Source of the DNA: Prosthecobacter debontii
GTDB lineage: Bacteria; Verrucomicrobiota; Verrucomicrobiia; Verrucomicrobiales; Verrucomicrobiaceae
Reading direction: 5' to 3'
Assembly (NCBI GenBank): GCA_945869695.1
Contig: CAMBPV010000004.1
Coordinates: 1 to 64,000 of the forward strand
DNA: 64,000 nucleotides
Shown: positions 1 to 64,000 of the stretch, in pieces
Numbering within the stretch: position 1 is the first letter of the stretch
How the letters are laid out: every line of letters starts with the position of its first letter
Notes under the pieces: model-generated
Database searches by the model: none
What the model saw: only the letters and a program-made list of their open reading frames with translations
Told to the model about the DNA's origin: nothing
Translations under genes and position numbers: made by a program

Positions 1-1302
1 AACGTGCTGCTCGGCACGGATGGCAGCGTAAAAGTTGCTGATTTCGGCATCGCAAAACCTGCTCCCACCGGCTCAGCGGCAGTATCGCTGACGCAATCAA
101 ACTCCACCATCGGCACCCCGTACTACATGGCACCGGAGTCGATCAACAACCTTTCCAAAGCCACCGCGCGTTCAGATATTTATTCACTGGGTGTGATGCT
201 TTATGAGCTGCTCACGGGTTCCCTGCCCATGGGCCATTTTGCGCCGATTTCGAAGAAGACCGGGCTCGACCCGCGATTCGACGATGTCATCCGCAAAGCC
301 CTAGCCGAAGACCCGGCGCACCGCTTCGGAACGGTGAAGGAGTTCCGCGATGCAGTGCAACGCCTCGCCACCCCTCCCCCGCCGCGCATCTGGCTTCGCG
401 CCCTCGCCGTCATCGTGATTCTTACAGCGGGCGGTTCTGCATGGGCGTGGCGACAGCATCAGCAAGAACTTCAGCGAGCGCGACCGGAGTACGCCGCCTC
501 GCAAGCGAACCCTTATGTTAATGATTTGGGCATGAAGTTCGCTCCCCTGCCCAGCCACCCCGTGCTGTTCAGTTTGTGGGAGACTCGCATCCACGACTTT
601 GAGGCCTTTGCCAACGAAACAGGCACAACCGCAGCCACTGAAAAGCCATCGAGCGGAATACGTGTCCCTGGCCGCGCAGGATGGCAGGAAGGTCCTGGAG
701 CCACATGGAAGCAACCAGGCTGGCCATTGACGCCAGATCATCCGGCGTGTGGTGTATCCTTTGTCGAAGCCACCGCTTTCTGCGCTTGGCTGACCACCCG
801 TGAGCGGGCCGCAGGGCGTATCACTTCTGAACACACCTACCGACTCCCGACCTCGGATGAATGGCAGGACGCAGCGGCACGCCTTTCGACAACGCCTGGC
901 GATAGCTCCACTACCGAGTTTGTCTGGGGCGATACTTGGCCACCCCCTCGCGGCGCGGGAAACCTCACTGGGCACGAAGTGACCCAACCTCCGTGGCCGG
1001 GCTGGAATACCCTCGAATACGAGGACGGCTATCCCCGCACCGCTCCCGTCGGCCAGTTTGCACCTTCCGCCTTGGGTTTCTTCGATCTGGAAGGCAACGT
1101 CAAGGAATGGTGCCTGCCCCTCCCCGGCGGCGATAGTACCCTTGTTCCGCTGCGCGGCGCAGCCTGGGGCACAAACGCCCAACGCAAACTGTATGGCATG
1201 CGCTACCTCTCCCTGGCAGACCCCAAAGAACGCCATTCGCTACACGGATTTCGTTGTGTGCTGGATTACGCGCCCGCCAATAATCACGCTCCGAAACCGT
1301 GA
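1..1302 (+). CDS. Ser/Thr protein kinase (C-terminal part) with SUMF1/FGE-like domain
   Basis: The frame is open at the left edge, so the gene starts outside the window and the GTG at 4 is internal. The visible protein begins in the kinase catalytic loop (NVLL), followed by the DFG motif (VADFGIAKP) and the APE motif (YYMAPES), with the kinase C-lobe to about residue 115. A membrane helix follows (ALAVIVILTAGGSAWAW, about 134-152). The rest is a formylglycine-generating-enzyme-like fold, recognised from FSLWETRI, YRLPTSDEW, EGNVKEWC and HGFRC. Known family pattern: a membrane-anchored Hanks-type kinase with the kinase in the cytoplasm and the SUMF1-like domain outside. The paired cysteines of true FGE, expected after RGAAWG, are absent, so I infer a binding or sensory domain and not sulfatase maturation. 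The next certain gene is almost 2 kb away. Confidence 0.9.
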   Translation, partial: NVLLGTDGSVKVADFGIAKPAPTGSAAVSLTQSNSTIGTPYYMAPESINNLSKATARSDIYSLGVMLYELLTGSLPMGHFAPISKKTGLDPRFDDVIRKALAEDPAHRFGTVKEFRDAVQRLATPPPPRIWLRALAVIVILTAGGSAWAWRQHQQELQRARPEYAASQANPYVNDLGMKFAPLPSHPVLFSLWETRIHDFEAFANETGTTAATEKPSSGIRVPGRAGWQEGPGATWKQPGWPLTPDHPACGVSFVEATAFCAWLTTRERAAGRITSEHTYRLPTSDEWQDAAARLSTTPGDSSTTEFVWGDTWPPPRGAGNLTGHEVTQPPWPGWNTLEYEDGYPRTAPVGQFAPSALGFFDLEGNVKEWCLPLPGGDSTLVPLRGAAWGTNAQRKLYGMRYLSLADPKERHSLHGFRCVLDYAPANNHAPKP

Positions 1303-1718
1303 TGCATAGAATCACACCTTGTTCATGACGTTCCTCTCCCGTGAATGGTGAATGGGGTCAGGTGTTTCATGTTGCAGGATTCCAGAAATTCGAACCCCAT
1401 GAGTCAGCCCCCTCACACCCCGTCTCCGCGCCACATCTAGGGCCAGCTGGACCCGGCCCCCCTTCAAAAGCAATTTCTCCGCCGATCAACTCGGCTGAAA
1501 CCCAATCCTCCTCCGGCTTTTCCCCTTCTCTCCCGAGTGCTCCGCCTTGGCTTTCTTCACCTTCCCGATCTCCCGCTCCATCCTCTCCTGCGTCACCTTC
1601 CACTTCGCCGGGTCTGCATCCGTGCTCCCCGCATGGATCGCGTTCACGCACATTGCTCTCCTGATACGAACAACCAAAGGTGCGTTGACCATGAGCGCGG
1701 ATTCGACTCCTTTCGTGT
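1303..1718. other. gene-poor stretch with one dispersed repeat
   Basis: No convincing complete gene is visible between the kinase stop and the small ORF at 1719. The stretch holds repeat copy A. A minus-strand reading at 1486-1746 has a charged, protein-like end (WKVTQERMEREIGKVKKAKA) that could be a gene fragment, but I cannot assign it. Other ORFs listed here are C-rich low-complexity readings. Confidence 0.4.
1405..1480 (+). repeat. dispersed C-rich repeat, copy A
   Basis: First of four related sequences of about 75-90 bp in the left 5.3 kb. Shared landmarks in order are CAGCCCCCTCACACCCC, a CCGCGCCACAT-like block, GACCCGGCCCC and the end TTCAAAAGCAATTT. All four copies lie in the same orientation. 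The core here contains the palindrome CCAGCTGG, but this is not conserved among copies. Function unknown. Confidence 0.75.
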
Positions 1719-1964
1719 ATGAAATTCGGCCTGCGCATCCCCTCACTCAAGAAACGCATCGCCGCCCGCACCTCGGTAAAGCGGTTCGTCCGCCATTCCC
1801 TCGGATTGAAAGCTCCGCGCGGCTGGGGTTGGCTCACCCATCCAAAACGTGCGCTCCGTAACCGCATTTACAACCGCACCACACGTGGCTGTCTCATCCT
1901 CTTGCTGGGCCTTTTTGGAGCCATGTTCTGCATTCTCCTCCTGAGCTTAAATTCCATGCCATGA
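1719..1964 (+). CDS. small basic protein with C-terminal membrane helix
   Basis: 81 residues. The N-terminal 60 are strongly basic (RIPSLKKRIAARTS, then GWGWLTHPKRALRNRIYNRT). This resembles, from memory, a short module of the type GxGW..PKKA.YN..Y.RTT found at the start of many bacterial hypothetical proteins. A hydrophobic helix follows (CLILLLGLFGAMFCILLLSL) and the protein ends four residues later. The TGA stop is followed directly by repeat copy B, so the original 3' end may have been replaced. It is an island of coding-like sequence in a decayed region and could itself be a remnant of a longer gene. Function not known. Confidence 0.5.
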   Translation: MKFGLRIPSLKKRIAARTSVKRFVRHSLGLKAPRGWGWLTHPKRALRNRIYNRTTRGCLILLLGLFGAMFCILLLSLNSMP

Positions 1965-2040
1965 ACCGCGCTCACACCCCTTCCCCGCGCCACATTCAGG
2001 GCCCAATCGACCCGGCCCCTCAAAAGCAATTTCCTAGCAC
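1965..2040 (+). repeat. dispersed C-rich repeat, copy B
   Basis: Second copy, starting right after the stop codon of the small ORF. It shares CTCACACCCC, CCCCGCGCCACAT, TCGACCCGGCCCCT and CAAAAGCAATTTCCTAGCA with the other copies. Its left end diverges from CAGC. Confidence 0.75.
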
Positions 2041-2132
2041 ACCGCTTTCATGGATTTAAAAACCCAACCCCATTCACATTTTCGGGTCTTTTTCGGGAAA
2101 AGGTTGGCGCGGTCGTGGTTCGACTTTGGAGG

Positions 2133-2582
2133 TCAGGTATGGGGGCGGCCGCGCAGCAGGAAGGCGATCAGCAAAACGATTCCCGTGGGCAGGAGGACGA
2201 TCTGAATGTAGCGCTTGCTCTGTAGGTCTGCGGCGCCCTCTGCCCCACCTAGAATCTCCCTCCTCTGCAAATCGGAGATCCTTTCTGCCTCCGCATCGGC
2301 GGTGGCGGCCTGAGCGCACAGGTCCGTCAAGGGATTCAGCAGCAGGGCCAGCGCGTACGCCAGGATTCGCAGACCATGCGCTGCTGGCCTCTTTTTCCAC
2401 GCGGACGGTGCGTGAAACCTCGAAGATCCCCCCACCCAGTTGCTCTCAGGTGATTGTTTACACATCTCGGCCGACCCAACTGGCATCTTGCCGCAAAGGT
2501 TGCGTTCCTTGTAGGCAAGCAAGCGCCCATGTTGTTTAATCGCCATTTTTCTGTCTAGAGTCATACCATCATTCTTGGTCAT
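2133..2582 (-). CDS. doubtful ORF, possible membrane-protein C-terminus
   Basis: 149 codons on the minus strand. The first 70 residues look random. The last 65 look protein-like: an amphipathic acidic stretch (ATADAEAERISDLQRREIL) followed by a clear membrane helix (YIQIVLLPTGIVLLIAFLL) and a short positive tail. This could be the C-terminal end of a disrupted membrane protein. I do not recognise the family. The region around it (2041-2700) shows no other gene candidate and is locally AT-rich near 2600-2660. Confidence 0.25.
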   Translation of the reverse strand: MTKNDGMTLDRKMAIKQHGRLLAYKERNLCGKMPVGSAEMCKQSPESNWVGGSSRFHAPSAWKKRPAAHGLRILAYALALLLNPLTDLCAQAATADAEAERISDLQRREILGGAEGAADLQSKRYIQIVLLPTGIVLLIAFLLRGRPHT

Positions 2583-2700
2583 GCTGCAAGTCTTTTACTC
2601 AGACTAATTCTCCATTTTGCGTTATTACAAATAAAAAACTAAGCCCTAAACCTAGGATAAAATTTGGACGGACTCAGCAAGGATCATGCCAAGAGCGAGC

Positions 2701-2790
2701 CAGCTCACCTCACACCCCCGCTCCACGTCCCCGTTCCACGTCCAAGGCCAACTTGGACCGGCCCCCTCAAAAGCAATTTCCTGGCAGCAG
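2701..2790 (+). repeat. dispersed C-rich repeat, copy C
   Basis: Third copy, the most divergent in its middle. It keeps CAGCTCACCTCACACCCC at the left and CCCTCAAAAGCAATTTCC at the right, and ends in TGGCAGCAG, matching TAGCAGC of copy D. The pseudogene reading at 2791 starts immediately after it. Confidence 0.75.
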
Positions 2791-3173
2791 AGCAAGATAT
2801 TCGCCCATACCATCATGCCGGGAGTGGGTCGCTACAACATGGACTCCCAGTTCAATGACGACAGCAACCCCTCGCCCTCGTTCTAAGGCAAGCCCACGAC
2901 CTCGCTGCGTGACAATCCCAGATTCATACGCCGCCTGCAAAAAGCCCGCGCTGCACTCGGTGTGACGGGCTACGGCATCGGCGAGTTCCGATTCGGCGCG
3001 AAAGACCACGCTACCCGGCATCGCTGGTTCACCGGGCACTTTTTGCCAACGCTCCCGACTGACTCTTTGCCGCGCTCTCCAACGACGACACCCTGATAGG
3101 CCAGCCGGAGATCGAAATGGCGATGCTCGATGCGATGGCTTTTTTCCCTTCCGTCAACATAGTGAAGCAATGA
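2791..3173 (+). pseudogene. decayed gene remnant with stops and frameshift
   Basis: A protein-like reading begins right after repeat C (KIFAHTIMPGVGRYNMDSQF), is cut by a TAA at 2884-2886 and continues in the same frame (NPRFIRRLQKARAALGVTGY, GIGEFRFGAKDHATR) to about 3010. It then shifts to another frame (ASLVHRALFANAPD), meets a TGA at 3060 and continues (LFAALSNDDTLIGQPEIEMA) to a TGA at 3171. The segments look like one ancestral gene with two nonsense changes and one frameshift. I do not recognise the family. The piece ends 20 bp before the ThuA-like gene. Confidence 0.5.
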
Positions 3174-3192
3174 AGACCCGCCACAAAATCTC

Positions 3193-4017
3193 ATGAAATA
3201 CACGACCCCCCTCCTCGCCGCTCAACTCCTGCTTGCCAGCATCGCCCACAGTCACGAGACCCCAGCGCCCGCACCCAAAGGCAGTGGCATGAAGGTGCTG
3301 GTGTATTCCAACACCGGCTACTATCGCCATCCTGAAACGCCGAAGATCAATCGCTGGCTCGTCCTGCTCGGTCACGAGAACGGTTTCGATGTAGACGTGA
3401 CGGAGCATTGGAAAGACATGCGTGCCGAGGAACTGAGCCGCTACGACGTGCTCGTGCTCAACAACGCCAACGAAATCGACAAGGTGCTGCCCGAGGAGCA
3501 GCGCAAGGCGGTGGAGGAATGGTTCACCAAGGGCAAGAAAGGTATCGTGGGCCTGCATGCAGCGCTGGTGCATCAGACAAACTGGCCGTGGCTCAATGCG
3601 CTCGGCGGTTGCGACTTCAATAGCGACTCTGATTTCACCAACGCGAAGGTCACCATTGATCCAGCTGCGAAGGATCATCCCGCTGTCAAAGGTCAGCCCG
3701 CGGAGTTCTGGATCGAAGCCGACTGGACCAATCACGACCGCACCGTCACCGGCCAGCCCGGTTTCAACGTCCTCATGCGAGTGGATGAGACCACCTACAC
3801 GCCCGTGCGCGACTATTTCAAAACCCGCAACGGCAAGCCCATGGGCACTGACCATCCCATCGCCTGGACCCACGAACCCGCCACCGGCGGCCGCTTCTTC
3901 TACACCGAGTTCGGCCACGACCTGCGCTCGCTAATCACGCCCTTCGCACGGCAGCATGTGCTTGAAGGCATCAAGTGGGCAGCGAAGAAGACGCCCGAAA
4001 CAGCGAAGCAAAAGTAG
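3193..4017 (+). CDS. secreted ThuA-like domain protein
   Basis: 274 residues with a signal peptide (YTTPLLAAQLLLASIAHS) followed by one ThuA domain, a glutamine-amidotransferase-like fold common in Planctomycetes and Verrucomicrobia. Family features seen are the opening strand KVLVYSNTGYYRHPETP, a DVLVLNNANEI strand, KGIVGLHAALVHQTNWPW, and the C-terminal PIAWTHEPATGGRFFYTEFG with a GHD segment. The family is named after a trehalose-utilisation gene, but the reaction of these secreted members is not established. A sugar isomerase-like gene follows 42 bp downstream on the same strand, so the two probably share a transcript and a role in periplasmic carbohydrate handling. Confidence 0.85.
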   Translation: MKYTTPLLAAQLLLASIAHSHETPAPAPKGSGMKVLVYSNTGYYRHPETPKINRWLVLLGHENGFDVDVTEHWKDMRAEELSRYDVLVLNNANEIDKVLPEEQRKAVEEWFTKGKKGIVGLHAALVHQTNWPWLNALGGCDFNSDSDFTNAKVTIDPAAKDHPAVKGQPAEFWIEADWTNHDRTVTGQPGFNVLMRVDETTYTPVRDYFKTRNGKPMGTDHPIAWTHEPATGGRFFYTEFGHDLRSLITPFARQHVLEGIKWAAKKTPETAKQK

Positions 4018-4059
4018 GCCATTAACCACACTCTCTCACCCACCCATTCGCCACACCGC

Positions 4060-5013
4060 ATGAACCGCCGTCACCTTTTCCAACTCGCTGCTTTGGCCCC
4101 TATCGTATCCGCCACGACCCAAGCCGCTTATTTGCCCATCCCACGAATGGGCAAGGCTCGTTTCACGCCCACGCTCAACGCCTATTCCTTCCTCGAACAG
4201 CTAAACGCAAACCTCGCAGATCCCACGAAGGGCATCGACCTCTTTGGCGTGTGCGATTTCTGTGTGAAACATGACATCGAGGCCGTGGATCTCACCGGTT
4301 ACTTTTTCCCCGGCTACCCGAAAGCGCCTCCGGGCGAATACATCTCCCGCATCAAGCGCTACACACACGATCGCGGCATCACCATCAGCGGCACTGGTGT
4401 GAAGAACGACTTCGCCACGGCTGATAGGGCCGTGCGCGCCGAGGGCGTGGCTTTGACGAAGCTGTGGATCGAGGTGGCCGCGCGGCTCGGTGCGCCCGTG
4501 GTGCGCGTCTTTGCCGGTCCGCAGCAGAAGAATCCGAAGGACTGGCAGGGTGCCGGTGGGGGAGCCTCGCGCGACGAGGTGGAGAAGTGGATGGCGAATG
4601 CACTGCGCGAGTGCGCGGAGCATGGCGAGAAGTTCGGCGTCATCATCGCCGTGCAAAATCATGGCGATTTTCTCAGCACCGGCCCGGAGCACGTCAGCCT
4701 GCTGAATCGCGTCGATCATGCCTGGTGCGGTGCGCTCGTAGACACAGGCAAATACTTCACCGATGATCCGTATGCCGACATCGCCATGATGGTGCCCCAC
4801 GCCGTGAACTGGCAAATCAAGGAAACCCTCGGCAGCAGCCTCCGTTCACCGCCCGCTGACTTCAAGAAGCTCGCGAAGATCATCCACGATGGCGGCTATC
4901 GCGGCTTCGTTCCCATCGAAACTCTCGCGATGGGTCGCAAAGACTACGATCCCGCCGCCGAAGTCGTCAAAGTCCTCACCGCGATGCGCCATGCGATCAC
5001 CGAGCTGAAATGA
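4060..5013 (+). CDS. exported sugar phosphate isomerase/epimerase-like TIM-barrel protein
   Basis: 317 residues. It opens with a Tat-like leader (MNRRHLFQLAALAPIVSAT), which would place a normally cytoplasmic fold outside the membrane, as is common in PVC bacteria. The body is a xylose-isomerase-like (AP endonuclease family 2) barrel: FTPTLNAYSFLEQL, HDIEAVDLTGYFFPGYP, GAPVVRVFAGPQ, GVIIAVQNHGDFLS, WCGALVDTGKY and GFVPIETL. The metal ligands expected from the family (Glu/Asp/His in the late strands) have candidates in QNHGD and VDTGKY. The substrate cannot be read. The stop codon overlaps the ATG of the next, truncated gene (ATGA), indicating an operon cut short by repeat D. Confidence 0.85.
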   Translation: MNRRHLFQLAALAPIVSATTQAAYLPIPRMGKARFTPTLNAYSFLEQLNANLADPTKGIDLFGVCDFCVKHDIEAVDLTGYFFPGYPKAPPGEYISRIKRYTHDRGITISGTGVKNDFATADRAVRAEGVALTKLWIEVAARLGAPVVRVFAGPQQKNPKDWQGAGGGASRDEVEKWMANALRECAEHGEKFGVIIAVQNHGDFLSTGPEHVSLLNRVDHAWCGALVDTGKYFTDDPYADIAMMVPHAVNWQIKETLGSSLRSPPADFKKLAKIIHDGGYRGFVPIETLAMGRKDYDPAAEVVKVLTAMRHAITELK

Positions 5014-5285
5014 GATTTGCCCTGAAAATCCCCATCACCTTTCTCGCTGCCCTGCTGCTGACAAAGCTGGCCGCAGGCCTGGAACTCGGGAACGATCTGA
5101 CAACTGGCGAGGCCGGTAAGTTTGCTGCCGCAGAGATCCGTCGCGCAGCCGCAGCAAGCGGCGTGACCTTTGACGACGATGCGAAGGCGACACGCATCTC
5201 GTATGCCAGCCCCCCTCACACCCCGTCCCCGCAGCACCCCATCCAAGGCCCACTCGACCCGGCCCCTTCAAAAGCAATTTCCTAG
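5010..5285 (+). pseudogene. gene truncated by repeat D
   Basis: The ATG overlaps the upstream stop (ATGA). The first 65 residues look real: a signal peptide (ITFLAALLLTKLAAG) followed by a segment (GEAGKFAAAEIRRAAAASGV) that resembles the small N-terminal alpha/beta domain found ahead of glycoside-hydrolase catalytic domains. From about codon 67 (5207) the reading enters repeat D and stops within it. A normal member of such a family would have several hundred more residues, and none are found downstream. I read it as a 3'-truncated gene whose breakpoint coincides with the repeat. Confidence 0.6.
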
Positions 5286-5290
5286 CAGCC
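5207..5290 (+). repeat. dispersed C-rich repeat, copy D
   Basis: Fourth and cleanest copy, closest to a consensus. It runs from CAGCCCCCCTCACACCCCG through CTCGACCCGGCCCCTTC to AAAAGCAATTTCCTAGCAGC and forms the 3' end of the truncated gene at 5010. The next 140 bp to the WG-repeat gene show no gene. Confidence 0.8.
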
Positions 5291-5431
5291 CCTCCCGCCC
5301 ATGGCCGGGGAAAGACAGAGATGAAGCGTCTGAACCGGTTTCATAGGAGCTGAGGAATGCAGGTGGCTCTGCCGAAAGACTGAATAAATATTTTGTCGGC
5401 TTGAGAGTCCCCGATTATTCTGCCCACCCGC

Positions 5432-6535
5432 ATGAACATTATAATCCATTACCAAGGGCTTCGATCGCTGGCTCTGTCTGTGTTGTTCTTTTGTGTCCCC
5501 TGGCACGCGTCAGCAGTCATTCCTTCTCCCGTTTTTCTGGGAGGTGTTTGCATCTTGGACACGTGCAATCCATGGGGAAATCCCTCGCGAAACAAAGCCC
5601 CGCAGCCTTCCAGCGTCGTGGCAATCGACCGCTCGGGCAGAGTTATCAAAAGAGGACTACCGGAAGACGCCATTGGCATGGCCCTCGAAGAATGGGCTAA
5701 AAGCTCTCAGGAGGTGAAGAGCATGCCAAACGCATTGTCTGTTTTTTCATTCAACGTGGGTGACCGGCGCGGCTTGAAAGATGTCAGCACCGGCAAGGTG
5801 ATCATCGAAGCGAAGTGGGATCAGGTTCAATGGAACAATATCGCCAAAATCGCCACGGCCAGATCAGGGAAACAATGGCAGATCCTCAATCAGGCGGGCG
5901 AGCCACTCGGTGACGCCAAATGGGATAGCATCAGGATCTTGAACCATTCGGATCTAGCCGTGGTCGAGAAGGAGGGGCGGCAGGGCTTGATCCAGGCACG
6001 CAATGGCAAGGTGGTGGCTGCCCCAGAGTGTCGAAAAATCTTCATGCCCAGAGAGGTCGCCCCCTCCGAAGCTGGTGTATGGAGCTTCGTGGCCATCGAC
6101 CAGGCAGGGATCGGCCGTGTGTTCGATGCCAATGGTCAGGCCAGGCTTGAACTCCCTGAACTGGATTTGGACAAGGCCATGCAGATGGACTGGCGTAACC
6201 TCGGGCTTGATCAGAATCTGATCAAGTACCCCAAGGCATCCGGCTGGGGAGCCATTGAAACCTCGGGGAAGATTCAAATTCCCTTTGTTTATGATGACAT
6301 CGGTCTCAGGGGATACCATCTCATGATCGAAGAGGGGACTGTGGTGGTCAGTTCCGGTGGCAAACTGGGCTTCCTGACCATCGATGGAAAAGTAATTTCG
6401 GATGCGAAATGGGATGGCTGCGGGGTCTTCTCCGAAGGTCTCGCCTATGTCTCACACGGAGATCGGTGGGCTTTTATCGACAAGACTGGGCGAGCGGTGA
6501 TAGGCCCGTTCAAAATGGGGCCGATGCCCGATTGA
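5432..6535 (+). CDS. secreted WG-repeat protein
   Basis: 367 residues with a signal peptide (SLALSVLFFCVPWHASAV). The mature part is built of WG (KWG-like) repeats of about 40-50 residues, each with a core like 'G.WGAI...GK..IP..YD': SGWGAIETSGKIQIPFVYDD, GKLGFLTIDGKVISDAKWDG and DRWAFIDKTGRAVIGPF are clear, and earlier ones are degenerate (RQGLIQARNGKVVAAPE). Such repeats form a beta-propeller-like scaffold in secreted or surface proteins; no catalytic role is known. The start was chosen because it gives a good signal peptide. It is followed 40 bp later by an SHD1-hydrolase gene, probably co-transcribed. Confidence 0.8.
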   Translation: MNIIIHYQGLRSLALSVLFFCVPWHASAVIPSPVFLGGVCILDTCNPWGNPSRNKAPQPSSVVAIDRSGRVIKRGLPEDAIGMALEEWAKSSQEVKSMPNALSVFSFNVGDRRGLKDVSTGKVIIEAKWDQVQWNNIAKIATARSGKQWQILNQAGEPLGDAKWDSIRILNHSDLAVVEKEGRQGLIQARNGKVVAAPECRKIFMPREVAPSEAGVWSFVAIDQAGIGRVFDANGQARLELPELDLDKAMQMDWRNLGLDQNLIKYPKASGWGAIETSGKIQIPFVYDDIGLRGYHLMIEEGTVVVSSGGKLGFLTIDGKVISDAKWDGCGVFSEGLAYVSHGDRWAFIDKTGRAVIGPFKMGPMPD

Positions 6536-6575
6536 TTCGGGCAGCCCTCAGCCAAACCTGCTCAAGCCCGCAACG

Positions 6576-7562
6576 ATGCCCGGAATTCCATCCATGAGAT
6601 TGCATACACTCCCGGCCCAAACGTCACCCACCTCCCTGTCCGAACGACATCATCGACTGGTTCATTTGGTAGCGCTGGTTGCTGCTTTTGTTTGTCTGCT
6701 TTCGTCCCCTGCTTTGTGCCAGCAAGGCAGCTTGGAATGGATCAGCAAAGATGGAAGGCGGATGAGTGCGGAGTTTGTGCGCATTCAGAACGAGTCCCTT
6801 GTTGTGCGAAAAGACGGGAAAGAAGTTGTCATCGACTTCACCCGACTGGCGCCAGAGAGCATTCAACTGGCCCAAAAACTGGCAAGTCCAAAAGGGCAGA
6901 CAGACCGCAAGAAGGGGCCTCCGGTCAAAAGAACGATCCATCTGACGAGCGGCACGGTCAAAATCGACTTGTGGGGAGAGGCAAAGCGTAGCGTTGTGTT
7001 TTTCAACCATTCCGGGCCGATGAAGGAGAGCATTGACCGGAACATGGCCGCTTATCAGGAAATCCTGGAATCCGGATGGAGTATCGTGACTTGGAACTAC
7101 CCGAAAGAGGGCGGTTTCAACGAAGTGGCACCGACCATACAAAAATGGGTTCAGGGCGGAACACCATCTCTGCTGTTGAAAGGTTACACACCGGCTGTGG
7201 TCAAAGAACTGAGCTCCCAGGCTGGCATTGAGGAGTTCGTGCTCGTCGGGAACTCATTGGGCGCTGGTGTCGTCATGTCTGACGCAGGCGATTTAAGCGC
7301 CTGCCGCGTGTTGCTGATCTCACCCACTGAAATGTTCTTGCCTCCTATGGACGCATTAAAAGCAGTCAAATCGGTGACGGTTGTGGGGCACAACACGAAC
7401 GACAGGTTCTTGCGATCCAAGGAACTGCATGAATGGATTCAGAGCCACCATGCACCGACGGAGCTATGGAAGGATCTTCCAAACGAGCACCTTATCCTCG
7501 GTGAAAACTTGTCTCACCAGCGACTCGCTCAGATTTTGTCAGCGATTCTTGATGCCGAATAG
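6576..7562 (+). CDS. secreted SHD1-domain alpha/beta hydrolase
   Basis: 328 residues; an ATG at 6594 is an equally plausible start. A signal peptide (LVALVAAFVCLLSSPALC) is followed by an SHD1-like module (WISKDGRRMSAEFVRIQNES, then VVIDFTRLAPES), a small domain frequent in secreted PVC proteins. From about residue 125 there is an alpha/beta-hydrolase-like fold: strand VVFFNHSGP, then the nucleophile elbow LVGNSLGAG (GxSxG), a candidate acid in TVVGHNTNDRF and a late His in LPNEHLILGEN. The substrate is unknown; an ester or peptide is possible. Its neighbour is the WG-repeat gene. Confidence 0.7.
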   Translation: MPGIPSMRLHTLPAQTSPTSLSERHHRLVHLVALVAAFVCLLSSPALCQQGSLEWISKDGRRMSAEFVRIQNESLVVRKDGKEVVIDFTRLAPESIQLAQKLASPKGQTDRKKGPPVKRTIHLTSGTVKIDLWGEAKRSVVFFNHSGPMKESIDRNMAAYQEILESGWSIVTWNYPKEGGFNEVAPTIQKWVQGGTPSLLLKGYTPAVVKELSSQAGIEEFVLVGNSLGAGVVMSDAGDLSACRVLLISPTEMFLPPMDALKAVKSVTVVGHNTNDRFLRSKELHEWIQSHHAPTELWKDLPNEHLILGENLSHQRLAQILSAILDAE

Positions 7563-7567
7563 AAAAT

Positions 7568-7847
7568 GCGAATGCAGGTCTAACAGAGGTTGATGCCAAA
7601 GGGATCGTTACGCTGGAGGAGCCGGGGATCGCTGCGCTGATGCCAGCCGACCAGACGCGCTCCGGCTCCACGCGCGCACCAAGCTGAGTTCGTGATCATC
7701 GCCAGCCTTTCCTCGGGTGAAAGCTTGCGGCAGCGAAGGCTCACCATGCAGACGCACGCGCTAATGACCGCCCTCAAAGATCTGGGCACGAAGTTCAACG
7801 CGATGAAGGTGGCTCTCGAAGTGCATGGCTTGATCACCACCGTCTGA
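7568..7847 (+). pseudogene. frameshifted remnant next to integrase
   Basis: Two protein-like readings join across a shift near 7685. The first (EVDAKGIVTLEEPGIAALMP) ends in a TGA at 7685-7687. The second runs in another frame (EFVIIASLSSGESLRQRRLT, then MQTHALMTALKDLGTKFNAM) to a TGA at 7845. I do not recognise the family. The position between the SHD1-hydrolase and the broken integrase suggests cargo of the former integrated element. The whole 7563-7889 gap holds nothing else. Confidence 0.4.
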
Positions 7848-7889
7848 TTATGGCCTTGGTTGATTCGCGATCTTCGTTGCGCAACGAAC

Positions 7890-9263
7890 TCAGCCCAAGA
7901 TGGAATTGATGAGATGTCGCCGTCTTGAGGGCCTTGGCGCGTATTTGAGCTTATCGCTTACCGGAGGCGTCCAGCCATCGGAAGGAAAGATCGAGAACCA
8001 TTCCTGCGCGTGCTGCTCGCTGACCAGTTCCAGGTAATGCTTGAAGATGATCTTCGGGGAGTTGCCCGCTTCCATTGCCACCTTGGCTGCGTCTTTGATC
8101 TCTGCGATCCGGTAGCTAATGTAGGAGTGCCTAAGACCGTTGTGCGGCCATTTCACGCCAAGTTTCTTGGCTAGGGCCGTGGCGTCCGCGGGAGTCTTTT
8201 CGTTGGGGATCACCTTCCCAATGCGCGAAAGATGACCGAGCCACGCGGCCAGATTGTCCGAGATGGGCACGATGCGTCGGGATGCCGTTTTAGCCTGATC
8301 CGCGCGAAGCGTGATGATGCGGCGCTCCAAATCCACCGCCGACCAGTCCAAGCGGCAAATCTCAGCCACACGAAGGCCTGCAAAGGCTCCGATGGCCAAT
8401 AGGGGCAAGATGTCGGCAGATGCAGCCGTCAGAAGTTTCTGAATCTCTACGGGTTGGAATATCTCCGTGTTGGCCTGGGCCTCCTTGGCCAGCGGCACCA
8501 GTTCTGCCGCCGTGGATTCTGACGCAGGCAGGTAGCCTCGTGACTTGGCAAAAGAGAAGAGCACCTTGATGCATCGGTGAACGGAATTGCGCGTTACTGG
8601 CGACCCACCCAAGCCACGAAGCCAGCGGTCGATCTCGCCCAACTTGATGGACATGATCTCCATGGGGAACGCCGTGGCAAACCGGCGAGCGTTAACACCG
8701 AGCTGGTCCAAATACCGCTCGCTCATCTTGTCCTCAGCCTTCGCTTTGAGGAACTCCCCAACCAGATCAGGCACCTTAGCTCCAAGTGTCACGCCCTGGG
8801 TGCGGTGCAGGAAATCCTGCACCACAGCCATCAAGGGAACATCTCTGAGCATGTGGCGGCATCGGGCTTATTCATCCAGAGCCGAGACTGGAGGCATGTT
8901 GAATGGCGCGACCATTTTCTCTGCAGCCAGGTAGCACTCGCGCTGGACAGGCGTGAGATCGTTTGTTGCTGAGAAACCTTCCCCAATTCGCTTTGCTACG
9001 ATCTGCGCCTCGGCTTTGGCTTTTTCGAGGGTGCCGTAATTCCGCCGAACCCGCTTCCCATTCATGTGGAAAGCCACGGTGAAGTCGTCCCATTTGCGGG
9101 TGCGTCCCTTGTAAATTGGGACCACCGCGCTGCCATGCTTCACCCGGAGGAAGGGTTGCCCTCTTTTCCGGGAGGTGTTCCCGGAGTTTGTCATAACTTT
9201 GTCATGCATGACACCGGGAGGGGTGTCAACCGTGTGACGGGTCACCACAGGTAACCCCTTCAT
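7890..9263 (-). pseudogene. tyrosine recombinase/integrase split by in-frame stop
   Basis: Two minus-strand ORFs in the same frame are separated by one TAA (plus-strand TTA at 8868-8870). The N-terminal piece (start about 9263, MKGLPVVTRHT) carries an arm-type DNA-binding region (FTVAFHMNGKRVRRNYGTLE). The C-terminal piece carries the SAM-like core-binding domain and catalytic domain with Arg (FAGLRVAEICRL), Lys (DQAKTASRRIVP), HxxR (HNGLRHSY) and the nucleophile Tyr (IIFKHYLEL). All catalytic residues remain, so a simple nonsense change seems the only damage. Reinitiation at 8852 could still yield a catalytic half without the arm-binding domain. It reads away from tRNA-Tyr, whose 3' end is only about 10 bp upstream, the classic layout of an element integrated into a tRNA gene. 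Confidence 0.8.
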
Positions 9264-9271
9264 AATGAAAA

Positions 9272-9300
9272 TGGTGGGCAGGGCTGGATTCGAACCAGCG
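9272..9300 (-). other. candidate attachment site at tRNA-Tyr 3' end
   Basis: Integrases of this type usually recombine within the T-arm to 3' end of a tRNA gene and restore it. The integrase starts about 10 bp from this point, so this segment is the probable att half-site. I looked for a second copy of GGATTCGAACC leftwards to position 1 and found none, so the other end is lost or outside the window. Confidence 0.45.
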
Positions 9301-9357
9301 TAGGCGTAAGCCAGCAGATTTACAGTCTGCCCCCTTTGACCGCTCGGGTACCTACCC
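9272..9357 (-). tRNA. tRNA-Tyr(GTA)
   Basis: The minus strand folds into a class II tRNA. The acceptor stem GGGTAGG pairs with CCTGCCC, followed by discriminator A and an encoded CCA (plus-strand TGG at 9272-9274). The anticodon loop CTGTAAA holds GTA at 9321-9323 within stem CAGA/TCTG. There is a long variable arm and a T-loop GGTTCGAATCC. It is 83 nt without CCA. The gene is the likely integration site for the neighbouring recombinase. Confidence 0.95.
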
Positions 9358-9531
9358 ATTCTCGATGAAGAGAAAACCCCGCTGTTTTTCGGAACAACGG
9401 GCCTGCAAGTAAGCCTGCCGGGGACTGCTTTGCAAGAGGAATCACGTTCTTGTTCGATAACAGCTCTCAGAATGCGGGTTCACACCTCCGATTTTAAACC
9501 AACGGTTGCGCGTTGGAGCGAGTCGACTAAG

Positions 9532-9539
9532 AAGAAGGA
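9532..9539 (+). promoter_or_regulatory. ribosome binding site deciding the glgX start
   Basis: AGAAGGAC lies 4-5 bases before the ATG at 9544. The ORF is open upstream to 9430, but that part reads like non-coding sequence and has no such site. Confidence 0.6.
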
Positions 9540-9543
9540 CTTC

Positions 9544-11724
9544 ATGATGGCTTCTGCTGCTGGATCCTCTGCTCTCTCCGTTTCTCCGGGTTCGACTCAT
9601 ACCATGGGTTCCAGGATTGAGGCGGATGGCGTGAACTTTGCGGTTTATTCCCGCCACGCCATCGCGATCGACCTCTGTTTGTATGATCCCTCTGCGCCGG
9701 AGCGGGAGACCCACCGCGTGCGGATGTTCCGTGGGGAGGCTGATGTCTGGCACGTGCGGGTGAAAGGTGTGGCAGCAGGCACGCTTTACGGATTCCGGGC
9801 TCACGGTGCCTGGCTGCCAGAAAATGGATTGAGGTTCAATGCCCGAAAGCTTCTTTTGGACCCTTATGCGAAGGCAGTCGTGGGCATTCCAGACTCTCGG
9901 CCCGAGATGCTCGCCGAGCCGAACCCGAATCACCCACCGGGTTCTGTGGACAATGGGACCACTGCGCTGAAGTCGGTGGTGATCTCGGATGAATTCGACT
10001 GGCAGGACGTGCCCCAACCGGAGATTGCGTGGAAAGATGCCGTCTTCTACGAATTGCACGTGAAGGGGTTCACCCAGCTCCATCCCGAGGTGCCGGAGAG
10101 TCTGCGCGGCACCTATGCGGGTCTGTGCCAACCTGTGGTGCTGGAATACTTGAAGCGACTGGGTGTGACGAGCGTGCAACTTCTCCCCGTCCATCAACAC
10201 CTGGACGATTCCTTTCTTCTGAAAAAGGGCCTCACGAATTACTGGGGTTACAACACGCTGGCCTTTTTGGCACCGCACTCTGAATATGCGGCGGCGAAGG
10301 ATCCGGGGGATCAGGTGCGAGAGTTTAAGTCGATGGTGAAGGCGTTTCACCGTGCGGGCATCGAGGTCATCTTAGACGTGGTTTACAATCACACGGCAGA
10401 GGGAGATGAGCGCGGCCCCAGCCTGATGTTCCGCGGTTTGGATAACATGGGCTACTACCGGCACGGTTTTGCCGGGAACCAAATGTTCTACACCAACATC
10501 ACGGGCTGTGGGAACTCGGTGGCCTCGAATAATCCTGCGGCACTCCGCCTTATTCTGGACAGTCTCCGCTATTGGGTCACGGAAATGCACGTGGATGGTT
10601 TTCGCTTTGATTTGGCGGTGACGGTGGCCCGGGACCGCGAGCACTTTCATGCCCTGAGCCCGTTCTTCAATGCGTTGCAGCAGGACCCCATTTTGAGCCG
10701 GGTCAAAATGATCGCTGAGCCCTGGGACTTGGGCCGCGAAGACAGCTATCAGGTGGGTCAGTTCCCCGCACCCTGGCGTGAACTCAACGGCAAATACCGG
10801 GATACCGTGCGACGCTTCTGGCGTGGCGACCCGGGTGTCACCGCCGAGTTTGCGAAGCGAATCTGCGGCAGCGAGGACATCTTCGCCTGGAATGCCAGAC
10901 CTCCGCTGGCCAGTTTGAATTTCATCACCTCCCATGATGGTTTCGCGCTCCGAGACCTTTTTTCCTACGCTCAAAAGCACAACGAGGCCAATGGCGAGGA
11001 GAACCGAGACGGCGACAATGAAAGTCACTCCACAAATTGCGGGGTGGAGGGGGAGACCGACGATCTCACGGTGAACAAAAAACGACGCCAACTGCAGCGG
11101 AGCATGATCGCGACGATGATGTGCTCTCTGGGCGTCCCCTTCATCACCGCCGGCGACGAGCGCGGACGGACCCAGGGAGGCAATAACAACGCCTACTGCC
11201 AGGACAATGAGATCAGCTGGCTGCACTGGAAGGACGGCGATGCGCAGCTCGAAGACTTCGTCCGAAAAATGATTCAGTTCCGCCAGGCGAGGCCCGCCCT
11301 GAAAAGGCCGGTGCACTTTGATGGCAAGCACAATCCTGACACCGACCGCCCCGATGTCGCTTGGCTCAACAGCGACGCGAATACGCTCACTTGGGACCAG
11401 TGGCACGACCCCGAGCGGCGATTCTTTGCGGGCCTCTTTGATGAGCCCGAGAACCGTTGCGCGCCCCTGGATGGTCATGGCGAGGATCACCGCCCCTTTC
11501 TCCTGATCTTTAATGGCGCAGACAAGCCTGAGTCCATGACTCTGCCCTCCAACAAAGGAGAAACGTGGGCCTTAGTCTTCGACACTGGCCTGGAGACCCC
11601 CTTCCCCGTAGCCACACGTCCTCTCTGTGCCGGTCGCACGTATGAAATGTTGCCTCGAAGCGTGGCATGTTTAGTGCTCATCGCGACTCACCCCTCCTCA
11701 CCGACCGACCGCACACATGCGTAA
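9544..11724 (+). CDS. glgX: glycogen debranching enzyme (GlgX/isoamylase type)
   Basis: 726 residues from the chosen ATG, which follows a good ribosome binding site; the track's start at 9430 adds 38 unlikely residues. The order is an N-terminal CBM48 domain (GVNFAVYSRHAIAIDLCLYD), then a GH13 barrel with region I DVVYNHTAEG, region II VDGFRFDLAV with the nucleophile Asp near residue 356, region III MIAEPWDLG with the acid Glu, and region IV FITSHDGF. A small beta domain follows. The length fits GlgX/TreX-type enzymes, which hydrolyse alpha-1,6 branches of glycogen or phosphorylase-limit dextrin in the cytoplasm. The 3' end overlaps pyk by 8 bp, so the two are likely translationally coupled, linking glycogen breakdown to glycolysis. 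Confidence 0.93.
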   Translation: MMASAAGSSALSVSPGSTHTMGSRIEADGVNFAVYSRHAIAIDLCLYDPSAPERETHRVRMFRGEADVWHVRVKGVAAGTLYGFRAHGAWLPENGLRFNARKLLLDPYAKAVVGIPDSRPEMLAEPNPNHPPGSVDNGTTALKSVVISDEFDWQDVPQPEIAWKDAVFYELHVKGFTQLHPEVPESLRGTYAGLCQPVVLEYLKRLGVTSVQLLPVHQHLDDSFLLKKGLTNYWGYNTLAFLAPHSEYAAAKDPGDQVREFKSMVKAFHRAGIEVILDVVYNHTAEGDERGPSLMFRGLDNMGYYRHGFAGNQMFYTNITGCGNSVASNNPAALRLILDSLRYWVTEMHVDGFRFDLAVTVARDREHFHALSPFFNALQQDPILSRVKMIAEPWDLGREDSYQVGQFPAPWRELNGKYRDTVRRFWRGDPGVTAEFAKRICGSEDIFAWNARPPLASLNFITSHDGFALRDLFSYAQKHNEANGEENRDGDNESHSTNCGVEGETDDLTVNKKRRQLQRSMIATMMCSLGVPFITAGDERGRTQGGNNNAYCQDNEISWLHWKDGDAQLEDFVRKMIQFRQARPALKRPVHFDGKHNPDTDRPDVAWLNSDANTLTWDQWHDPERRFFAGLFDEPENRCAPLDGHGEDHRPFLLIFNGADKPESMTLPSNKGETWALVFDTGLETPFPVATRPLCAGRTYEMLPRSVACLVLIATHPSSPTDRTHA

Positions 11725-13126
11725 AACAAAAATTCTCTGCACGCTCGGCCCCGCAACGGAAAGCCCTGAAGTCCTTTCCACTCTGATCTCCAAAGGCGCT
11801 GACATCATCCGCCTGAACATGAGCCATGCCTCCCATGACTGGGTTCGGATGGTCTATCCCCGCGTTCGGGAGGCCTCCTCTGCTTTTAAACGCGAGATCG
11901 CAGTGCTCATGGACCTCACCGGCCCCAGCATCCGCACGGGTGATGTGGAACAGCCGTGGCAGCTTCAGGTGGGTGATACGGTGGAGTTCCGCTGCAAGCC
12001 CGACGTCGCCGCCTCGACGCACTACTCGGTCACCGTGAACTACCCGGACCTCGGGAAGGACCTCAAGGTCGGAGACGTGATCATGGTGGATGGCGGCATG
12101 ATCCAGATCAAGGCCACCGAGATCACCCTGAAGCACGTCATCGGCACCGTGATGACGAAGGGGGAAATGAAATCCCGCCGGCACATCAATCTGCCCGGCG
12201 TGCCCGTGCGTCTGCCTCCCCTGACTCAGAAAGATTATGCTGACCTCGACCTCGGCGTGGAACTCGGCGTTGATTTTTTTGCTCTCAGCTTTGCCCGTGA
12301 GCCCGGACACCTGCAACACCTCCAACTGCTCTTGGAGCAAAAGCAGAGCAAGGCCCGCGTCATCGCCAAGATCGAGAATCAACAGGCGCTCCAGAACATC
12401 GATGCCCTCGTCGAGGCCTCAGGCGGCATCATGATCGCCCGTGGTGATCTCGGCAGCGAGTGTCCGATCGAGGACCTACCCTTGATTCAGCGGCAGATCG
12501 TCGAGCGCTGCTCCTACCACGGCCGGAAGGTCATCGTTGCGACCCAGATGCTCGAGAGCATGATCGAAAACCCCGTGCCCACCCGTGCAGAGGTGACTGA
12601 TATTTTCAATGCCGTCATCGAGCAGGTGGACTGCGTCATGCTCAGCGGAGAAACCAGCGTCGGGCGCTACCCCGACAAGTGCGTCGAGGTGCTCGACACC
12701 GTTATCCGTCGCATCGAGCAGAAGTATCCGTCGGGTCGATTCGCGAGCGATGCCCCTCTCAAAACGAACAAGCACAAGACCGTCAAAGCCGCCATCCTTC
12801 TGGCCAATAGCATCCCGGGCAGCAAGCTTCTTGTCTTCACCATTCGCGGCGTCATGGCCCATCTCCTCGCTCATCAGCGACCTGAATTTGCCCCGATTTT
12901 CGCCTTCACACCGAATCTTCACGTCAGCCGCACTCTCGTCACCGCGCGCGGCGTGAACCCCTTTGTCCTCCAGTTTACCGAAGGCCAGCCCGAGGCCAGC
13001 ATCCGTGAAGCTCTGGACCTCCTCCGCACGGAAGGCCTCATCAAGCCGGGTGATCCTCTCGTGATCCTCAGCGACGCCCTCTACGATGGCGTGAACGTGG
13101 ACGCGATCCTCCTGCGGGAAGCGTAA
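11717..13126 (+). CDS. pyk: pyruvate kinase
   Basis: 469 residues, the usual length for bacterial pyruvate kinase, which transfers phosphate from phosphoenolpyruvate to ADP in the last step of glycolysis. Diagnostic motifs are the start RKTKILCTLGPATESPEVL, IIRLNMSHASH, the MDLTGPSIRTG segment, IAKIENQQALQNID with the conserved Lys, MIARGDLGSE and CVMLSGETSVGRYP. The C-terminal regulatory domain follows (SKLLVFTIRGVMAHLLAHQR). The ATG lies inside the glgX 3' end (8-bp overlap), indicating an operon. A convergent PEP-CTERM gene ends 6 bp beyond the stop. Confidence 0.95.
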   Translation: MRKTKILCTLGPATESPEVLSTLISKGADIIRLNMSHASHDWVRMVYPRVREASSAFKREIAVLMDLTGPSIRTGDVEQPWQLQVGDTVEFRCKPDVAASTHYSVTVNYPDLGKDLKVGDVIMVDGGMIQIKATEITLKHVIGTVMTKGEMKSRRHINLPGVPVRLPPLTQKDYADLDLGVELGVDFFALSFAREPGHLQHLQLLLEQKQSKARVIAKIENQQALQNIDALVEASGGIMIARGDLGSECPIEDLPLIQRQIVERCSYHGRKVIVATQMLESMIENPVPTRAEVTDIFNAVIEQVDCVMLSGETSVGRYPDKCVEVLDTVIRRIEQKYPSGRFASDAPLKTNKHKTVKAAILLANSIPGSKLLVFTIRGVMAHLLAHQRPEFAPIFAFTPNLHVSRTLVTARGVNPFVLQFTEGQPEASIREALDLLRTEGLIKPGDPLVILSDALYDGVNVDAILLREA

Positions 13127-13132
13127 GGCTCC

Positions 13133-13870
13133 TCAGCGCAGAATCCGACTCGGCTTCCGACGCAATAGCAAAGCCATACCGGCGGCAAAAATCAGGAAAC
13201 AGCTGCCGGGTTCTGGCACAGAGGCCACCACGGTCTGGATGCTCACGTCCGTCCCTGCCGTGCTGCCATTCAACTCCAGCGTTATGGCACCCACATTGGT
13301 AAAGCTAGCACCCCCCAAGGATCCAGCCGGGGAGAAACTCGTGAAATCCGTGTAGTAATCCGTGAAGGTAAAACTCGGGTCTGCGGCGATGGGCACCGTG
13401 ACCACTGAAAAGCGGTCCGCATCCGTGTAGACCGTGAAAGTGATGCTCGCACCCAAGTCGGAGGCCGAGCGCAGGAAAACACCCGTGTTCACCCCCGATT
13501 GCGTCAGATCCACTCCACCTAAACCCGTGGGATTCAGCACGCTCAAACCGTCCAGACCATCATAAACCAGCCGCAGATTCCCGCTCGTCGACGGGGCCGA
13601 AGCATAGGATAACTGGCTCAGAGCAGATCCCGAGACGTCCATGGCCACCGCGCCGCTGTTTGCCGAGGTCCGCTCGATGAACACATCCCGCTCACCGCCA
13701 ATGGACTCGGAAGTCGTATAGCTGGAAAAAAGGGAGGCTGGACCCGAGGGTGGCCCAGTTACGTTGAGAAAGCTGTAGGTATCAAAGTCATCGATCACCA
13801 CAATCGCCTCCGCCCTCGGGCCTAAGGCCAAGGCAAACAAAAAGCCGAAAAAGAGAGGGTTAAACTTCAC
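13133..13870 (-). CDS. PEP-CTERM sorting-domain protein
   Basis: 245 residues. There is a signal peptide (LFFGFLFALALGPRAEA), a Ser/Gly/Thr-rich beta-type middle with no recognised catalytic domain, and a C-terminal tail made of the PEP motif (VPEPGS), a hydrophobic helix (CFLIFAAGMALLLRR) and a basic end. In known systems this tail directs sorting by exosortase in exopolysaccharide-producing Gram-negative bacteria; no exosortase is in this window. Jellyroll-like repeats (GVDLTQSGVNTGVFLRSASD) suggest an extracellular beta-sandwich. It converges on pyk. Confidence 0.85.
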   Translation of the reverse strand: MKFNPLFFGFLFALALGPRAEAIVVIDDFDTYSFLNVTGPPSGPASLFSSYTTSESIGGERDVFIERTSANSGAVAMDVSGSALSQLSYASAPSTSGNLRLVYDGLDGLSVLNPTGLGGVDLTQSGVNTGVFLRSASDLGASITFTVYTDADRFSVVTVPIAADPSFTFTDYYTDFTSFSPAGSLGGASFTNVGAITLELNGSTAGTDVSIQTVVASVPEPGSCFLIFAAGMALLLRRKPSRILR

Positions 13871-14020
13871 AGGGATGACAAATTAGCAGATTATTTGATA
13901 ACTATTGTAAATTTCAATGTTTTCAATGATTTGTCAAGCGGCAGTTCACCCGACCCTAAGACCCCTTCTCGACCCGACTGAGTGCTTGCGCACGGCTCTG
14001 CCTCCACCTTAAGCTGCGAT

Positions 14021-15277
14021 ATGCCTCTACCCCCCATCGAAAGCCCGGTGCTTTTGCAATCCATCGCTATTTCCTTGGGGCTGGGACTGCTGGTAGGCCT
14101 TCAGCGGGAGTGGGAGCATAATCCAGTCGCCGGCATCCGGACCTTCGCCCTCGCTAGTCTTTTCGGGGCCCTCAGCGGAGTCATGGCCCAGGTTCATGGA
14201 GGGTGGGTCATTGCCGCGGCGCTCGTGGCCTTCAGCGCCATGATCGTGCCCGGTTACATCGCTTCATTGAGACAAATCGAGTCCGACCCCGGGCTCACCA
14301 CAGAGATCGCCATGCTCATCACCTTTTCCACCGGAGTGATCGCCGTCATGGGCTACAGCATCGTCGCAATCGTGGTCGCCGCCAGCGTCATGGTGCTTTT
14401 GCAGAGCAAAAAGAGCCTGCACCAGCTCGTGCACGCCATCGGCGAGAACGACCTCCGGGAGATCGCTCGCCTCGTGCTCATCGGTCTGGTCATCCTGCCC
14501 GTCCTACCCAACAAGTCCTACGGCTACGAGGGCGTTCTGAATCCCTTTGCCATCTGGCTCATGGTCGTCTTGATCGTCGGCATCAGCCTCGCGGCTTACC
14601 TGGCCAGCAAGTTCCTGGGGAACGCGCGCGGCATCGCCATCGCAGGTATTTTAGGGGGGCTCATCTCCAGCACCGCCACGACCGCCAGCATCTCCCGCCG
14701 CAGCAAGGAACCCTCCGCTCACGCCTTGCCTTTGGCGGTGATTGCCCTCATCTCATCCGCCGTCGTTTTTGTGCGCGTCATCGCCGAGGTCATGCTCGTC
14801 GGCCCGAAAGTCATACCTCAGATGCTTCCACCCCTTCTAGCGGTCATGGCCGTGGCGGGCCTCATCGCCGCCGTAACCCACCGTTTTGCCATGAAATCCG
14901 TCGGTGCAAAAACGGAGGAATCGCCGCCATCCGAGCTCAAAAGCGCCGTCGTTTTTGGTCTCCTGTACGTGCTGGTTCTGCTGGCCGTTTCCTACGCACG
15001 GAAACACTTTGGAGATGCAGGACTCTACACCGTGGGCGCCATCTCAGGACTCACCGACATGGACGCCATCACGCTCTCGACGGCGAGTCTCGCCAACAAA
15101 GACCAGATCGATCCCTCCACCGCCTGGCGTGTCATCCTGACGGGAGGCATGGCCAATCTCGTTTTCAAATCAGGCTTGGTCCTCGCCATGGGCTCCCGGG
15201 CCTTCATCCGGCCTGTCCTGATTGGATTCGCCATCACCTTTGCCGCCTGTTTAGGCGTCACGCTTCTTTGGCCGTGA
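14021..15277 (+). CDS. MgtC/SapB and DUF4010 membrane protein
   Basis: 418 residues from the ATG at 14021; the track start at 13982 is a GTG with no support. The N-terminal half is an MgtC/SapB domain (ISLGLGLLVGLQREWEHNPV, AGIRTFALASLFGALSGV), with the conserved QRE and GIRTF. The C-terminal half is DUF4010 (AIAGILGGLISSTATTASIS and YTVGAISGLTDMDAITLSTA). About ten hydrophobic segments indicate an inner-membrane protein. MgtC-type proteins are linked to magnesium and ATP-synthase regulation in pathogens, but for this longer MgtC-DUF4010 architecture the function is not established. The gene is divergent from the PEP-CTERM gene and followed 54 bp later by the cytochrome gene. Confidence 0.85.
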   Translation: MPLPPIESPVLLQSIAISLGLGLLVGLQREWEHNPVAGIRTFALASLFGALSGVMAQVHGGWVIAAALVAFSAMIVPGYIASLRQIESDPGLTTEIAMLITFSTGVIAVMGYSIVAIVVAASVMVLLQSKKSLHQLVHAIGENDLREIARLVLIGLVILPVLPNKSYGYEGVLNPFAIWLMVVLIVGISLAAYLASKFLGNARGIAIAGILGGLISSTATTASISRRSKEPSAHALPLAVIALISSAVVFVRVIAEVMLVGPKVIPQMLPPLLAVMAVAGLIAAVTHRFAMKSVGAKTEESPPSELKSAVVFGLLYVLVLLAVSYARKHFGDAGLYTVGAISGLTDMDAITLSTASLANKDQIDPSTAWRVILTGGMANLVFKSGLVLAMGSRAFIRPVLIGFAITFAACLGVTLLWP

Positions 15278-15331
15278 TCTGCGGATTCGGCAGTAATTTT
15301 CTCCCCTTCCCCTCGTTACCTTCAACCGCTC

Positions 15332-17821
15332 ATGAATCGCTTTTTTCAGACCCTCACCCCTTTCCTCAGTCTCGCTGCACCGGCCCTCGCCCAATTGGCC
15401 GAGCAAGCCACGCCGGTCGAGAAAATCAAACTGGCCAAAGGCTTCAAGGCTGAGTTGCTCTACTCCGTGCCGAAGGAGCAGCAGGGCTCGTGGGTCGCCA
15501 TGACGCAGGATGACAAAGGCCGACTCATCACCAGTGATCAATACGGCGCTCTCTTCCGCATCACACCCCCTGCACTCGGTGGCAAAAGCAGCGACACTCA
15601 GGTGGAGAAGCTCAGCATTGACTTCGGCCACTGCCAGGGCCTGCTCTATGCCTTCGGTGCGCTCTACGGCATCGTGAACGCCGAGGCCTATCAGGGGCGC
15701 GGCCTCTACCGGTGCAAAGACACCAATGGCGATGACCAATTCGACACCGTCGAACAATTAAAAAGCTTCCCCGGAAAAGCCGGCGAGCACGGACCTCATG
15801 GACTCATCGTCGGCCCCGACGGCAAGTCCATCTACTGCGTGACCGGAAATCAGACACCCGTGCCGCCGATGGACACCAGTCGCGTCCCCCAAAACTGGGC
15901 GGAGGATCAGCTCCAGCCCATGCTCCTCGGCCGCGGCTTCATGCGCGATGTCCTCGCCCCCGGCGGCTGGGTGGCCAAGACCGATCCCGATGGCAAAAAG
16001 TGGGAGCTCATCAACACCGGCACCCGGAACACCTATGACATCGCCTTCAATCGCCACGGCGACCTCTTCGGCTTCGATGCCGACATGGAGTGGGACACCA
16101 ACACCCCTTGGTATCGCCCCACCCGTGTTTGCATGATGCAGAGCGGCGGCGAGTTCGGCTGGCGCACCTGCAGCAAAAAATGGCCCGTCCGCTGGGAAGA
16201 CAGTCTGCCGCCCGTCGTCGATATCGGCCCCGGCTCACCCACTGGCGTCGGTTTTGGCTACGGAGCCAAGTTCCCCGCCAAATACCAGGACGCGCTCTAC
16301 ATCATGGACTGGAGTTACGGGAAACTCTACGCCGTGCACCTCGATCCGAAGGGCGCGGGCTACACCGGCACCGCCGAGGAATTCATGAGCGCCTCTCCCC
16401 TGCCGGTCACCGATCTCGTCATCGGAAATCAGGACGGCGCCATGTATGTCAGCGTCGGCGGTCGGAAGGTTCAGTCCGGTTTGTATCGAGTGACCTACAC
16501 TGGTAAAGAAGCGATCACCGAGAGCACTCTCACTGGCCCCAGTCCGGATGCGGTGATCCGCACGACTCTCGAAGCCTTCCACGGCAAACAAGACCCCAAG
16601 GCCATCGAAGCCGCCTGGCCCCACCTTTCCTCGCCAGATCGCCTCGTCCGCTTTGCCGCGCGCATCGCCATCGAGCACCAGCCCCTCGACTCCTGGAAGG
16701 ACAAGGCGCTGAATGAAAAAGACCCGCGGACCTCTCTGCTCGCCCTCATGGCCCTCATCCGCTGCACGAAGAGCGCCGACCTCCAACCGCAGATCATCGC
16801 CGCGCTCAATCGCATCGACCTCAAGTCCCTCAAGCGCATCTCACGCAACACCTTGATCCGCGACTACTGGCTTACCTTCAGCCGCCACGGCGAGCCCAAT
16901 GACGCGCTCACAAAAAGCATCCTCGACCGCCTCAGCCCCCTCTTCCCCACGGGCGAGACCGGACTCGACCGCGACCTCTGCGAGCTCCTCGTCATGTTGG
17001 GAGACACGACCATCGTCACCCGCGCCGCTGCGCTCGTGAATGACGCCCCCACGCAGGAAGAGCAGATCGACTACGCACGCATCCTCCGCATGGCACGCGA
17101 GGGCTGGACCCCCGAGACCCGCACGAGCTACTTCAAGTGGTTCACCCACGCCGCCAACTACAAAGGCGGTGCCTCCTTCGATCTCTTCCTCGACGAGATC
17201 AAAAAAGACGCTGTCGCCACCCTCTCCGAAGCGGAAAAAATGGCCCTCAAAGACGTGCTCGAAGCCAAGCCCGACCCCAAAGCTCCCAGCTTCACCTCCA
17301 AGCCCATTCAATTTGTCAAAGCCTGGACGCTCGATGAGCTCAGCAAGTCACTCGGCGTCGGCCTCGAGGGGAATCGGAACTTTGCCAACGGACGCAATGC
17401 CTTCGGCGCAGCCACCTGCTTTGCCTGCCACCGCTTCAATCAAGAGGGCGGCACCATCGGTCCCGATCTCACCAGCGTCGCAGGCAAATACAGCCCGCGT
17501 GATCTGCTCGAGCACATCCTCGACCCCAACAAGGAGATCAGTGATCAATACGGCAGCACCGTTTTCACCCTCAAAAATGGCAGCACCGTCAGCGGACGCA
17601 TCGCGAACATGAAAGAGACCACCATGATGGTCTGCACGAACATGATGGACCCGAACAACTTTACCAATGTTGACACCCGTCAGGTGGTGAAGACCGAGGA
17701 AAACAAAGTTAGCATGATGCCCCCCGGCCTCCTCTACATGCTCAAGGAGGACGACATCCTCGACCTCCTCGCTTATCTCCTGAGCAAGGGGAACCCTGAA
17801 GATCCCCTCTTCGTGAAATAA
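15332..17821 (+). CDS. PVC-type heme-binding CxxCH protein
   Basis: 829 residues, secreted (TLTPFLSLAAPALAQLAEQA). The first 370 residues form a glucose/sorbosone dehydrogenase-like six-bladed propeller (VAMTQDDKGRLITSDQYGAL, YDIAFNRHGDLFGFDADMEW). The middle 300 are helical, HEAT-like. A single cytochrome c domain closes the protein with CFACH and a later candidate axial Met among SMMPPGLL. The order propeller - helical repeats - cytochrome is the architecture seen almost only in Planctomycetes and Verrucomicrobia. It probably oxidises a sugar or other polyol in the periplasm, passing electrons through the heme; the substrate is unknown. The gene faces a convergent AraC-type regulator. Confidence 0.9.
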   Translation: MNRFFQTLTPFLSLAAPALAQLAEQATPVEKIKLAKGFKAELLYSVPKEQQGSWVAMTQDDKGRLITSDQYGALFRITPPALGGKSSDTQVEKLSIDFGHCQGLLYAFGALYGIVNAEAYQGRGLYRCKDTNGDDQFDTVEQLKSFPGKAGEHGPHGLIVGPDGKSIYCVTGNQTPVPPMDTSRVPQNWAEDQLQPMLLGRGFMRDVLAPGGWVAKTDPDGKKWELINTGTRNTYDIAFNRHGDLFGFDADMEWDTNTPWYRPTRVCMMQSGGEFGWRTCSKKWPVRWEDSLPPVVDIGPGSPTGVGFGYGAKFPAKYQDALYIMDWSYGKLYAVHLDPKGAGYTGTAEEFMSASPLPVTDLVIGNQDGAMYVSVGGRKVQSGLYRVTYTGKEAITESTLTGPSPDAVIRTTLEAFHGKQDPKAIEAAWPHLSSPDRLVRFAARIAIEHQPLDSWKDKALNEKDPRTSLLALMALIRCTKSADLQPQIIAALNRIDLKSLKRISRNTLIRDYWLTFSRHGEPNDALTKSILDRLSPLFPTGETGLDRDLCELLVMLGDTTIVTRAAALVNDAPTQEEQIDYARILRMAREGWTPETRTSYFKWFTHAANYKGGASFDLFLDEIKKDAVATLSEAEKMALKDVLEAKPDPKAPSFTSKPIQFVKAWTLDELSKSLGVGLEGNRNFANGRNAFGAATCFACHRFNQEGGTIGPDLTSVAGKYSPRDLLEHILDPNKEISDQYGSTVFTLKNGSTVSGRIANMKETTMMVCTNMMDPNNFTNVDTRQVVKTEENKVSMMPPGLLYMLKEDDILDLLAYLLSKGNPEDPLFVK

Positions 17822-17832
17822 CGCCTCTCGAC

Positions 17833-18810
17833 CTACAGCCGAGCCCCTCGGGTCTCCGAGGGGTATTCACCAAACAATTCCTGGTAGTAAGCCGAGAACC
17901 GTCCCATGTGGCGGAAGCCACAGTCCCGGGCTATACCCTCGATGGAAAACAGGGTCGCCTCGTTGTTTCGGAGGCGCTCTCGCACGCGGTGCAGCGCTAG
18001 GCAGCGGGCCCAGTGTCCGGGCGTCACACCATAGGCCGCCAGAAAATGAAGCTGAAGACTCCTCTCAGTCACACCCATGGCAGCCGCCAGTAACTTGCCG
18101 TCAAATGGATCCGCCAACTTTGATTTCAGATATCGGTCAGCGTTCCTGAGCATTTCATTCCGGCGGATCCATCTCTTTTCCACGTTCGCGATCGTCCGGC
18201 CCAAAGGAAAGCTCAGCAGTTCCGCGATCATCCCGAGAATCGCCTCCACCATCACTGAGGCATCCGGCCCAGAGCTCATCGAGCGCCCGACCAGCGAGTC
18301 AAAAGTCGCGCGCTTCTCCCGTGGCACCTGATAATCCGAAACACCACCGCTCGGTATCTCCAGTAGATGTCCCAGTCGCTTCAATGCCACGCTTTGCAGC
18401 GCCTCCTCTTCAAATTCGATCGCCACCCATTCGGTTTCTGCACCCGCCCGGTAGTGTAACTCACAGCCAGCGGAATAGAGCTGGATAGAGCTCAGGTTCG
18501 GCTGAAAACCATTCAGCCACACCGGCACTCTCATCGAGCGGATGTACCCGATGCAGATTCGGTCCCGGGGAAAAGCCCCCAGCACCCGAGTCGGGAAACT
18601 GTAGTTACCCACATCCACCGAGAAACTCCCAAGCGCCCACCGGCGATGCCTCACCTCACACGGCGCCTGAGTCAGGATGTGATGATCAAAGCGCGCACCA
18701 CTCACGATTTCCGTCAGTCTCTCCGGGTCAAAACCCATCAATTCGATCGACTGCCGGGTTACCCCCCCAACATTCAAATCAGCTGCTTGGTTAGGCTTCG
18801 GGAGGCCCAT
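17833..18810 (-). CDS. AraC-family transcriptional regulator
   Basis: 325 residues. The C-terminal 110 contain the double helix-turn-helix of the AraC family (KLLAAAMGVTERSLQLHFLA and IARDCGFRHMGRFSAYYQEL, then GEYPSETR). The N-terminal 200 resemble the AraC-binding-like domain of ligand-sensing members, without a clear cupin metal site. The gene is divergent from the sulfatase at 18935, with about 120 bp between the starts, so the sulfatase and its followers are the obvious regulatory target. The 3' end contains a GC-rich hairpin and converges on the cytochrome gene. Confidence 0.9.
   Translation of the reverse strand: MGLPKPNQAADLNVGGVTRQSIELMGFDPERLTEIVSGARFDHHILTQAPCEVRHRRWALGSFSVDVGNYSFPTRVLGAFPRDRICIGYIRSMRVPVWLNGFQPNLSSIQLYSAGCELHYRAGAETEWVAIEFEEEALQSVALKRLGHLLEIPSGGVSDYQVPREKRATFDSLVGRSMSSGPDASVMVEAILGMIAELLSFPLGRTIANVEKRWIRRNEMLRNADRYLKSKLADPFDGKLLAAAMGVTERSLQLHFLAAYGVTPGHWARCLALHRVRERLRNNEATLFSIEGIARDCGFRHMGRFSAYYQELFGEYPSETRGARL
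17844..17863. terminator. possible bidirectional hairpin
   Basis: Perfect 8-bp stem CCCCTCGG/CCGAGGGG with loop GTCT, between the convergent cytochrome and AraC genes and inside the last codons of the latter. No T-tract follows on either strand, so termination is only a possibility. Confidence 0.35.
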
Positions 18811-18934
18811 CGTTCCGCAACTATAGAAGAATACCCCAAATCAGGGAAAGTGAATTTTTCGTTTAATGGATAAGACATCACCTTCACACTTCACTCCGAC
18901 TGCGAGTAAGTCCCCGCCTCCAACCAATGTCCCT

Positions 18935-20512
<1,578 letters not shown>

Positions 20513-20526
20513 GCCCACTCACCTTG

Positions 20527-20558
20527 GGGTGTCGTCGGCAACGGCGGCACCCTTTTTT
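20527..20558 (+). terminator. rho-independent terminator
   Basis: An 11-bp stem (GGGTGTCGTCG paired with CGGCGGCACCC, two G-T pairs) is closed by a GCAA tetraloop and followed by six T. It sits 15 bp after the sulfatase stop. Confidence 0.85.
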
Positions 20559-20598
20559 GTGACCCAGAATCGCAACCCAAGCACCGCGACCCTTCCCC

Positions 20599-21570
20599 AT
20601 GAAAAAGCTCCTCCTCGCCCTGCTCACCCCATCGCTCCTCGCCGCAGATCCGCTCCCCTCGTGGAATGACACCGCGCCCAAGAAGGCCATCACCGCGTTT
20701 GTCGAGAAGGTCACCCAGGAAGGCTCGCCCGATTTCGTCCCGCCCGCGGAACGCATCGCGACTTTCGACAACGACGGCTGCCTCTGGTCCGAGCAGCCCA
20801 TGTATTTTCAGGCCTTCTTCATCTTCGACCGCATCAAGGCCCTCGCGCCGCAGCATCCGGAGTGGAAAGAGAAAGAACCCTTCGCCTCCGTGCTCAAGGG
20901 TGACCTGAAGTCCGCCCTTGCGGGTGGTGAAAAAGCCTTGGTCGGCATGCTCATGGCCACCCACTCTGGCCTGACCACCGAGGAGTTCGAAAAAGCCGTC
21001 ACCGACTGGATCACGACGGCGAAACACCCGAAGACCGGCAAGCTCTTCACCGAGATGGTTTATCAACCGATGCTCGAACTGCTCGCCTACCTCCGCGCCA
21101 ACGGTTTCAAGACCTTCATCGTCTCCGGCGGTGGCATCGAGTTCATGCGCCCGTGGACGGAGCGCGTCTATGGCATCCCGCCTGAGCAAGTCGTCGGCTC
21201 CAGCGTCGGTTTGAAATACGAACTTCGCGATGGCACCCCCGTCATCATGAAGACGCCCGAACTCGTCCACAATGACGACAAAGAAGGCAAGCCCGTCGGC
21301 ATCCAGCGCCACATCGGCCGCCGCCCCATCGCCGCCTTCGGAAATTCCGACGGCGATTTCCAGATGCTCGAATGGACCACCCGTGGCAAAGGCCCTCGCC
21401 TCGGGATGATCATCCACCACACCGACGCCGAGCGCGAGTTCGCCTACGACCGCGAGTCCCACATCGGCAAACTTGACCGAGGGCTCAATGAAGCTCCCGC
21501 GCGCGGATGGACGGTCGTTAGCATGAAGGACGACTGGAAGGCGATCTACCCCAAGTCTCTGGCAGATTGA
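20599..21570 (+). CDS. exported HAD-superfamily phosphatase
   Basis: 323 residues with a short signal peptide (KKLLLALLTPSLLAADPL). The HAD motifs are readable: motif I ATFDNDGCLW with the nucleophile Asp near 57 and the acid Asp near 59, motif II FIVSGGGIEFM, a Lys candidate before it, and motif IV AAFGNSDGDFQML. The closest type is the phosphoserine-phosphatase-like subfamily with a helical cap. The signal peptide indicates periplasmic action on an unknown phosphomonoester. Genes of this kind are often found beside secreted sulfatases. It follows the sulfatase terminator and precedes the DUF4239 gene by 40 bp. Confidence 0.85.
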   Translation: MKKLLLALLTPSLLAADPLPSWNDTAPKKAITAFVEKVTQEGSPDFVPPAERIATFDNDGCLWSEQPMYFQAFFIFDRIKALAPQHPEWKEKEPFASVLKGDLKSALAGGEKALVGMLMATHSGLTTEEFEKAVTDWITTAKHPKTGKLFTEMVYQPMLELLAYLRANGFKTFIVSGGGIEFMRPWTERVYGIPPEQVVGSSVGLKYELRDGTPVIMKTPELVHNDDKEGKPVGIQRHIGRRPIAAFGNSDGDFQMLEWTTRGKGPRLGMIIHHTDAEREFAYDRESHIGKLDRGLNEAPARGWTVVSMKDDWKAIYPKSLAD

Positions 21571-21610
21571 CACAAAGACCGTATCCTTCGAATCGTTAAC
21601 GTTTTACCTC

Positions 21611-22396
21611 ATGTTTTACTGGATTTACGACATTCCCACCTGGCAACTCGCCTCGCTCTTCACCCTCCTCTTCGTGGGAGTCACTTGGATCGGCATCCTC
21701 TTTGTCAGTCCGATCCTCAAGATTTGGTTCAAATCACAGGAGGGCATCAATGATCTGATCGGTTATGCGCTCGGGGCTTTCGGCGTTTTCTATGGTCTTC
21801 TGCTCGGACTTCTCGCCGTGGCCACCTACCAGAATTCCACCAACCTTGGGGGCACGGTCGCCCGCGAAGCGGCATCGTTGGCGGCGCTTTATCGCGATGT
21901 ATCAGCTTATCCGACTCCGATCCGGACGGAACTTCAGAAGCGCCTGCAGGACTACACGCGTTTTGTCATCGACAAAGCTTGGCCCGCCCAGCGCAAAGGC
22001 CAGATCCCGCAGGGAAGCGTGCAGATGATGGACGAGTTTCAGCAGGTGCTGACGCAGTTCGAGCCGGCGACGAAAGGACAGGAAATCGTTCACGCCGAAA
22101 CCCTCCGTCAATACAACGACATGATTCTGCTTCGTCGACTTCGAATCAACGACATCCAAGCCGGGATTCCGGGAGTGATGTGGTACGTCGTCGCCGTGGG
22201 AGCGATCATCAATACGCTCATCATCCTCTGCTTCCGCATAAGACTCGACATCCATCTCGTGATCGGCGGTGTTCTCTCCTTCTTCGTCGGCATGGTGATC
22301 TTTCTGGTCGCAGCGATGGATCACCCTCTCCGCGGCGAGGTCAGTGTAGGGCCGGATGCTTTTGAGGTGATTTACTCGAGCTTGATGAAGCGCTGA
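21611..22396 (+). CDS. DUF4239 membrane protein
   Basis: 261 residues. Two N-terminal membrane helices (ASLFTLLFVGVTWIGILFV and ALGAFGVFYGLLLGLLAVAT) are followed by a soluble helical segment (VAREAASLAALYRDVSAYPT) and two C-terminal helices (WYVVAVGAIINTLIILCF, LVIGGVLSFFVGMVIFLVAA), ending in the family-like MDHPLRGEVSVGPDAF. This is DUF4239, sometimes described as bestrophin-like; the function is unknown and channel activity is only a suggestion. A second DUF4239 gene lies at 33703, also directly after a sulfatase unit, so the pairing is unlikely to be chance. Confidence 0.85.
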   Translation: MFYWIYDIPTWQLASLFTLLFVGVTWIGILFVSPILKIWFKSQEGINDLIGYALGAFGVFYGLLLGLLAVATYQNSTNLGGTVAREAASLAALYRDVSAYPTPIRTELQKRLQDYTRFVIDKAWPAQRKGQIPQGSVQMMDEFQQVLTQFEPATKGQEIVHAETLRQYNDMILLRRLRINDIQAGIPGVMWYVVAVGAIINTLIILCFRIRLDIHLVIGGVLSFFVGMVIFLVAAMDHPLRGEVSVGPDAFEVIYSSLMKR

Positions 22397-22432
22397 CTTT
22401 GAAAACCCAATCCCTTTCTACTCTTTGCCCGC

Positions 22433-23125
22433 ATGGCCAAATTCGACATTGAACACTCCGAGGGGACCAACTACGCGAGAGTGGGTCTGATTGACGAAAC
22501 CGTCGTGATTGAAAGGGGTGCCATGTCGCACATGCGCGGTGCCCTGAAGATGAAGGGCAAACTGGCCGGGCCGATCCGGCTGATGCGCGCAGCCCTCTCG
22601 GGAGAGGAAGCCCTGCGCCCCACCATATCGGGAACGGGCACTCTCTATCTGGAATCCACCTTCGGAGGATTCCACGTGATGGAACTTACAGACGGTGAAA
22701 AATGGGTGGTGGAAAGCGGGGCCTTCTGGTGCTCCGAGGCAAAGGTGAAACAAACGTTTCACCGCGAGCGCATCAGCACCTCCTTTTGGTCCGGCAAGGG
22801 ATTCCTCGACTTCCAGACCAAGGTCGTGGGTCCTGGGAAGGTGATGATCTGCTCCCCGGGTCCAGTGGAAGAGATCACCCTCGGCAAAGACAGTCCGCAT
22901 GGCGATCAATTCATCGCCGATGGCCCGATCGTTCTCGCCCGCACCTCTGGCATCGAATACTCGGTGCGTCTCCCTTCCTTACTCCCATGGAGAAGAGCGG
23001 CGACTGGAGAGACCTTGCTGCAGGTCTATCAGGGCGAAGGACGATTGTTGGTTTGCACCACGCCCTTTTGGAGATACAAGATCGCGCAATACAGATCCCA
23101 TTCTCACGCCGAACTGTTGACGTGA
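22433..23125 (+). CDS. AIM24-family protein
   Basis: 230 residues without signal peptide. The AIM24/TIGR00266 pattern is clear: FDIEHSEGTNYARVGL, ERGAMSHMRGALKM, SGTGTLYLESTFGGFHVMEL, WVVESGAFWCSEAKVK and FLDFQTKVVGPGKVMICSPG. The fold is a set of beta-prism-like repeats related to the tryptophan RNA-binding attenuator-like superfamily. In bacteria the role is not established. It sits in a same-strand run with DUF4239, a metallopeptidase and GlsB, with gaps of 36 and 41 bp, probably one operon. Confidence 0.85.
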   Translation: MAKFDIEHSEGTNYARVGLIDETVVIERGAMSHMRGALKMKGKLAGPIRLMRAALSGEEALRPTISGTGTLYLESTFGGFHVMELTDGEKWVVESGAFWCSEAKVKQTFHRERISTSFWSGKGFLDFQTKVVGPGKVMICSPGPVEEITLGKDSPHGDQFIADGPIVLARTSGIEYSVRLPSLLPWRRAATGETLLQVYQGEGRLLVCTTPFWRYKIAQYRSHSHAELLT

Positions 23126-23166
23126 ACGTGAAATCCGCTTTCCCTAACCCTTAAGCCCCTTTTGAT

Positions 23167-24033
23167 ATGCGCTGGCAAGATCGAGAACAAAGCACGAACG
23201 TCGAAGACCGCAGGAGGGCGACACCTGCGAAAGTCGCCATGGGAGGCGGATTGGGAACCCTCGCCGTATTGGGGATCCTCTTGCTGTTGGGAGCGGATCC
23301 GAAGGAGGTATTGAATCTTGCCCTTCAGAGCAATGTGGGCTCCGGGCAGACTTCATCCCCCGGAGCCGGCACTGCTCCCTCGAGAGAGCAGGATGAGCTG
23401 GCAAGATTTGTCAGCGTTGTGCTTGCCGACACCGAGAAAGTCTGGAGTGAGCAGTTCCAGCGGATGGGAAAGACTTACGTCGAGCCGCAACTCGTTCTCT
23501 TCAGCGGTCGGGTGAATTCCGCCTGCGGTCTCGCGAGTTCTGCCACTGGCCCGTTCTACTGCCCGGCTGATGAGAAGGTCTATGTGGATCTCGATTTCTA
23601 CCGCGAATTGAAAGAGCGCTTCCGGGCCCCCGGAGATTTTGCCCAGGCCTATGTTCTCGCTCATGAAGTGGGTCATCACGTGCAAAAGTTGCTCGGCATC
23701 ACCGATAAAGTGGACGCGATGCGGGGCCGAGTCAGTGAAGTGGAATACAATCAAATATCCGTGAGACTGGAGCTTCAGGCGGACTTCCTCGCCGGCATGT
23801 GGGCTCACCACGCCCAGCGGCAATGGAACATCCTCGAATCGGGCGACCTTGAGGAAGCTCTGAATGCGGCCAGCGCCATTGGCGATGATCGACTTCAACG
23901 AGAAGCTCAGGGGCACGTGGTGCCAGACTCCTTCACCCACGGCACCTCGGCTCAGCGCATCCGCTGGTTCCGAAAAGGCTTGGAGTCCGGTGACTTTTCA
24001 AAGGGCGATACTTTCTCAGCACGGGAACTTTGA
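23167..24033 (+). CDS. neutral zinc metallopeptidase (YpfJ-like)
   Basis: 288 residues, starting with the family opening (MRWQDREQSTNVEDRR) and one N-terminal membrane helix (GGLGTLAVLGILLLLGA), so the catalytic part is probably periplasmic. The HExxH zinc motif is in YVLAHEVGHHVQKLLG, and a third-ligand Glu candidate is in LELQADFLAGMWAHHA. CGLASSATGPFYCPADEKVY, with paired cysteines, is typical of the family. The C-terminal part ends in FTHGTSAQRIRWFRKGLESG. Members are widespread but their substrates are unknown. Confidence 0.92.
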   Translation: MRWQDREQSTNVEDRRRATPAKVAMGGGLGTLAVLGILLLLGADPKEVLNLALQSNVGSGQTSSPGAGTAPSREQDELARFVSVVLADTEKVWSEQFQRMGKTYVEPQLVLFSGRVNSACGLASSATGPFYCPADEKVYVDLDFYRELKERFRAPGDFAQAYVLAHEVGHHVQKLLGITDKVDAMRGRVSEVEYNQISVRLELQADFLAGMWAHHAQRQWNILESGDLEEALNAASAIGDDRLQREAQGHVVPDSFTHGTSAQRIRWFRKGLESGDFSKGDTFSAREL

Positions 24034-24099
24034 GCCTAAAACTCACTTCCACTTTCCTTCTCAACCGACAATCAGAATAACACCAAATCAAACAAAACT

Positions 24100-24357
24100 A
24101 TGGGCATCATCTCTTGGATCTTTCTCGGCCTCATCGCCGGTGCACTCGCTAAATTCATCATGCCGGGCAAAGACCCGAGCGGATGCATGGTCACCGCCGT
24201 CATCGGCATCGTTGGCGGCATGATCGGCGGTTACCTCGGCACCTTCGTTGGACTCGGAAAAATCGAGTCCTTTGACCTCGGCGGCATCTTCATCGCCACC
24301 ATGGGTGCCATCGTGCTCCTCATCATCTATCGCCTCGTGATGAAAAAGAAGTCCTAA
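24100..24357 (+). CDS. GlsB/YeaQ/YmgE-family stress membrane protein
   Basis: 85 residues, all membrane-type: IISWIFLGLIAGALAKFIMP, VTAVIGIVGGMIGGYLGTFV and IATMGAIVLLIIYRLVM. The Gly-zipper pattern and length match transglycosylase-associated (GlsB/YeaQ/YmgE) proteins of the inner membrane, induced in many bacteria by envelope or general stress. It lies 66 bp after the metallopeptidase on the same strand and supports an envelope-maintenance role for this run of genes. Confidence 0.9.
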   Translation: MGIISWIFLGLIAGALAKFIMPGKDPSGCMVTAVIGIVGGMIGGYLGTFVGLGKIESFDLGGIFIATMGAIVLLIIYRLVMKKKS

Positions 24358-24375
24358 CCAGTCTTCCCGGGGCGG

Positions 24376-24744
24376 ATGCACCTCCCTGTCATGAACCTGA
24401 CTTTGAGAGTCTTTCCAGCCTATCCGCTGCTTCGGGCCGAGTTGACGGGAGACTACTCGAGCGCAGGGGCTCAAGAAACCATCGACCCCACACTCGAAGT
24501 GCTCATCCATCGGTCCTCGCGAAAGGTGCTGTTGGACTTCCGGCAAGCGAAAGGCAATCCCTCAACGATGGACCGCTAAGCCCTCTCAGTCGCCTTGGCT
24601 GAAAAGCTCAACAAAGCCTGCAGCTCAGGTGCCGATTCGCGCATTCGATTTGGGTTTGTGGGGGGAATGAGCCGTTCGTTAAAAAAGGCTGCTTCCGCGA
24701 GACCGTCGTTTTGCCCTGATCGGGACGGTTCGTTTTTTGGATAG
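24376..24744 (+). pseudogene. STAS/SpoIIAA-like remnant with nonsense codon
   Basis: The reading starts at 24376 (MHLPVMNLTLRVFPAYPLLR), gives a strand-like VLLDFRQAKGNPSTMDR, and stops at a TAA (24577-24579). The same frame continues protein-like for about 30 residues (ALSVALAEKLNKACSSGADS, then RIRFGFVGG) before degenerating into a terminator-like hairpin. The pattern recalls small STAS/SEC14-like antagonists, in which a Tyr is common where the TAA stands. I infer one nonsense change (TAT/TAC to TAA) plus loss of the C-terminus. Confidence 0.5.
24698..24738 (+). terminator. probable rho-independent terminator
   Basis: ACCGTC pairs with GACGGT, extended by CGA/TCG with one bulged G, over a loop of about 16 bases, and is followed by six T. 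It would end transcripts from the AIM24-GlsB run before the lipoprotein gene at 24915. Confidence 0.6.
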
Positions 24745-24914
24745 CATTCAGACTACAGTTGATGCTGGGGAAGGCCGATCAGGAGCACCTGGGCTTTTGA
24801 GAGTCCGCACGTCTTCGTTTCAAGCTGCGCATCAATCCTGCTCCCGACATTCATTTGTCTTGGCGAAAGAACCCTTTTCGCTTAAAACACCAAAATCCAC
24901 CAACTCAAATCCCT

Positions 24915-25343
24915 ATGAAGACCCGAATTCAGATCCTCGCCGTTGTCGCGCTTATCCTGCTCACGGTGGGCTGCGCCAGTGCCATCAAAGAGAAACAGAA
25001 CCTCGCCATCGCGGCCGGCTTCAAGGCCATCACGCCCGTGAAGCCCGAGCACATCGAGCTTCTGCCCAAGCTGCCGAAGGATACGATGAGCCAGATCAGC
25101 TACCAGGGGAAGACCTACTACGTTCTTCCGGACGTGGAGAACAATCAGGCATTCGTGGGGGGACCTGCGGAGTATCAGGCCTACCAGAAGCTGAGTCTTC
25201 AGAAGCAGATCAGTGATGCCAACTTGCAAGCGGCACAAATGAACCAGATGGCGGCCATGAACTCCATGAACTGGAGCGCCTGGGGTGGCTGGGGGTCCGT
25301 GGGACCCATGGGATATCCCTACCGATACGGCTACCGCAGGTAA
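24915..25343 (+). CDS. small lipoprotein, Gln/Met-rich
   Basis: 142 residues from the ATG at 24915; the ORF track lists a longer form from 24855. The signal ends in a lipobox (ALILLTVGCAS), so the protein is lipid-anchored. The mature part has a hydrophilic segment (FKAITPVKPEHIELLPKLPK), a short beta-like domain (QGKTYYVLPDVENNQAFVGG), a Gln/Ala/Met-rich helix (SDANLQAAQMNQMAAMNSMN) and a Trp/Gly/Tyr-rich tail. I do not recognise a named family. It heads the sulfatase and outer-membrane gene run, 39 bp before the lipase-like gene. Confidence 0.75.
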   Translation: MKTRIQILAVVALILLTVGCASAIKEKQNLAIAAGFKAITPVKPEHIELLPKLPKDTMSQISYQGKTYYVLPDVENNQAFVGGPAEYQAYQKLSLQKQISDANLQAAQMNQMAAMNSMNWSAWGGWGSVGPMGYPYRYGYRR

Positions 25344-25382
25344 CCTCCTCCTTTGAAGACTCACCTCCCGATCCTCCCTGCC

Positions 25383-27044
25383 ATGTTCTCCTACCCCCTC
25401 CGCACGCTGCCGGGCTTGCTGCTCGTTCTGACACTCGCTTTTTCTGGCTGCTCGCATTACTCCAAGGTCATCCAGAAGGGAACCTCTTACCGATCTTCTT
25501 CTGCTGCTGGGCAATTGATCGCACTGGCACAAAAACAATCAGCCAAACTGCCGCTGACCCAGATCGGACACTACCTGGATGCAGCCGCTTCAGCAGGAAC
25601 CGCACTCAAAGGAAACCCATCCGACAACCGAGCACGTGCAGACTATAACTTTGCCGTCGCGCGTGTGTTTGAGGTCATCAATGATGCGGGTTTGCAGCCT
25701 TGGAAAACGCCATTGCAATGCCCGGGTGCCAGTCAGACGTGGAATCTGTCCTTTCAAGCCGAGGCTCTCAAGAAGCTAAAGCTCGACCCGTCGATCTTCC
25801 AAATCCGACCCGCAGATCGTTTTGAGTTCAAAGGCAGACTCGTGGTCGATCATTGTGTGAAGGAGGGCATCGGCGCGCCGGTCATTGTCAACACGCGTGA
25901 CTTTGATATCACGACGCTGGACCCCTTTGCCCAAGGCAAGCATGCCTATTATGGGGCGACGGGTGTCGTGGAGTTCAACGGCAGCCAATGCACGGCGGCT
26001 CTGATTGATCCGCTCACGATCGAGACCGTCAGCCTCGCAGGCCAGAGCTATCCCCTCTCGGCTAATTTCACGGCCCCCATCGCCTTAGCGCTCGCGGAAT
26101 TGAAACCGAGGAAAAAAGAGCTGGGCGGCTTATTCAAGCCGGACCAATTTGCCACAGGACCGCGCCTCGCGCGATTGCAGCCCTACGATCCGAAGAAGAT
26201 CCCAATCCTCTGCATCCACGGTCTGGGCGACTCTCAGGCTACCTGGGCGCCCATGATCGAGACGCTCCGCGCGGATCCCGTCATCCGGCAGAACTATCAG
26301 GTTTGGTTTTTCAGTTACCCTTCGGGTTATCCTTATCCCTACTCGGCCTCGATCCTCCGCAAGCAAATGGATGCCATCAAAGCTCGCTGTCCTGGACACA
26401 AAGAGATCGTGCTTCTCGGTCACAGCATGGGTGGCATGATCAGCCGCACCCTCATGACCGACAGTGGCATGGCGCTCTGGGATGCGACCTACCCCAAGCC
26501 TCCCGCCCAAATGAACTTCACCGAGGAGACACGGCAGGTCATGTCCAATGCGCTGATCTTCAAACACCGCACCGACATCTCGCGAGTTATTTTTCTCTCT
26601 CCCTCTCATCGCGGTGCCAACATGGCCACGAGTTTCTTTGGCCGCATGGGTGCCAAGTTAATCGGCGGTCCCAAAAACATGGTGGATGATATCACCGACG
26701 TCCTCTCTCAGGCCAATCCCAGTTCCACGGGTCAGCAGTTGAAGAAAATGCCCAACAGCATCGATTTCCTCAATCCTGAAAACCGTTTTGTGAAGAACCT
26801 TGATAAGTTGCCTCTCGCGCCCGGCATCCCTTTCCATACCATCCTGGGAGATCGCGGCAAAGGGGGAAATCTCAGTCACACCCAGCCCGTGAGCAGTGAC
26901 GGCATCGTGCCTTATTGGAGCAGTCACCTCGACGGCGCACAAAGTGAAGTGATCATCCCCAGCGGTCATTGGACCAACCAACACCCGCAAGGAATCGCCG
27001 AAGTGAAGCGCATCCTCCATCTCCATTTGAAATCCAAACCCTAG
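25383..27044 (+). CDS. alpha/beta-hydrolase lipoprotein (lipase-like)
   Basis: 553 residues from the ATG at 25383; a TTG at 25353 would add ten. The signal peptide ends in a lipobox (LVLTLAFSGCSH). About 270 residues of unassigned N-terminal region precede an alpha/beta-hydrolase domain: oxyanion strand IPILCIHGLGDSQATW, nucleophile elbow VLLGHSMGGMISR, VIFLSPSHRGANMAT, and a late His in IPSGHWTNQHPQGIAE. This resembles PGAP1-like or triacylglycerol lipase-type esterases. The anchor suggests action in the periplasm or at the outer membrane on lipid or wax-like esters, next to DUF2092 (LolA-like) and barrel genes. Confidence 0.85.
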   Translation: MFSYPLRTLPGLLLVLTLAFSGCSHYSKVIQKGTSYRSSSAAGQLIALAQKQSAKLPLTQIGHYLDAAASAGTALKGNPSDNRARADYNFAVARVFEVINDAGLQPWKTPLQCPGASQTWNLSFQAEALKKLKLDPSIFQIRPADRFEFKGRLVVDHCVKEGIGAPVIVNTRDFDITTLDPFAQGKHAYYGATGVVEFNGSQCTAALIDPLTIETVSLAGQSYPLSANFTAPIALALAELKPRKKELGGLFKPDQFATGPRLARLQPYDPKKIPILCIHGLGDSQATWAPMIETLRADPVIRQNYQVWFFSYPSGYPYPYSASILRKQMDAIKARCPGHKEIVLLGHSMGGMISRTLMTDSGMALWDATYPKPPAQMNFTEETRQVMSNALIFKHRTDISRVIFLSPSHRGANMATSFFGRMGAKLIGGPKNMVDDITDVLSQANPSSTGQQLKKMPNSIDFLNPENRFVKNLDKLPLAPGIPFHTILGDRGKGGNLSHTQPVSSDGIVPYWSSHLDGAQSEVIIPSGHWTNQHPQGIAEVKRILHLHLKSKP

Positions 27045-27063
27045 ACCCACAACCCACCCCCTG

Positions 27064-27813
27064 ATGAAAAAGAAACTTCCGTTCTCACTTGTTCTCGCCC
27101 TCGCAGGCGCGGCCCTTCTGTCCTCCTGCTCCACCACACCGACGGCAAAACTTGATGCCAAAACAGACGCGGCCCTCACGGCCATGTGTGACAAGCTGGC
27201 GGCGGCCAAGACTCTCCGCGTCAGTGCCACGAGGCGCAATTCCCCTGGATTTCACGCCGGAGTGGATGTGTCGGAATCGGCCGAAGGGTCCGTCGTTGTC
27301 CGCCGTCCAGATCATCTCGCTGCTCAACTCAAGACCAACAAGGGCGCGAGAAAGATCGGATTTGATGGGAAGCAACTCACCATTGTGGACCTCGCAGCGG
27401 GCACCCACAGCACGGCAACGGCAGCGGGTGACATCGACCGCGCAGTCAGCGGCATCCAGTCCATCTACGGTGTGACGCCGCCCGTGGCAGAGCTCCTGGT
27501 GAACCGCCCGAAAGCCCATCTTTTGACGGGTGTGAAAACAGGCAAGCATGTCGGAACCGAGAGCATCGGCGGTGTGGTTTGTGATCACCTCGCGTTCGAG
27601 CAGGATGGTCTCAGCTGGCAGCTGTGGGTCGCCACGGGTGATAAGTTGCCCCGACGCATTTCCTTCGCTTACCCCAATGGCGAAGGCGGCGCTCCTCTAA
27701 CTGCCACGGCAACCCTCAGCCAATGGAAACTCGATGCCCCGGTTTCGGATGCTGAGCTCAGCGTCAAAGCCCCCTCAGGCAGCCGTGCGCTGGAAATGAT
27801 CACCCTTCCCTAA
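27064..27813 (+). CDS. DUF2092 lipoprotein, copy 1
   Basis: 249 residues with a lipobox (LAGAALLSSCSTT). The mature part matches DUF2092: a short helix (AALTAMCDKLAAAKTLRVSA), beta strands (SVVVRRPDHLAAQLKTNKGA, KIGFDGKQLTIVDL), YGVTPPVAELL, and CDHLAFEQDGLSWQLWV followed by DKLPRRISFAYP. The family is expected to adopt the LolA/LppX-like half-barrel that binds lipid acyl chains; that is general knowledge and not shown here. A second copy at 34478 shares AAKTLR, PPVAELL, FEQDG and DKLPRR. It starts 20 bp after the lipase-like gene, supporting a shared role. Confidence 0.85.
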   Translation: MKKKLPFSLVLALAGAALLSSCSTTPTAKLDAKTDAALTAMCDKLAAAKTLRVSATRRNSPGFHAGVDVSESAEGSVVVRRPDHLAAQLKTNKGARKIGFDGKQLTIVDLAAGTHSTATAAGDIDRAVSGIQSIYGVTPPVAELLVNRPKAHLLTGVKTGKHVGTESIGGVVCDHLAFEQDGLSWQLWVATGDKLPRRISFAYPNGEGGAPLTATATLSQWKLDAPVSDAELSVKAPSGSRALEMITLP

Positions 27814-27844
27814 TCCCCTCAATCCTCCCTCCACCTCGAACACC

Positions 27845-28234
27845 ATGAAAAAAATTCTCGTTCTCAGCCTCACTGCGTTGATGACTCTCAGTGAAGCGCT
27901 CCCCACTCTGTCCATCGCCCTCGTCACCGTTGCGGCTCTCACTCCTTCTGAATCCCAGGCTTTGCCCGTGGATCGGATGGCTGGCCGTCAAGGCGCACGC
28001 AATTCCCGCCAGGCGGGACGCCAGACTTCACGGGCCCGCCGTCGCGGTTGCTACGGTCTTCCCGGTGGAGCATTACCTTTTGCCTACGGTGGCTACCGCT
28101 ACTACCGCGTGGGTCCACGTTTCTACTACCCTTACATGTACATGGGCCGCACCGTTTACATCGACATTAACGTCAACGGAGGTTACCCCGCCCCGCCGCC
28201 ACCCATCGGCTCCATCGACATCGACATTTATTAA
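27845..28234 (+). CDS. small Tyr-rich secreted protein, copy 1
   Basis: 129 residues. The signal peptide is long (KKILVLSLTALMTLSEALPT, extending to SQALPVD). An Arg/Gly/Ser-rich linker (RQGARNSRQAGRQTSRARRR) precedes a compact Tyr/Pro/Gly-rich domain (CYGLPGGALPFAYGGYRYYR, then YYPYMYMGRTVYIDINVNGG). The protein at 35273 has the same ending type (YGLPGG...YYYPY...GQTVY). Both directly follow a DUF2092 gene and precede an outer-membrane barrel gene. The fold resembles small surface domains with Tyr-rich beta hairpins. Function unknown. Confidence 0.75.
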   Translation: MKKILVLSLTALMTLSEALPTLSIALVTVAALTPSESQALPVDRMAGRQGARNSRQAGRQTSRARRRGCYGLPGGALPFAYGGYRYYRVGPRFYYPYMYMGRTVYIDINVNGGYPAPPPPIGSIDIDIY

Positions 28235-28252
28235 GTCCAACCCAACCCACCC

Positions 28253-29026
28253 ATGAAAACACATAGCCTCCTCGCACTGCTCGCTCTCACCCTTGGTGCC
28301 CACGCCGGCACTCCTGCACCTACGCCCATGGTAACACCCGCTGCGCCCACCAACGATGGTTGGTGGTTCCGCGCGGCTCCCTACGGATGGGTGACTGCCA
28401 TTGATGGCAATGTCGGCATCGGTCCGCTGTCCGCACCCGTTGACATCAGCATGAGTGACACAATCGACTCGCTCGACATGGCCTACATGGGTCTGCTCGA
28501 GGCCGGATTCGGCAAGTGGTCCTTTGGCGTGGATGTCATCTATGGCAAAACGTCCCAAGACATCGGCGGCGGGGGTCGGATCTTTGACAGCTTCCGCTAC
28601 GAGCAAAAGCAATGGCTCATCACTCCAGCCGTGGCCTACCGCGCGGTGCAGACAGATAGCTATCACATGGATGTGTTCGTGGGTGCTCGCATCACCATCC
28701 TTGAGGCCGATCTCACGGGTCGTTTTGTGAGTGGCGGAGAGATCTCTGTTGGTCGCGATACCGATTGGATCGACCCGATCATCGGCATCCGCGGCCAGGC
28801 TGAGCTAAGTGACAAAGTGTTCTTCCGCTACAATGCCGACATCGGCGGTTTCGGTGCCAATTCAGACCTCGTGTGGCAAGCCTTCGCGGGTTTCGGCCTC
28901 CATGTGAACGAAGCGACTTCCGTCGCCCTCGGCTATCGCGGACTCGGCATCGATTACACCAGCGGAAACTTCTCCCTCGACACCGTGACTCACGGTCCGG
29001 TCATTGGACTTGAAGTTAGGTTTTAA
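28253..29026 (+). CDS. outer-membrane beta-barrel protein
   Basis: 257 residues with a signal peptide (SLLALLALTLGAHAGTPA). The mature part shows alternating hydrophobic residues typical of barrel strands and ends in Phe (VIGLEVRF), the usual signal for outer-membrane insertion. Key segments are WWFRAAPYGWVTAIDGNVGI, DWIDPIIGIRGQAELSDKVF and DIGGFGANSDLVWQAFAGFG. The last two recur almost word for word in the protein at 40094 (WVDPFVGMRAHYNLTDRLY, DVGGFGVSSDLVWQAYGALG), so the two are paralogs. Function unknown; a channel or lipid-facing barrel is likely. Confidence 0.85.
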   Translation: MKTHSLLALLALTLGAHAGTPAPTPMVTPAAPTNDGWWFRAAPYGWVTAIDGNVGIGPLSAPVDISMSDTIDSLDMAYMGLLEAGFGKWSFGVDVIYGKTSQDIGGGGRIFDSFRYEQKQWLITPAVAYRAVQTDSYHMDVFVGARITILEADLTGRFVSGGEISVGRDTDWIDPIIGIRGQAELSDKVFFRYNADIGGFGANSDLVWQAFAGFGLHVNEATSVALGYRGLGIDYTSGNFSLDTVTHGPVIGLEVRF

Positions 29027-29044
29027 TCTGATTCCCAGACTCCC

Positions 29045-29836
29045 GTGAAAAAACTCCCTCTCCAAGCCTGCGCCCTGCTGCTCTCGATCTCCGCCCAGGC
29101 GCAGGAGGCAGCGGCTGAGCCAGACCTGGCTCAGCAGTTGGCCAATCCCGTGGCCAGCCTGATCTCCGTGCCCTTTCAAGCGAACTGGGATTTCGGCATC
29201 GGCGTGAATGATGCCACCCGCTTCACCCTGAACATCCAGCCGGTCATCCCGCTGAGTTTAAATGAGGAGTGGAACCTGATCGTGCGCACCATTTTGCCAG
29301 TGATCGATGCCGAGTCCCCAGCTCCCGGCATCGATGACGCGAGCGGTCTCGGAGACACGGTGCAGAGCTTCTTCTTTTCACCGAAAAAACCCGTGGGCGG
29401 CTGGATCTTAGCGGCGGGACCGGTGGCCCTTTGGCCCACCGCAACGGACAGTCAGCTCGGCGGCGAACAATGGGGCGCAGGTCCCACGGCGCTGGCCTTA
29501 CGCCAGAAAGGTCCGTGGACTTTCGGTTTGCTAACCAATCACCTCTGGTCCTATGCCGGAGATACCGCGCGAGCCGAGGTGAACGCCACCTTCATTCAGC
29601 CCTTCGTCTCCTACATCACGAGCACCAAGACAACCTTCACCGTCAACTCAGAAACCACCTACGACTGGACTGGCCAGCAATGGAGTGTGCCGGTGAATCT
29701 CGTCATCTCACAGCTGTTCAAAGTGGGGAGTCAACCGATGCAGGCCTTCGTGGGTGGCCGCTACTACCTCGAAGGACCGGACGGCGGCCCCGAGTGGGGT
29801 TTGCGCGCGGGTCTTGTTTTGCTTTTCCCCAAATAG
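29045..29836 (+). CDS. putative outer-membrane transporter barrel
   Basis: 263 residues; GTG start 18 bp after the upstream stop. Signal peptide (LQACALLLSISAQAQEAA). The pattern 'FQPV.P...N.EWN.I.RT..P.' is present as FTLNIQPVIPLSLNEEWN and LIVRTILPVIDAESPA. GLGDTVQSFFFSPKKP and WGAGPTALALRQKGPWTFG are further hallmarks of a family often annotated simply as 'transporter' and known for a small beta-barrel with a large aqueous face. It ends in LLFPK and not Phe. Same-strand neighbours overlap little, so it belongs to the operon of barrels, porin and sulfatase. Confidence 0.8.
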   Translation: MKKLPLQACALLLSISAQAQEAAAEPDLAQQLANPVASLISVPFQANWDFGIGVNDATRFTLNIQPVIPLSLNEEWNLIVRTILPVIDAESPAPGIDDASGLGDTVQSFFFSPKKPVGGWILAAGPVALWPTATDSQLGGEQWGAGPTALALRQKGPWTFGLLTNHLWSYAGDTARAEVNATFIQPFVSYITSTKTTFTVNSETTYDWTGQQWSVPVNLVISQLFKVGSQPMQAFVGGRYYLEGPDGGPEWGLRAGLVLLFPK

Positions 29837-29854
29837 AATCGCTGATTTCTCCCG

Positions 29855-31126
29855 ATGAAATCGATCCTCATCGCCAGCACCTGTCTTGCGGTTGGTGTTC
29901 TGTGGGCAGGCTCCTCTCCGCCTGCCCCTTCAACGATAGCTGACGAGCCCTCATTAGACTTGGGTTTGACGGGCGACTGGGGAGGAACGCGTGCCCGCTT
30001 GGTAGAAAGCGGTCTCAGCATCGATCTCAATGGCATCTACAGCTACCAAGGCGTGGCCAGGGGTGGCTTAAACATCGGTAACGATTCAGGCAGCGTTTTT
30101 TCTGCCAATCTGAATCTCGCACTCGATACCGAGAAGGCGGGGCTCTGGAATGGGGGCACGCTTAAAGTCCGCCTCGAGGGCCGAGGGGGTGACAGTGTCC
30201 TCCGGGGTGCTGGTGCCACTTCTCCTGTGAACAATCAGGCCCTTTTCCCCCTCGTTGAAGGCAGCGGCGGCAGTGAAGTCTGGGCGCTGACAGAACTCGC
30301 CTTCGTGCAATTCATCACGGAGAAAATCGGCATCGTCGGTGGCCTGATTAACACCACCTACGGCGATAACAACCCGATCACAGGCGATGCCATTTCCACC
30401 CAACACTTCATGAACATGGGCTTTCTCTACTCGCCCGTGGAGGCGCACGCGGTGCCTGCCGTGACACTCGGCGGCGGAGTGGTCATCATCCCCACCGAGG
30501 GCCTTCAAGGAAGCTTCACCGTGGTGGGATCTGAGGAAACAGCGGGCAAGGATCCCTTCTCCCTGTATGAAGGCACCACCTTTGGCACCGAGTGGGAATT
30601 TGAATACCAAATAGGAGACAAGCCCAGCGGCATGGTCTTTGGAGGCCTCTACAGCATCAATCAGCCTCGAGCGCCTTTTGGAACCAATCCCCGCATCATC
30701 CTCGAGGAACTCGCTGCGGGTGAGGAGATCGAGACGAAGAAAGACAGTTGGGCCCTTTTTTGGAATGGCTACCAGTACCTCACCGGAGACGAGGAACGCG
30801 GCATGGGCATCTTTGCCCGAGCCGGTCTGTCGGATGGAAATCCCAATCCCGTCCGCGCACACGCCGCCCTTGGACTCGGTGGCGTCGGACTCCTGCGAGG
30901 TCGTGACGAGGATCGCTGGGGCATCGGCGCTTACTATCAGAAACTCGCAGACGGCGCGCTCACTGCGGCCCTCGGATTGGACGATGAGATCGGTGGCGAG
31001 TTTTTCTACAACATCGCACTCACCCGCTGGATGAATCTGACACTGAATGCCCAAGTCATCGATTCTGCGATCCCGCGGGCGGGCACCGTTGTGGTGCTCG
31101 GCACTCGAGTGGGCATTCGATTTTAA
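29855..31126 (+). CDS. OprB-type carbohydrate porin
   Basis: 423 residues, signal peptide (LIASTCLAVGVLWAGSSPPA). OprB hallmarks are GLTGDWGGTRARLVESGLSI followed by DLNGIYSYQGVARGG, strands ending in aromatic residues, KDSWALFWNGYQYLTG, GMGIFARAGLSDGNPNPV, and the C-terminal GTRVGIRF with terminal Phe. The family forms 16-stranded pores selective for sugars in other bacteria. Here it lies between two other barrel genes and a large sulfatase, so the solute may be a (de)sulfated carbohydrate; that is inference. Confidence 0.9.
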   Translation: MKSILIASTCLAVGVLWAGSSPPAPSTIADEPSLDLGLTGDWGGTRARLVESGLSIDLNGIYSYQGVARGGLNIGNDSGSVFSANLNLALDTEKAGLWNGGTLKVRLEGRGGDSVLRGAGATSPVNNQALFPLVEGSGGSEVWALTELAFVQFITEKIGIVGGLINTTYGDNNPITGDAISTQHFMNMGFLYSPVEAHAVPAVTLGGGVVIIPTEGLQGSFTVVGSEETAGKDPFSLYEGTTFGTEWEFEYQIGDKPSGMVFGGLYSINQPRAPFGTNPRIILEELAAGEEIETKKDSWALFWNGYQYLTGDEERGMGIFARAGLSDGNPNPVRAHAALGLGGVGLLRGRDEDRWGIGAYYQKLADGALTAALGLDDEIGGEFFYNIALTRWMNLTLNAQVIDSAIPRAGTVVVLGTRVGIRF

Positions 31127-31249
31127 GACCTCTACTCATTCAGCGACGAGGCTCGGTCCGAGAAAATCGAGTGCTCAGAAAAAATTTGGCATTCCATCCT
31201 GTTTCATCAATGCTAGAACTACGTTCCACCTCCTCCCGATAAACATCCC

Positions 31250-33637
31250 ATGAAAACGAAAAATAGATTCGTCGGCGTCGCGCTAGGCGCAACACTTCTC
31301 GGCATCAGCATCCTCTCTCAGGCACAGCAGCCGGGTGCTAAGGGCGTCACATCCGTGGCACCCGAAACGAGCACGGTTCTTCCTTTCGAAGACTTCCGCC
31401 ATAAGGGCAACATCGGCCGAACCATCGCCGAGAGCGATCCTCCCCAGTTTCCGAAGCTGGTGCGTCCGCCGAAGGGCGCACCGAATATTGTGCTCATCCT
31501 GATCGACGACGCGGGTTACGGTCAGTTCGGCACTTTCGGCGGGCAGATCCCCACGCCCGCGCTCGACAGTGTGGCCAAGGAAGGCCTGCGCTTCACGCGT
31601 TATCACACCACGGCACTTTGCTCGCCCACGCGTGCAGCTTTGCTCACCGGCCGCAATCATCACTCAACCGGTAATGGGGTGATCACCGAAGCTGCGACGG
31701 GTTACGATGGCTACACGGGCATCATCGGCAAAAATGTGGGCACCATCGCCGAAGTGCTGCGTCAGCACGGTTACGCCACTTCTTGGTTCGGGAAAAATCA
31801 CAACACACCAGACTGGGAAACGAGTCAGGTGGGACCCTTCGACCGCTGGCCGAGCGGCTTGGGCTTTGACTATTTTTATGGGTTCATGGGCGGTGACGCC
31901 GATCAGTGGCAGCCGACGCTTTATGAGAACCACAATCTGGTTCCTCGCTCGAAGGACCCGAACTACATCCTGACAAAAGACCTCGTGGACAAGTCCATCG
32001 CGTGGTTGCGCGGCACCCGCTCCATTGACGCAGAAAAGCCTTACTTCCTCTACATGGCCACGGGTGCCACTCACGCTCCGCATCATGTGCGGCCTGAATT
32101 CATCGCGAAATACAAGGGCAAGTTCGACATGGGGTGGGATGCGTATCGCGAGCAGACCTTTGAGCGGCAGAAGAAGCTCGGCGTCGTGCCCCCGGACACA
32201 AAGCTCACCCCGCGTCCGAAAGAACTTCCCGCATGGGACTCTCTGTCGGCGGATCAGAAGAAGCTCTTCGCCCGCATGATGGAAGTCTTCGCTGCTTTCA
32301 CGGATGAGACGGACTATGAAATGGGTCGCATGCTCGATGTCGTCCGCTCGCTCCCAGACGCAGACAATACCCTGATCCTCTATCAAGTGGGTGACAACGG
32401 CGCCTCCGCCGAGGGCGGTCTGGTGGGTCTTTTGAATGAGAACTCTTTCTTCAACGGCGTGCCAGAGAAGCTGGAAGACAACCTCAAGGCCATGGAAGAG
32501 CTCGGTGGACCGAAGCACTTCAATCACTTCCCCGCAGGCTGGGCCCATGCGATGAATACCCCCTTCCAATGGACCAAGCAGATCGCCTCCCACCTCGGCG
32601 GTGTGCGCAATCCGCTCGCCATCTCCTGGCCCGCCCGGATCAAGGACAAGGGCGGCGTGCGCTCGCAGTTCCATCACGTCATCGACATCGCGCCCACCAT
32701 CTACGAAGCCTGCGGAATCACCTTCCCGACGATGCTCAATGGTGTGGCCCAAAAGCCGATCGAAGGTGTGTCGATGGTCTACAGCTTTGAAGACGCAAAA
32801 GCACCGGGACGTCGCCGCAGCCAATACTTTGAAATGATGGTCAATCGCGCCATCTACAGTGACGGATGGTGGGCCGCCTCGCGGACCGGTGTCCCGTGGG
32901 AAAGCAGCCCCAAGCCTGCGGATCCAGACACCGCCACATGGGAGCTTTATAACCTCGATGAGGACTTCAGCCAAGCGAACGATCTGGCGGCGGTCAACCC
33001 CCTCAAACTCCGCCAGCTACAGGATGAATGGTGGGCAGCTGCAGCCAAATACAACGTCCTTCCCTTGGACGGCCGCAAGACGGAACGCTTGAGTTCTGAG
33101 CTTCAAGGACGCCCATCACTGGCTGGCAACCGCACCTCGTTCACCTACTATCCCGGCACACTCGGCCTCGCCGCAGGCAGCGCGCCTAAGATCCTGAATA
33201 AGTCATTCTCCATCTCCGCAGAGATCGAAATGACAGCGGACTCAAGCAATGGAGCCATCCTCTCATTTGGCGGCTCCGACGGCGGCTACGGTCTCTACAT
33301 CAAGGATGGCAAAGCGGTCTTCGTCGGTAACTTCCTCAGTCGTTCGGTCGCCCGTGCAACTTCCTCCGCGAAGATTCCGGCGGGGCCCGCGAAACTGCGT
33401 GGCGAGTTCACCTACGACGGCGGTGGCCTTGGAAAAGGTGGAAAGCTAGTCATCTTCGTGAATGACAAAAAGGCCGGCGAAAGCCGACTGGAACAGACGC
33501 AAGCTTTCACATTGGGCTTGGGCGGCACCCTGGATGTGGGCGAGGACAGCGGCACTGCCGTGGACGAGGCCTACGAGCCACCCTTCAAATTCGGCGGCAC
33601 CATCAAGCAAGTGACCATCGATCTGAAGCCAAACTGA
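31250..33637 (+). CDS. large secreted arylsulfatase, copy 1
   Basis: 795 residues with a signal peptide (GVALGATLLGISILSQAQQP). The sulfatase core is clear: APNIVLILIDDAGYGQFGTF (metal Asp pair), formylglycine site ALCSPTRAALLTGRNHHSTG (Cys near 124, CxPxR), TSWFGKNHNTPDW, YQVGDNGASAEG. A C-terminal domain from about 640 has a lectin-like (concanavalin/LamG type) pattern (FSISAEIEMTADSSNGAILS, GLYIKDGKAVFVGNFL). The protein at 36777 has the same layout and many identical blocks, so the two are paralogs from duplication. The lectin-like tail may hold the enzyme on a polymer or glycan. Periplasmic or surface location. Confidence 0.93.
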   Translation: MKTKNRFVGVALGATLLGISILSQAQQPGAKGVTSVAPETSTVLPFEDFRHKGNIGRTIAESDPPQFPKLVRPPKGAPNIVLILIDDAGYGQFGTFGGQIPTPALDSVAKEGLRFTRYHTTALCSPTRAALLTGRNHHSTGNGVITEAATGYDGYTGIIGKNVGTIAEVLRQHGYATSWFGKNHNTPDWETSQVGPFDRWPSGLGFDYFYGFMGGDADQWQPTLYENHNLVPRSKDPNYILTKDLVDKSIAWLRGTRSIDAEKPYFLYMATGATHAPHHVRPEFIAKYKGKFDMGWDAYREQTFERQKKLGVVPPDTKLTPRPKELPAWDSLSADQKKLFARMMEVFAAFTDETDYEMGRMLDVVRSLPDADNTLILYQVGDNGASAEGGLVGLLNENSFFNGVPEKLEDNLKAMEELGGPKHFNHFPAGWAHAMNTPFQWTKQIASHLGGVRNPLAISWPARIKDKGGVRSQFHHVIDIAPTIYEACGITFPTMLNGVAQKPIEGVSMVYSFEDAKAPGRRRSQYFEMMVNRAIYSDGWWAASRTGVPWESSPKPADPDTATWELYNLDEDFSQANDLAAVNPLKLRQLQDEWWAAAAKYNVLPLDGRKTERLSSELQGRPSLAGNRTSFTYYPGTLGLAAGSAPKILNKSFSISAEIEMTADSSNGAILSFGGSDGGYGLYIKDGKAVFVGNFLSRSVARATSSAKIPAGPAKLRGEFTYDGGGLGKGGKLVIFVNDKKAGESRLEQTQAFTLGLGGTLDVGEDSGTAVDEAYEPPFKFGGTIKQVTIDLKPN

Positions 33638-33662
33638 AGAACGTCAACCAACTGACTCATCG

Positions 33663-33697
33663 GGTCGCATCTGTTTCTATCAGGTGCGGCCTTTTTT
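33663..33697 (+). terminator. rho-independent terminator
   Basis: An 11-bp stem (GGTCGCATCTG with CAGGTGCGGCC, including G-T pairs), loop TTTCTAT, then six T, 25 bp after the sulfatase stop. It ends the first half of the locus. Confidence 0.85.
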
Positions 33698-33702
33698 GTA
33701 GC

Positions 33703-34449
33703 ATGAATTCCTCCGTCACAACTGCCATTATTCTGGCCTGCCTCATCGCAGCCACCTGGTTCGGGAAGCGCATCCAACGTCACCTGCCAGAGCCACACTT
33801 CAGTGCCGACACCAAAGATACGGTGAAGCTGGCCATGGGACTGGTCGCGACGATGGCCGCTCTCCTGCTCAGCTTGCTCGTGAGTTCGGCAAAGGACTCC
33901 TATGACACGGTTCGAAATGAAATCATTCAACTGGCATCCAAGGTGATCTTTCTTGACCGGGTTCTCCATCTCTACGGCGAAGAGACAGAGCCTCTGCGGA
34001 AAGGGTTCCGAACCGAGTTGGGAAATTCCTTTCCTGCGATTTGGTCACACGCTCACGGGGAAGTCAAACCAGAGATCCAGAACGGAGATGGTTTGTATCT
34101 TGGCATTCAAAAACTCACGCCAACCAATGACCTCCAGCGTGCGATGAAGGATCAGGCCTTGGACATTGCCCTTGAGCTTGGGCAATTGCGGACCCTGCTG
34201 CACTCCCAGGCCATGTCTTCCATTTCCATTCCCCTTTTGACGGTGTTGGTGTGCTGGCTCGTGATTATCTTTTTGAGCTTCAGCATCTTTGCCCCGCCAA
34301 ACAGGACTGCCAGCATCGCTTTGGTGGTATCCTCAATCTCCGTCGCAGGGGCTATGTTTCTGATACTCGAAATGGACCGCCCCTTCACCGGTCTGGTCCA
34401 CATCTCCCCTGAGCCCATCGTCAATGCACTGAATCAAATCGGAAAATAG
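33703..34449 (+). CDS. DUF4239 membrane protein, copy 2
   Basis: 248 residues, second DUF4239 gene. It has an N-terminal helix (VTTAIILACLIAATWFGKRI), a second (GLVATMAALLLSLLVSSAKD), a central helical segment (VRNEIIQLASKVIFLDRVLH) and two C-terminal helices (LLTVLVCWLVIIFLSFSIF, ALVVSSISVAGAMFLILEMD), then RPFTGLVHISPEP, the family-like ending. It shares layout, not sequence detail, with the protein at 21611. As there, it follows a sulfatase and a strong terminator and leads into another gene set. Function unknown. Confidence 0.85.
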   Translation: MNSSVTTAIILACLIAATWFGKRIQRHLPEPHFSADTKDTVKLAMGLVATMAALLLSLLVSSAKDSYDTVRNEIIQLASKVIFLDRVLHLYGEETEPLRKGFRTELGNSFPAIWSHAHGEVKPEIQNGDGLYLGIQKLTPTNDLQRAMKDQALDIALELGQLRTLLHSQAMSSISIPLLTVLVCWLVIIFLSFSIFAPPNRTASIALVVSSISVAGAMFLILEMDRPFTGLVHISPEPIVNALNQIGK

Positions 34450-34477
34450 AACACCCGCAAATCCCAATACCCAAACC

Positions 34478-35233
34478 ATGAAAACAACATCCCGTTCCTT
34501 GATCTGTAAATCTGCTCCCCTTTTCGCCCTCTACCTGACGGCGGGACTGCTGCACGTTGGCTCCGCGCTCGCCGAGATTGAGCCTGCTGCCAAAACTCTG
34601 ACCCAAGCCGTCGCCACCAAATTAGCTGCCGCCAAAACCCTGAGGCTCACAGCCAAGCACGCACTTGACCCATCGCTAGGCGTCGGTGCGCGACTGGAAA
34701 AAGGCCCGCTTCAGATGACCGTGAAGCGTCCGAATCAGTTCTACGTCCTTCAGCAAGCCGGCGAAGAAACACGCGAGATCGCTTATGATGGCAAGACCTT
34801 TTGCATCATGCACCCGCAACTTAAACACCACGCCTGCGCACCTCTCAAGGCGACTTCCATTGAGCAAGTCGCTGACCTGATCGATCAGCGTTTTGGTTTC
34901 CGCCCGCCGGTGGCGGAGCTTCTGGCTGAAGACATGGCCTCCCAGATGTTTCTGCATGTTACTTCTGCCCGCATCACCGGCACGGAGTGGGTTGGCTGGA
35001 CTCGATGCCAAAAGATACACTTCGAGCAGGATGGGATGACCGCCGATCTCTGGGTCGGCCTGAAGGACAAACTTCCACGCCGTTACCTCCTCACCTTCAC
35101 CCGCATGAAGGGTCACCCAACTTGGGACATCCGACTTTCCAAATGGGAGCTCAATGCAGCAGTGAATGAAAAACTCTTCTCAAAAAAACCAGCCGCCGAT
35201 TCTAGCGCGATCCCCATGCTCAAAAGCCGCTAA
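34478..35233 (+). CDS. DUF2092 protein, copy 2
   Basis: 251 residues with an ordinary signal peptide (LFALYLTAGLLHVGSALAEI) and no lipobox, unlike copy 1. The family layout is kept: AVATKLAAAKTLRLTAKHAL, MTVKRPNQFYVLQQAGEETR, IAYDGKTFCIMHPQLKHH, FGFRPPVAELLAED, KIHFEQDGMTADLWVGLKDK followed by LPRRYLLTF. Soluble and lipid-anchored versions of one fold within 8 kb recall the LolA/LolB arrangement, in which a soluble carrier delivers to an anchored acceptor; this analogy is my inference. The small Tyr-rich protein gene follows after 39 bp. Confidence 0.85.
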   Translation: MKTTSRSLICKSAPLFALYLTAGLLHVGSALAEIEPAAKTLTQAVATKLAAAKTLRLTAKHALDPSLGVGARLEKGPLQMTVKRPNQFYVLQQAGEETREIAYDGKTFCIMHPQLKHHACAPLKATSIEQVADLIDQRFGFRPPVAELLAEDMASQMFLHVTSARITGTEWVGWTRCQKIHFEQDGMTADLWVGLKDKLPRRYLLTFTRMKGHPTWDIRLSKWELNAAVNEKLFSKKPAADSSAIPMLKSR

Positions 35234-35272
35234 TCCTTTTTCAACCTCACGTTTCATTTCCCTTTCTGAATC

Positions 35273-35704
35273 ATGAAAACAAATTCACTTCTCACTCTCG
35301 TCCTCGCCGCCTCCTCGCTGCTCATGACCCTCACGCCGGACTCGCTGGCTGCCCCACGCCATCGCCCGGCAAATCCACGCGGAGCACTCGATCCCCGGGG
35401 GCCTCTTGATCCACGCGGTCCCCTCGATCCACGTGGACCTCTTGACCCTCGCGGCCCGCTCGATCCACGCGGCCCGCTCGATCCACGCGGCCCCTTCGAT
35501 CCTCGGGGTCCCTTTGATCCACGCAATCCACACCGCTACATGTACGGTCTGCCAGGAGGCTACGTCGTCCGCCCCTTCCGTGGTGTGAATTTCTACTTCT
35601 GCAGCGGCACTTACTATTACCCGTATTACATCAACGGTCAGACGGTTTACACGATCTGCGTCATCTCCAATGGCGTCCCTGTCGTGCCCGCGCGCCCCTA
35701 TTGA
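35273..35704 (+). CDS. small Tyr-rich secreted protein with DPRGPL repeats, copy 2
   Basis: 143 residues. Signal peptide (SLLTLVLAASSLLMTLTPDS). Residues 39-86 are eight copies of a six-residue unit (LDPRGP, the last two FDPRGP and FDPRNP). The C-terminal domain (YMYGLPGGYVVRPFRGVNFY, YYYPYYINGQTVY) matches that of the protein at 27845, which has an Arg/Gly-rich linker in place of the repeat. The repeat is Pro-rich and charged, so it likely forms an extended spacer that lifts the Tyr-rich domain from the membrane or crosses the periplasm. The stop codon region overlaps the first codon of the next ORF. Confidence 0.75.
   Translation: MKTNSLLTLVLAASSLLMTLTPDSLAAPRHRPANPRGALDPRGPLDPRGPLDPRGPLDPRGPLDPRGPLDPRGPFDPRGPFDPRNPHRYMYGLPGGYVVRPFRGVNFYFCSGTYYYPYYINGQTVYTICVISNGVPVVPARPY
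35387..35530 (+). repeat. 18-bp tandem repeat encoding DPRGPL
   Basis: Eight in-frame 18-bp units of the type CTCGATCCACGCGGCCCG. Units differ at synonymous positions (CGC/CGT/CGG/CGG-GGG), so selection has kept the peptide while the DNA diverged. Copy number may vary between strains. Confidence 0.85.
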
Positions 35705-36546
35705 GAAAGTCCCAACTTCGCAGAACCGTGAAGTCTCGCGCTCAAGCTCCACCTGATAGGAAACGGCACACCGCACTCCGTCTTGGGATGCTTGGATTCA
35801 TGTTGATTCCTCTCTCGCGGGCCGATACCCCGAGAGAGGATGCCCACATCTCACTCCGCTACCCAGGTCGTGCGTGGTTGCAGCCCTATGATCCCACCCT
35901 TCTGAGCCGGCGGATACTCACGGAGTATGAGTACGAGGAAAAAGCAGATGGCGACTCCAGTGAAAAATGGCTCTGGAACGTCCGTGGTGCCTTGCGAGTG
36001 AGCGAGGATATCACCTTCGGTGCCCAATTGGAAGTGCCGTGGCGGTGGGTGGATACGAACGAGGGTGATGACGCAGGCTGGGGAGACCTGGAGACCCGAC
36101 TCGGATTCGCAGGTCACCTCACGGATTCCACCCGTTGGGGTCTCGGTATGAATTTAAAATTCCCCACGGCCTCCGAACTCCTCGGAGACGGAGTCTTTGA
36201 ACTGCGCCCCTTGGCCTCGATGCGATGGAGCTTGACCGACCGAATTCAAATTGGAACCAGCTTCGAGTACAGTTTCACCCCCCGTGACGAGGGCACCCAA
36301 GATGTCTCATCCTTGGAGATCAGACTTCCCCTCACTCTGAAGCTTGGCGAAAAACTCTCTGCTTTCACCAGCTACAAGCCTCGATGGAATTTCGCCCATG
36401 ACACCGACCGCCACCGCTTGGAGTTTGGCCTCACCCGCCTGCTGGGTGCTCACAAAGAATATGCCCTTTCACTCGGCGCTGAGATTCCGCTCACTGACGA
36501 GTCCCTAGCCTGGAAAGGCTCTCTAGGCTTCACTTGGTTTTTCTGA
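35701..36546 (+). CDS. putative outer-membrane barrel protein
   Basis: 281 codons from a TTG overlapping the upstream stop; an ATG at 35788 would give a shorter and more usual signal peptide (MLGFMLIPLSRADTPRED), and I think it the likelier start. The mature part reads as a beta-barrel: RRILTEYEYEEKADGDSSEK, ITFGAQLEVPWRWVDTNEGD, GDLETRLGFAGHLTDSTRWG, LGMNLKFPTASELLGDGVFE, and the C-terminal GSLGFTWFF with terminal Phe. The type resembles MetA-pathway-of-phenol-degradation or other transport-associated barrels. It is the fourth predicted barrel in the locus and closes the second DUF2092 - Tyr-rich - barrel set. Confidence 0.75.
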   Translation: MRKSQLRRTVKSRAQAPPDRKRHTALRLGMLGFMLIPLSRADTPREDAHISLRYPGRAWLQPYDPTLLSRRILTEYEYEEKADGDSSEKWLWNVRGALRVSEDITFGAQLEVPWRWVDTNEGDDAGWGDLETRLGFAGHLTDSTRWGLGMNLKFPTASELLGDGVFELRPLASMRWSLTDRIQIGTSFEYSFTPRDEGTQDVSSLEIRLPLTLKLGEKLSAFTSYKPRWNFAHDTDRHRLEFGLTRLLGAHKEYALSLGAEIPLTDESLAWKGSLGFTWFF

Positions 36547-36776
36547 AGACGCATGTTCATCTGGCCGAAGAGGCCGGTTCCATTGTTTCCAACCGCCAGG
36601 AAGGAACCGCCTGCGGTGCATCTCACATCCAAACGAAACACCCGCGCCGTCATGAAGCCAGACGGAGCCAAGAGACAATTTTGACGCAGGAAAGCATAAA
36701 CAGGCGCAGCGATTTCAATGGTTCCCGCCGACCAATCGCATCACACTGAAGCGTCAAAAATCACTCAAATAATCCT

Positions 36777-39185
36777 ATGAAACTGAAATATGGACACCTC
36801 GTTCTAGCATTCGGCCTTGCGCTCAGTGCCTCAGGAAAGGACAGACTGGATCGCACCTCACTGCCCATCCCGGAGCCGGACCACCCTCGCAGCACGGTGC
36901 TCGACGCCCGCGACGCCAAGGCTCCACCGCGCTTCGAGGTCAAGGCTCCGGCAGGTGCGCCGAACGTGCTCATCGTGCTTGTTGACGACATGGGCTTCGG
37001 CATGCCCAGCGCCTTCGGTGGCCCCGTGCGGATGCCCTCGGCAGACCGCCTTGCCAGCCAGGGACTGCGCTACAATCACTTTCACACCACCGCGCTGTGC
37101 TCGCCCACGCGGGTATCCCTGCTCTCTGGACGCAATCACCACATGAACAACATGGGCAGCATCACCGAGACGGCCACGGGGTTCCCAGGCAATACGGGGC
37201 AGCGCCCAAACAGCGTCGCGCCCCTCGCCGAAATGCTGCGCCTGAATGGTTACAGCACCTCCTTCTTCGGCAAAAACCACGAGACGGCACCCTGGGAGGT
37301 CAGCGTCTCCGGCCCGACCGACCGCTGGCCGACGCGCTCGGGCTTCGACAAGTTTTACGGCTTCTTCGGTGGCGAGACCGACCAGTGGAACCCCACCATC
37401 TACGACGGCATGGCGCGCATCCCCACGCCACATCGCCCTGGTTATAACTTCATGACCGACATGGCCGACCAGGCCATCTCGTGGATGAAATTCCAAAAGT
37501 CGCTCACGCCGGACAAGCCCTTCTTTATGTACTTTGCACCCGGAGCCACCCACGCACCGCATCATGTGCCTGCCGAATGGATCGCCAAAAACAAGGGCCG
37601 CTTCGATGGCGGCTGGGACAAGCTGCGCAATGAGACGCTCGCCCGCCAAATCGCCCTCGGGGTCGTGCCGGAAGGCACCAAGCTCGCCAATAAACCCGAT
37701 GGCATCAAAGACTGGGACACACTGAGCCCTGACGAAAAGAAACTCTTTTCCCGCCAAATGGAGGTTTACTCAGCCTTCGGTGAATTCGCAGACGACGAGA
37801 TCGGCCGCCTCTTTGACGCCGTTGGCGAGATTGGCCAGCTCGATAACACACTCATTTTTTACATCATGGGTGACAACGGCACCAGCGCTGAGGGCGGCAT
37901 GAACGGCATGTTCAGCGAGATGACCTACTTCAACAATGTGCAGGAGTCCGTGCAAGACATGCTCAAACACTACGACGAGTGGGGCGGACCGACGACCTAT
38001 CCACACATGGCCGCAGGCTGGGCCGTCGCGGGTGACACGCCCTTCATGTGGACCAAGCAAATGCCCTCAAACTACGGTGGCACGCGCAATGGCATGATCG
38101 TCTCCTGGCCAAAAGGCATCAAATCCACCCATCAAGTGCGCACCCAGTGGCACCACGTCATCGACGTCGCACCCACCGTGCTCGAAGCCGCCAGCCTGCC
38201 CGAGCCCAAGAGCGTCAACGGCATCGTCCAGTCACCCATCGAGGGCGTCAGCATGGTTTACAGCTTCAACAAGCCCGAGGCCAAAAGCACCCACAAGACC
38301 CAGTATTTCGAAATCTTCGGCAACCGCGCCATCTATCACGACGGCTGGTTCGCCGGCACTGTCCACCGTGCCCCCTGGGAGAAAACGCCGCGTCGAAAAT
38401 TGGCCGAGGACATCTGGGAGCTCTACGATACGACGAAAGATTTCAGCCTCACTAATAACCTCGCCGCCGAAAATCCAGCCAAGCTCAAGGAACTGCAGGC
38501 CATCTTCATGAGAGACGCCAGCAAGTATCGCGCGCTGCCCATCGATGACCGCCTGATGGAACGCATGGTCGCGTCATCAGCGGGAAGACCTGATTTGATG
38601 GGCGAGCGCACCTCGCTCACACTCGGAGCAGGCATGGACTCCATGAGCGAAAACGTCTTCATCAACATCAAAAACCGCTCCCTCTCGATCACCGCCGATG
38701 TAGACATCCCCGAAGGCGGCGCAAATGGCGTGATCCTTGCGCAGGGCGGACGTTTCGGCGGCTGGAGCCTGTATCTCAAAGACGGCAAGCCCACCTATTG
38801 CTACAACTTTGTAGGCTTGCAGGAATACAAAGTTGCCGCTCCCACCGCGCTGGCTACGGGGAAGACTACCGTCCGCATGAACTTTGACTACGACGGCGGT
38901 GGCATTGGCAAAGGCGGCCTGGCCACTCTGCTGGTCAACGGCGAGAAAGTCGCCAGTGGCCGGATCGAACAAACACAACTCGGCATCTTCTCAGCAGACG
39001 AGACCGCGGCTGCGGGCGTGGATGACGCAACGCCCGTCACAGCAGACTACAAGGAGCGTGACAACGCTTTCACAGGTAAGCTCATCCAAGTCACCGTGGA
39101 CGTGAAGCCCGTCGGAGCCGCCGTCAAAGCAGAGGCGGAAGAAGCCAAGAAGGAGTCCGATGTGAAAAAGGCGTTGTCCAACTAG
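36777..39185 (+). CDS. large secreted arylsulfatase, copy 2
   Basis: 802 residues. Signal peptide (HLVLAFGLALSASGKDRL). The sulfatase core is present: APNVLIVLVDDMGFGMPSAF, formylglycine site ALCSPTRVSLLSGRNHHMNN (Cys near 108), TSFFGKNHETAPW, FYIMGDNGTSAEGGM. The C-terminal lectin-like domain corresponds to that of copy 1 (LSITADVDIPEGGANGVILA, FDYDGGGIGKGG). It ends in a lysine/glutamate-rich tail (AEAEEAKKESDVKKALSN) missing in copy 1. Conserved blocks along the full length show common descent. The preceding 230 bp carry no gene. It likely acts on a related but different sulfated substrate. Confidence 0.93.
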   Translation: MKLKYGHLVLAFGLALSASGKDRLDRTSLPIPEPDHPRSTVLDARDAKAPPRFEVKAPAGAPNVLIVLVDDMGFGMPSAFGGPVRMPSADRLASQGLRYNHFHTTALCSPTRVSLLSGRNHHMNNMGSITETATGFPGNTGQRPNSVAPLAEMLRLNGYSTSFFGKNHETAPWEVSVSGPTDRWPTRSGFDKFYGFFGGETDQWNPTIYDGMARIPTPHRPGYNFMTDMADQAISWMKFQKSLTPDKPFFMYFAPGATHAPHHVPAEWIAKNKGRFDGGWDKLRNETLARQIALGVVPEGTKLANKPDGIKDWDTLSPDEKKLFSRQMEVYSAFGEFADDEIGRLFDAVGEIGQLDNTLIFYIMGDNGTSAEGGMNGMFSEMTYFNNVQESVQDMLKHYDEWGGPTTYPHMAAGWAVAGDTPFMWTKQMPSNYGGTRNGMIVSWPKGIKSTHQVRTQWHHVIDVAPTVLEAASLPEPKSVNGIVQSPIEGVSMVYSFNKPEAKSTHKTQYFEIFGNRAIYHDGWFAGTVHRAPWEKTPRRKLAEDIWELYDTTKDFSLTNNLAAENPAKLKELQAIFMRDASKYRALPIDDRLMERMVASSAGRPDLMGERTSLTLGAGMDSMSENVFINIKNRSLSITADVDIPEGGANGVILAQGGRFGGWSLYLKDGKPTYCYNFVGLQEYKVAAPTALATGKTTVRMNFDYDGGGIGKGGLATLLVNGEKVASGRIEQTQLGIFSADETAAAGVDDATPVTADYKERDNAFTGKLIQVTVDVKPVGAAVKAEAEEAKKESDVKKALSN

Positions 39186-39246
39186 TCATTCTAGACCACT
39201 CGGTTCATCTCCCCCGAATCGGTCAGCAACCGAAACCCCTCCTCCC

Positions 39247-40059
39247 TTGAAAAACAAACTCCTCTGCCCATCCGCTCTCGGCCTGCTCCTGCTCGCCTCG
39301 TCCATCGGATGCTCATCCAAACCCGTCTCGGATCTCAAATTCCGCGCCGATCGAAAAGAACGCCTCGCCCAAGGTTGTATCTTCTACTTCGACGGAGCCG
39401 GTGGCGGCACAACCAAGGCGAACTACGCGGACGGCGTCATCAAAGGAATGCTGGATGCCGGCTATCGCGGTGCGGGTGAAATCGTCTCGTGGGAGACCGG
39501 CAAGGGACTCATCAAGGATCAAGATGCCAGCGTCGAGTACAAGCGCTCCAAGGCCAAGGAAGGAGCCGCCAGCATTCAGCGCTACCAGAAAGACTACCCC
39601 GGTGCTCCGCTGGGTCTGCTCGGTTTCTCCGCAGGCACCGCCGAGGCCATCTTCGCGCTTGAGGAGCTATCGGTCAACGCGCCAGTGGATCGGGTTGTCT
39701 TGCTGGGCACGTCCATCAGCCGTGACTACGACCTGACCGAGGCGCTCAAGCGGGTGAAGGGTAAACTCTACATCATCACCTCCACCCACGACCACATGGT
39801 CGGGACAATGATGAAGTTCTCGGGCACCGCCGACCGGAAGCGTCACGACCCCGGCGCAGGCATCAAAGGATTTATTCTTCCTGCCGGAGCCACCGAAGAG
39901 ACCAAGAAGCTCTACGCCGAAAAAATCGTCACCATCCCCTACAGCAAGGACTTCAGGAAGGACGGAGACAAAGACCATCACTTTGACAACGTGAAGGAAG
40001 ACTTCATCCGCGACCACGTGGCACCGCTGCTCATGGGTCAGCCGGGCTCCTCATTGTAA
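39247..40059 (+). CDS. alpha/beta-hydrolase-like lipoprotein
   Basis: 270 residues; TTG start (no ATG gives a signal). Lipobox in LLLLASSIGCSSK. The core suggests an alpha/beta hydrolase: GCIFYFDGAGGGTTKANYAD, GEIVSWETGKGLIKDQ, a nucleophile elbow LGLLGFSAGTAEAIF (GxSxG), VDRVVLLGTSISRDYDL, a possible acid in YIITSTHDHMVG and a late His in KDHHFDNVKEDF. The substrate is unknown. It lies between the second large sulfatase and the coiled-coil barrel and is the second lipase-like lipoprotein in the locus. Confidence 0.75.
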   Translation: MKNKLLCPSALGLLLLASSIGCSSKPVSDLKFRADRKERLAQGCIFYFDGAGGGTTKANYADGVIKGMLDAGYRGAGEIVSWETGKGLIKDQDASVEYKRSKAKEGAASIQRYQKDYPGAPLGLLGFSAGTAEAIFALEELSVNAPVDRVVLLGTSISRDYDLTEALKRVKGKLYIITSTHDHMVGTMMKFSGTADRKRHDPGAGIKGFILPAGATEETKKLYAEKIVTIPYSKDFRKDGDKDHHFDNVKEDFIRDHVAPLLMGQPGSSL

Positions 40060-40093
40060 AACTCATCCTCCCAGTCTTTATTTCGCCTCTCCC

Positions 40094-41485
40094 ATGACCT
40101 CATCCATCGCCAAACATCTCGTCTGCCAGCTCGCCCTTGCTACGGCCCTGCTTGCAGGAACGCCGGCTCCCAAAGCCCCACCGACTGTTGCGATCTCACC
40201 CACGATTGATCCGTGGGAGATCACCCTGAGTCCCTACGGCTGGATGGCAGGATTGGAGGGCACCACCGGTGTGCGCGGATTCACCGCAGAGACGGATGTC
40301 CCGCTCAAAGACATCCTCAGAAATCTCGACATGATCGCGATGCTCAATATCGAGGCCAGAAAAGGCCGCTGGGGTGGGTGGGTTGATGGACTCTACCTCA
40401 AGATGTCCATGGACGCTCAGACCCCCGGCCCTCTTCTCGACTCCGTCGGTTTGAGCGTCGAGCAGATCGTTGCCGAGGCTGCCCTCTTCTACCGCGTCTG
40501 GGAGAGTGATCGCGGATTCCTCGACCTCTATGCCGGTGCTCGCTACATGTCCGTCGGCGGAGAGCTCAGTCTCCATGTCAGTGACTCCGGCGTCGAGCAA
40601 CTCTCCCGCAGGTTGAGTGATGCCGTCGTGAACCGCGTGGTCGATGAAATCTCCAGCATCGCCAGCTCCAAAGCCGCCAGTGCCAAAGGCTCCCTCACAA
40701 GCCAGATCACCCATCTCGTTTCAGATCGTCTTGCCGAGGCCACCTCCCGCGCCACATCCGTCAGAAATCAAGCCACCGAGGGCAGGAGTGAGATCGCAGC
40801 CCAGGTCGCAGCCAAAGGCGCGGAGGTCCGAGACCTTGTTGGAAATCTGCAAGACATCGCCGCCTCCCACCCGAAGCTCGTCGAGGTCATCCGCAACAGT
40901 GAACGCATCCAGGCCGCCCTGCGCAACGCCGTCAGAACAGGCCTCGAGCAACGCGCTCTCGAGGCACAACTCGAGCAAAAAGTCACCGCCGCGCAGCAGG
41001 ACATCGCCACGCTTCAAAACGCTACCGCCACCGTCCGCAGTCGGATCGAACAAGCCCGCACCGCTTTGGCCGCCGCCCGCGCCGAGCTTGATGCCGCACG
41101 CTCCAGCGCCCGCAGCCGCGCCAAAAGTGCCGTCGAGAAAGCCAATAAAAAACTCGCCTCCGCCATCGAGTCCGCTTTGCACGAAGCCATCCCCGATCAA
41201 CTCTCCCAAACCGCCGGTTGGGTGGACCCCTTCGTCGGCATGCGTGCCCACTACAATCTGACCGACCGCCTCTACGCCGTCGCCAAGGCCGACGTCGGCG
41301 GCTTCGGCGTCAGCAGCGACCTCGTCTGGCAGGCCTACGGTGCCCTCGGTTACCACCTCAGCAAAAGCGGCAAGACCACCGTCGAGCTCGGCTACAAATA
41401 CATGGCCGTGGACTACGCCAAAGGCGGCTTCACCTACGACGTCGCCATGAGCGGCGTGATGTTAAACATCGGCTTCCGGTTCTAA
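40094..41485 (+). CDS. outer-membrane barrel with long coiled-coil insert
   Basis: 463 residues. Signal peptide (VCQLALATALLAGTPAPK). Residues about 40-165 and 375-463 form a beta-barrel like that at 28253 (WEITLSPYGWMAGLEGTTGV, FLDLYAGARYMSVGGELSLH; WVDPFVGMRAHYNLTDRLYA, DVGGFGVSSDLVWQAYGALG; terminal FRF). Between them sit some 200 residues of Ala/Arg/Glu/Gln-rich helix with heptad-like spacing (LVSDRLAEATSRATSVRNQA, QQDIATLQNATATVRSRIEQ). The paralog lacks this insert. A helix of that length could stretch far into the periplasm, or outward, as a tether or channel. The gene closes the locus. Function unknown. Confidence 0.8.
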   Translation: MTSSIAKHLVCQLALATALLAGTPAPKAPPTVAISPTIDPWEITLSPYGWMAGLEGTTGVRGFTAETDVPLKDILRNLDMIAMLNIEARKGRWGGWVDGLYLKMSMDAQTPGPLLDSVGLSVEQIVAEAALFYRVWESDRGFLDLYAGARYMSVGGELSLHVSDSGVEQLSRRLSDAVVNRVVDEISSIASSKAASAKGSLTSQITHLVSDRLAEATSRATSVRNQATEGRSEIAAQVAAKGAEVRDLVGNLQDIAASHPKLVEVIRNSERIQAALRNAVRTGLEQRALEAQLEQKVTAAQQDIATLQNATATVRSRIEQARTALAAARAELDAARSSARSRAKSAVEKANKKLASAIESALHEAIPDQLSQTAGWVDPFVGMRAHYNLTDRLYAVAKADVGGFGVSSDLVWQAYGALGYHLSKSGKTTVELGYKYMAVDYAKGGFTYDVAMSGVMLNIGFRF

Positions 41486-41609
41486 CCCCCAGTCCCAGAT
41501 TCGTCATTCTGCCACACCATGGAGGAAAAAAGGGAGGCAGAAAGAAATCTGATCTGATCTTGAGCAACTCGGAAAGGAGCTGGCGTGAGGGGTCGTAGCC
41601 CATGACGCC

Positions 41610-43043
41610 ATGCTTACCATCAACGGCACATCTCGCTCCAACTGCTCCGGCGTCACGCGCCGTGAGCTGTTGCAGATTGGCGGAACAGGCTTGTTTGGCA
41701 TGACGTTGCCGGGTGTTCTCGCCGCGCAAGAAGCCCAGCCAGCTTTCGTGGGTGGAAGGGCTAAGTCGGTGATCTTTTTGTTCCTGTTTGGTGGGCCGAG
41801 CCAGCTCGAGACCTTTGACATGAAGCCGGACGCGAAACGCGAGGTGCGCGGTCCGTTCAAGCCCATCAAAAGCCGCACTCCGGACCTGCTCATCAGCGAG
41901 CCCCTGGGGCGTCTGGCCAAGATCTCGGACAAATACGCCGTCATCCGCTCGATGACGCACACCTACAACGATCACAGCGGCGCCGGACATTATTTGCAGA
42001 CGGGACATCGCTGGCATCTGCCAATTGGCGGCGGCTTTTCGGCCACACCGCAGGATTGGCCATCGATGGGCTCCGTGGTGGAGCATTTGAGCCAAAAAAT
42101 GCCCGGTGGCATGGAGCGTGATCTCGCGTCATACGCGGTGCTGCCAAATCGCCTCGGCAAATTGCAGGATCGCGGGCAATACATCCGCCCTGGTGAGTAT
42201 GCCGGCTGGCTCGGCCAGGCCTACAACCCGATGACCACCGTCATCGACAAGAAAGACGTGAAGGACAATCCCTACTGGCGAGCCTGTGCCGATGGCGAGC
42301 TGAGCTACGAGATCGAAGGGCTCAAGCCCGTCATTCCTGTGGGCCGAATCCAAGAGCGCGTCGGTTTGCTCGATCAGTTCGAGGCCGTGCGCACGCGGCT
42401 CGACATGGGCGATGGCGATGCGATGGACCTTCACCGGAAGCGAGCCATGGCGCTCATTTCCTCCGACAAAACCAGCAGCGCTCTCAACATCCGCGCCGAG
42501 GCCGAAACGATGCGCGACCGCTACGGTCGCCACCTTTTTGGCCAGAGCTGCCTCATGGCACGTCGGCTTGTCGAGGCAGGTACGCGTTTCGTGACCGTGC
42601 ATTACGATAGCCCGGATGGTTACGGCTGGGACTCACACCGCACGAGCGATGACGTTCGGGATCATCTGCTGCCCACGTTTGATCAAGGTTGCTCCGCACT
42701 GCTCACCGATCTGGATGAGCGTGGCCTGCTCGATGAGACCCTCGTTATCGCCATCGGCGAAATGGGCCGCACACCGGTCCCGAACGCCACCTGGGGCCGC
42801 GGCCACTGGAGCACTTGCTTCCCCGCGCTCATCGCCGGTGCGGGCGTGCGCGGCGGAATCGTCTATGGCAGCTCCGACAAAGAAGCCGCCTATCCCGATG
42901 ACAAGCCCGTCTCACCCGAAGACCTCGCCAAGACAATCTACTGGTCCCTCGGAATCGACCCCGATCTCATGCTCATGAATCGCGAAAACCGCCCGATCCC
43001 GATGGTGGACGGCGGCAAGCCGGTGATGGAGTTGTTTGGGTGA
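41610..43043 (+). CDS. DUF1501 protein with Tat-like leader
   Basis: 477 residues. The twin-arginine leader (VTRRELLQIGGTGLFGMTLP) and KSVIFLFLFGGPSQLETFDM mark the DUF1501 family of Planctomycetes and Verrucomicrobia. Further marks are ISDKYAVIRSMTHTYNDHSG, FVTVHYDSPDGYGWDSHRTS and ETLVIAIGEMGRTPVPNATW. The fold is related to alkaline-phosphatase/sulfatase-like proteins, though family members lack a shown activity. In these phyla the gene usually follows a DUF1549/DUF1553 cytochrome gene, but here the partner is absent, with only 124 bp without a gene upstream. Confidence 0.88.
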   Translation: MLTINGTSRSNCSGVTRRELLQIGGTGLFGMTLPGVLAAQEAQPAFVGGRAKSVIFLFLFGGPSQLETFDMKPDAKREVRGPFKPIKSRTPDLLISEPLGRLAKISDKYAVIRSMTHTYNDHSGAGHYLQTGHRWHLPIGGGFSATPQDWPSMGSVVEHLSQKMPGGMERDLASYAVLPNRLGKLQDRGQYIRPGEYAGWLGQAYNPMTTVIDKKDVKDNPYWRACADGELSYEIEGLKPVIPVGRIQERVGLLDQFEAVRTRLDMGDGDAMDLHRKRAMALISSDKTSSALNIRAEAETMRDRYGRHLFGQSCLMARRLVEAGTRFVTVHYDSPDGYGWDSHRTSDDVRDHLLPTFDQGCSALLTDLDERGLLDETLVIAIGEMGRTPVPNATWGRGHWSTCFPALIAGAGVRGGIVYGSSDKEAAYPDDKPVSPEDLAKTIYWSLGIDPDLMLMNRENRPIPMVDGGKPVMELFG

Positions 43044-43225
43044 AGCGAAATGAGTGAGTCAAATGGCGACTGAAGCCGCAAGTCTCCAAGCCAGATTTAT
43101 TGCCAAAACTGGATCTGCCAGCCACTAAAACGATTTTCCGGATGATGGAATCGATTACCATCTTTCGTTTGGCGTTTCCTGTTCCGCTATGAGATTGGTC
43201 ATCTTATCCTTCTTCCTTTGTCACT

Positions 43226-44899
43226 TTGGCTGCCCCCAATCCGCTCGCCTCCTACGCTTACACCCTCGACCATAAAGTCTCCTCCATCGCCTTCTCCAAC
43301 GGTACGAAGACTGTAAAAACCTATGACAGCGTCGGCAGATTGGATAAAGTCCTGCACATGAGCCGTGGCGGCACCGCACTTTGGAGTGAAACCTCACGCT
43401 ACGATCAGCGTGACCGCCGCACCGCCCGCATCCACCATGATGGCAAGGCTGACCTTTTCTCGTACGATCCCGCAGGTCAGGTGACGGCGGCGGCCTACGG
43501 TCAATCGGCGCTCATCCTTCCTCAGGACCCCAAAGCAGACACCGTTCAGCACCAGGCGGTCACTCGATGGGACCAGACCTTCGCTTATGATCCAGCAGGC
43601 AATCGCTCCCAGTTCACCGAAGCTCCAGTGGGCAGTGCGGAGCCCGATGCCATCCGCCAATGGAACTATCAAGCCAACGCGGCCAATCAATACACCGCCG
43701 TCAAGGAGACCACCTCCACCGAGCCCTCCACCACACAACCCCGGTACGACCCCAATGGAAACCTCCTCACCGACGACCGCAACACTTACACTTGGGACGC
43801 AGACATCCACCTTCTGAGCGTCACCACCAAACCAAGCGAAGTTCGAGCACCCGGGTCTGGACAACTCGAAACTTTAAACCAGAAACCTATAACTTCCGAA
43901 TTCCGCTACGACCCACTCCACCGCCGAGTCGCTCGGCTAGAACCAGACGGCACCCTCACCCACTTCATCCATGACGGCTGGAACGTGATCGCCGAATATG
44001 CGACTCCGCCAAATCGTGAATCACAAATCGTAAATCATAAATTGCCATCGGCTCGCCACACCTGGGGCCACGACATCAGCGGAAAACCTCAAGGAGTCGG
44101 GGGAATCGGCGGCCTTCTCGCCTCAACGCATCCCCAACAGTCGTCAACCACTGCCAACAACAGCCAACCATCGCAAACCTTCTTCTTGAACTATGACAGC
44201 AACGGCAACGTCATCCTGCTCACTGACTCCAAAGGCGAGGAGTCCGGCCGCTACGCATATGATGCTTTCGGAAAAACTCTCCTCGCCTCTGGTGCGATGG
44301 CGCAGCAAAACAGGTATCGCTTCAGCGCCAAGCCCGTGGAGATTGCGAGTGGCCTGAGTTTTTACGGGTATCGATATTACTCGCCAAAATTGGGGCGGTG
44401 GATAAGCAAGGACCCCATCCAAGAGAGAGGAGGTCCGAATGTCTACGCGTTCGTCACGAATGCACCGTTAAAACACACTGATAAGTTGGGCCTAATTCTT
44501 ACTGCCGCAGAAGCAGCAGCTTTAGCTGAAGCCGAAGCGGCAGCAGCAGCTTCCTCAAGTGGAGCACTAAGTCGTTGCGGATGTTACGCTGCTGCAGCTG
44601 TGGTGGGTTGGGAACTTGGAGAACTTGTAAATGAATACACTGAGATTGATGAGATAATAGGCGAGGTTATTTTAGACTTCATCGACGATCTAAACCTTGG
44701 TGGAAGAAGGTGGATGTGTGCGGGGTCGTGCAATGTTCAAAAAATCAAAAAGGATGCTTGTTGTCCAGATAGGGTTTCGGGCGTTGGGTACGGTTCCAAT
44801 GAAGAAGAAGCGTCAAAAAACATGCAAAGAGACGCAAATAGTAAAGTTCCTCAAGGGTGTTACAAGCGCCACTGCTACCCTATATGTGCGAGATTGTAA
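43226..44899 (+). CDS. N-terminally truncated RHS-repeat protein with Cys-rich tip
   Basis: 557 codons from a TTG. Tandem YD/RHS repeats are clear (KTYDSVGRLDKVLHMSRGGT, LFSYDPAGQVTAAAYGQ, FAYDPAGNRSQFTEAP, RYDPNGNLLTDDRNTYTWDA), then the RHS core ending (FYGYRYYSPKLGRWISKDPI, GGPNVYAFVTNAPL). The variable tip follows: an Ala-rich helix, then a Cys-rich domain (RRWMCAGSCNVQKIKKDACC, GCYKRHCYPICARL). The tip DNA is visibly richer in A+T than the core, typical of exchangeable toxin ends. A signal-peptide-like start at 43189 (MRLVILSFFLCHF) lies in another frame, and an in-frame TGA stands at 43190. This is probably a remnant of a much longer gene after internal deletion. Confidence 0.8.
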   Translation: MAAPNPLASYAYTLDHKVSSIAFSNGTKTVKTYDSVGRLDKVLHMSRGGTALWSETSRYDQRDRRTARIHHDGKADLFSYDPAGQVTAAAYGQSALILPQDPKADTVQHQAVTRWDQTFAYDPAGNRSQFTEAPVGSAEPDAIRQWNYQANAANQYTAVKETTSTEPSTTQPRYDPNGNLLTDDRNTYTWDADIHLLSVTTKPSEVRAPGSGQLETLNQKPITSEFRYDPLHRRVARLEPDGTLTHFIHDGWNVIAEYATPPNRESQIVNHKLPSARHTWGHDISGKPQGVGGIGGLLASTHPQQSSTTANNSQPSQTFFLNYDSNGNVILLTDSKGEESGRYAYDAFGKTLLASGAMAQQNRYRFSAKPVEIASGLSFYGYRYYSPKLGRWISKDPIQERGGPNVYAFVTNAPLKHTDKLGLILTAAEAAALAEAEAAAAASSSGALSRCGCYAAAAVVGWELGELVNEYTEIDEIIGEVILDFIDDLNLGGRRWMCAGSCNVQKIKKDACCPDRVSGVGYGSNEEEASKNMQRDANSKVPQGCYKRHCYPICARL

Positions 44900-44915
44900 T
44901 TGATTAATCATTCAG

Positions 44916-45248
44916 ATGAAAACATTAGTCAACATCAGTGAAGTGTTTGTGATTTGTCGAATTGGCGTTCCAGACCCGAGTGAAGTCACGTTTCGTATCA
45001 AAGTGCTGAAGTGCGCGAAGTCTGGAACTCTCCGGGCTCACGTTTATCGGCTTGAGAGATGCACTTTTCTGGTGGATTCGGGAAGTGGAAACCAATTTGA
45101 CAAGGAGCAAGCAACTCATCAGATCTGGGTGTTAGACGATTTTGCGTGGGATCCTTGGCGATCCCATGAGACACAAGAAACTGAAGACTTTATTCAATTG
45201 ATCCTTCGCCGACTCGCATCGTTTGAAGAAGATGGGAATTGGGAATGA
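44916..45248 (+). CDS. small hypothetical protein after RHS tip (possible immunity protein)
   Basis: 110 residues, no signal peptide, starting 17 bp after the RHS stop. It reads as a compact soluble alpha/beta protein (MKTLVNISEVFVICRIGVPD, YRLERCTFLVDSGSGNQFDK, ending ETEDFIQLILRRLASFEEDG) with an acidic C-terminal helix. Base composition is A+T-richer than the surroundings and like that of the RHS tip. Genes in this position after RHS or CDI-type toxins often encode the cognate immunity protein. I do not recognise the family. Confidence 0.55.
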   Translation: MKTLVNISEVFVICRIGVPDPSEVTFRIKVLKCAKSGTLRAHVYRLERCTFLVDSGSGNQFDKEQATHQIWVLDDFAWDPWRSHETQETEDFIQLILRRLASFEEDGNWE

Positions 45249-45388
45249 TTGTCAGGAAAAATGGCACACTTGAAGGGAATTGGGGTCAGGATGCTGGCGT
45301 TTGATTGGGTCTAACGATTGATTGTCTGATCACTATCCAATGACGGCACCTCTTTCTTTGATAAACCCACCCACCTCACCCTGAAACC

Positions 45389-45997
45389 ATGGCTGCCTCT
45401 CCATTCCTAAAAGGCATTGCAGTGCTTTTCGTGGGTCTATCGGGACAGCGGGAGGTCGTGCTGATTTGCCTTTGCCTTCTGGTGGGGCTGGTGGATGCTG
45501 CTCAGTCGGTCATCCCTGAGGAACACCCACGCAGGACCTACTGGCTGACTCAATTGACCGGTCTTTTGAAACAGTTTTTCAGCCTGCGCGTCTGGCCCTT
45601 TTATGCGCTGCTGCTGGCGGTGGTGCTGCTGATGGCTGACCAACGACCCGCATCGGGTCCGACCAACCCGGTCAAGGGCGGGCTCGGGGCCAATCGTGGG
45701 TGGGGTGATGGAGCCAGCGCCGTGAGCCATGGCCAAGGCGCAACCAGCGGCCTCTGCGCCTGCGGCAAGCCCCTCGGTCACGAGAAGAGCGGCAGTGCCA
45801 ACAACGCCAACAGCGCCACACCGCCTCCCTCAGCAGCAGAGATCAGCACCCGACTGGAGAAACTCAAACAGCGCGGCATGACACCACCCGTGAATGTCAA
45901 TCAGCTCCCCGGTCTCGGCCCCAATTCCAAACCCCTTCCCCCCGGCCTGAAACCCAACCCTGATACCAAGCTACCCGAGGGCGTGATCCCGAAATAA
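45389..45997 (+). CDS. hypothetical membrane protein with Pro-rich tail
   Basis: 202 residues. Two N-terminal membrane helices (GIAVLFVGLSGQREVVLICL with LCLLVGLVDAA, and RVWPFYALLLAVVLLMADQR) flank a short loop. The remaining 115 residues are polar, with a GLCACGKPLGH pair of cysteines that could bind a metal, and a Pro/Asn-rich tail (GLGPNSKPLPPGLKPNPDTK). I do not recognise the family. It lies alone between the RHS region and the Rpn pseudogene. A 'TTGGGGTCAGG' motif sits about 100 bp upstream, in a gap with no gene. Confidence 0.55.
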   Translation: MAASPFLKGIAVLFVGLSGQREVVLICLCLLVGLVDAAQSVIPEEHPRRTYWLTQLTGLLKQFFSLRVWPFYALLLAVVLLMADQRPASGPTNPVKGGLGANRGWGDGASAVSHGQGATSGLCACGKPLGHEKSGSANNANSATPPPSAAEISTRLEKLKQRGMTPPVNVNQLPGLGPNSKPLPPGLKPNPDTKLPEGVIPK

Positions 45998-46080
45998 AGA
46001 AAAGACGCCAGAAGTTGAGCGTTGAGGCCTAAGCTAAGACTGCAGGCTGAACCTAGCAGGGGTGCCTCGACCGTCTGCTT

Positions 46081-47066
46081 TCACTTGCCGTTCAACCACT
46101 CAAGACACTCCTCTGGGGAATGCATGAACAAGATCGCCTCGCCGAATGAGAGAAGTTGCTCCTCATCCAGTCTCTCCAAAACCGGCTGAACCAAATCAGC
46201 AATCGTGGGAAACTTCCGTTTCACTTGTCGGGATAAGGTTCCGGCTGTCCCCTCCTGTCGGCCTTCCTGTCGGCCTTCCTGTCGGCCTTCCTGTCGGCCT
46301 TCCTGTCGGATTTGATTGGCGAGTGTCATGGCAGAGGTTTTAGTTTGAGGATCGCTTAGCTCTTGGAGCTTACTTCTGAAGGCATCTTTGTCAATGTCAG
46401 CGGCCAGGATGTAGCGGAGCAACGCCTCGAGCAACTCCTGGGAAATCTGTTTGATCAGGGTCTCGTCCCACACACTGTCATTGAGGAGTTGGGCGAGACG
46501 CTCTGCCTTCATCACCCGCAGGATCAGGATACCGGCGGGTGTGCCGGGCAGGGAGTCAAAGGAGTGCTCCGCGAGCTGAAAGAGATCGAACTGAAAGTCG
46601 GGGAGATAGGGCCGAAGGAGTGCTTCCATGCCTTCGGGAATGTCCAGTAAGCTGGAGAACTGCGGCTCCACTTTCCAGGTCTTGGAGTTCTGAGCTAGCA
46701 CCACGGGGAGTATGATCGGCAGCGGTTGGCTCGGATGATCGCGAACGAAGGTCCACCAGATATATTCATCATGTAGCGCAGCAGGCGCAGGGCCATCAGT
46801 GGGTCTTCTTGCCTTTGATGTTCAAAGAGCACGTAAAGCAGACACCGTCTGCCTGCGAAAGTGGCAGAGAACAACAGGTCCGATTGAGTCTTGCGTAACT
46901 CAGGGTCCACGAAGGAGCCGCTCTCGGATTTCAGCGTGGACCAATCAATCTGGGAAACGAGCTCAGCCGGAAGCTGGGCGCGGAGCAGGCCAGCGGCATT
47001 GATGGGATCTCCGAATCCAATGGCAAAAAGTTTGTCGTGAGGCTGGTGAATATCGTCCTCTGGCAT
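46081..47066 (-). pseudogene. Rpn-family nuclease (PD-(D/E)XK), frameshifted
   Basis: The two overlapping minus-strand ORFs are halves of one gene. The N-terminal half starts at about 47066 (MPEDDIHQPHDKLFAIGFGD) and shows the nuclease-like core (ADLLFSATFAGRR-type strand, LLYVLFEHQRQEDPLMALRL). It breaks near 46765. Another frame then gives the family's expected sequence (WWTFVRDHPSQPLPIILPVV) and runs to the C-terminal half (LAQNSKTWKVEPQFSSLLDI) and a RQEG repeat before the last helical domain. This is the Rpn (YhgA-like, formerly 'putative transposase') family, recombination-promoting nucleases in E. coli. One single-base change disables it. An insertion sequence lies 57 bp upstream of its start. 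Confidence 0.75.
46250..46309 (-). repeat. 12-bp tandem repeat encoding RQEG
   Basis: Four perfect units of CCTTCCTGTCGG (plus strand) at 46262-46309 and one degenerate unit before them. On the coding strand they give the RQEG tetrapeptide repeat typical of the Rpn C-terminal linker. Likely to vary in copy number. Confidence 0.85.
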
Positions 47067-47123
47067 ACTGGCGATGAAACCCAGACGCTGAGCAAAGGAA
47101 AGAGGAAAAGAGCTAAACAGAAG

Positions 47124-47142
47124 AGCCTCTTGCAAAACCCTG
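47124..47142 (+). repeat. IS left terminal inverted repeat
   Basis: AGCCTCTTGCAAAACCCTG, exact reverse complement of 48561-48579. It is outside the transposase gene. Confidence 0.92.
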
Positions 47143-47226
47143 AAATTGCCAAGAAAAGCGCTGAGTTGTTGACATGAGAAAAGCAGCCTCATGCGCTAAG
47201 TTGAAGTGCGACCCACAACACTAGCG

Positions 47227-48372
47227 ATGAAGCTGCTCTCTCACATTTATCTTGGCATTCAACGTTCACTTCTGCCAGCACTCAATGAGGAAATGGGAGA
47301 GCTTTCCGCTAAAGAGAAGCGATTTGTCGCCATCTGTGAGGTCATCCGCCTGGAAGCCTTCATGGAACCCTGCTCTTGGCGCGGCAATGGCCGCAAGCCA
47401 AAGCCGCGCCTGCATCTTGCACGGGCCTTTGTCGCTAAAGCCTTGTGGAACCTGCCGAGCACTCGCGCCATCATCGACCGCCTGAAATCGGACACCCACT
47501 TGCGGCGGCTCTGCGGTTGGGAAAACGGCCCCAATGAAGTGCCTGATGAAGCCACCTTCTCACGAGCCTTCGCCCACTTCGCCCAGCTCGGCCTGGGCAG
47601 CGCCGTGCATGAAAAACTCATCAGCGAGCATCTCGGTGAACAGACCATCTGGCACAGCTCTACCGATGCGACAGCTATCCAGGCACGCGAAAAGCCTCAA
47701 GCTCAAAAGGCTCAGCCCGAGGCCACCCCACCCGCCACCAGCTCCGGCATCAAAATCCCCGCGCCCAAGCAGCAATGCAAGCGGGGACGCCCACGCAAAG
47801 GCGAAGAGCCACCACCGCCAGAGCCCACGCGCCTAGAGCGTCACCTCAGCGGCAGCTTGGCAGACAACCTCCTGGACATGCCGCCCGTGCATTGCACCCA
47901 CGGCTGCAAAAAGAACGCCAAAGGTCACACCGAGCACTGGATCGGGTATAAACTGCATCTGAGCACAGGCGATGGCGACGTGCCGCTGTGTGCCTATTTG
48001 AGTAGCGCCAGCCTGCATGACAGCCAGCCCGCCATCATCCTCCAGCAGAGCGTCGCGCAGCGTACGCGAGCCGTTTTATACGATCTGAAGGACGCCGCGT
48101 ATGACGCCGCAGCGATCAAAGCCCACAGCCAAGCCCAAGGCAGCGTGCCCATCATCGACGCGAACAAACGCCGAGGCGCCGAGCCGCCGCCCATGGAGCC
48201 AGACCGCGCCCGCCATTACAAAGCACGCAGCAGCGCCGAGCGAGTGAACTCCAACCTCAAGGACAATCACGGCGGGAGGACAGTGCGAGTGCGAGGGGCC
48301 AGCAAAGTGATGACCCATCTGATGTTTGGAGTCATCGTCATGAGTGCCGAGGCGCTTATACGAGTGCTGTGA
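47227..48372 (+). CDS. DDE transposase with DUF772 N-terminus
   Basis: 381 residues from the ATG at 47227; the GTG at 47206 is an alternative. The N-terminal part is DUF772-like (LARAFVAKALWNLPSTRAII, VPDEATFSRAFAHFAQLGLG). Catalytic residues of the RNase-H-like DDE fold are readable: first Asp in HSSTDATAIQAREK, second in VLYDLKDAAYDAAAI, and Glu in ARSSAERVNSNLKDNHGG. A Pro/Gln-rich insert with a basic patch (QCKRGRPRKG) lies between the first and second. It belongs to the IS5 or IS1182 group, by N-terminal type and catalytic spacing; a database comparison would settle which. It carries out cut-and-paste transposition of its own element. Confidence 0.9.
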   Translation: MKLLSHIYLGIQRSLLPALNEEMGELSAKEKRFVAICEVIRLEAFMEPCSWRGNGRKPKPRLHLARAFVAKALWNLPSTRAIIDRLKSDTHLRRLCGWENGPNEVPDEATFSRAFAHFAQLGLGSAVHEKLISEHLGEQTIWHSSTDATAIQAREKPQAQKAQPEATPPATSSGIKIPAPKQQCKRGRPRKGEEPPPPEPTRLERHLSGSLADNLLDMPPVHCTHGCKKNAKGHTEHWIGYKLHLSTGDGDVPLCAYLSSASLHDSQPAIILQQSVAQRTRAVLYDLKDAAYDAAAIKAHSQAQGSVPIIDANKRRGAEPPPMEPDRARHYKARSSAERVNSNLKDNHGGRTVRVRGASKVMTHLMFGVIVMSAEALIRVL

Positions 48373-48560
48373 GCGAGAAATCCAGTGCAGAGGCTGCCCA
48401 AAGAGACCATGGCGAGGAGAGTCCACGCCCACGCAACGGCCAAAAGCGTGAAAAACACACTGACCGAAGCTCGCAGAGAGCATTCATCACCCAAAAGACA
48501 TCTTCGCTGCCGAAACTTTGATAAATCCCTGAAAAATCAGTCGCCAAAACTAGACTCATC

Positions 48561-48579
48561 CAGGGTTTTGCAAGAGGCT
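48561..48579 (-). repeat. IS right terminal inverted repeat
   Basis: CAGGGTTTTGCAAGAGGCT on the plus strand, exact mate of the left end. Between the transposase stop and this repeat there are about 190 bp without a gene. Confidence 0.92.
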
Positions 48580-48722
48580 CAGAAGTGATAAAATGGGATG
48601 CACGCATGGGTTCTGAGCTCACCTCGAAGGGGCGTTCGCCAGAACGAAGAGATCGGGTGTTTTGCAGAGGGTGCATCGCCAGAATGTAGATAGGCCATGC
48701 TAATTGGCGTTGTATTGATCCC
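48580..48722. other. gene-free flank after the IS
   Basis: 143 bp starting with the CAGAAG target duplicate. It probably held the original upstream region of the Rpn gene, now separated from it by the insertion sequence. No ORF or hairpin of note is seen. Confidence 0.4.
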
Positions 48723-50162
48723 ATGCGCGCTGTTCTACTCGCCCTTTTTGTCACGACCTCCGTTTTCGCCGTCGATGCTCCCAAGGCTCCGCTGATGGCC
48801 GGAGCAGCCACTTCAAACATCACCCCGGAACTCGGTGGCGAGGTCGTGGGTGGTTTTTCGCCTTACCCGTGCACGCACATTCATGATGAACTCCACGCCC
48901 GGTGTTTGGTGCTTGATGATGGGAACACAAAGTTGGCGCTGGTCGTGTGTGACTTGCTGGGGCTTCATCGGAGCGTGTCGGTGAAGGCGCGGGAGTTGAT
49001 CGAAAAGGAAACAGGCATCCCGGCGGCCAATGTGCTCATCAGCGGCACGCACACGCACTCGGCGGTGAATGCACTTGGCGGGCCGGTGCGCGGTTACTTC
49101 TCGGACGTGGAACTGACGGACTATCAAAAATTTGTCGTGCGCCGCATCGCTGATGGGGTGCGCCGTGCGATCAACCTTTTGCGTCCGGCAGAGATCGCCT
49201 TTGGCACGGTGGACGTGCCGGAGCATGTGCACATCCGCCGCTGGTTTCTCAAGGAAGGCACCATGCCGCCGAATCCTTTTGGCAAGATCGACAAGGTGAA
49301 AATGAATCCGGGGGCGGGTAACCCAGCGCTCGTCGAGCCTGCTGGCGAGCCTGATCCCACGGTGAGCTTCATCGCGCTGCGTGAGCCGGATGGACGGCTG
49401 ATCTCCGTCTATTCGGCCTACTCCCTGCATTACGTTGGCGGAGTCAAAAGTGCAGACATCTCGGCAGATTATTACGGTGTGTTTTGTGAGGCATTAAAAC
49501 GCCAGGTGGCCGATGATGCCGAGGGTCCGCCCTTCGTGGCGATGATGGCCAATGGCACCAGTGGAGATGCGAACAACATCAACTTTCGCAACCCTCAACC
49601 CGGCAAAAAACCTTATGAGCAGATGCGTTACGTGGGCGAGGACGTCGCAGCAAAAGTGAAGGAGGCGCTGGCGAAGGTGACGTGGCAAAACAGCGCGCCG
49701 CTGGCGGCACGGTATCGCGAGCTGGATGTGAAGTGGCGCAGCATCCCCGATGACCTCATCGCCTGGGCTAAAGAAACGGAGGCAAAAGCCCCGCGTATTC
49801 AGGGTGGCAAGGCGGATCTCCCTGTCGCCTACGCGGGCCGCGTGCAGCGCCTTGCCAAAGCCAGCCCGGAGGCCAAAACGCCGGTGCAGATTCTCCGCAT
49901 CGGTGATGTGTGCATCGGCACGACGCCGACGGAAACGTTTGCCGAGACCGGTGTGGAATTCAGGAAGCGAAATCCTTTTCCGAAGTCATTCATGGTTGAA
50001 CTGGCCAATGGTTACTACGGCTACATGCCCACGCCGCGTCACTTCGAGCTCGGCGGCTACGAAACCTGGCCCGGCACGAACAATCTCGAACCTCAGGCCT
50101 CCGTGAAGATGATGAACGCGTTGCTCGAAATGGCGGCGGAGGTCAAAGCGAGCGCGCCCTAG
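48723..50162 (+). CDS. secreted neutral-ceramidase-like protein
   Basis: 479 residues with a signal peptide (LLALFVTTSVFAVDAPKAPL). The N-terminal domain of neutral/alkaline non-lysosomal ceramidases is readable: MAGAATSNITPELGGEVVGG, HDELHARCLVLDDGNTKLAL, NVLISGTHTHSAVNALGG with the HTHS motif, and FVAMMANGTSGDANNINFRN. True ceramidases are longer (about 650 or more), so this is the shorter group common in Planctomycetes and Verrucomicrobia, of unknown substrate; an amide or ester bond of a lipid or glycan is possible. It is convergent with the MurC-MurB gene and the two stops overlap by 4 bp. Confidence 0.8.
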   Translation: MRAVLLALFVTTSVFAVDAPKAPLMAGAATSNITPELGGEVVGGFSPYPCTHIHDELHARCLVLDDGNTKLALVVCDLLGLHRSVSVKARELIEKETGIPAANVLISGTHTHSAVNALGGPVRGYFSDVELTDYQKFVVRRIADGVRRAINLLRPAEIAFGTVDVPEHVHIRRWFLKEGTMPPNPFGKIDKVKMNPGAGNPALVEPAGEPDPTVSFIALREPDGRLISVYSAYSLHYVGGVKSADISADYYGVFCEALKRQVADDAEGPPFVAMMANGTSGDANNINFRNPQPGKKPYEQMRYVGEDVAAKVKEALAKVTWQNSAPLAARYRELDVKWRSIPDDLIAWAKETEAKAPRIQGGKADLPVAYAGRVQRLAKASPEAKTPVQILRIGDVCIGTTPTETFAETGVEFRKRNPFPKSFMVELANGYYGYMPTPRHFELGGYETWPGTNNLEPQASVKMMNALLEMAAEVKASAP

Positions 50163-52435
50163 TGGGAATCCAAGGGCATCGGATGATCTTCGCCGATGAC
50201 TTTGACCTCGAGTTCGAGCTGGATTCCGCGCTCGCGTTGGGCGGTTTCTTGGATGTCGCTGATGAGGTCGAGAACCTCTCGCGCGGTCGAGTGCCCTTCA
50301 TTGACGATGAAATTCCCGTGCACGAGCGACACCGCCGCTTTGCCCACTCGAGTGCCCTTGAGTTGAAGTTCATCCACCAGCCTTCCGGCCTGATGGGGCA
50401 ATGGGTTTTTGAAGACGCAACCCGCGCTGGCTCCGATGGGTTGTGACGTTTTCCGTTTGTTGTGCGACTCGCTCATTTTCGCCGCAATCTCATCCGCAGG
50501 TGCGCGGCTTCCTTCGAGCACCGCGCTGACGATGAAGTGGTCTTCAAACTCAGGCACGTTGCGGTAGTGAGCTTGGATCTCGCTGATCGTTTTTTCTTTG
50601 ATCGTTCCGTCGAGCGCGATGTAGCGGATGCTCACGATCTGATCACAAGTTTGCACGCCCATGGCTCCGGCATTCATGCGGATGGCGCCGCCCAAGTTTC
50701 CAGGGATGCCCTCCATCCATTCGAATCCACCGATCCCGGCAGTCGCAGCAGCGCTGGCTATTTTTTTCAAACGAGCGCCGACACCCACGGTTAGCCGATT
50801 GTCGCCGGTGACCGTGACGCTTTCGAGCTCGCCCTTCGACGGGTGAATCACAGCACCACGGATGCCGCCATCTTTGATGAGAAGATTGGATCCGCGACCG
50901 ATGACGCGAATGGGAATGGCTGAACTGCGCAGGTAACGGACCACGTCTGCAAAACCTGCTTCCGTGCGCGGCTCAATCCAATACTGCGCGGGACCTCCGA
51001 TGCGGAAGGTCGTGTGCTGACTCATGGGTTCATAGAGACGGGCGACACCGCCGCCGTTTTGTTCGAGGATGGCGGAGATGCCATCGATGACCTTCAGGTC
51101 TTTGGCGATGCAGGTGCCCACTTCATGCACATTGCCTGCGCCGAGCGTGATGAGCAGATCGCCCGGACGCATGGCATTGCCCACAATGTCTCGCGCTTGG
51201 AGCATGGTCGGTGTGGAGTGGCATTTCACTTCCGATTGAGCCCGCACTTCTTCCAAGATGGTCTCTCCACTCACGCCGGGCAGCGGTTTCTCGCTGGCGG
51301 GGTAAATGTCGGTTACAAAAAGTTCCTGCACGTTTCCAAAAGCAGCGCCGAACTCTTTTTTCAAAAGTTGCGTGCGGGAATAACGGTGGGGCTGGAAGAG
51401 ACAGAGGATGCGTTTCGGCTTCAGTCCCTCGGCCGTGGCGAGGGTAGCCGCCACTTCGCTCGGATGGTGACCGTAGTCGTCGATCACTTTGAATCGATCG
51501 CTCAGGTGTCGGATTTCAAAACGCCGACGCGCACCGCGGAAGCTCTGGAGCGAGTGTCGGATGGATTCAAAACTCACGCCCGTCTGGGTGGCGAGCGCGA
51601 TGGCGGCAAGCGAGTTGGAGACGTTGTGTTTCCCGGGAATGCCAAGCGTCACATCCCCTAGCTTTTCTCCATGGTGATAGACTTCGAAGTCAGTCTGATC
51701 GGGGCGCATCGCGGTGATGTTGGCAGAGAAATTCATGCTGCGATCCCAGCCGTAGCTGATTGCCTTTGGATGCGGACCGCAGACCTCACGTGCGACCGGA
51801 TCCTCGGCGCAGTAAACGCAGTAACCGGGTGTCTGGCTGAGAAGCTGGCGGAAGACCGTCTTGATGGCCTCGATGTCGGCGTAGAAATCAAGATGCTCGG
51901 GCTCGATGTTCAGCACGATGGAGTGCTCGGGGTGGAAGTTCACGAGCGTGCCATCGCTCTCATCACCCTCGATTACAAAGAGGTCACCTTCCGGGTCCCA
52001 GTGTGCATTGGAGCCGAGGATCGGAATTTCCGCGCCGACGTAGTGAGAGGGTTTCATGCCGCCCTGACGGAGGACATGGGCGGTGAGTGCAGAAGTGGTC
52101 GTCTTTCCGTGAGTGCCCGCGACGACGACACCTTTTTTATTGGCCATGACGGCGGCTAGAGCCTCCGCGCGGCGCACAAGTGGGATGCCCTCTTTGTAGG
52201 CGGCTTCGTAGGCTACGTTTCCGGGCTTGATGGCCGAGGAGTAGATGACCATGTCGCAGTCCTCCACCTCTCGCTCGCAGTGAGGCGAGAAAAAAGTCAG
52301 TCCTATTTTTTGCAGCCGCTCGGTTTCGAGCGTGGTGACCTTGTCCGAGCCATTGACTTTGTGACCGAGGGCGATCAACAGGGAGGCGAGGCCGCTCATG
52401 CCAGATCCAGCGACTCCGATGAGGTCGATTTTCAT
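50159..52435 (-). CDS. MurC-MurB fusion (UDP-MurNAc-L-Ala ligase / UDP-MurNAc dehydrogenase)
   Basis: 758 residues from the ATG at 52435 (MKIDLIGVAGSGMSGLASLL); 52480 and 52516 are longer options. Residues 1-460 are MurC: the N-terminal nucleotide-sugar fold, the ATP site VVVAGTHGKTTTSALTAHVL, EPEHLDFY and the ligase C-terminal domain (RILCLFQPHRYSRTQLLKKE). From about 470 follows MurB: HTTFRIGGPAQYWIEP, VIGRGSNLLIKDGG (FAD site), GFEWMEGIPGNLGGAIRMNA, and GASAGCVFKNP with the catalytic Ser/Cys. Together they make UDP-N-acetylmuramate and add L-alanine, two successive cytoplasmic steps of peptidoglycan synthesis. The fusion differs from the MurC-Ddl fusion of Chlamydia, a related phylum. Confidence 0.95.
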   Translation of the reverse strand: MKIDLIGVAGSGMSGLASLLIALGHKVNGSDKVTTLETERLQKIGLTFFSPHCEREVEDCDMVIYSSAIKPGNVAYEAAYKEGIPLVRRAEALAAVMANKKGVVVAGTHGKTTTSALTAHVLRQGGMKPSHYVGAEIPILGSNAHWDPEGDLFVIEGDESDGTLVNFHPEHSIVLNIEPEHLDFYADIEAIKTVFRQLLSQTPGYCVYCAEDPVAREVCGPHPKAISYGWDRSMNFSANITAMRPDQTDFEVYHHGEKLGDVTLGIPGKHNVSNSLAAIALATQTGVSFESIRHSLQSFRGARRRFEIRHLSDRFKVIDDYGHHPSEVAATLATAEGLKPKRILCLFQPHRYSRTQLLKKEFGAAFGNVQELFVTDIYPASEKPLPGVSGETILEEVRAQSEVKCHSTPTMLQARDIVGNAMRPGDLLITLGAGNVHEVGTCIAKDLKVIDGISAILEQNGGGVARLYEPMSQHTTFRIGGPAQYWIEPRTEAGFADVVRYLRSSAIPIRVIGRGSNLLIKDGGIRGAVIHPSKGELESVTVTGDNRLTVGVGARLKKIASAAATAGIGGFEWMEGIPGNLGGAIRMNAGAMGVQTCDQIVSIRYIALDGTIKEKTISEIQAHYRNVPEFEDHFIVSAVLEGSRAPADEIAAKMSESHNKRKTSQPIGASAGCVFKNPLPHQAGRLVDELQLKGTRVGKAAVSLVHGNFIVNEGHSTAREVLDLISDIQETAQRERGIQLELEVKVIGEDHPMPLDSH

Positions 52436-52584
52436 CGGATGGCGGCTTTCTTTCAGGAGGCTGAGAACGGGGTGGATCATGGGCCGGGAGAGTAACGCCA
52501 GACCGCGTCTGGGCAAATCAAAGTCCGCGAGGATCTTGGCTGGGCATTTGCAAAAAACCTGAGACAGGGCATCCTGCCGTTCGC

Positions 52585-53490
52585 ATGCCTAACATGAGCC
52601 TCTTTCGCCTGACTTTTTCCGCCCTCTTTCTGCTGACTTGTTTCTGTTCCGGGCAGGACAAAGTGCTCGTGCGCGCTCACTGGGAGGCGGGAAAAAAATA
52701 CACCCAGCAAACCGAGACACAGACCACCTCCAGTCTCACCCCCGTTCCGGGCAAAACCATCGAGCAAAAGCTGAGCATGACGCAGACCACAGGCATCGTG
52801 GTAAAGGCGGATGCGACGCCGCCCAACAAGCGGGCGCAGGTCACATTTGAAAACGTCGTCGGCACTTTGAATTTCATGGGTCAGACCCACTCCTTTGACT
52901 CGAAGGACCCCCAGTCCGCGCATCCGCTTTTGAGGCAGGCACTCTCTGGAACGGCGGGCAAGACCTTCGCCCTGGTTTTTGATGGTGAAGACCGTTACGT
53001 CAAAGCCGCCGATATCGAAAAACTGTCTGCGGACGGATCCAATATCACGGGACTGGCTGCGACCGCAGACGCCCAGCAGATCGCAGGGCTTTTCCAGCAA
53101 TCACTCGAGATCGGACTGCCGCAAACTCCCGTGGCTGTGGGGGAAAAGTGGACGAGTGAAGAGTCTCTCATTTTTCCTCAGGCCGGCGCGATGAAGGTGA
53201 CGATCGCCTCCAAGTATGCCGAGGAAGTGGTGCGCGAGGGGCGGAAGCATGCGCGGATCACCTTTGAAGGCCAAATCAGCAGCGTGGCAAAACCTGATGA
53301 ATCCGGTGAGCGCGTGGTGACTCTTCGTGAGGGCTCGACCATCGCGGGACAGGTCTTTTTTGACATCGAGCGCCGAGTGGTCTCGCTCTCCGTTTTCCTG
53401 GCAAACATGACGCTCGATCTATCGGGAAACACCATCCCGCTCCGGCAGCAGGTGACGACGCGGCTGCTCTCGATCGCTGACCAGCCGTAG
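52585..53490 (+). CDS. secreted protein of unknown function (DUF6263-like)
   Basis: 301 residues; ATG at 52585, or 52594. Signal peptide (LTFSALFLLTCFCSGQDKVL). The mature part is rich in beta strands with a repeated T/Q pattern (YTQQTETQTTSSLTPVPGKT, IEQKLSMTQTTGIVVKADA), VTFENVVGTLNFMG, LGLPQTPVAVGEKWTSE-type turn (QTPVAVGEKWTSEESLIFPQ) and IASKYAEEVVREGRKHARIT. The layout resembles the DUF6263 group, where a lipid- or ligand-binding half-barrel is suspected. It starts divergently from the murein gene, about 150 bp apart, and ends at a hairpin shared with a convergent gene. Confidence 0.6.
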   Translation: MPNMSLFRLTFSALFLLTCFCSGQDKVLVRAHWEAGKKYTQQTETQTTSSLTPVPGKTIEQKLSMTQTTGIVVKADATPPNKRAQVTFENVVGTLNFMGQTHSFDSKDPQSAHPLLRQALSGTAGKTFALVFDGEDRYVKAADIEKLSADGSNITGLAATADAQQIAGLFQQSLEIGLPQTPVAVGEKWTSEESLIFPQAGAMKVTIASKYAEEVVREGRKHARITFEGQISSVAKPDESGERVVTLREGSTIAGQVFFDIERRVVSLSVFLANMTLDLSGNTIPLRQQVTTRLLSIADQP

Positions 53491-53634
53491 CGCTGGGAGA
53501 CGGCAGAATTGGCATACTTTTGCGCAAGTTGCGGAGATCATCGCAACGCTGGATGTGCGTTATTAATGCGTCCTAGGAATCTGAATCTCACAGTTGAGTT
53601 CATCGGTTGTGAGCGTTTGGTTAGATTGAGGAAA

Positions 53635-53664
53635 GCCGTATGGAGTTGAGGAGCTCCATGCGGC
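53635..53664. terminator. possible bidirectional terminator hairpin
   Basis: An 11-bp stem (GCCGTATGGAG/CTCCATGCGGC, one G-T) with loop TTGAGGAG, between convergent genes ending at 53490 and 53679. Short T-rich runs follow on both strands (ATTCTT; TTTCCTC). Confidence 0.5.
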
Positions 53665-53678
53665 ATTCTTCGTGACAT

Positions 53679-56111
53679 CTAGCGGTAGTCGAACGCCGCT
53701 GTTGCCCGGCAGTCTTTGTCTGAGGTCACACGGACCCAATAGGCACCAAAGCTCTCGGGAAAACGATGCTCGATTTTCTCTCCAGCGGGCACCTCAAAAG
53801 TTCGGTAGTCACACCAGACACCCGTGCCTGTCACATCCATCTCGAGATGAATGCCGACGGTGGCGTTGGCATCGTGGGAAAGAGTGACGCGTTTTTCATC
53901 ATAGCCCGTCATGAGGTAAGGGTCTGAATGTGCGCCTGCCTCAGTGGCGGTATTTTTCCACGGACCGCCGGTGCCGCGCACCTTGCCGAACTGCCAAAGG
54001 TCGTCCACAGCACCCAGCCAGAGCGCAGTTTTACCGTCGTCAGATGTGACGATGTGCTCGCCCTTAGCTCCGCTCTTAACGCCACTCATCACGAGAAGCC
54101 CCCGGTAACTGGCATAATCTTTAATGCGGCGATTGTGTGTGGTCACCGGGCGGATCTTGGCAAATCCGCCAGCGTTTTCCGCGGGCAATTCAAAGAAGGT
54201 GCCGCCTGCATTGAACAGATCGCGCTCCGTGCAGACCTCGCGGCAGACACGCTCAGCACCAAGCGGACCGGGTTGGTCGAGCGCAGCATCACCGCGAGGA
54301 AGACGCCAGCGTCCTTTTTCATCCACATAGAGAATGGAAGCTTCGTCGTAGATCAGCACTCCCTGGGGAATGGCAGCATTCTTGGCAGTCCAGGCTAAAC
54401 CTTCCGAGTCGTTCACAGTATTTAGATCAAACTGAGAGCCGAGGTCATAGCAGGATTTTTCTCCGTTTGGCGTCTCCGAGATGAATCGTAGATTTCGGAA
54501 GCCAGCACCGCGAGCCAACATGACGCCTCCGGTGACCTGTTTGTCCTCAGGTTTTGCGATTGCATCGAACAGGCTAGCAGCCTCGGCGGGGCGAGGGTCA
54601 TCGTTTCGATACTGAAACCATGCGCTCAGCTTGGTATCCGATGAGGCGCTCAATCGTAGCCATTCCCCAGGCGCCGACATCTCGAATTCGAGTCTGAGGT
54701 TTTCGTTTGGCTTGAGTGAGATGGTTTGTTGCTCTTGCCATTCATCATTGCCCTTGAGATCCACCTCGATTCGGATGTTCACCTCACGAGCGCTTCCGGA
54801 AATGAGTTCGAGTGAGCGGTGTTTGTATCCGCTGAAGAGATACGGATCGGATGCGACGCCACCTTTGACTTCCTCATTCAGCCAAACAGCACCACGCCCG
54901 ATCACCGGGCCGAGTTGATCGAGCTTTGCTGGCTCTATAAACCAGAGATTAGACTGCGATTCGCCGGGGCCTGCGAGTTTTCCCTTGGCTTTCCGTGTGT
55001 TTAGAAATTCCTTATTGGCTGAGTCGTCGCACCCCAGCACCACGCGGTCTCCCCAGCGTGCGAAGTCGCCGATGACCTTGAGGTAATTGCTGCGTGGGGC
55101 TATGCCTGCGCTGTTTTTGATCGACAACGTTTTCGGAAATTTCCAAAAGGCCCCGTGCATGGTCATGAGAAGATTTTCCTCTCCGATATCCCGAATGCGT
55201 GGCCATTCGGTATTCCAACCGTGTGCGCCGTCATAGCTATGGCTGGACTTCGGCAGCCGATAAGCGTGCCATTTTCCGGCATCGAGACACATCAAAATGA
55301 GGGAGCGGTGATCCCAGCCCACGCTCCAGATTGGGTCTGTGTCGGGATGCTCACTGCCGCTGATTCCGCCAGGTCCTGTGACCTCGGTAAACTGATTCCG
55401 CCGCACGAGTTTCCAGTCATCGCCAGGGTTTGACCACTCGCCGAGAGCGCCGCTCGGGGTGGATGGGTCGGTGAGCACCTTTGGATCGCGATCACCGTTG
55501 TTGGCATAGACCACGCGGCCCTGACCGCTGAAGAGCCCCTTGCCGTGATAGCCGGGGAGTTTGGAGGTCAACTGAGAGAGAGGAGTCTGCACCTCGAAGC
55601 CCTTTTTGACGCCGTTGCCATCGCGAATGAGGGAGGTGACCGCGAGAGTCTGGACGTCCACTTCATAGAGACCCTCCTCCATGGTGGCGTAGTACACTTT
55701 GCTCGCTGGATCTGATAAATGTCTGGCGTTTCCGGTGAGACGGCCCGGCATCTTGGAGGGAGGAATCACGCGCACTTTCGCCTCGGCATCGATCAGGTAG
55801 GGACCGATGAGAAGCTGCTGGGACTCGCGGTGGATCATCCGATTGGCCGGGGTGCCCCCCACGCTTTCGGGCCGGATGATTTGCTGCAAGTCGGGTGTGA
55901 TCTCATAGAGCTTATCGCTCGATCCAAAAGGTAGATGGGGTCCATAAGTGATCACCCACAAACGATCTGCCCAAGGCGCCACGGCGCCCGTGCCGCACTC
56001 GCCCTCTTGGTTAAACATCGCCAGATGCGGATAGATGCCCGAGATGCTGGGAGGCTCTGCGGCCGTCAAAATGGAGGCCGTCGCGAGGGCGAGAAGGGAA
56101 TAAAGTTTCAT
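53679..56111 (-). CDS. large secreted protein of unknown function
   Basis: 810 residues from the ATG at 56111 (signal peptide KLYSLLALATASILTAAEPP); the track's start at 56147 is less suitable. The first 500 residues look like a beta-propeller with repeated strand patterns (ADRLWVITYGPHLPFGSSDK, VYYATMEEGLYEVDVQTLAV, NLLMTMHGAFWKFPKTLS). Two copies of a motif 'SDPYLFSGYKHRSLELISGS' / 'SDPYLMTGYDEKRVTLSHDA' begin similar beta-sandwich domains (VNIRIEVDLKGNDEWQEQQT and VGIHLEMDVTGTGVWCDYRT), so there is internal duplication. Perhaps a carbohydrate-binding or sensing protein outside the cell; the enzyme class is not visible. Confidence 0.65.
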   Translation of the reverse strand: MKLYSLLALATASILTAAEPPSISGIYPHLAMFNQEGECGTGAVAPWADRLWVITYGPHLPFGSSDKLYEITPDLQQIIRPESVGGTPANRMIHRESQQLLIGPYLIDAEAKVRVIPPSKMPGRLTGNARHLSDPASKVYYATMEEGLYEVDVQTLAVTSLIRDGNGVKKGFEVQTPLSQLTSKLPGYHGKGLFSGQGRVVYANNGDRDPKVLTDPSTPSGALGEWSNPGDDWKLVRRNQFTEVTGPGGISGSEHPDTDPIWSVGWDHRSLILMCLDAGKWHAYRLPKSSHSYDGAHGWNTEWPRIRDIGEENLLMTMHGAFWKFPKTLSIKNSAGIAPRSNYLKVIGDFARWGDRVVLGCDDSANKEFLNTRKAKGKLAGPGESQSNLWFIEPAKLDQLGPVIGRGAVWLNEEVKGGVASDPYLFSGYKHRSLELISGSAREVNIRIEVDLKGNDEWQEQQTISLKPNENLRLEFEMSAPGEWLRLSASSDTKLSAWFQYRNDDPRPAEAASLFDAIAKPEDKQVTGGVMLARGAGFRNLRFISETPNGEKSCYDLGSQFDLNTVNDSEGLAWTAKNAAIPQGVLIYDEASILYVDEKGRWRLPRGDAALDQPGPLGAERVCREVCTERDLFNAGGTFFELPAENAGGFAKIRPVTTHNRRIKDYASYRGLLVMSGVKSGAKGEHIVTSDDGKTALWLGAVDDLWQFGKVRGTGGPWKNTATEAGAHSDPYLMTGYDEKRVTLSHDANATVGIHLEMDVTGTGVWCDYRTFEVPAGEKIEHRFPESFGAYWVRVTSDKDCRATAAFDYR

Positions 56112-56204
56112 CCCTGAATTTGAATCATATTTCGCCTTCGTGGGCAATACATTGCGCTTATTCAGATTTGAAATCGCTTACAAGCGCCTCAATGCTGCGC
56201 ACTC

Positions 56205-57086
56205 ATGGCAAAACCAAGTGGCCCCAAGATTCCAGGCGAAGTCTGGCGGAGCATGACCCAGGAGTGGCTCTGGGTCTATCGCGGCCCGCCGTCCCGTGCG
56301 GATGAATGGTCGGGGGAGATCCTCGTTCCTCCCGGTGTGTTTTTCGTCGAAAAAGGACTGGCGATCATCCATGCCGAAGGAAAAGAAATCCGCGTGCCTG
56401 AGGGGAGTGCCTTTTTCTCTTTACCGGGGCTGCGGCGGCATTGGCTTGCCTCCGGGTCTGTTCTGCTCTCGGTGGGATTTCGATGCTCTTGGCCGGACGG
56501 CTCTCCGCTTTATCGAGGCGGGCTGAATCGTGAAGTTCGTTCCACGCGCATTCGAAAGCTCGCCCTGGCGACAAAGAGCCTGTTCAGCTCCGTGCATGGA
56601 AATCGGAAACAGGTGACTTATCTGGAAGCGGTGCGGCATGAAGACCTGACGCATCAGGAGTGGTGTCAGCGTGAGGCATCCTATCTCGCGTGGTTTTGCA
56701 TCTTTTCGGAAACACTTCGTGAGCTCGGGATCGAGAGTGAAAAACCGCAGTCCTCAAGCGACCGCCTCTTTGCCCGGGTGATGACCCATTTGAACAAATG
56801 TCCGCTGGATCAATTTCAGGCACAGGGGAGATCGATTGTCGGGATTGGCGGACGAAGGGTGGATCAATTGCTGCTGGCGCGCCTCGGTCTCAGTGCCCGC
56901 GCATGGCATGAAAGACGGAGGCTTGGGAATGCCAAGCAGCGTCTTTTGCACGAGACCACGGCTTTGAAGGAAATCGGTTTTGCACTCGGCTTCCGACATG
57001 CATCGCACTTCACTGCCTGGTTCAAGCGACTCAGCGGCGCATCCCCGAGTGCGTTTCGTCAGAGTGGGGGCCAAGGGGCGGCTTAA
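56205..57086 (+). CDS. AraC-family transcriptional regulator
   Basis: 293 residues. The C-terminal part shows the AraC double helix-turn-helix: VDQLLLARLGLSARAWHERR and TALKEIGFALGFRHASHFTA, then WFKRLSGASPSAFRQ. The N-terminal 150 residues contain a cupin-like segment (PPGVFFVEKGLAIIHAEGKE, IRVPEGSAFFSLPGLRRHWL), likely a ligand-sensing domain. The gene is divergent from the large secreted protein at 56111, with about 90 bp between starts, which it may control. PIG-L lies 56 bp downstream on the same strand. Confidence 0.88.
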   Translation: MAKPSGPKIPGEVWRSMTQEWLWVYRGPPSRADEWSGEILVPPGVFFVEKGLAIIHAEGKEIRVPEGSAFFSLPGLRRHWLASGSVLLSVGFRCSWPDGSPLYRGGLNREVRSTRIRKLALATKSLFSSVHGNRKQVTYLEAVRHEDLTHQEWCQREASYLAWFCIFSETLRELGIESEKPQSSSDRLFARVMTHLNKCPLDQFQAQGRSIVGIGGRRVDQLLLARLGLSARAWHERRRLGNAKQRLLHETTALKEIGFALGFRHASHFTAWFKRLSGASPSAFRQSGGQGAA

Positions 57087-57142
57087 ACGAGAGATCGCTC
57101 CTGCCCGAAGAATCCGCCTGGTGCTGTCGTAGATCTCTCATC

Positions 57143-57829
57143 ATGCAACGCACTCTCCTCGCCATCGGCGCACACTATGATGACTGTCCTTTTGGAATTC
57201 CCGGTGTTCTTTTGCAGGCCATCCAAAGGCATCAGCGCGTCGTCATTCTCAATCTGATTGGCGACTATACGAACTGGCCTCCGGTGAAAGGACGCGCCCA
57301 GCAGCTGCTCGACTTCAGCATTGAAGTGGCCAAGGAGCGCGGCATCGAAATGCGCTTCCTCAAGCACGCGAGCATGGGTTTTGAGCCCAATCTGGCAACC
57401 AAGCGCGCGGTGGCTGAAGTCGTGGCAGAGGTGCAGCCAGACACCGCCTTTCTGCTCTGGCCGCGGGATCGGCACCCAGACCATGAGGCTGCCAGTGCCA
57501 TCTGCCACGCAGCGTTGCATCAACCCGCGCGGCTGCTGGGCACAGCTGATGTGAAGACTCCGAGTCGGGTCTATTGGTATGACAATGGCCCCGGACACAC
57601 GATCGGTTTTGAGCCGGATACCTACATTGATATCACTCCCGAGTGGCCGGCTGCGCTGGAGTGGCTGGGGAGACTGATGGCCTTCGTGAAAAATGAGCCC
57701 TATGATCAAGCGAAGGTCGAGGCGGCTCTCGATACCAAGACCGTGCTGGCAAGGTATCGCGGTCTTGCCTGCGGTGCTCGATACGCGGAGGCTCTCAAAG
57801 CCATGAAAGCCTATCCGAGGGAGGTTTGA
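57143..57829 (+). CDS. PIG-L/LmbE-family deacetylase
   Basis: 228 residues, no signal peptide. The zinc-dependent N-deacetylase hallmarks are readable: LLAIGAHYDDCPFGIPGVLL (AHxDD, with metal His-Asp), NLIGDYTNWPPVKG, MRFLKHASMG, and PRDRHPDHEAASAICHAALH with the second metal His. Known members remove acetyl groups from N-acetylglucosamine-containing compounds (GlcNAc-PI, mycothiol or bacillithiol precursors). The substrate here is not evident from context. It is convergent with the EEP lipoprotein gene, only 2 bp apart. Confidence 0.9.
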   Translation: MQRTLLAIGAHYDDCPFGIPGVLLQAIQRHQRVVILNLIGDYTNWPPVKGRAQQLLDFSIEVAKERGIEMRFLKHASMGFEPNLATKRAVAEVVAEVQPDTAFLLWPRDRHPDHEAASAICHAALHQPARLLGTADVKTPSRVYWYDNGPGHTIGFEPDTYIDITPEWPAALEWLGRLMAFVKNEPYDQAKVEAALDTKTVLARYRGLACGARYAEALKAMKAYPREV

Positions 57830-57831
57830 CC

Positions 57832-59472
57832 TTATTTCAAACCGGGTGGCTCCTGAAGGGGAATGTCCACTACGCAGGGGCAGTGATCCGACAGTCGGAT
57901 CTTTAAGTCACCCGAGATGCGAGTCAGGGTCTCTCCGAAGTGGGGAGCCAGCCGATAAGAGGGGTGGCCCCGAGTCTGCGTGGAGGGCGGAGCCTTCACA
58001 AAAATCCAGTCCAACCGCCCGCGGCCAAACGGCCCAATGGGGCGCTGCACACGAAACGTTGGAGTCAGACCTTTGAAGGCCCGCTCATTCGAGTTGGCCA
58101 GCGTCGCCGTGGAGCGATTGATCGAGCGATCACGGTCTCCTCGGAAGTCAAAACGACCACCGTCTGAGAATCGGAAGTCACGCACGTCCGTGATAAGTTT
58201 TCGTTTTTTGTTGGGGAAGACGATGGGAATATTGGGTGCGAGAGGATCGTGCAGATTCTTCGCATGATTCACGAGCGCCCGTGAGGCATTCGCAACCGTG
58301 GCTGCTTGCATCACCAAATTCAGACCCACCCCCAGCCACGTCTGCGGGTCGGTGGAGGTCCGGTGGAGGACACGGAAAGTCGAAGTGGGACTCATGTCCT
58401 GGCTCGATGAGTTAAAATCACCCGCCATGATCACGGTGTGCGGAATCTCGCGGATCTGCTTCAAAATCTCCGCCAATTGCTCCTCCCGATTCTTGGCGGT
58501 GGCTTTGATCTCGAGGTGATTGTGAATGAGGCTGAGCGTGTCATTGGGCAGACCTGGCACGGTGAGATCCACTCTGAAAAAGATGCGTCCACCGACCTTG
58601 ATCTCCCGGTAAGTTTTGTTCTCAAACAGCACCCCTGCGGCCAGTCGACGTGCATCTTCCATCAGGTGAATTTTCTTTTTCTCCCCCTCATACCAGTCAT
58701 AGGGTTTTGCCAGGAGTTGGAAGCATTTGGCAGCCTGGATCGGATACTTCGACAGCACGGCCAGTCCGAAGACTCCCTTGTATTTGCCGGGGTCAGGATG
58801 CTGCATTTTTCCGTCAGCTCCGGGCTCCATGCCCAGAACAATGGGGTCGATCTCCAACTGCTGCGGTGCATAAACGTAATTCATGCCTAGCGCCTGCGCG
58901 ATCTCGCGCGCCGAGTTCCGGTAGCCAGAGCGTGTGACGCCGATATCACTCTCCTGAAGAAAAACCACGTCGGCCGTTACCAGCCGATCATACTCTGCCA
59001 GCAGTGCCGCGTGATCGGGGCTGCCCTTGGGGGCCTTCGTTGGGTCGATCATGCGCTCAAAGGCGGCCTTCGAGCGAAACATCTCTGCGACCTCTCGGGT
59101 GCGCAGAGACTTCTCCACATTCCATGTGGCCACGCGGAGAAACTCACCCATCGACTCATTTTGCCCACGCGTGGGTCGTTTACCTTGAAACCACGCCTCA
59201 TTGGAAATGATGGGCCGATTGAAAAAGCGCTCCAGCTTTTTCTCGAGCTCGCCGCCCGGTGTCGGGTCGGCCGCCAGGGATTTCAGCTCGGCAAAAGTCA
59301 GGAACTCCGTGTCCTGAAAACGCGGGCCGATCCCCCCTTGCAACCGGGGCACGGAGGTGCGGGCTGAGACCACCGTTTTCGGAAGATTGCGCTTGGGTAA
59401 ACCCCCGCAACTGGCCAGGAGAAGCGAGAGGCCAGACATGAGGAGGGATGTTTTGCTGGGGAAACCAAGCAT
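57832..59472 (-). CDS. endonuclease/exonuclease/phosphatase-family lipoprotein
   Basis: 546 residues. Lipobox in LLMSGLSLLLASCGG. EEP-fold motifs are in order: FLRVATWNVEKSLR, ADVVFLQESDIGVTRSG, IHNHLEIKATAKNREEQLAE, VIMAGDFNSSSQDMSP, RLDWIFVKAPP, and LSDHCPCVVDIPL (SDH). These supply the metal- and phosphate-binding residues of DNase I-like phosphodiesterases. An anchored enzyme of this fold would work outside the cytoplasm, on nucleic acid, a lipid or another phosphodiester. The gene is divergent from alaS with about 135 bp between starts. Confidence 0.85.
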   Translation of the reverse strand: MLGFPSKTSLLMSGLSLLLASCGGLPKRNLPKTVVSARTSVPRLQGGIGPRFQDTEFLTFAELKSLAADPTPGGELEKKLERFFNRPIISNEAWFQGKRPTRGQNESMGEFLRVATWNVEKSLRTREVAEMFRSKAAFERMIDPTKAPKGSPDHAALLAEYDRLVTADVVFLQESDIGVTRSGYRNSAREIAQALGMNYVYAPQQLEIDPIVLGMEPGADGKMQHPDPGKYKGVFGLAVLSKYPIQAAKCFQLLAKPYDWYEGEKKKIHLMEDARRLAAGVLFENKTYREIKVGGRIFFRVDLTVPGLPNDTLSLIHNHLEIKATAKNREEQLAEILKQIREIPHTVIMAGDFNSSSQDMSPTSTFRVLHRTSTDPQTWLGVGLNLVMQAATVANASRALVNHAKNLHDPLAPNIPIVFPNKKRKLITDVRDFRFSDGGRFDFRGDRDRSINRSTATLANSNERAFKGLTPTFRVQRPIGPFGRGRLDWIFVKAPPSTQTRGHPSYRLAPHFGETLTRISGDLKIRLSDHCPCVVDIPLQEPPGLK

Positions 59473-59609
59473 GGGAGGACGAGGAGGAGACCGACCGGGG
59501 TGGCGAGCAAGATGCCAGATATCGTCATTTATTTCATCTTCAATTCCTTGTCGGGTGACATTTTCCGAAGATTCGCTAACATCCGCCCTCCCTTTTCCTC
59601 TTATTTCTC

Positions 59610-62375
59610 ATGTCCGCCGTCCCCACCGCCGCCCAGATTCGCCAGAGCTTCCTCGACTTTTTCAAATCGAAGGATCACACCATCGTCCCCAGTGACAACG
59701 TCGGCTACACCAGCCGGGATGGAGCGCGCATTTTCACGAATGCTGGCATGAACCAGTTTGTGCCCATCTTCCTCGGCGAGCGCAGTGCGGATGTGGATAC
59801 CTGGCCAGGCGTGCTGCACAAGGGATTGCCCACTCGTGCCGCCGACACGCAGAAGTGCATCCGCGCCGGCGGCAAGCACAATGACCTCGAAGACGTGGGC
59901 CTCGACACCTATCACCACACGCTATTCGAAATGCTGGGGAACTGGTCCTTTGGCGATTACTTCAAAAAGGAAGCTATCTCGTGGGCGTGGGAGTTGATCA
60001 TCGAGAAGTGGAAGTTCCCTCCGACCCGTGTCTTCGCCACCATTTACCAGCCTGCCGCGGGTGACCCTGCGGATCGCGATCAGGAAGCCTTTGATCTCTG
60101 GGCCGAGAAGTTCCGCAGCATCGGCCTTGATCCCGATATCCACATCGTCAACGGCAACAAGAAGGACAACTTCTGGATGATGGGCGACACTGGCCCCTGC
60201 GGCCCCTGCACCGAGATCCACATCGACCTCACGCCCGGCGCCCCGAACCTCGACGAAGACCGCCAGCGCGCCGGAGCGTTGCTCGTCAACGGCAGCGACG
60301 CCAGCTGCATCGAGATCTGGAACAACGTCTTCATCCAATACAACGCGAACCCCGATGGCACCTTCGTTCCCTTGCCCGCCCAGCACGTCGACACCGGCAT
60401 GGGATTCGAGCGCGTCTGCTCCATCATTCAGGGCACCAAGAACTTCACCGACTTCGAGAACGCTAAGATCAGCAACTACGACACCGACGTCTTCAAACCC
60501 ATCTTCGACGAGCTCACGAAGATGTGCGGCAAGACTTACGCGAGCACGCTGCCGAAGGCCAACGCCCATGGCCATGTCGTGCCCGTGACCGAGCAAGAGA
60601 AAATCGACGTCGCCTTCCGCGTCATCGCCGACCACTTGCGCACGCTCAGCTTCGCCATCGCTGATGGAATTCAACCGGGGAACTCGGATCGCAACTACAC
60701 CCTCCGCCGCATCCTCCGCCGCGCCGTGAAGTATGGCCGCACGCTCGAATTTAAAGAACCCTTCTTCTACAAGCTCGTCGATGTCCTTGCCCAGCACATG
60801 GGTGATGTGTTCCCCGAACTGCGCACCAAGAAGGAGCAGGTCAAAGCGGTGCTCAAGCTGGAGGAGGAGGCGTTCAATCGGACGTTGGACAAGGGCATTG
60901 CGCTCTTTGAAGATCAGGCCGCCGCCGGAAAAAACATCGACGGAGCTTTCGCCTTCAAGCTTTACGATGAGCAAGGCTTTCCGCTCGACCTCACCGAACT
61001 CATGGCCCGTGAACGCGGCTTGACCGTGGACACCACAGGCTTCGAGAAGCTCATGACTGAGCAGCGCGAACGCGCCCGCGAGGCTGGCAAAAAGAACAAG
61101 CAAGTCGTCTCCGTCAGCGAGATCGAAACCAAGGCTCCGACGAAGTTCATCGGTTACGATACACTCGAAGCCGACGTGCGCGTGTTGGAAGTCGTATCGA
61201 TGAAGGACAAGAACGCGGTCGTGCTCGATGTCTCCACTTGCTACGCCGAGATGGGCGGCCAGGTCGGCGATGCGGGTCAGTTGATCCTCGGCGCGAACAC
61301 CTTCCCGATCAGCGCCACCACCAAAGTGGGCAACACCTGGTTGCATTTCCTCGAAGGCGAAGAGACACCCGCCGTGGACTCCACCGTGCGCCTCGCCGTC
61401 GATACCCCGCGTCGTCACGCCATCGAGCGTCACCACACCGTCACGCACATTTTGCATTGGGCGTTGCATGAAGTCGTGAGCAAGGACGCCACACAGAAAG
61501 GCTCCAGCGTGACGCCTGAGAAGCTGACCTTCGACTTCAACAGCGCCGCGCTCACTGCGCAGCAACTCAGCGACATCGAGCGACTCGTGAATGAGCGCAT
61601 CGTCGCCAACGATCCTGTTTCCTGGACGGAAGTGCCCTACGTCGAAGCCAAAGCCAACCACGGTATCATGGCCCTCTTCGGTGAAAAATACGGCGACCTC
61701 GTTCGCGTCGTGCAGATCGGTGGTCAGCGCAACAAGCTCGATGGCTGGAGCATGGAACTTTGCGGCGGCACGCACACGCGTGGCACGGGAGAGATCGGTC
61801 TCTTCCGACTCGTGGCCGAAAGCGCCGTCGCCTCCGGGGTCCGTCGCATCGAAGCCATCGCTGGACTCGAAGCCTACAACGCGGCGCATGCGGATGCGGA
61901 TTTGATCAAGCAACTCTGCGGGAAGCTCACGGCCCAAGGCGCACCTGATTTGGAGAAGAAGCTCGACGCCCTTCAGCAACAGCTCAAGGACACCGAAAAA
62001 GCCCTCAAGGCAGCCCAACAGCGCGAAGCATCCGGCAAAGCCAAGGACCTTCTCGTCATCGCCGAGAACAACGTCATCGTGGCCAATCTCGGTGATGTGG
62101 ATGCCGACTACGCCATGGCGCTGATCGAAGCCCTCAAAAGCCAATTCAGCGGCATCGTCGTTCTAGCGGCGACGGGCGGCGGAAACGTCACTCTTTTGGC
62201 CAATGTCGGGAAAGAGCATCAAGCCAAAGTCCAAGCCGGCAAGATCATCCAAACCATCGCCCCCATTGTCGGCGGCAAAGGTGGCGGTAAGCCTGATTTT
62301 GCAAGAGGCGGTGGTAAGGATGTGAGCAAGGTCGAAGTGGCTCTCGCTGAGGCTCGGCGCATGGTCAAGGAGTGA
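59610..62375 (+). CDS. alaS: alanyl-tRNA synthetase
   Basis: 921 residues, slightly longer than usual (about 870-880). N-terminal class II core: IRQSFLDFFKSKDHTIVPSD, FTNAGMNQFVPIFLGER, MLGNWSFGDYFKKEAISWAW, and GDTGPCGPCTEIHID. Editing domain: RHHTVTHILHWALHEV (HxxxH) and LCGGTHTRGTGEIGLF (CxxxH, zinc/editing site). The C-terminal domain ends in IVGGKGGGKPDFARGGGKD, the Gly-rich C-Ala region. It charges tRNA-Ala with alanine in the cytoplasm. The last two codons and the stop lie inside a REPIN-like palindrome, which may also end transcription. Confidence 0.97.
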   Translation: MSAVPTAAQIRQSFLDFFKSKDHTIVPSDNVGYTSRDGARIFTNAGMNQFVPIFLGERSADVDTWPGVLHKGLPTRAADTQKCIRAGGKHNDLEDVGLDTYHHTLFEMLGNWSFGDYFKKEAISWAWELIIEKWKFPPTRVFATIYQPAAGDPADRDQEAFDLWAEKFRSIGLDPDIHIVNGNKKDNFWMMGDTGPCGPCTEIHIDLTPGAPNLDEDRQRAGALLVNGSDASCIEIWNNVFIQYNANPDGTFVPLPAQHVDTGMGFERVCSIIQGTKNFTDFENAKISNYDTDVFKPIFDELTKMCGKTYASTLPKANAHGHVVPVTEQEKIDVAFRVIADHLRTLSFAIADGIQPGNSDRNYTLRRILRRAVKYGRTLEFKEPFFYKLVDVLAQHMGDVFPELRTKKEQVKAVLKLEEEAFNRTLDKGIALFEDQAAAGKNIDGAFAFKLYDEQGFPLDLTELMARERGLTVDTTGFEKLMTEQRERAREAGKKNKQVVSVSEIETKAPTKFIGYDTLEADVRVLEVVSMKDKNAVVLDVSTCYAEMGGQVGDAGQLILGANTFPISATTKVGNTWLHFLEGEETPAVDSTVRLAVDTPRRHAIERHHTVTHILHWALHEVVSKDATQKGSSVTPEKLTFDFNSAALTAQQLSDIERLVNERIVANDPVSWTEVPYVEAKANHGIMALFGEKYGDLVRVVQIGGQRNKLDGWSMELCGGTHTRGTGEIGLFRLVAESAVASGVRRIEAIAGLEAYNAAHADADLIKQLCGKLTAQGAPDLEKKLDALQQQLKDTEKALKAAQQREASGKAKDLLVIAENNVIVANLGDVDADYAMALIEALKSQFSGIVVLAATGGGNVTLLANVGKEHQAKVQAGKIIQTIAPIVGGKGGGKPDFARGGGKDVSKVEVALAEARRMVKE

Positions 62376-62430
62376 GGGCTTCTAGCCATCACTTGCCGAT
62401 TGACTGACGGCTAGAAGCCGTCACTCCTTG
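62366..62430. repeat. REPIN-like 65-bp palindrome, left copy
   Basis: Begins CAAGGAGTGAGGGCTTCTAG and ends AGCCGTCACTCCTTG. The two ends are inverted copies, and each arm also holds a smaller palindrome (GGCTNNNAGCC), with a spacer CCGATTGACTG. It matches the copy at 63076 except for two bases. It overlaps the alaS stop (TGA at 62373-62375). Confidence 0.88.
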
Positions 62431-62436
62431 TGTGGC

Positions 62437-63075
62437 ATGGACTCGCTCAAGTTTTTTGATCCGCGTGCGGACATTGAGAAGCACACGTCCGTGTTGCCGC
62501 ATTGGGAACAGCCGGGAGCTTCTTATTTTGTGACGTTTCGGCTGGCGGATTCTCTGCCCAAGGAAAAGTTGGAGGAATGGAAATGTGAGGGTGAGGTGTG
62601 GATCGAGGCGTATCCCAAACCTTGGTCAGAGGAAGTCGAAAAGGACTTCCATGAGCGATTTTCTTCAACTATCGAGCAATGGCTCGATGCAGGTCACGGG
62701 AGCTGTGTTTTGCGCGACCCAAGTGCCTCCCGAATCGTGGGAAATGCCTTGAACCATTTTGAGGGACAGCGCTGCATTCAACATGCCTGGGTGGTGATGC
62801 CGAACCACGTACATGCTCTGTTCACCCTACTCGGAGAACATCATTTGGATCAACTGCTGCACTCATGGAAGAGTTTCACGGCAAACAAAATTCATGCTTT
62901 CACCGAGGAACGCGGTCGGTGCTGGCAGCGAGACTATTTTGACCGTCTGATCCGTGACCAAGCGCATTTTCAGAACTGTGTGCGCTACATCCGGAAGAAT
63001 CCGATGAAATCGAAACTGAGGCCTGGAGAATACTTATTGTTCGAATCCGAATGCGTTCGTGCGGCGGTGAGTTAA
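62437..63075 (+). CDS. REP-associated tyrosine transposase (RAYT, Y1-type)
   Basis: 212 residues from the ATG at 62437; a TTG at 62428 lies in the repeat. Family marks: the beginning PHWEQPGASYFVTFRLADSL, the HUH motif in HAWVVMPNHVHALFTLL, KSFTANKIHAF, WQRDYFDRLIRDQAHFQNCV and RYIRKNPMKSKLRPGEY. RAYTs are single-domain IS200-like transposases that process REP hairpins. The gene is framed by two near-identical 65-bp REPIN-like palindromes, 6 bp before its ATG and directly after its stop TAA, which strongly supports the assignment. Most RAYTs are single-copy, host-maintained genes. Confidence 0.92.
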   Translation: MDSLKFFDPRADIEKHTSVLPHWEQPGASYFVTFRLADSLPKEKLEEWKCEGEVWIEAYPKPWSEEVEKDFHERFSSTIEQWLDAGHGSCVLRDPSASRIVGNALNHFEGQRCIQHAWVVMPNHVHALFTLLGEHHLDQLLHSWKSFTANKIHAFTEERGRCWQRDYFDRLIRDQAHFQNCVRYIRKNPMKSKLRPGEYLLFESECVRAAVS

Positions 63076-63140
63076 CAAGGAGTGAGGGCTTCTAGCCATC
63101 ACTCGCCGATTGACTGACGGCTTGAAGCCGTCACTCCTTG
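63076..63140. repeat. REPIN-like 65-bp palindrome, right copy
   Basis: Same 65 bp as at 62366 with two differences (ACTCGCC for ACTTGCC; GGCTTGAAGCC for GGCTAGAAGCC). The right arm includes a near-perfect palindrome ACGGCTTGAAGCCGT. It begins immediately after the RAYT stop codon. Confidence 0.88.
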
Positions 63141-63191
63141 GTTTCGACGTCCGCAAGATGATCCCGCAGCGTGGCGTTTCGCTGCAACACC

Positions 63192-64000
63192 ATGCGCCGA
63201 TTGCTCCTCCTTTTGCCTGCTCTCGTTGATTTTTCCTTCGCGGAAGAAAAGAAGACTTCCCCCCTCGTCTTCCCAGACCCCGCGTTGGTTTTGGCGGCAA
63301 TGAAAAAGACAGCCAGTGTGCTGCGCCGGGAGGTTTCGTTTGCGGGTGGTTATGCGTGGAGCTGGCCAAAGGACATGAGCATCGCAAAGGGTGAGAATCG
63401 AGAGTCGCCGACGCTGATCATGATCCAGCCGCCGGGCACCCCAGCAGTGGGTCTGGCGATGCTGGGGGCTTACAAGGCATCGGGCGATCCGCTGTTTTTG
63501 CAGGCTGCTCGGGAGGCAGGGCAGGCTCTGATCTGGTGTCAGCTCTCGTCTGGAGGATGGGACAGCGACTTTGATTTTGATCCGCGAAAATCTCGGAACT
63601 ACCACTTCCGCCGTGATATCGAGGCTGGTGACACCGATCCCGGAGGTCGACAGGCAGACTCGACGCTCGATGATCAGAAGACGCAGGCATCGCTGCTGTT
63701 TCTCCTCGAGCTGGCCCATACGGAAGCTGGAAAAGCGGATCCCGCTTTGCGCGCGGCACTCGATTTCGGACTCGAAGGGCTGCTCGTCGCACAGTCTCCC
63801 AACGGAGCCTGGGGGCAGCACTTCGAAGGCCCCTCGAAGGACACGAACACGGATGCGCGGGCCAAGATCCCGGCTGAATGGCCGCGCATCTGGCCGAATG
63901 TGGACTACACCAGCTTCCACACACTGAATGACGGCAATCTGCAATGGGTCATGCGCGTGCTTCTCCGGGCTTATGAATTAGAGAAGGATGAGCGCTACCT
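63192..64000 (+). CDS. secreted pectate-lyase-like protein (5' part)
   Basis: Runs off the right edge, so the ORF track does not list it. ATG at 63192 (MRRLLLLLPALVDFSFAEEK) gives a signal peptide. The visible 269 residues contain an alpha/alpha-toroid-like pattern: AGGYAWSWPKDMS, SPTLIMIQPPGTPAVGLAML, GQALIWCQLSSGGWDSDFDF, STLDDQKTQASLLFLLELAH, LVAQSPNGAWGQHFEGPS, TSFHTLNDGNLQWVMRVLLR. This fits the pectic acid lyase (PL10-like) family as found in Planctomycetes and Verrucomicrobia, where many are of unproven substrate. The catalytic Arg/Asp would be in the missing part. It supports a polysaccharide-degrading lifestyle. Confidence 0.8.
   Translation, partial: MRRLLLLLPALVDFSFAEEKKTSPLVFPDPALVLAAMKKTASVLRREVSFAGGYAWSWPKDMSIAKGENRESPTLIMIQPPGTPAVGLAMLGAYKASGDPLFLQAAREAGQALIWCQLSSGGWDSDFDFDPRKSRNYHFRRDIEAGDTDPGGRQADSTLDDQKTQASLLFLLELAHTEAGKADPALRAALDFGLEGLLVAQSPNGAWGQHFEGPSKDTNTDARAKIPAEWPRIWPNVDYTSFHTLNDGNLQWVMRVLLRAYELEKDERY

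Follow-up and report, generated by a model that had tools for sequence, protein, structure and literature searches.

A recurrent DUF2092 and tyrosine-rich protein gene pair in what appear to be two adjoining sulfatase cassettes of Prosthecobacter debontii

The closest working precedent for the mechanism proposed here is the pairing of a DUF1302 outer-membrane barrel with a DUF1329 periplasmic protein of LolA fold. In the excerpts covered here of reports on two such pairs, PP_0765/PP_0766 of Pseudomonas putida and AmeA/AmeB of Castellaniella (PMC10866462, PMC6394551), barrel and LolA-fold protein are co-encoded and tied to growth on hydrophobic compounds, with a DUF1302/DUF1329 pair essential for Tween 20 metabolism (PMC10866462) and the DUF1329 protein AmeB required for growth on monoterpenes (PMC6394551). 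The locus we describe shares this combination of parts but draws on other Pfam families; as far as those excerpts extend, an inner-membrane efflux transporter is associated with the known pairs, which are described with neither a Tyr-rich DUF6515-type partner nor sulfatases, and Pfam scans of our locus (24915–41485) gave no DUF1302 or DUF1329 match. LolA and LolB offer a second comparison, since DUF2092 has their predicted fold and occurs here in one soluble and one anchored copy; however, DUF2092 is not PF03548, the genome has a LolA candidate of its own elsewhere, and the two DUF2092 types are not an obligate pair. Mycobacterial LppX, LprG and LprF, which hold lipids rather than lipoproteins, likewise have a LolA-like fold matched by one of our DUF2092 proteins (Foldseek), but belong to another phylum and have other partners.

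The window analyzed, 64,000 nucleotides of one contig, comes from a draft genome of 4.92 Mb in 333 contigs. Between 24915 and 41485 all genes lie on the + strand with intergenic gaps of −4 to 230 nt, and ORF and Pfam searches recovered every gene named in the first-pass annotation, with positions and families as it had given them. What we call cassette a opens with a small Tyr/Met-rich lipoprotein (24915–25343; lipobox TVGCAS, no Pfam match) and continues with an alpha/beta hydrolase lipoprotein (25353–27044; PF12697, E = 1e-11; PGAP1, 1e-5; lipobox FSGC, GHSMG motif), a DUF2092 lipoprotein of type a (27064–27813; PF09865, 1e-44; lipobox LLSSC), the Tyr-rich secreted protein a (27845–28234; signal peptide, Arg-rich linker, Tyr-rich beta core), outer-membrane barrels A (28253–29026) and B (29045–29836), and a porin of the carbohydrate porin family OprB (29855–31126; PF04966, 2e-29), as annotated. 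It ends with a 795-aa PAS-like (S1_4-type) FGly sulfatase (31250–33637; PF00884, 3e-59; motif CSPTR). A terminator-like hairpin follows (33662–33692, + strand; 12 pairs, then TTTTTG, from a pattern scan). Cassette b then comprises a Bestrophin-like/DUF4239 membrane protein (33703–34449; PF14023, 2e-29), a soluble periplasmic DUF2092 protein of type b and LolA fold (34478–35233; PF09865, 9e-34), the Tyr-rich secreted protein b (35273–35704; no Pfam match), barrel C (35701–36546, with the true start probably internal to this ORF), an 802-aa PAS-like FGly sulfatase (36777–39185; PF00884, 4e-56; motif CSPTR), an alpha/beta-hydrolase-like lipoprotein (39247–40059) and barrel D (40094–41485). Both lipoproteins with hydrolase features had been called lipase-like; Pfam places 25353 among the alpha/beta hydrolases, and the case for 39247 comes from its lipobox (SIGC) and GFSAG motif, with no Pfam match. 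Signal peptides, strand patterns and mutual similarity agree with the annotation of four barrels beside the porin, with weak Pfam matches at best (Phenol_MetA_deg at 3e-4, below cut-off, for barrel C).

Read by the first-pass annotation as a single system, these 16 kb look instead like two cassettes side by side, and comparative gene order is stronger evidence for this than the hairpin. The cassette b order of sulfatase, 39247-type hydrolase, Bestrophin-like protein, DUF2092b, Tyr-rich protein b, barrel C and barrel D is found at three loci (L057, L093 and L094), where the DUF4239 gene is syntenic. The cassette a order of DUF2092a, Tyr-rich protein a and an A-type barrel, often with a hydrolase or sulfatase, occurs in G390, G401, G395 and G430. 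Because the cassettes recur separately, and in G066, G390 and G401 types a and b of DUF2092 are carried by separate contigs, the window appears to combine two independent units. The hairpin has the longest stem in the terminator scan and separates the first large sulfatase from the Bestrophin-like gene; since terminator-like sites overall are no more frequent than in shuffles, we use it as supporting evidence only. Recent tandem duplication was rejected, as the paralogues are only 32–47% identical (DUF2092 pair 32%, Tyr cores 37%, barrels 28253/40094 34–40%, sulfatases 47%) and the cassettes stand apart in other genomes. Family labels from one HMM neighborhood scan mix paralogues (a with b, large with small sulfatases), and typing was taken from other comparisons.

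The DUF2092 proteins score far above the curated PF09865 cut-off of 21.2 bits (152.8 bits for 27064, 117.1 for 34478), and hmmscan gave this family as their sole match, with none to PF03548 (LolA proper). An AF2 model of DUF2092b (mean pLDDT 85) has LolA as its best PDB match in Foldseek (E = 3.4e-9, probability 1.00), followed by RseB, LprG, LppX and LprF. The predicted fold is a LolA-type open barrel with a helical lid, in agreement with the annotation and with an earlier assignment from sequence (PMC4520260). One anchored and one soluble copy had also been correctly recognized: the lipobox at 27064 is replaced at 34478 by an ordinary signal peptide without one. Lipobox-bearing relatives of type a are present in G066, G390, G401, G395, G403 and G430, and a search of genome contigs for type b returned 11 loci, all within the phylum and mostly in Verrucomicrobiaceae or Verrucomicrobiales MAGs. 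The suggested relay from soluble to anchored DUF2092 is not supported by this comparison. Six relatives have one type alone (b in G394, G426, G235 and G428; a in G403 and G430), and together with the separate contigs noted above this led us to reject an obligate relay of the LolA–LolB kind.

DUF2092 is far more tightly associated with the Tyr-rich gene. In a survey of the order Verrucomicrobiales (38 rows representing 36 genes, two being listed twice through split ORFs or fetch edges), a Tyr-core gene lies directly downstream on the same strand in 33/36 distinct DUF2092 genes, a count for which the Tyr-core model includes some of the sequences counted. We therefore ran an independent test with a model trained only on Verrucomicrobiota sequences from this order, searching 6043 ORFs at 31 further DUF2092 loci. 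Of these loci, 18 come from named cyanobacterial and proteobacterial plasmid records and 13 from Verrucomicrobiota of other groups. Each of the 13 top matches (E up to 0.013) was the ORF that immediately follows DUF2092. Ten of the 13 Verrucomicrobiota loci lack the partner, and several of their DUF2092 matches sit in long ORFs of other kinds. Among 388 genomes of the phylum, DUF2092 occurs in 7/16 with a Tyr match vs 25/372 without (P = 9e-5). Gene order is also similar at a distance: DUF2092, DUF6515 and arylsulfatase in Gloeothece; AraC, symporter, barrel, DUF2092, DUF6515 and sulfatase in Leptolyngbya; and arylsulfatase, DUF2092, small protein and arylsulfatase in Rhizobium binae. Such conservation in other genomes shows that the arrangement exceeds chance. 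The core pair recurs in cyanobacteria and proteobacteria and very probably represents a genuine envelope unit not described before, and the case for the repeated DUF2092, Tyr-rich and barrel unit is stronger than first claimed. We found no description of the pairing in the literature searched, which lay mostly outside subscription journals and yielded for DUF2092 only the fold-assignment paper and one passing mention, for DUF6515 one unrelated paper, and no paper joining DUF4239 with a sulfatase or arylsulfatase with DUF1254 and operon.

The Tyr-rich proteins themselves appear to be remote, minimal relatives of DUF6515. Neither 27845 nor 35273 matches any Pfam family, including DUF6515 (PF20125), which is matched by 2/17 members of the Tyr-rich family; profile comparison of the Tyr core with DUF6515-type proteins gave 94.2% (hhalign, E = 1.2e-7, over 41 columns). 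Position points the same way: PF20125-positive proteins occupy the place of the Tyr-rich gene in L066, L122 and L126, a multi-unit DUF6515-type protein does so in L066 and L079 (3e-28 for L066), and in Gloeothece and Leptolyngbya the gene immediately following DUF2092 is annotated DUF6515. Some relatives of protein a have an Arg-rich RRTxRR linker common to rhizobial and cyanobacterial proteins, and protein b has 7 DPRG pentapeptide repeats (3–14 in relatives). Protein a is modeled with a small beta core (residues 70–120, pLDDT about 90 or more), for which fold searches gave no significant match, only scattered SH3b-like ones with E above 1.

Both large sulfatases have an intact C-x-P-x-R motif and are, judged by sequence, FGly sulfatases of the S1 family, PAS-like (S1_4-type). 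Their closest solved relatives are 7all and the Pseudomonas aeruginosa arylsulfatase PAS/AtsA (1hdh), to which 31250–33637 aligns at the DD, R, K, H, H, DN and K catalytic positions; unlike it, they have a signal peptide and are extended at the C terminus by about 200 residues. This tail had been described as lectin-like, which a weak Laminin_G_3 match suggests for the first sulfatase (E = 0.011), with no tail match in the second. Since the genome contains 76 PF00884 matches and many FGE-type genes, a nearby sulfatase says little by itself; we discounted plain co-location and tested linkage on the long (~800-aa) PAS-like class only, which is rarer than PF00884 sulfatases at large. Of 28 long sulfatases, 20 are found no more than 10 kb from DUF2092 (0.25 expected), 19 of these on the same strand, and DUF2092 is present in 12/15 genomes with the class vs 9/42 others (P = 1e-4). 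Beyond the phylum, long sulfatases flank DUF2092 on both sides in R. binae and one lies 1.8 kb away in Gloeothece; the class is also found without DUF2092. The co-occurrence of DUF2092 with the Tyr-rich gene and with large sulfatases that the first-pass annotation proposed to look for is thus found in other genomes, and its reading overall is partly supported.

We tentatively favor a mechanism in which DUF2092, with its LolA fold, and the Tyr-rich protein paired with it would handle an amphiphilic ligand behind the barrel while sulfatases and lipoprotein hydrolases trim it. From gene content, core pairing, sulfatase linkage, predicted fold and sulfatase motif we infer the following steps. An outer-membrane barrel would admit an amphiphilic, often sulfate-esterified compound, whose hydrophobic part the DUF2092 cavity would hold in the periplasm, lipid-anchored at a membrane in type a and free in type b. 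As a partner dedicated to DUF2092, the Tyr-rich protein would dock it or provide the place of hand-over at the barrel or cell wall. Sulfate would be removed by the sulfatase, and acyl or ester groups by the hydrolase. Each cassette would work alone, with one of each type in the window; the periplasmic route for a lipid or glycan suggested by the annotation is itself putative. This mechanism is favored by the core pairing, the sulfatase linkage and the LolA/LppX/LprG/RseB fold of DUF2092, by similar gene content in Gloeothece, Leptolyngbya and R. binae, by the DUF1302/DUF1329 precedent, and by the lack of glycan-degradation genes in the scans described below. Given the OprB porin, and since S1_4 includes the glycan (mucin) sulfatase BT4683 (PMC10154612), a sulfated glycan is a possible substrate.

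The main rival follows from the adjacency of DUF2092 and the Tyr-rich gene, which is tighter than that with sulfatases or barrels and persists at several pairs with neither in the stretch covered. DUF2092 could then be a chaperone or carrier that brings the Tyr-rich protein to the outer membrane or surface, the barrels and sulfatases being merely frequent neighbors. We consider this rather unlikely: the Tyr-rich proteins 27845 and 35273 carry ordinary signal peptides, lack a lipobox and are therefore not LolA-type lipoprotein clients, and the sulfatase linkage is too strong for chance. Unlikely too, and with less in its favor, is a sulfated-polysaccharide utilization locus of the type typical of Verrucomicrobia. 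The abundant sulfatases of that group are taken as a sign of polysaccharide degradation (PMC5615132), and the many PF00884 matches, the porin and the one weak lectin-like tail would suit such a locus; but Pfam scans of 24915–41485 gave no GH, PL, SusC/D or TonB receptor, and the sulfatases are PAS-like and not close to carrageenan or GAG enzymes. That DUF2092 is an RseB/MucB-like sensor of envelope lipids instead of a carrier is highly improbable, for although RseB and MucB are among its fold matches, the same scans found no anti-sigma or sigma factor in either cassette, and the closest regulator observed, an AraC-type gene, lies upstream at 17833.

Extending the favored ligand-handling mechanism beyond this locus is more speculative. 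DUF2092 and DUF6515-type Tyr-rich proteins may form a widespread, unrecognized envelope system of two proteins, a LolA-fold carrier and a Tyr-rich partner dedicated to docking it. Such a system might repeatedly have recruited barrels and large sulfatases to import sulfated amphiphiles. The pairing unites two families of unknown function in at least three phyla, and so provides a testable pair; the DUF2092 linkage also offers a way in, through genomics, to the natural substrate of ~800-aa PAS-like sulfatases, which are very common.

Barrels A and D belong to one family, of which D and its orthologues align with a long helical, low-complexity, coiled-coil-like insert between the barrel halves that A does not have. 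Relatives of barrel A adjoin DUF2092 in Verrucomicrobiales, Rhizobium K102 and Leptolyngbya, and in the latter two A/D-family members precede DUF2092 by 62 and 202 bp; relatives of barrel B lie near DUF2092 in L104, Rhizobium CC1099, Agrobacterium and Thiodictyon, and barrel C is syntenic in L057, L093 and L094. An anti-phage defense system was rejected, the PADLOC matches being only weak coiled-coil ones within the barrel D insert. This insert, the hairpin at 33662–33692 and the DPRG repeats of 35273 are absent from the first-pass annotation. Relatives of hydrolase 25353 recur near DUF2092 loci, and the hydrolase-like 39247 is 73–83% conserved in L055 and L057. Finally, a homologue of the small lipoprotein at 24915 adjoins a Zn-peptidase gene in L062 and L066, so this first gene of cassette a may belong with the genes upstream.

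Upstream of the two cassettes, a sulfatase gene followed by a gene for a HAD-family protein occupies 18866-21570 of the window, and an AraC-type regulator (17833-18810, − strand) lies divergent from the gene at 18866. The same sulfatase and HAD-family pair is carried by Sinorhizobium meliloti pSymA (31% and 66% identity, respectively), and the HAD-family protein shows 73-81% conservation among relatives. Records of Ruegeria, Flammeovirga, and Leptolyngbya likewise have AraC-family genes in the vicinity of DUF2092 or of large sulfatases. Genomes G397 and G390 (loci L053 and L049-L050) have 3-4 long sulfatases close together, adjoining DUF2092 of a third type (c). Another Bestrophin-like/DUF4239 gene is present at 21611-22396, outside the main locus, and shares 21% identity with that at 33703.

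Within the cassettes, the Tyr-rich secreted protein at 35273-35704 and its relatives contain DPRG pentapeptide-type repeats, whose copy number ranges from 3 to 14 among relatives and which are also spanned by an open antisense frame. The halves of the outer-membrane barrel at 40094-41485 are separated by a long coiled-coil-like insert, found at the same position in several orthologues.

Downstream, an RHS-repeat protein (43226-44899) lacks a long N-terminus and is possibly a fragment. A neutral-ceramidase-like protein (48723-50162, PF04734) is encoded on the far side of a transposase gene at 47206.

Follow-up and report, generated by a model that had tools for sequence, protein, structure and literature searches.

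An outer-membrane barrel with a predicted helical rod

The loops of barrels tend to be short and irregular. The closest known architecture to the protein described here is that of the Helicobacter Hop family (BabA, SabA, HopQ, and LabA), in which a helical domain is inserted into the barrel. The passenger of these type Vf adhesins lies between strands 1 and 2 of an 8-strand barrel, in the connecting loop (PMC9289746), and is built of an antiparallel two-helix handle plus a head (PMC4643811). A barrel is also combined with a helical rod in FapF, whose coiled coil is N-terminal, trimeric, and periplasmic (PMC5557850), and in OmpM, a barrel with an N-terminal trimeric periplasmic coil (PMC10628300).

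We analyzed a 64,000-nucleotide window of Prosthecobacter debontii, located on contig C4 of a 4.9 Mb host genome assembly in 333 contigs. An open reading frame with an ATG start at 40094..41485 (+ strand) encodes a 463-amino-acid barrel with a predicted helical-hairpin loop. If extracellular, this hairpin would resemble the two-helix antiparallel base of the Hop helical domain, and comparison of the inserts supports its prediction. The insertion site differs, with strands 1–2 used in Hop and strands 5–6 predicted here, as does the barrel, which has 8 strands in Hop and 10 in our low-confidence models. Hop proteins have a head with disulfides, whereas the insert is a handle only, all 13 inserts examined lacking cysteine, and Hop is a Helicobacter family, whereas the insert barrel belongs to Verrucomicrobiota. 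Because insertion site, strand number, and disulfides are all unlike those of type Vf, we do not place the protein in that class; by analogy, it may work like a headless Hop handle. The original prediction could put no name to this architecture. A precedent exists in the interrupted barrel of Hop (type Vf; PMC9289746), with a different site, barrel, and lineage, and the Verrucomicrobiota form is a genuine, inherited variant of this known design.

An inherited insertion splits a barrel family

A paralog in the same window (28253..29026, + strand), identified by BLASTP, has a measured loop of 11 residues at the site of the insert. Its product matches the insert protein in two blocks, one N-terminal (res. 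22–229, 29% identity, E 9e-22) and one C-terminal (res. 376–463, 40% identity, E 7e-23); beyond residue ~160 the N-terminal block is a weak tail, and barrel homology stops there. The flanks, proposed from the outset to be the two halves of the 28253 barrel, thus belong to one barrel family split by the insert, a helical segment of ~204 residues (res. 164–367). A search of the host genome with the insert protein returned these two copies only.

Among the related genomes searched, a loop of 118–263 residues occupies the insert site in 28 Verrucomicrobiota proteins, the window protein included, and a loop of 5–15 residues in ~30 others, with zero intermediates. The long-loop proteins come from several families of the order and from two more distant genomes, related at the level of the phylum (G227) and of the class (G358); the named relatives found are Verrucomicrobiaceae and Verrucomicrobiales MAGs. 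In a maximum-likelihood tree built from the barrel only, the long-loop proteins cluster, with 2 label changes versus 16 in shuffles, and the two changes on this tree are one gain and one loss of the insert. A 15-residue-loop barrel (L107, G586:C71) sits within the long-loop clade on a starred branch and is most simply read as a probable loss of the hairpin, a useful natural deletion. That a loop has received an insertion in a barrel family otherwise free of it is therefore corroborated by the BLASTP blocks, the loop lengths, and the structural models described below, the loop comparison being stronger than the models, and a search for the same insert across the family, which the original prediction had called for, recovers it repeatedly. 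The insertion is real and inherited across many relatives.

No entry of Pfam, NCBIfam, or the PDB sequence set covers the 40094..41485 product. The insert gave chance coiled-coil matches only in Pfam and NCBIfam, PDB sequence searches with single sequences returned no match, no relative of the insert protein was present in the viral contigs searched, and the insert is not described in the literature we searched. Homologues on rhizobial plasmids match within the barrel, none covering 80% of the query. The insert-free relatives, namely the 28253 product and those of Verrucomicrobiota and rhizobial plasmids, are annotated as hypothetical.

Predicted structure of the insert barrel

We generated AlphaFold2 models of the window protein and of a relative with a shorter insert (L033) from alignments of four sequences each. 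The window model has low confidence (mean pLDDT 56.6, pTM 0.41) and is weak alone; the L033 model is likewise of low confidence (pLDDT 60.2, pTM 0.49) and has the same order of elements. We treat both as hypotheses. Each predicts ten strands, the insert separating strand 5 from strand 6, and the insert helices have a pLDDT of ~50–64. The flanks thus appear as a barrel and the insert as helical in both monomer models, as had been anticipated, though at a pLDDT of 57–60.

The window protein begins with a putative signal peptide (res. 1–21; 40094..40156, + strand), supported by the sequence, an AlphaFold2 helix at residues 2–19, and the alignment, with probable cleavage before GTPAP. Strands 1–5 (res. 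42–162; 40217..40579, + strand) follow from the DSSP assignment of the AlphaFold2 model (res. 42–50, 81–90, 93–101, 115–137, and 141–162) and from paralog homology. The predicted ascending helix (res. 164–258; 40583..40867, + strand), which is also marked by amphipathic periodicity, leads to a hairpin tip (res. 259–269; 40868..40900, + strand) that contains a short helix (res. 260–268) and holds HPKL, found as HPxL or GPVSDAVR in relatives. The descending helix (res. 270–365; 40901..41188, + strand), predicted by AlphaFold2 and supported by alignment and conservation, has at its base a motif conserved among relatives, AVxRAEKKLAxxIExxLxxAIP. Strands 6–10 (res. 374–463; 41213..41482, + strand), placed by paralog BLASTP and AlphaFold2, run from residues 374–388 to 450–462 and close with a C-terminal F. 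The L033 model has ten main strands, loop 1 contributing two additional short ones, and its helices span residues 168–226, 228–236, and 238–292.

Along with the putative signal peptide, the even number of predicted strands (10) and a C-terminal F or L in 13/13 aligned orthologs are features of outer-membrane barrels, and ten predicted strands arranged 5+5 around the insert do not match a trimeric-autotransporter anchor, which is short and C-terminal and has 4 strands per chain. The top Foldseek matches of both models are outer-membrane barrels (Legionella porin I, Pla/OmpT, and OpcA; target TM ≤0.59). The 10-strand barrels OpcA and the omptins Pla and OmpT, among the best solved-structure shape matches, have 6–8% sequence identity to the insert protein and no helical hairpin, and we claim no common function.

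The original prediction described a single coil of 200 residues; its helical character persists in the models, which resolve it into two antiparallel helices of ~95 residues. The helix ends join neighboring strands, and the pair is therefore antiparallel. The arms are near-equal in both models, 95+96 residues in the window protein and 59+55 in L033, although the two inserts differ by 77 residues, each window arm being ~40 residues longer. Overall, an interrupted barrel with a helical hairpin is a likely architecture for this protein.

Predicted hairpin geometry and helix periodicity

The strongest helix break of an insert falls closer to its center than a random break would, at a mean distance of 0.10 of the length versus 0.18, in a plain comparison uncorrected for kinship. 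Arm lengths show a correlation that is not positive (Pearson −0.27), though above the null mean of −0.68, because the automatic tip finder misplaced several tips (L009, L010, and L096–L100). We therefore judged hairpin symmetry by the distance from the center and the two models rather than by this correlation.

The hydrophobic periodicity peaks at 94–95.5° in each arm on three scales (mean over 23 inserts), corresponding to 3.75–3.85 residues per turn by bootstrap. This signal emerged on averaging over relatives and not clearly from a plain Fourier analysis of the window protein alone. The power at the canonical heptad (3.5 residues, 102.9°) is about half of the peak, and with a hydrophobic stripe of 3.75–3.85 residues, the coiled coil of the original prediction does not hold as a canonical heptad repeat. 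At the bases of both arms, mostly hydrophobic or small positions in the conservation profile recur with an identical 4-3-4-4-4-4 spacing (res. 167, 171, 174, 178, 182, 186, and 190 ascending; res. 343, 347, 350, 354, 358, 362, and 366 descending). This sequence spacing fits near-straight or right-handed packing and speaks against a heptad coil. Repeats of 15/4 are known from right-handed trimeric stalks such as YadA.

The periodicity also bears on whether the insert instead folds as a compact helical bundle, or lies as apolipoprotein-like helices on the outer leaflet, possibly binding lipids for neighboring hydrolases. A PDB profile search gave weak matches to apolipoprotein E and apolipophorin III (E 0.003), several inserts break most strongly near one quarter of their length, and crystals of the isolated OmpM stalk show a compact structure containing helical hairpins, although an extended coiled coil had been predicted (PMC10628300). 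However, an isolated surface helix would be expected to repeat at 3.6 residues rather than 3.75–3.85, each arm is one unbroken helix in both models, and the apolipoprotein matches may reflect a charged, alanine-rich composition, which we judge to be their probable source. A compact or lipid-lying insert is therefore unlikely.

Conservation varies along the hairpin. The barrel has a mean BLOSUM score of 2.4. Within the insert, the mean is 1.4 at the base of the ascending arm, 0.5 midway along it, 0.9 in the tip region, 1.2 in the mid-descending arm, and 1.6 at the descending base, the mid-ascending arm thus scoring below both bases and the tip. HPxL and A(I/V)R recur near the tip, and the A(I/V)R pattern extends to the distant G227 protein (VGDAIRGEI). 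A presenting rod would be expected to show a partly conserved tip on variable arms; helix capping would also conserve the tip.

The insert gene resides in a hydrolase-centered envelope locus

Upstream of the insert gene and on the same (+) strand, Pfam identifies a bestrophin-like protein (PF14023; 33703..34449), a DUF2092 protein (34478..35233), a barrel related to PF13557 just below the cut-off (35701..36546), and a sulfatase (PF00884; 36777..39185). A putative hydrolase-like lipoprotein (39247..40059, + strand), assigned by sequence appearance and with no Pfam match, lies near the insert gene in three relatives as well. The window further encodes sulfatases at 18866 and 31250, a DUF2092 protein at 27064, a bestrophin-like protein at 21611, an alpha/beta hydrolase at 25353, OprB at 29855, and other barrels. 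Between 20599 and 41485, bestrophin-like, DUF2092, PF00884 sulfatase, hydrolase, and barrel genes each occur at least twice, and the region resembles two related gene sets, each with its own barrel, insert-free in one and insert-bearing in the other.

This association extends to relatives. In two of them (L069 and L077), a single same-strand run comprises a sulfatase, the 39247-like lipoprotein, the bestrophin-like and DUF2092 proteins, the 35701-like barrel, and the insert barrel. Although a genome has only 0–5 DUF2092 matches, 10/15 genomes have one within ~7 kb of the insert gene, and 8/15 have a 31250-type sulfatase within ~6 kb. The insert gene is thus linked to a hydrolase-centered envelope locus. 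Its neighbor in the distant G227 genome is DUF3604. Some members of the insert-free family, which is homologous to the insert protein on both sides of a loop 3 of only 5–15 residues, have comparable neighbors; among the rhizobial homologues, one adjoins DUF3604, another is near an arylsulfatase, and a third is near neither. Literature searches on DUF2092 with sulfatase, or on such a locus, found nothing useful. Just downstream of a DUF1501 gene, the window also contains an ORF that is RHS-like by sequence appearance (43226–44899).

A putative surface rod

When both ends of a barrel lie in the periplasm, its periplasmic turns are short and its outer loops long. Among 13 orthologs, the mean connections along the chain measure 30, 2, 13, 3, 148, 4, 7, 4, and 9 residues; the odd ones are long (30, 13, 148, 7, and 9) and the even ones short (2, 3, 4, and 4). 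The insert is an odd connection on the long-loop side and is therefore predicted to be extracellular loop 3, facing outward. By this general barrel rule, the hairpin probably extends ~14 nm beyond the cell.

Sequence and comparison establish the insertion, its inheritance, the helical periodicity, and the locus; the two helices, the number of strands, and the side are predictions. In the explanation we favor, a long antiparallel helical hairpin would take the place of extracellular loop 3, which connects strands 5 and 6, in a ten-stranded barrel of an often insert-free family, and its two amphipathic helices would pack on each other through a stripe of ~3.8-residue spacing. The resulting near-straight rod, ~14 nm long here (95 residues × 0.15 nm), would project from the surface and present its conserved tip, possibly as a stalk or antenna keeping a partner or substrate off the membrane for the adjacent set of sulfatase, hydrolase, and barrel. 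Taken as a whole, we consider this explanation somewhat more probable than its negation, and the antenna role, taken by itself, a tentative suggestion. A more elaborate version, in which lineage-specific interrupted barrels of Verrucomicrobiota use the loop-borne hairpin, possibly bundled across barrels, as a surface rod or channel extension whose length is adjustable and which links surface sulfatases and lipoprotein hydrolases with substrate uptake, is speculative and rather improbable.

The partly conserved tip would also suit a Hop-like handle for adhesion to other cells, polysaccharide, or particles, the sulfatase locus being incidental. This is improbable, given that the inserts have neither a head domain nor cysteines, and that the association with DUF2092 and sulfatase genes points to a role in nutrition or the envelope. 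Similarly improbable is the periplasm-spanning tether or tunnel first envisaged for this protein, in which the hairpin would point inward, alone or as an oligomer like TolC, FapF, and OmpM; although the barrel-attached coiled coils of FapF and OmpM are periplasmic (PMC5557850, PMC10628300), they are N-terminal rather than loop inserts, the insert here lies on the long-loop side, and a length that varies from 118 to 263 residues among relatives is a poor fit to a fixed periplasmic span.

The insert barrel is a candidate surface device in bacteria with several sulfatase genes. A loop that in one clade has become a predicted rod of ~14 nm, alongside insert-free paralogs encoded by the same genome, offers a clean natural comparison that bears on barrel folding and on the export of large loop insertions. 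The longest insert, of 263 residues (L039, 1249–2958, G358:C68), occurs in a gene that adjoins those of a 1549-residue autotransporter and a histidine kinase. A distant family of the phylum (L074, 5926–8046, G227:C7) likewise has an insert-free barrel close to an insert-bearing one on the same strand, with the second truncated where the contig ends.
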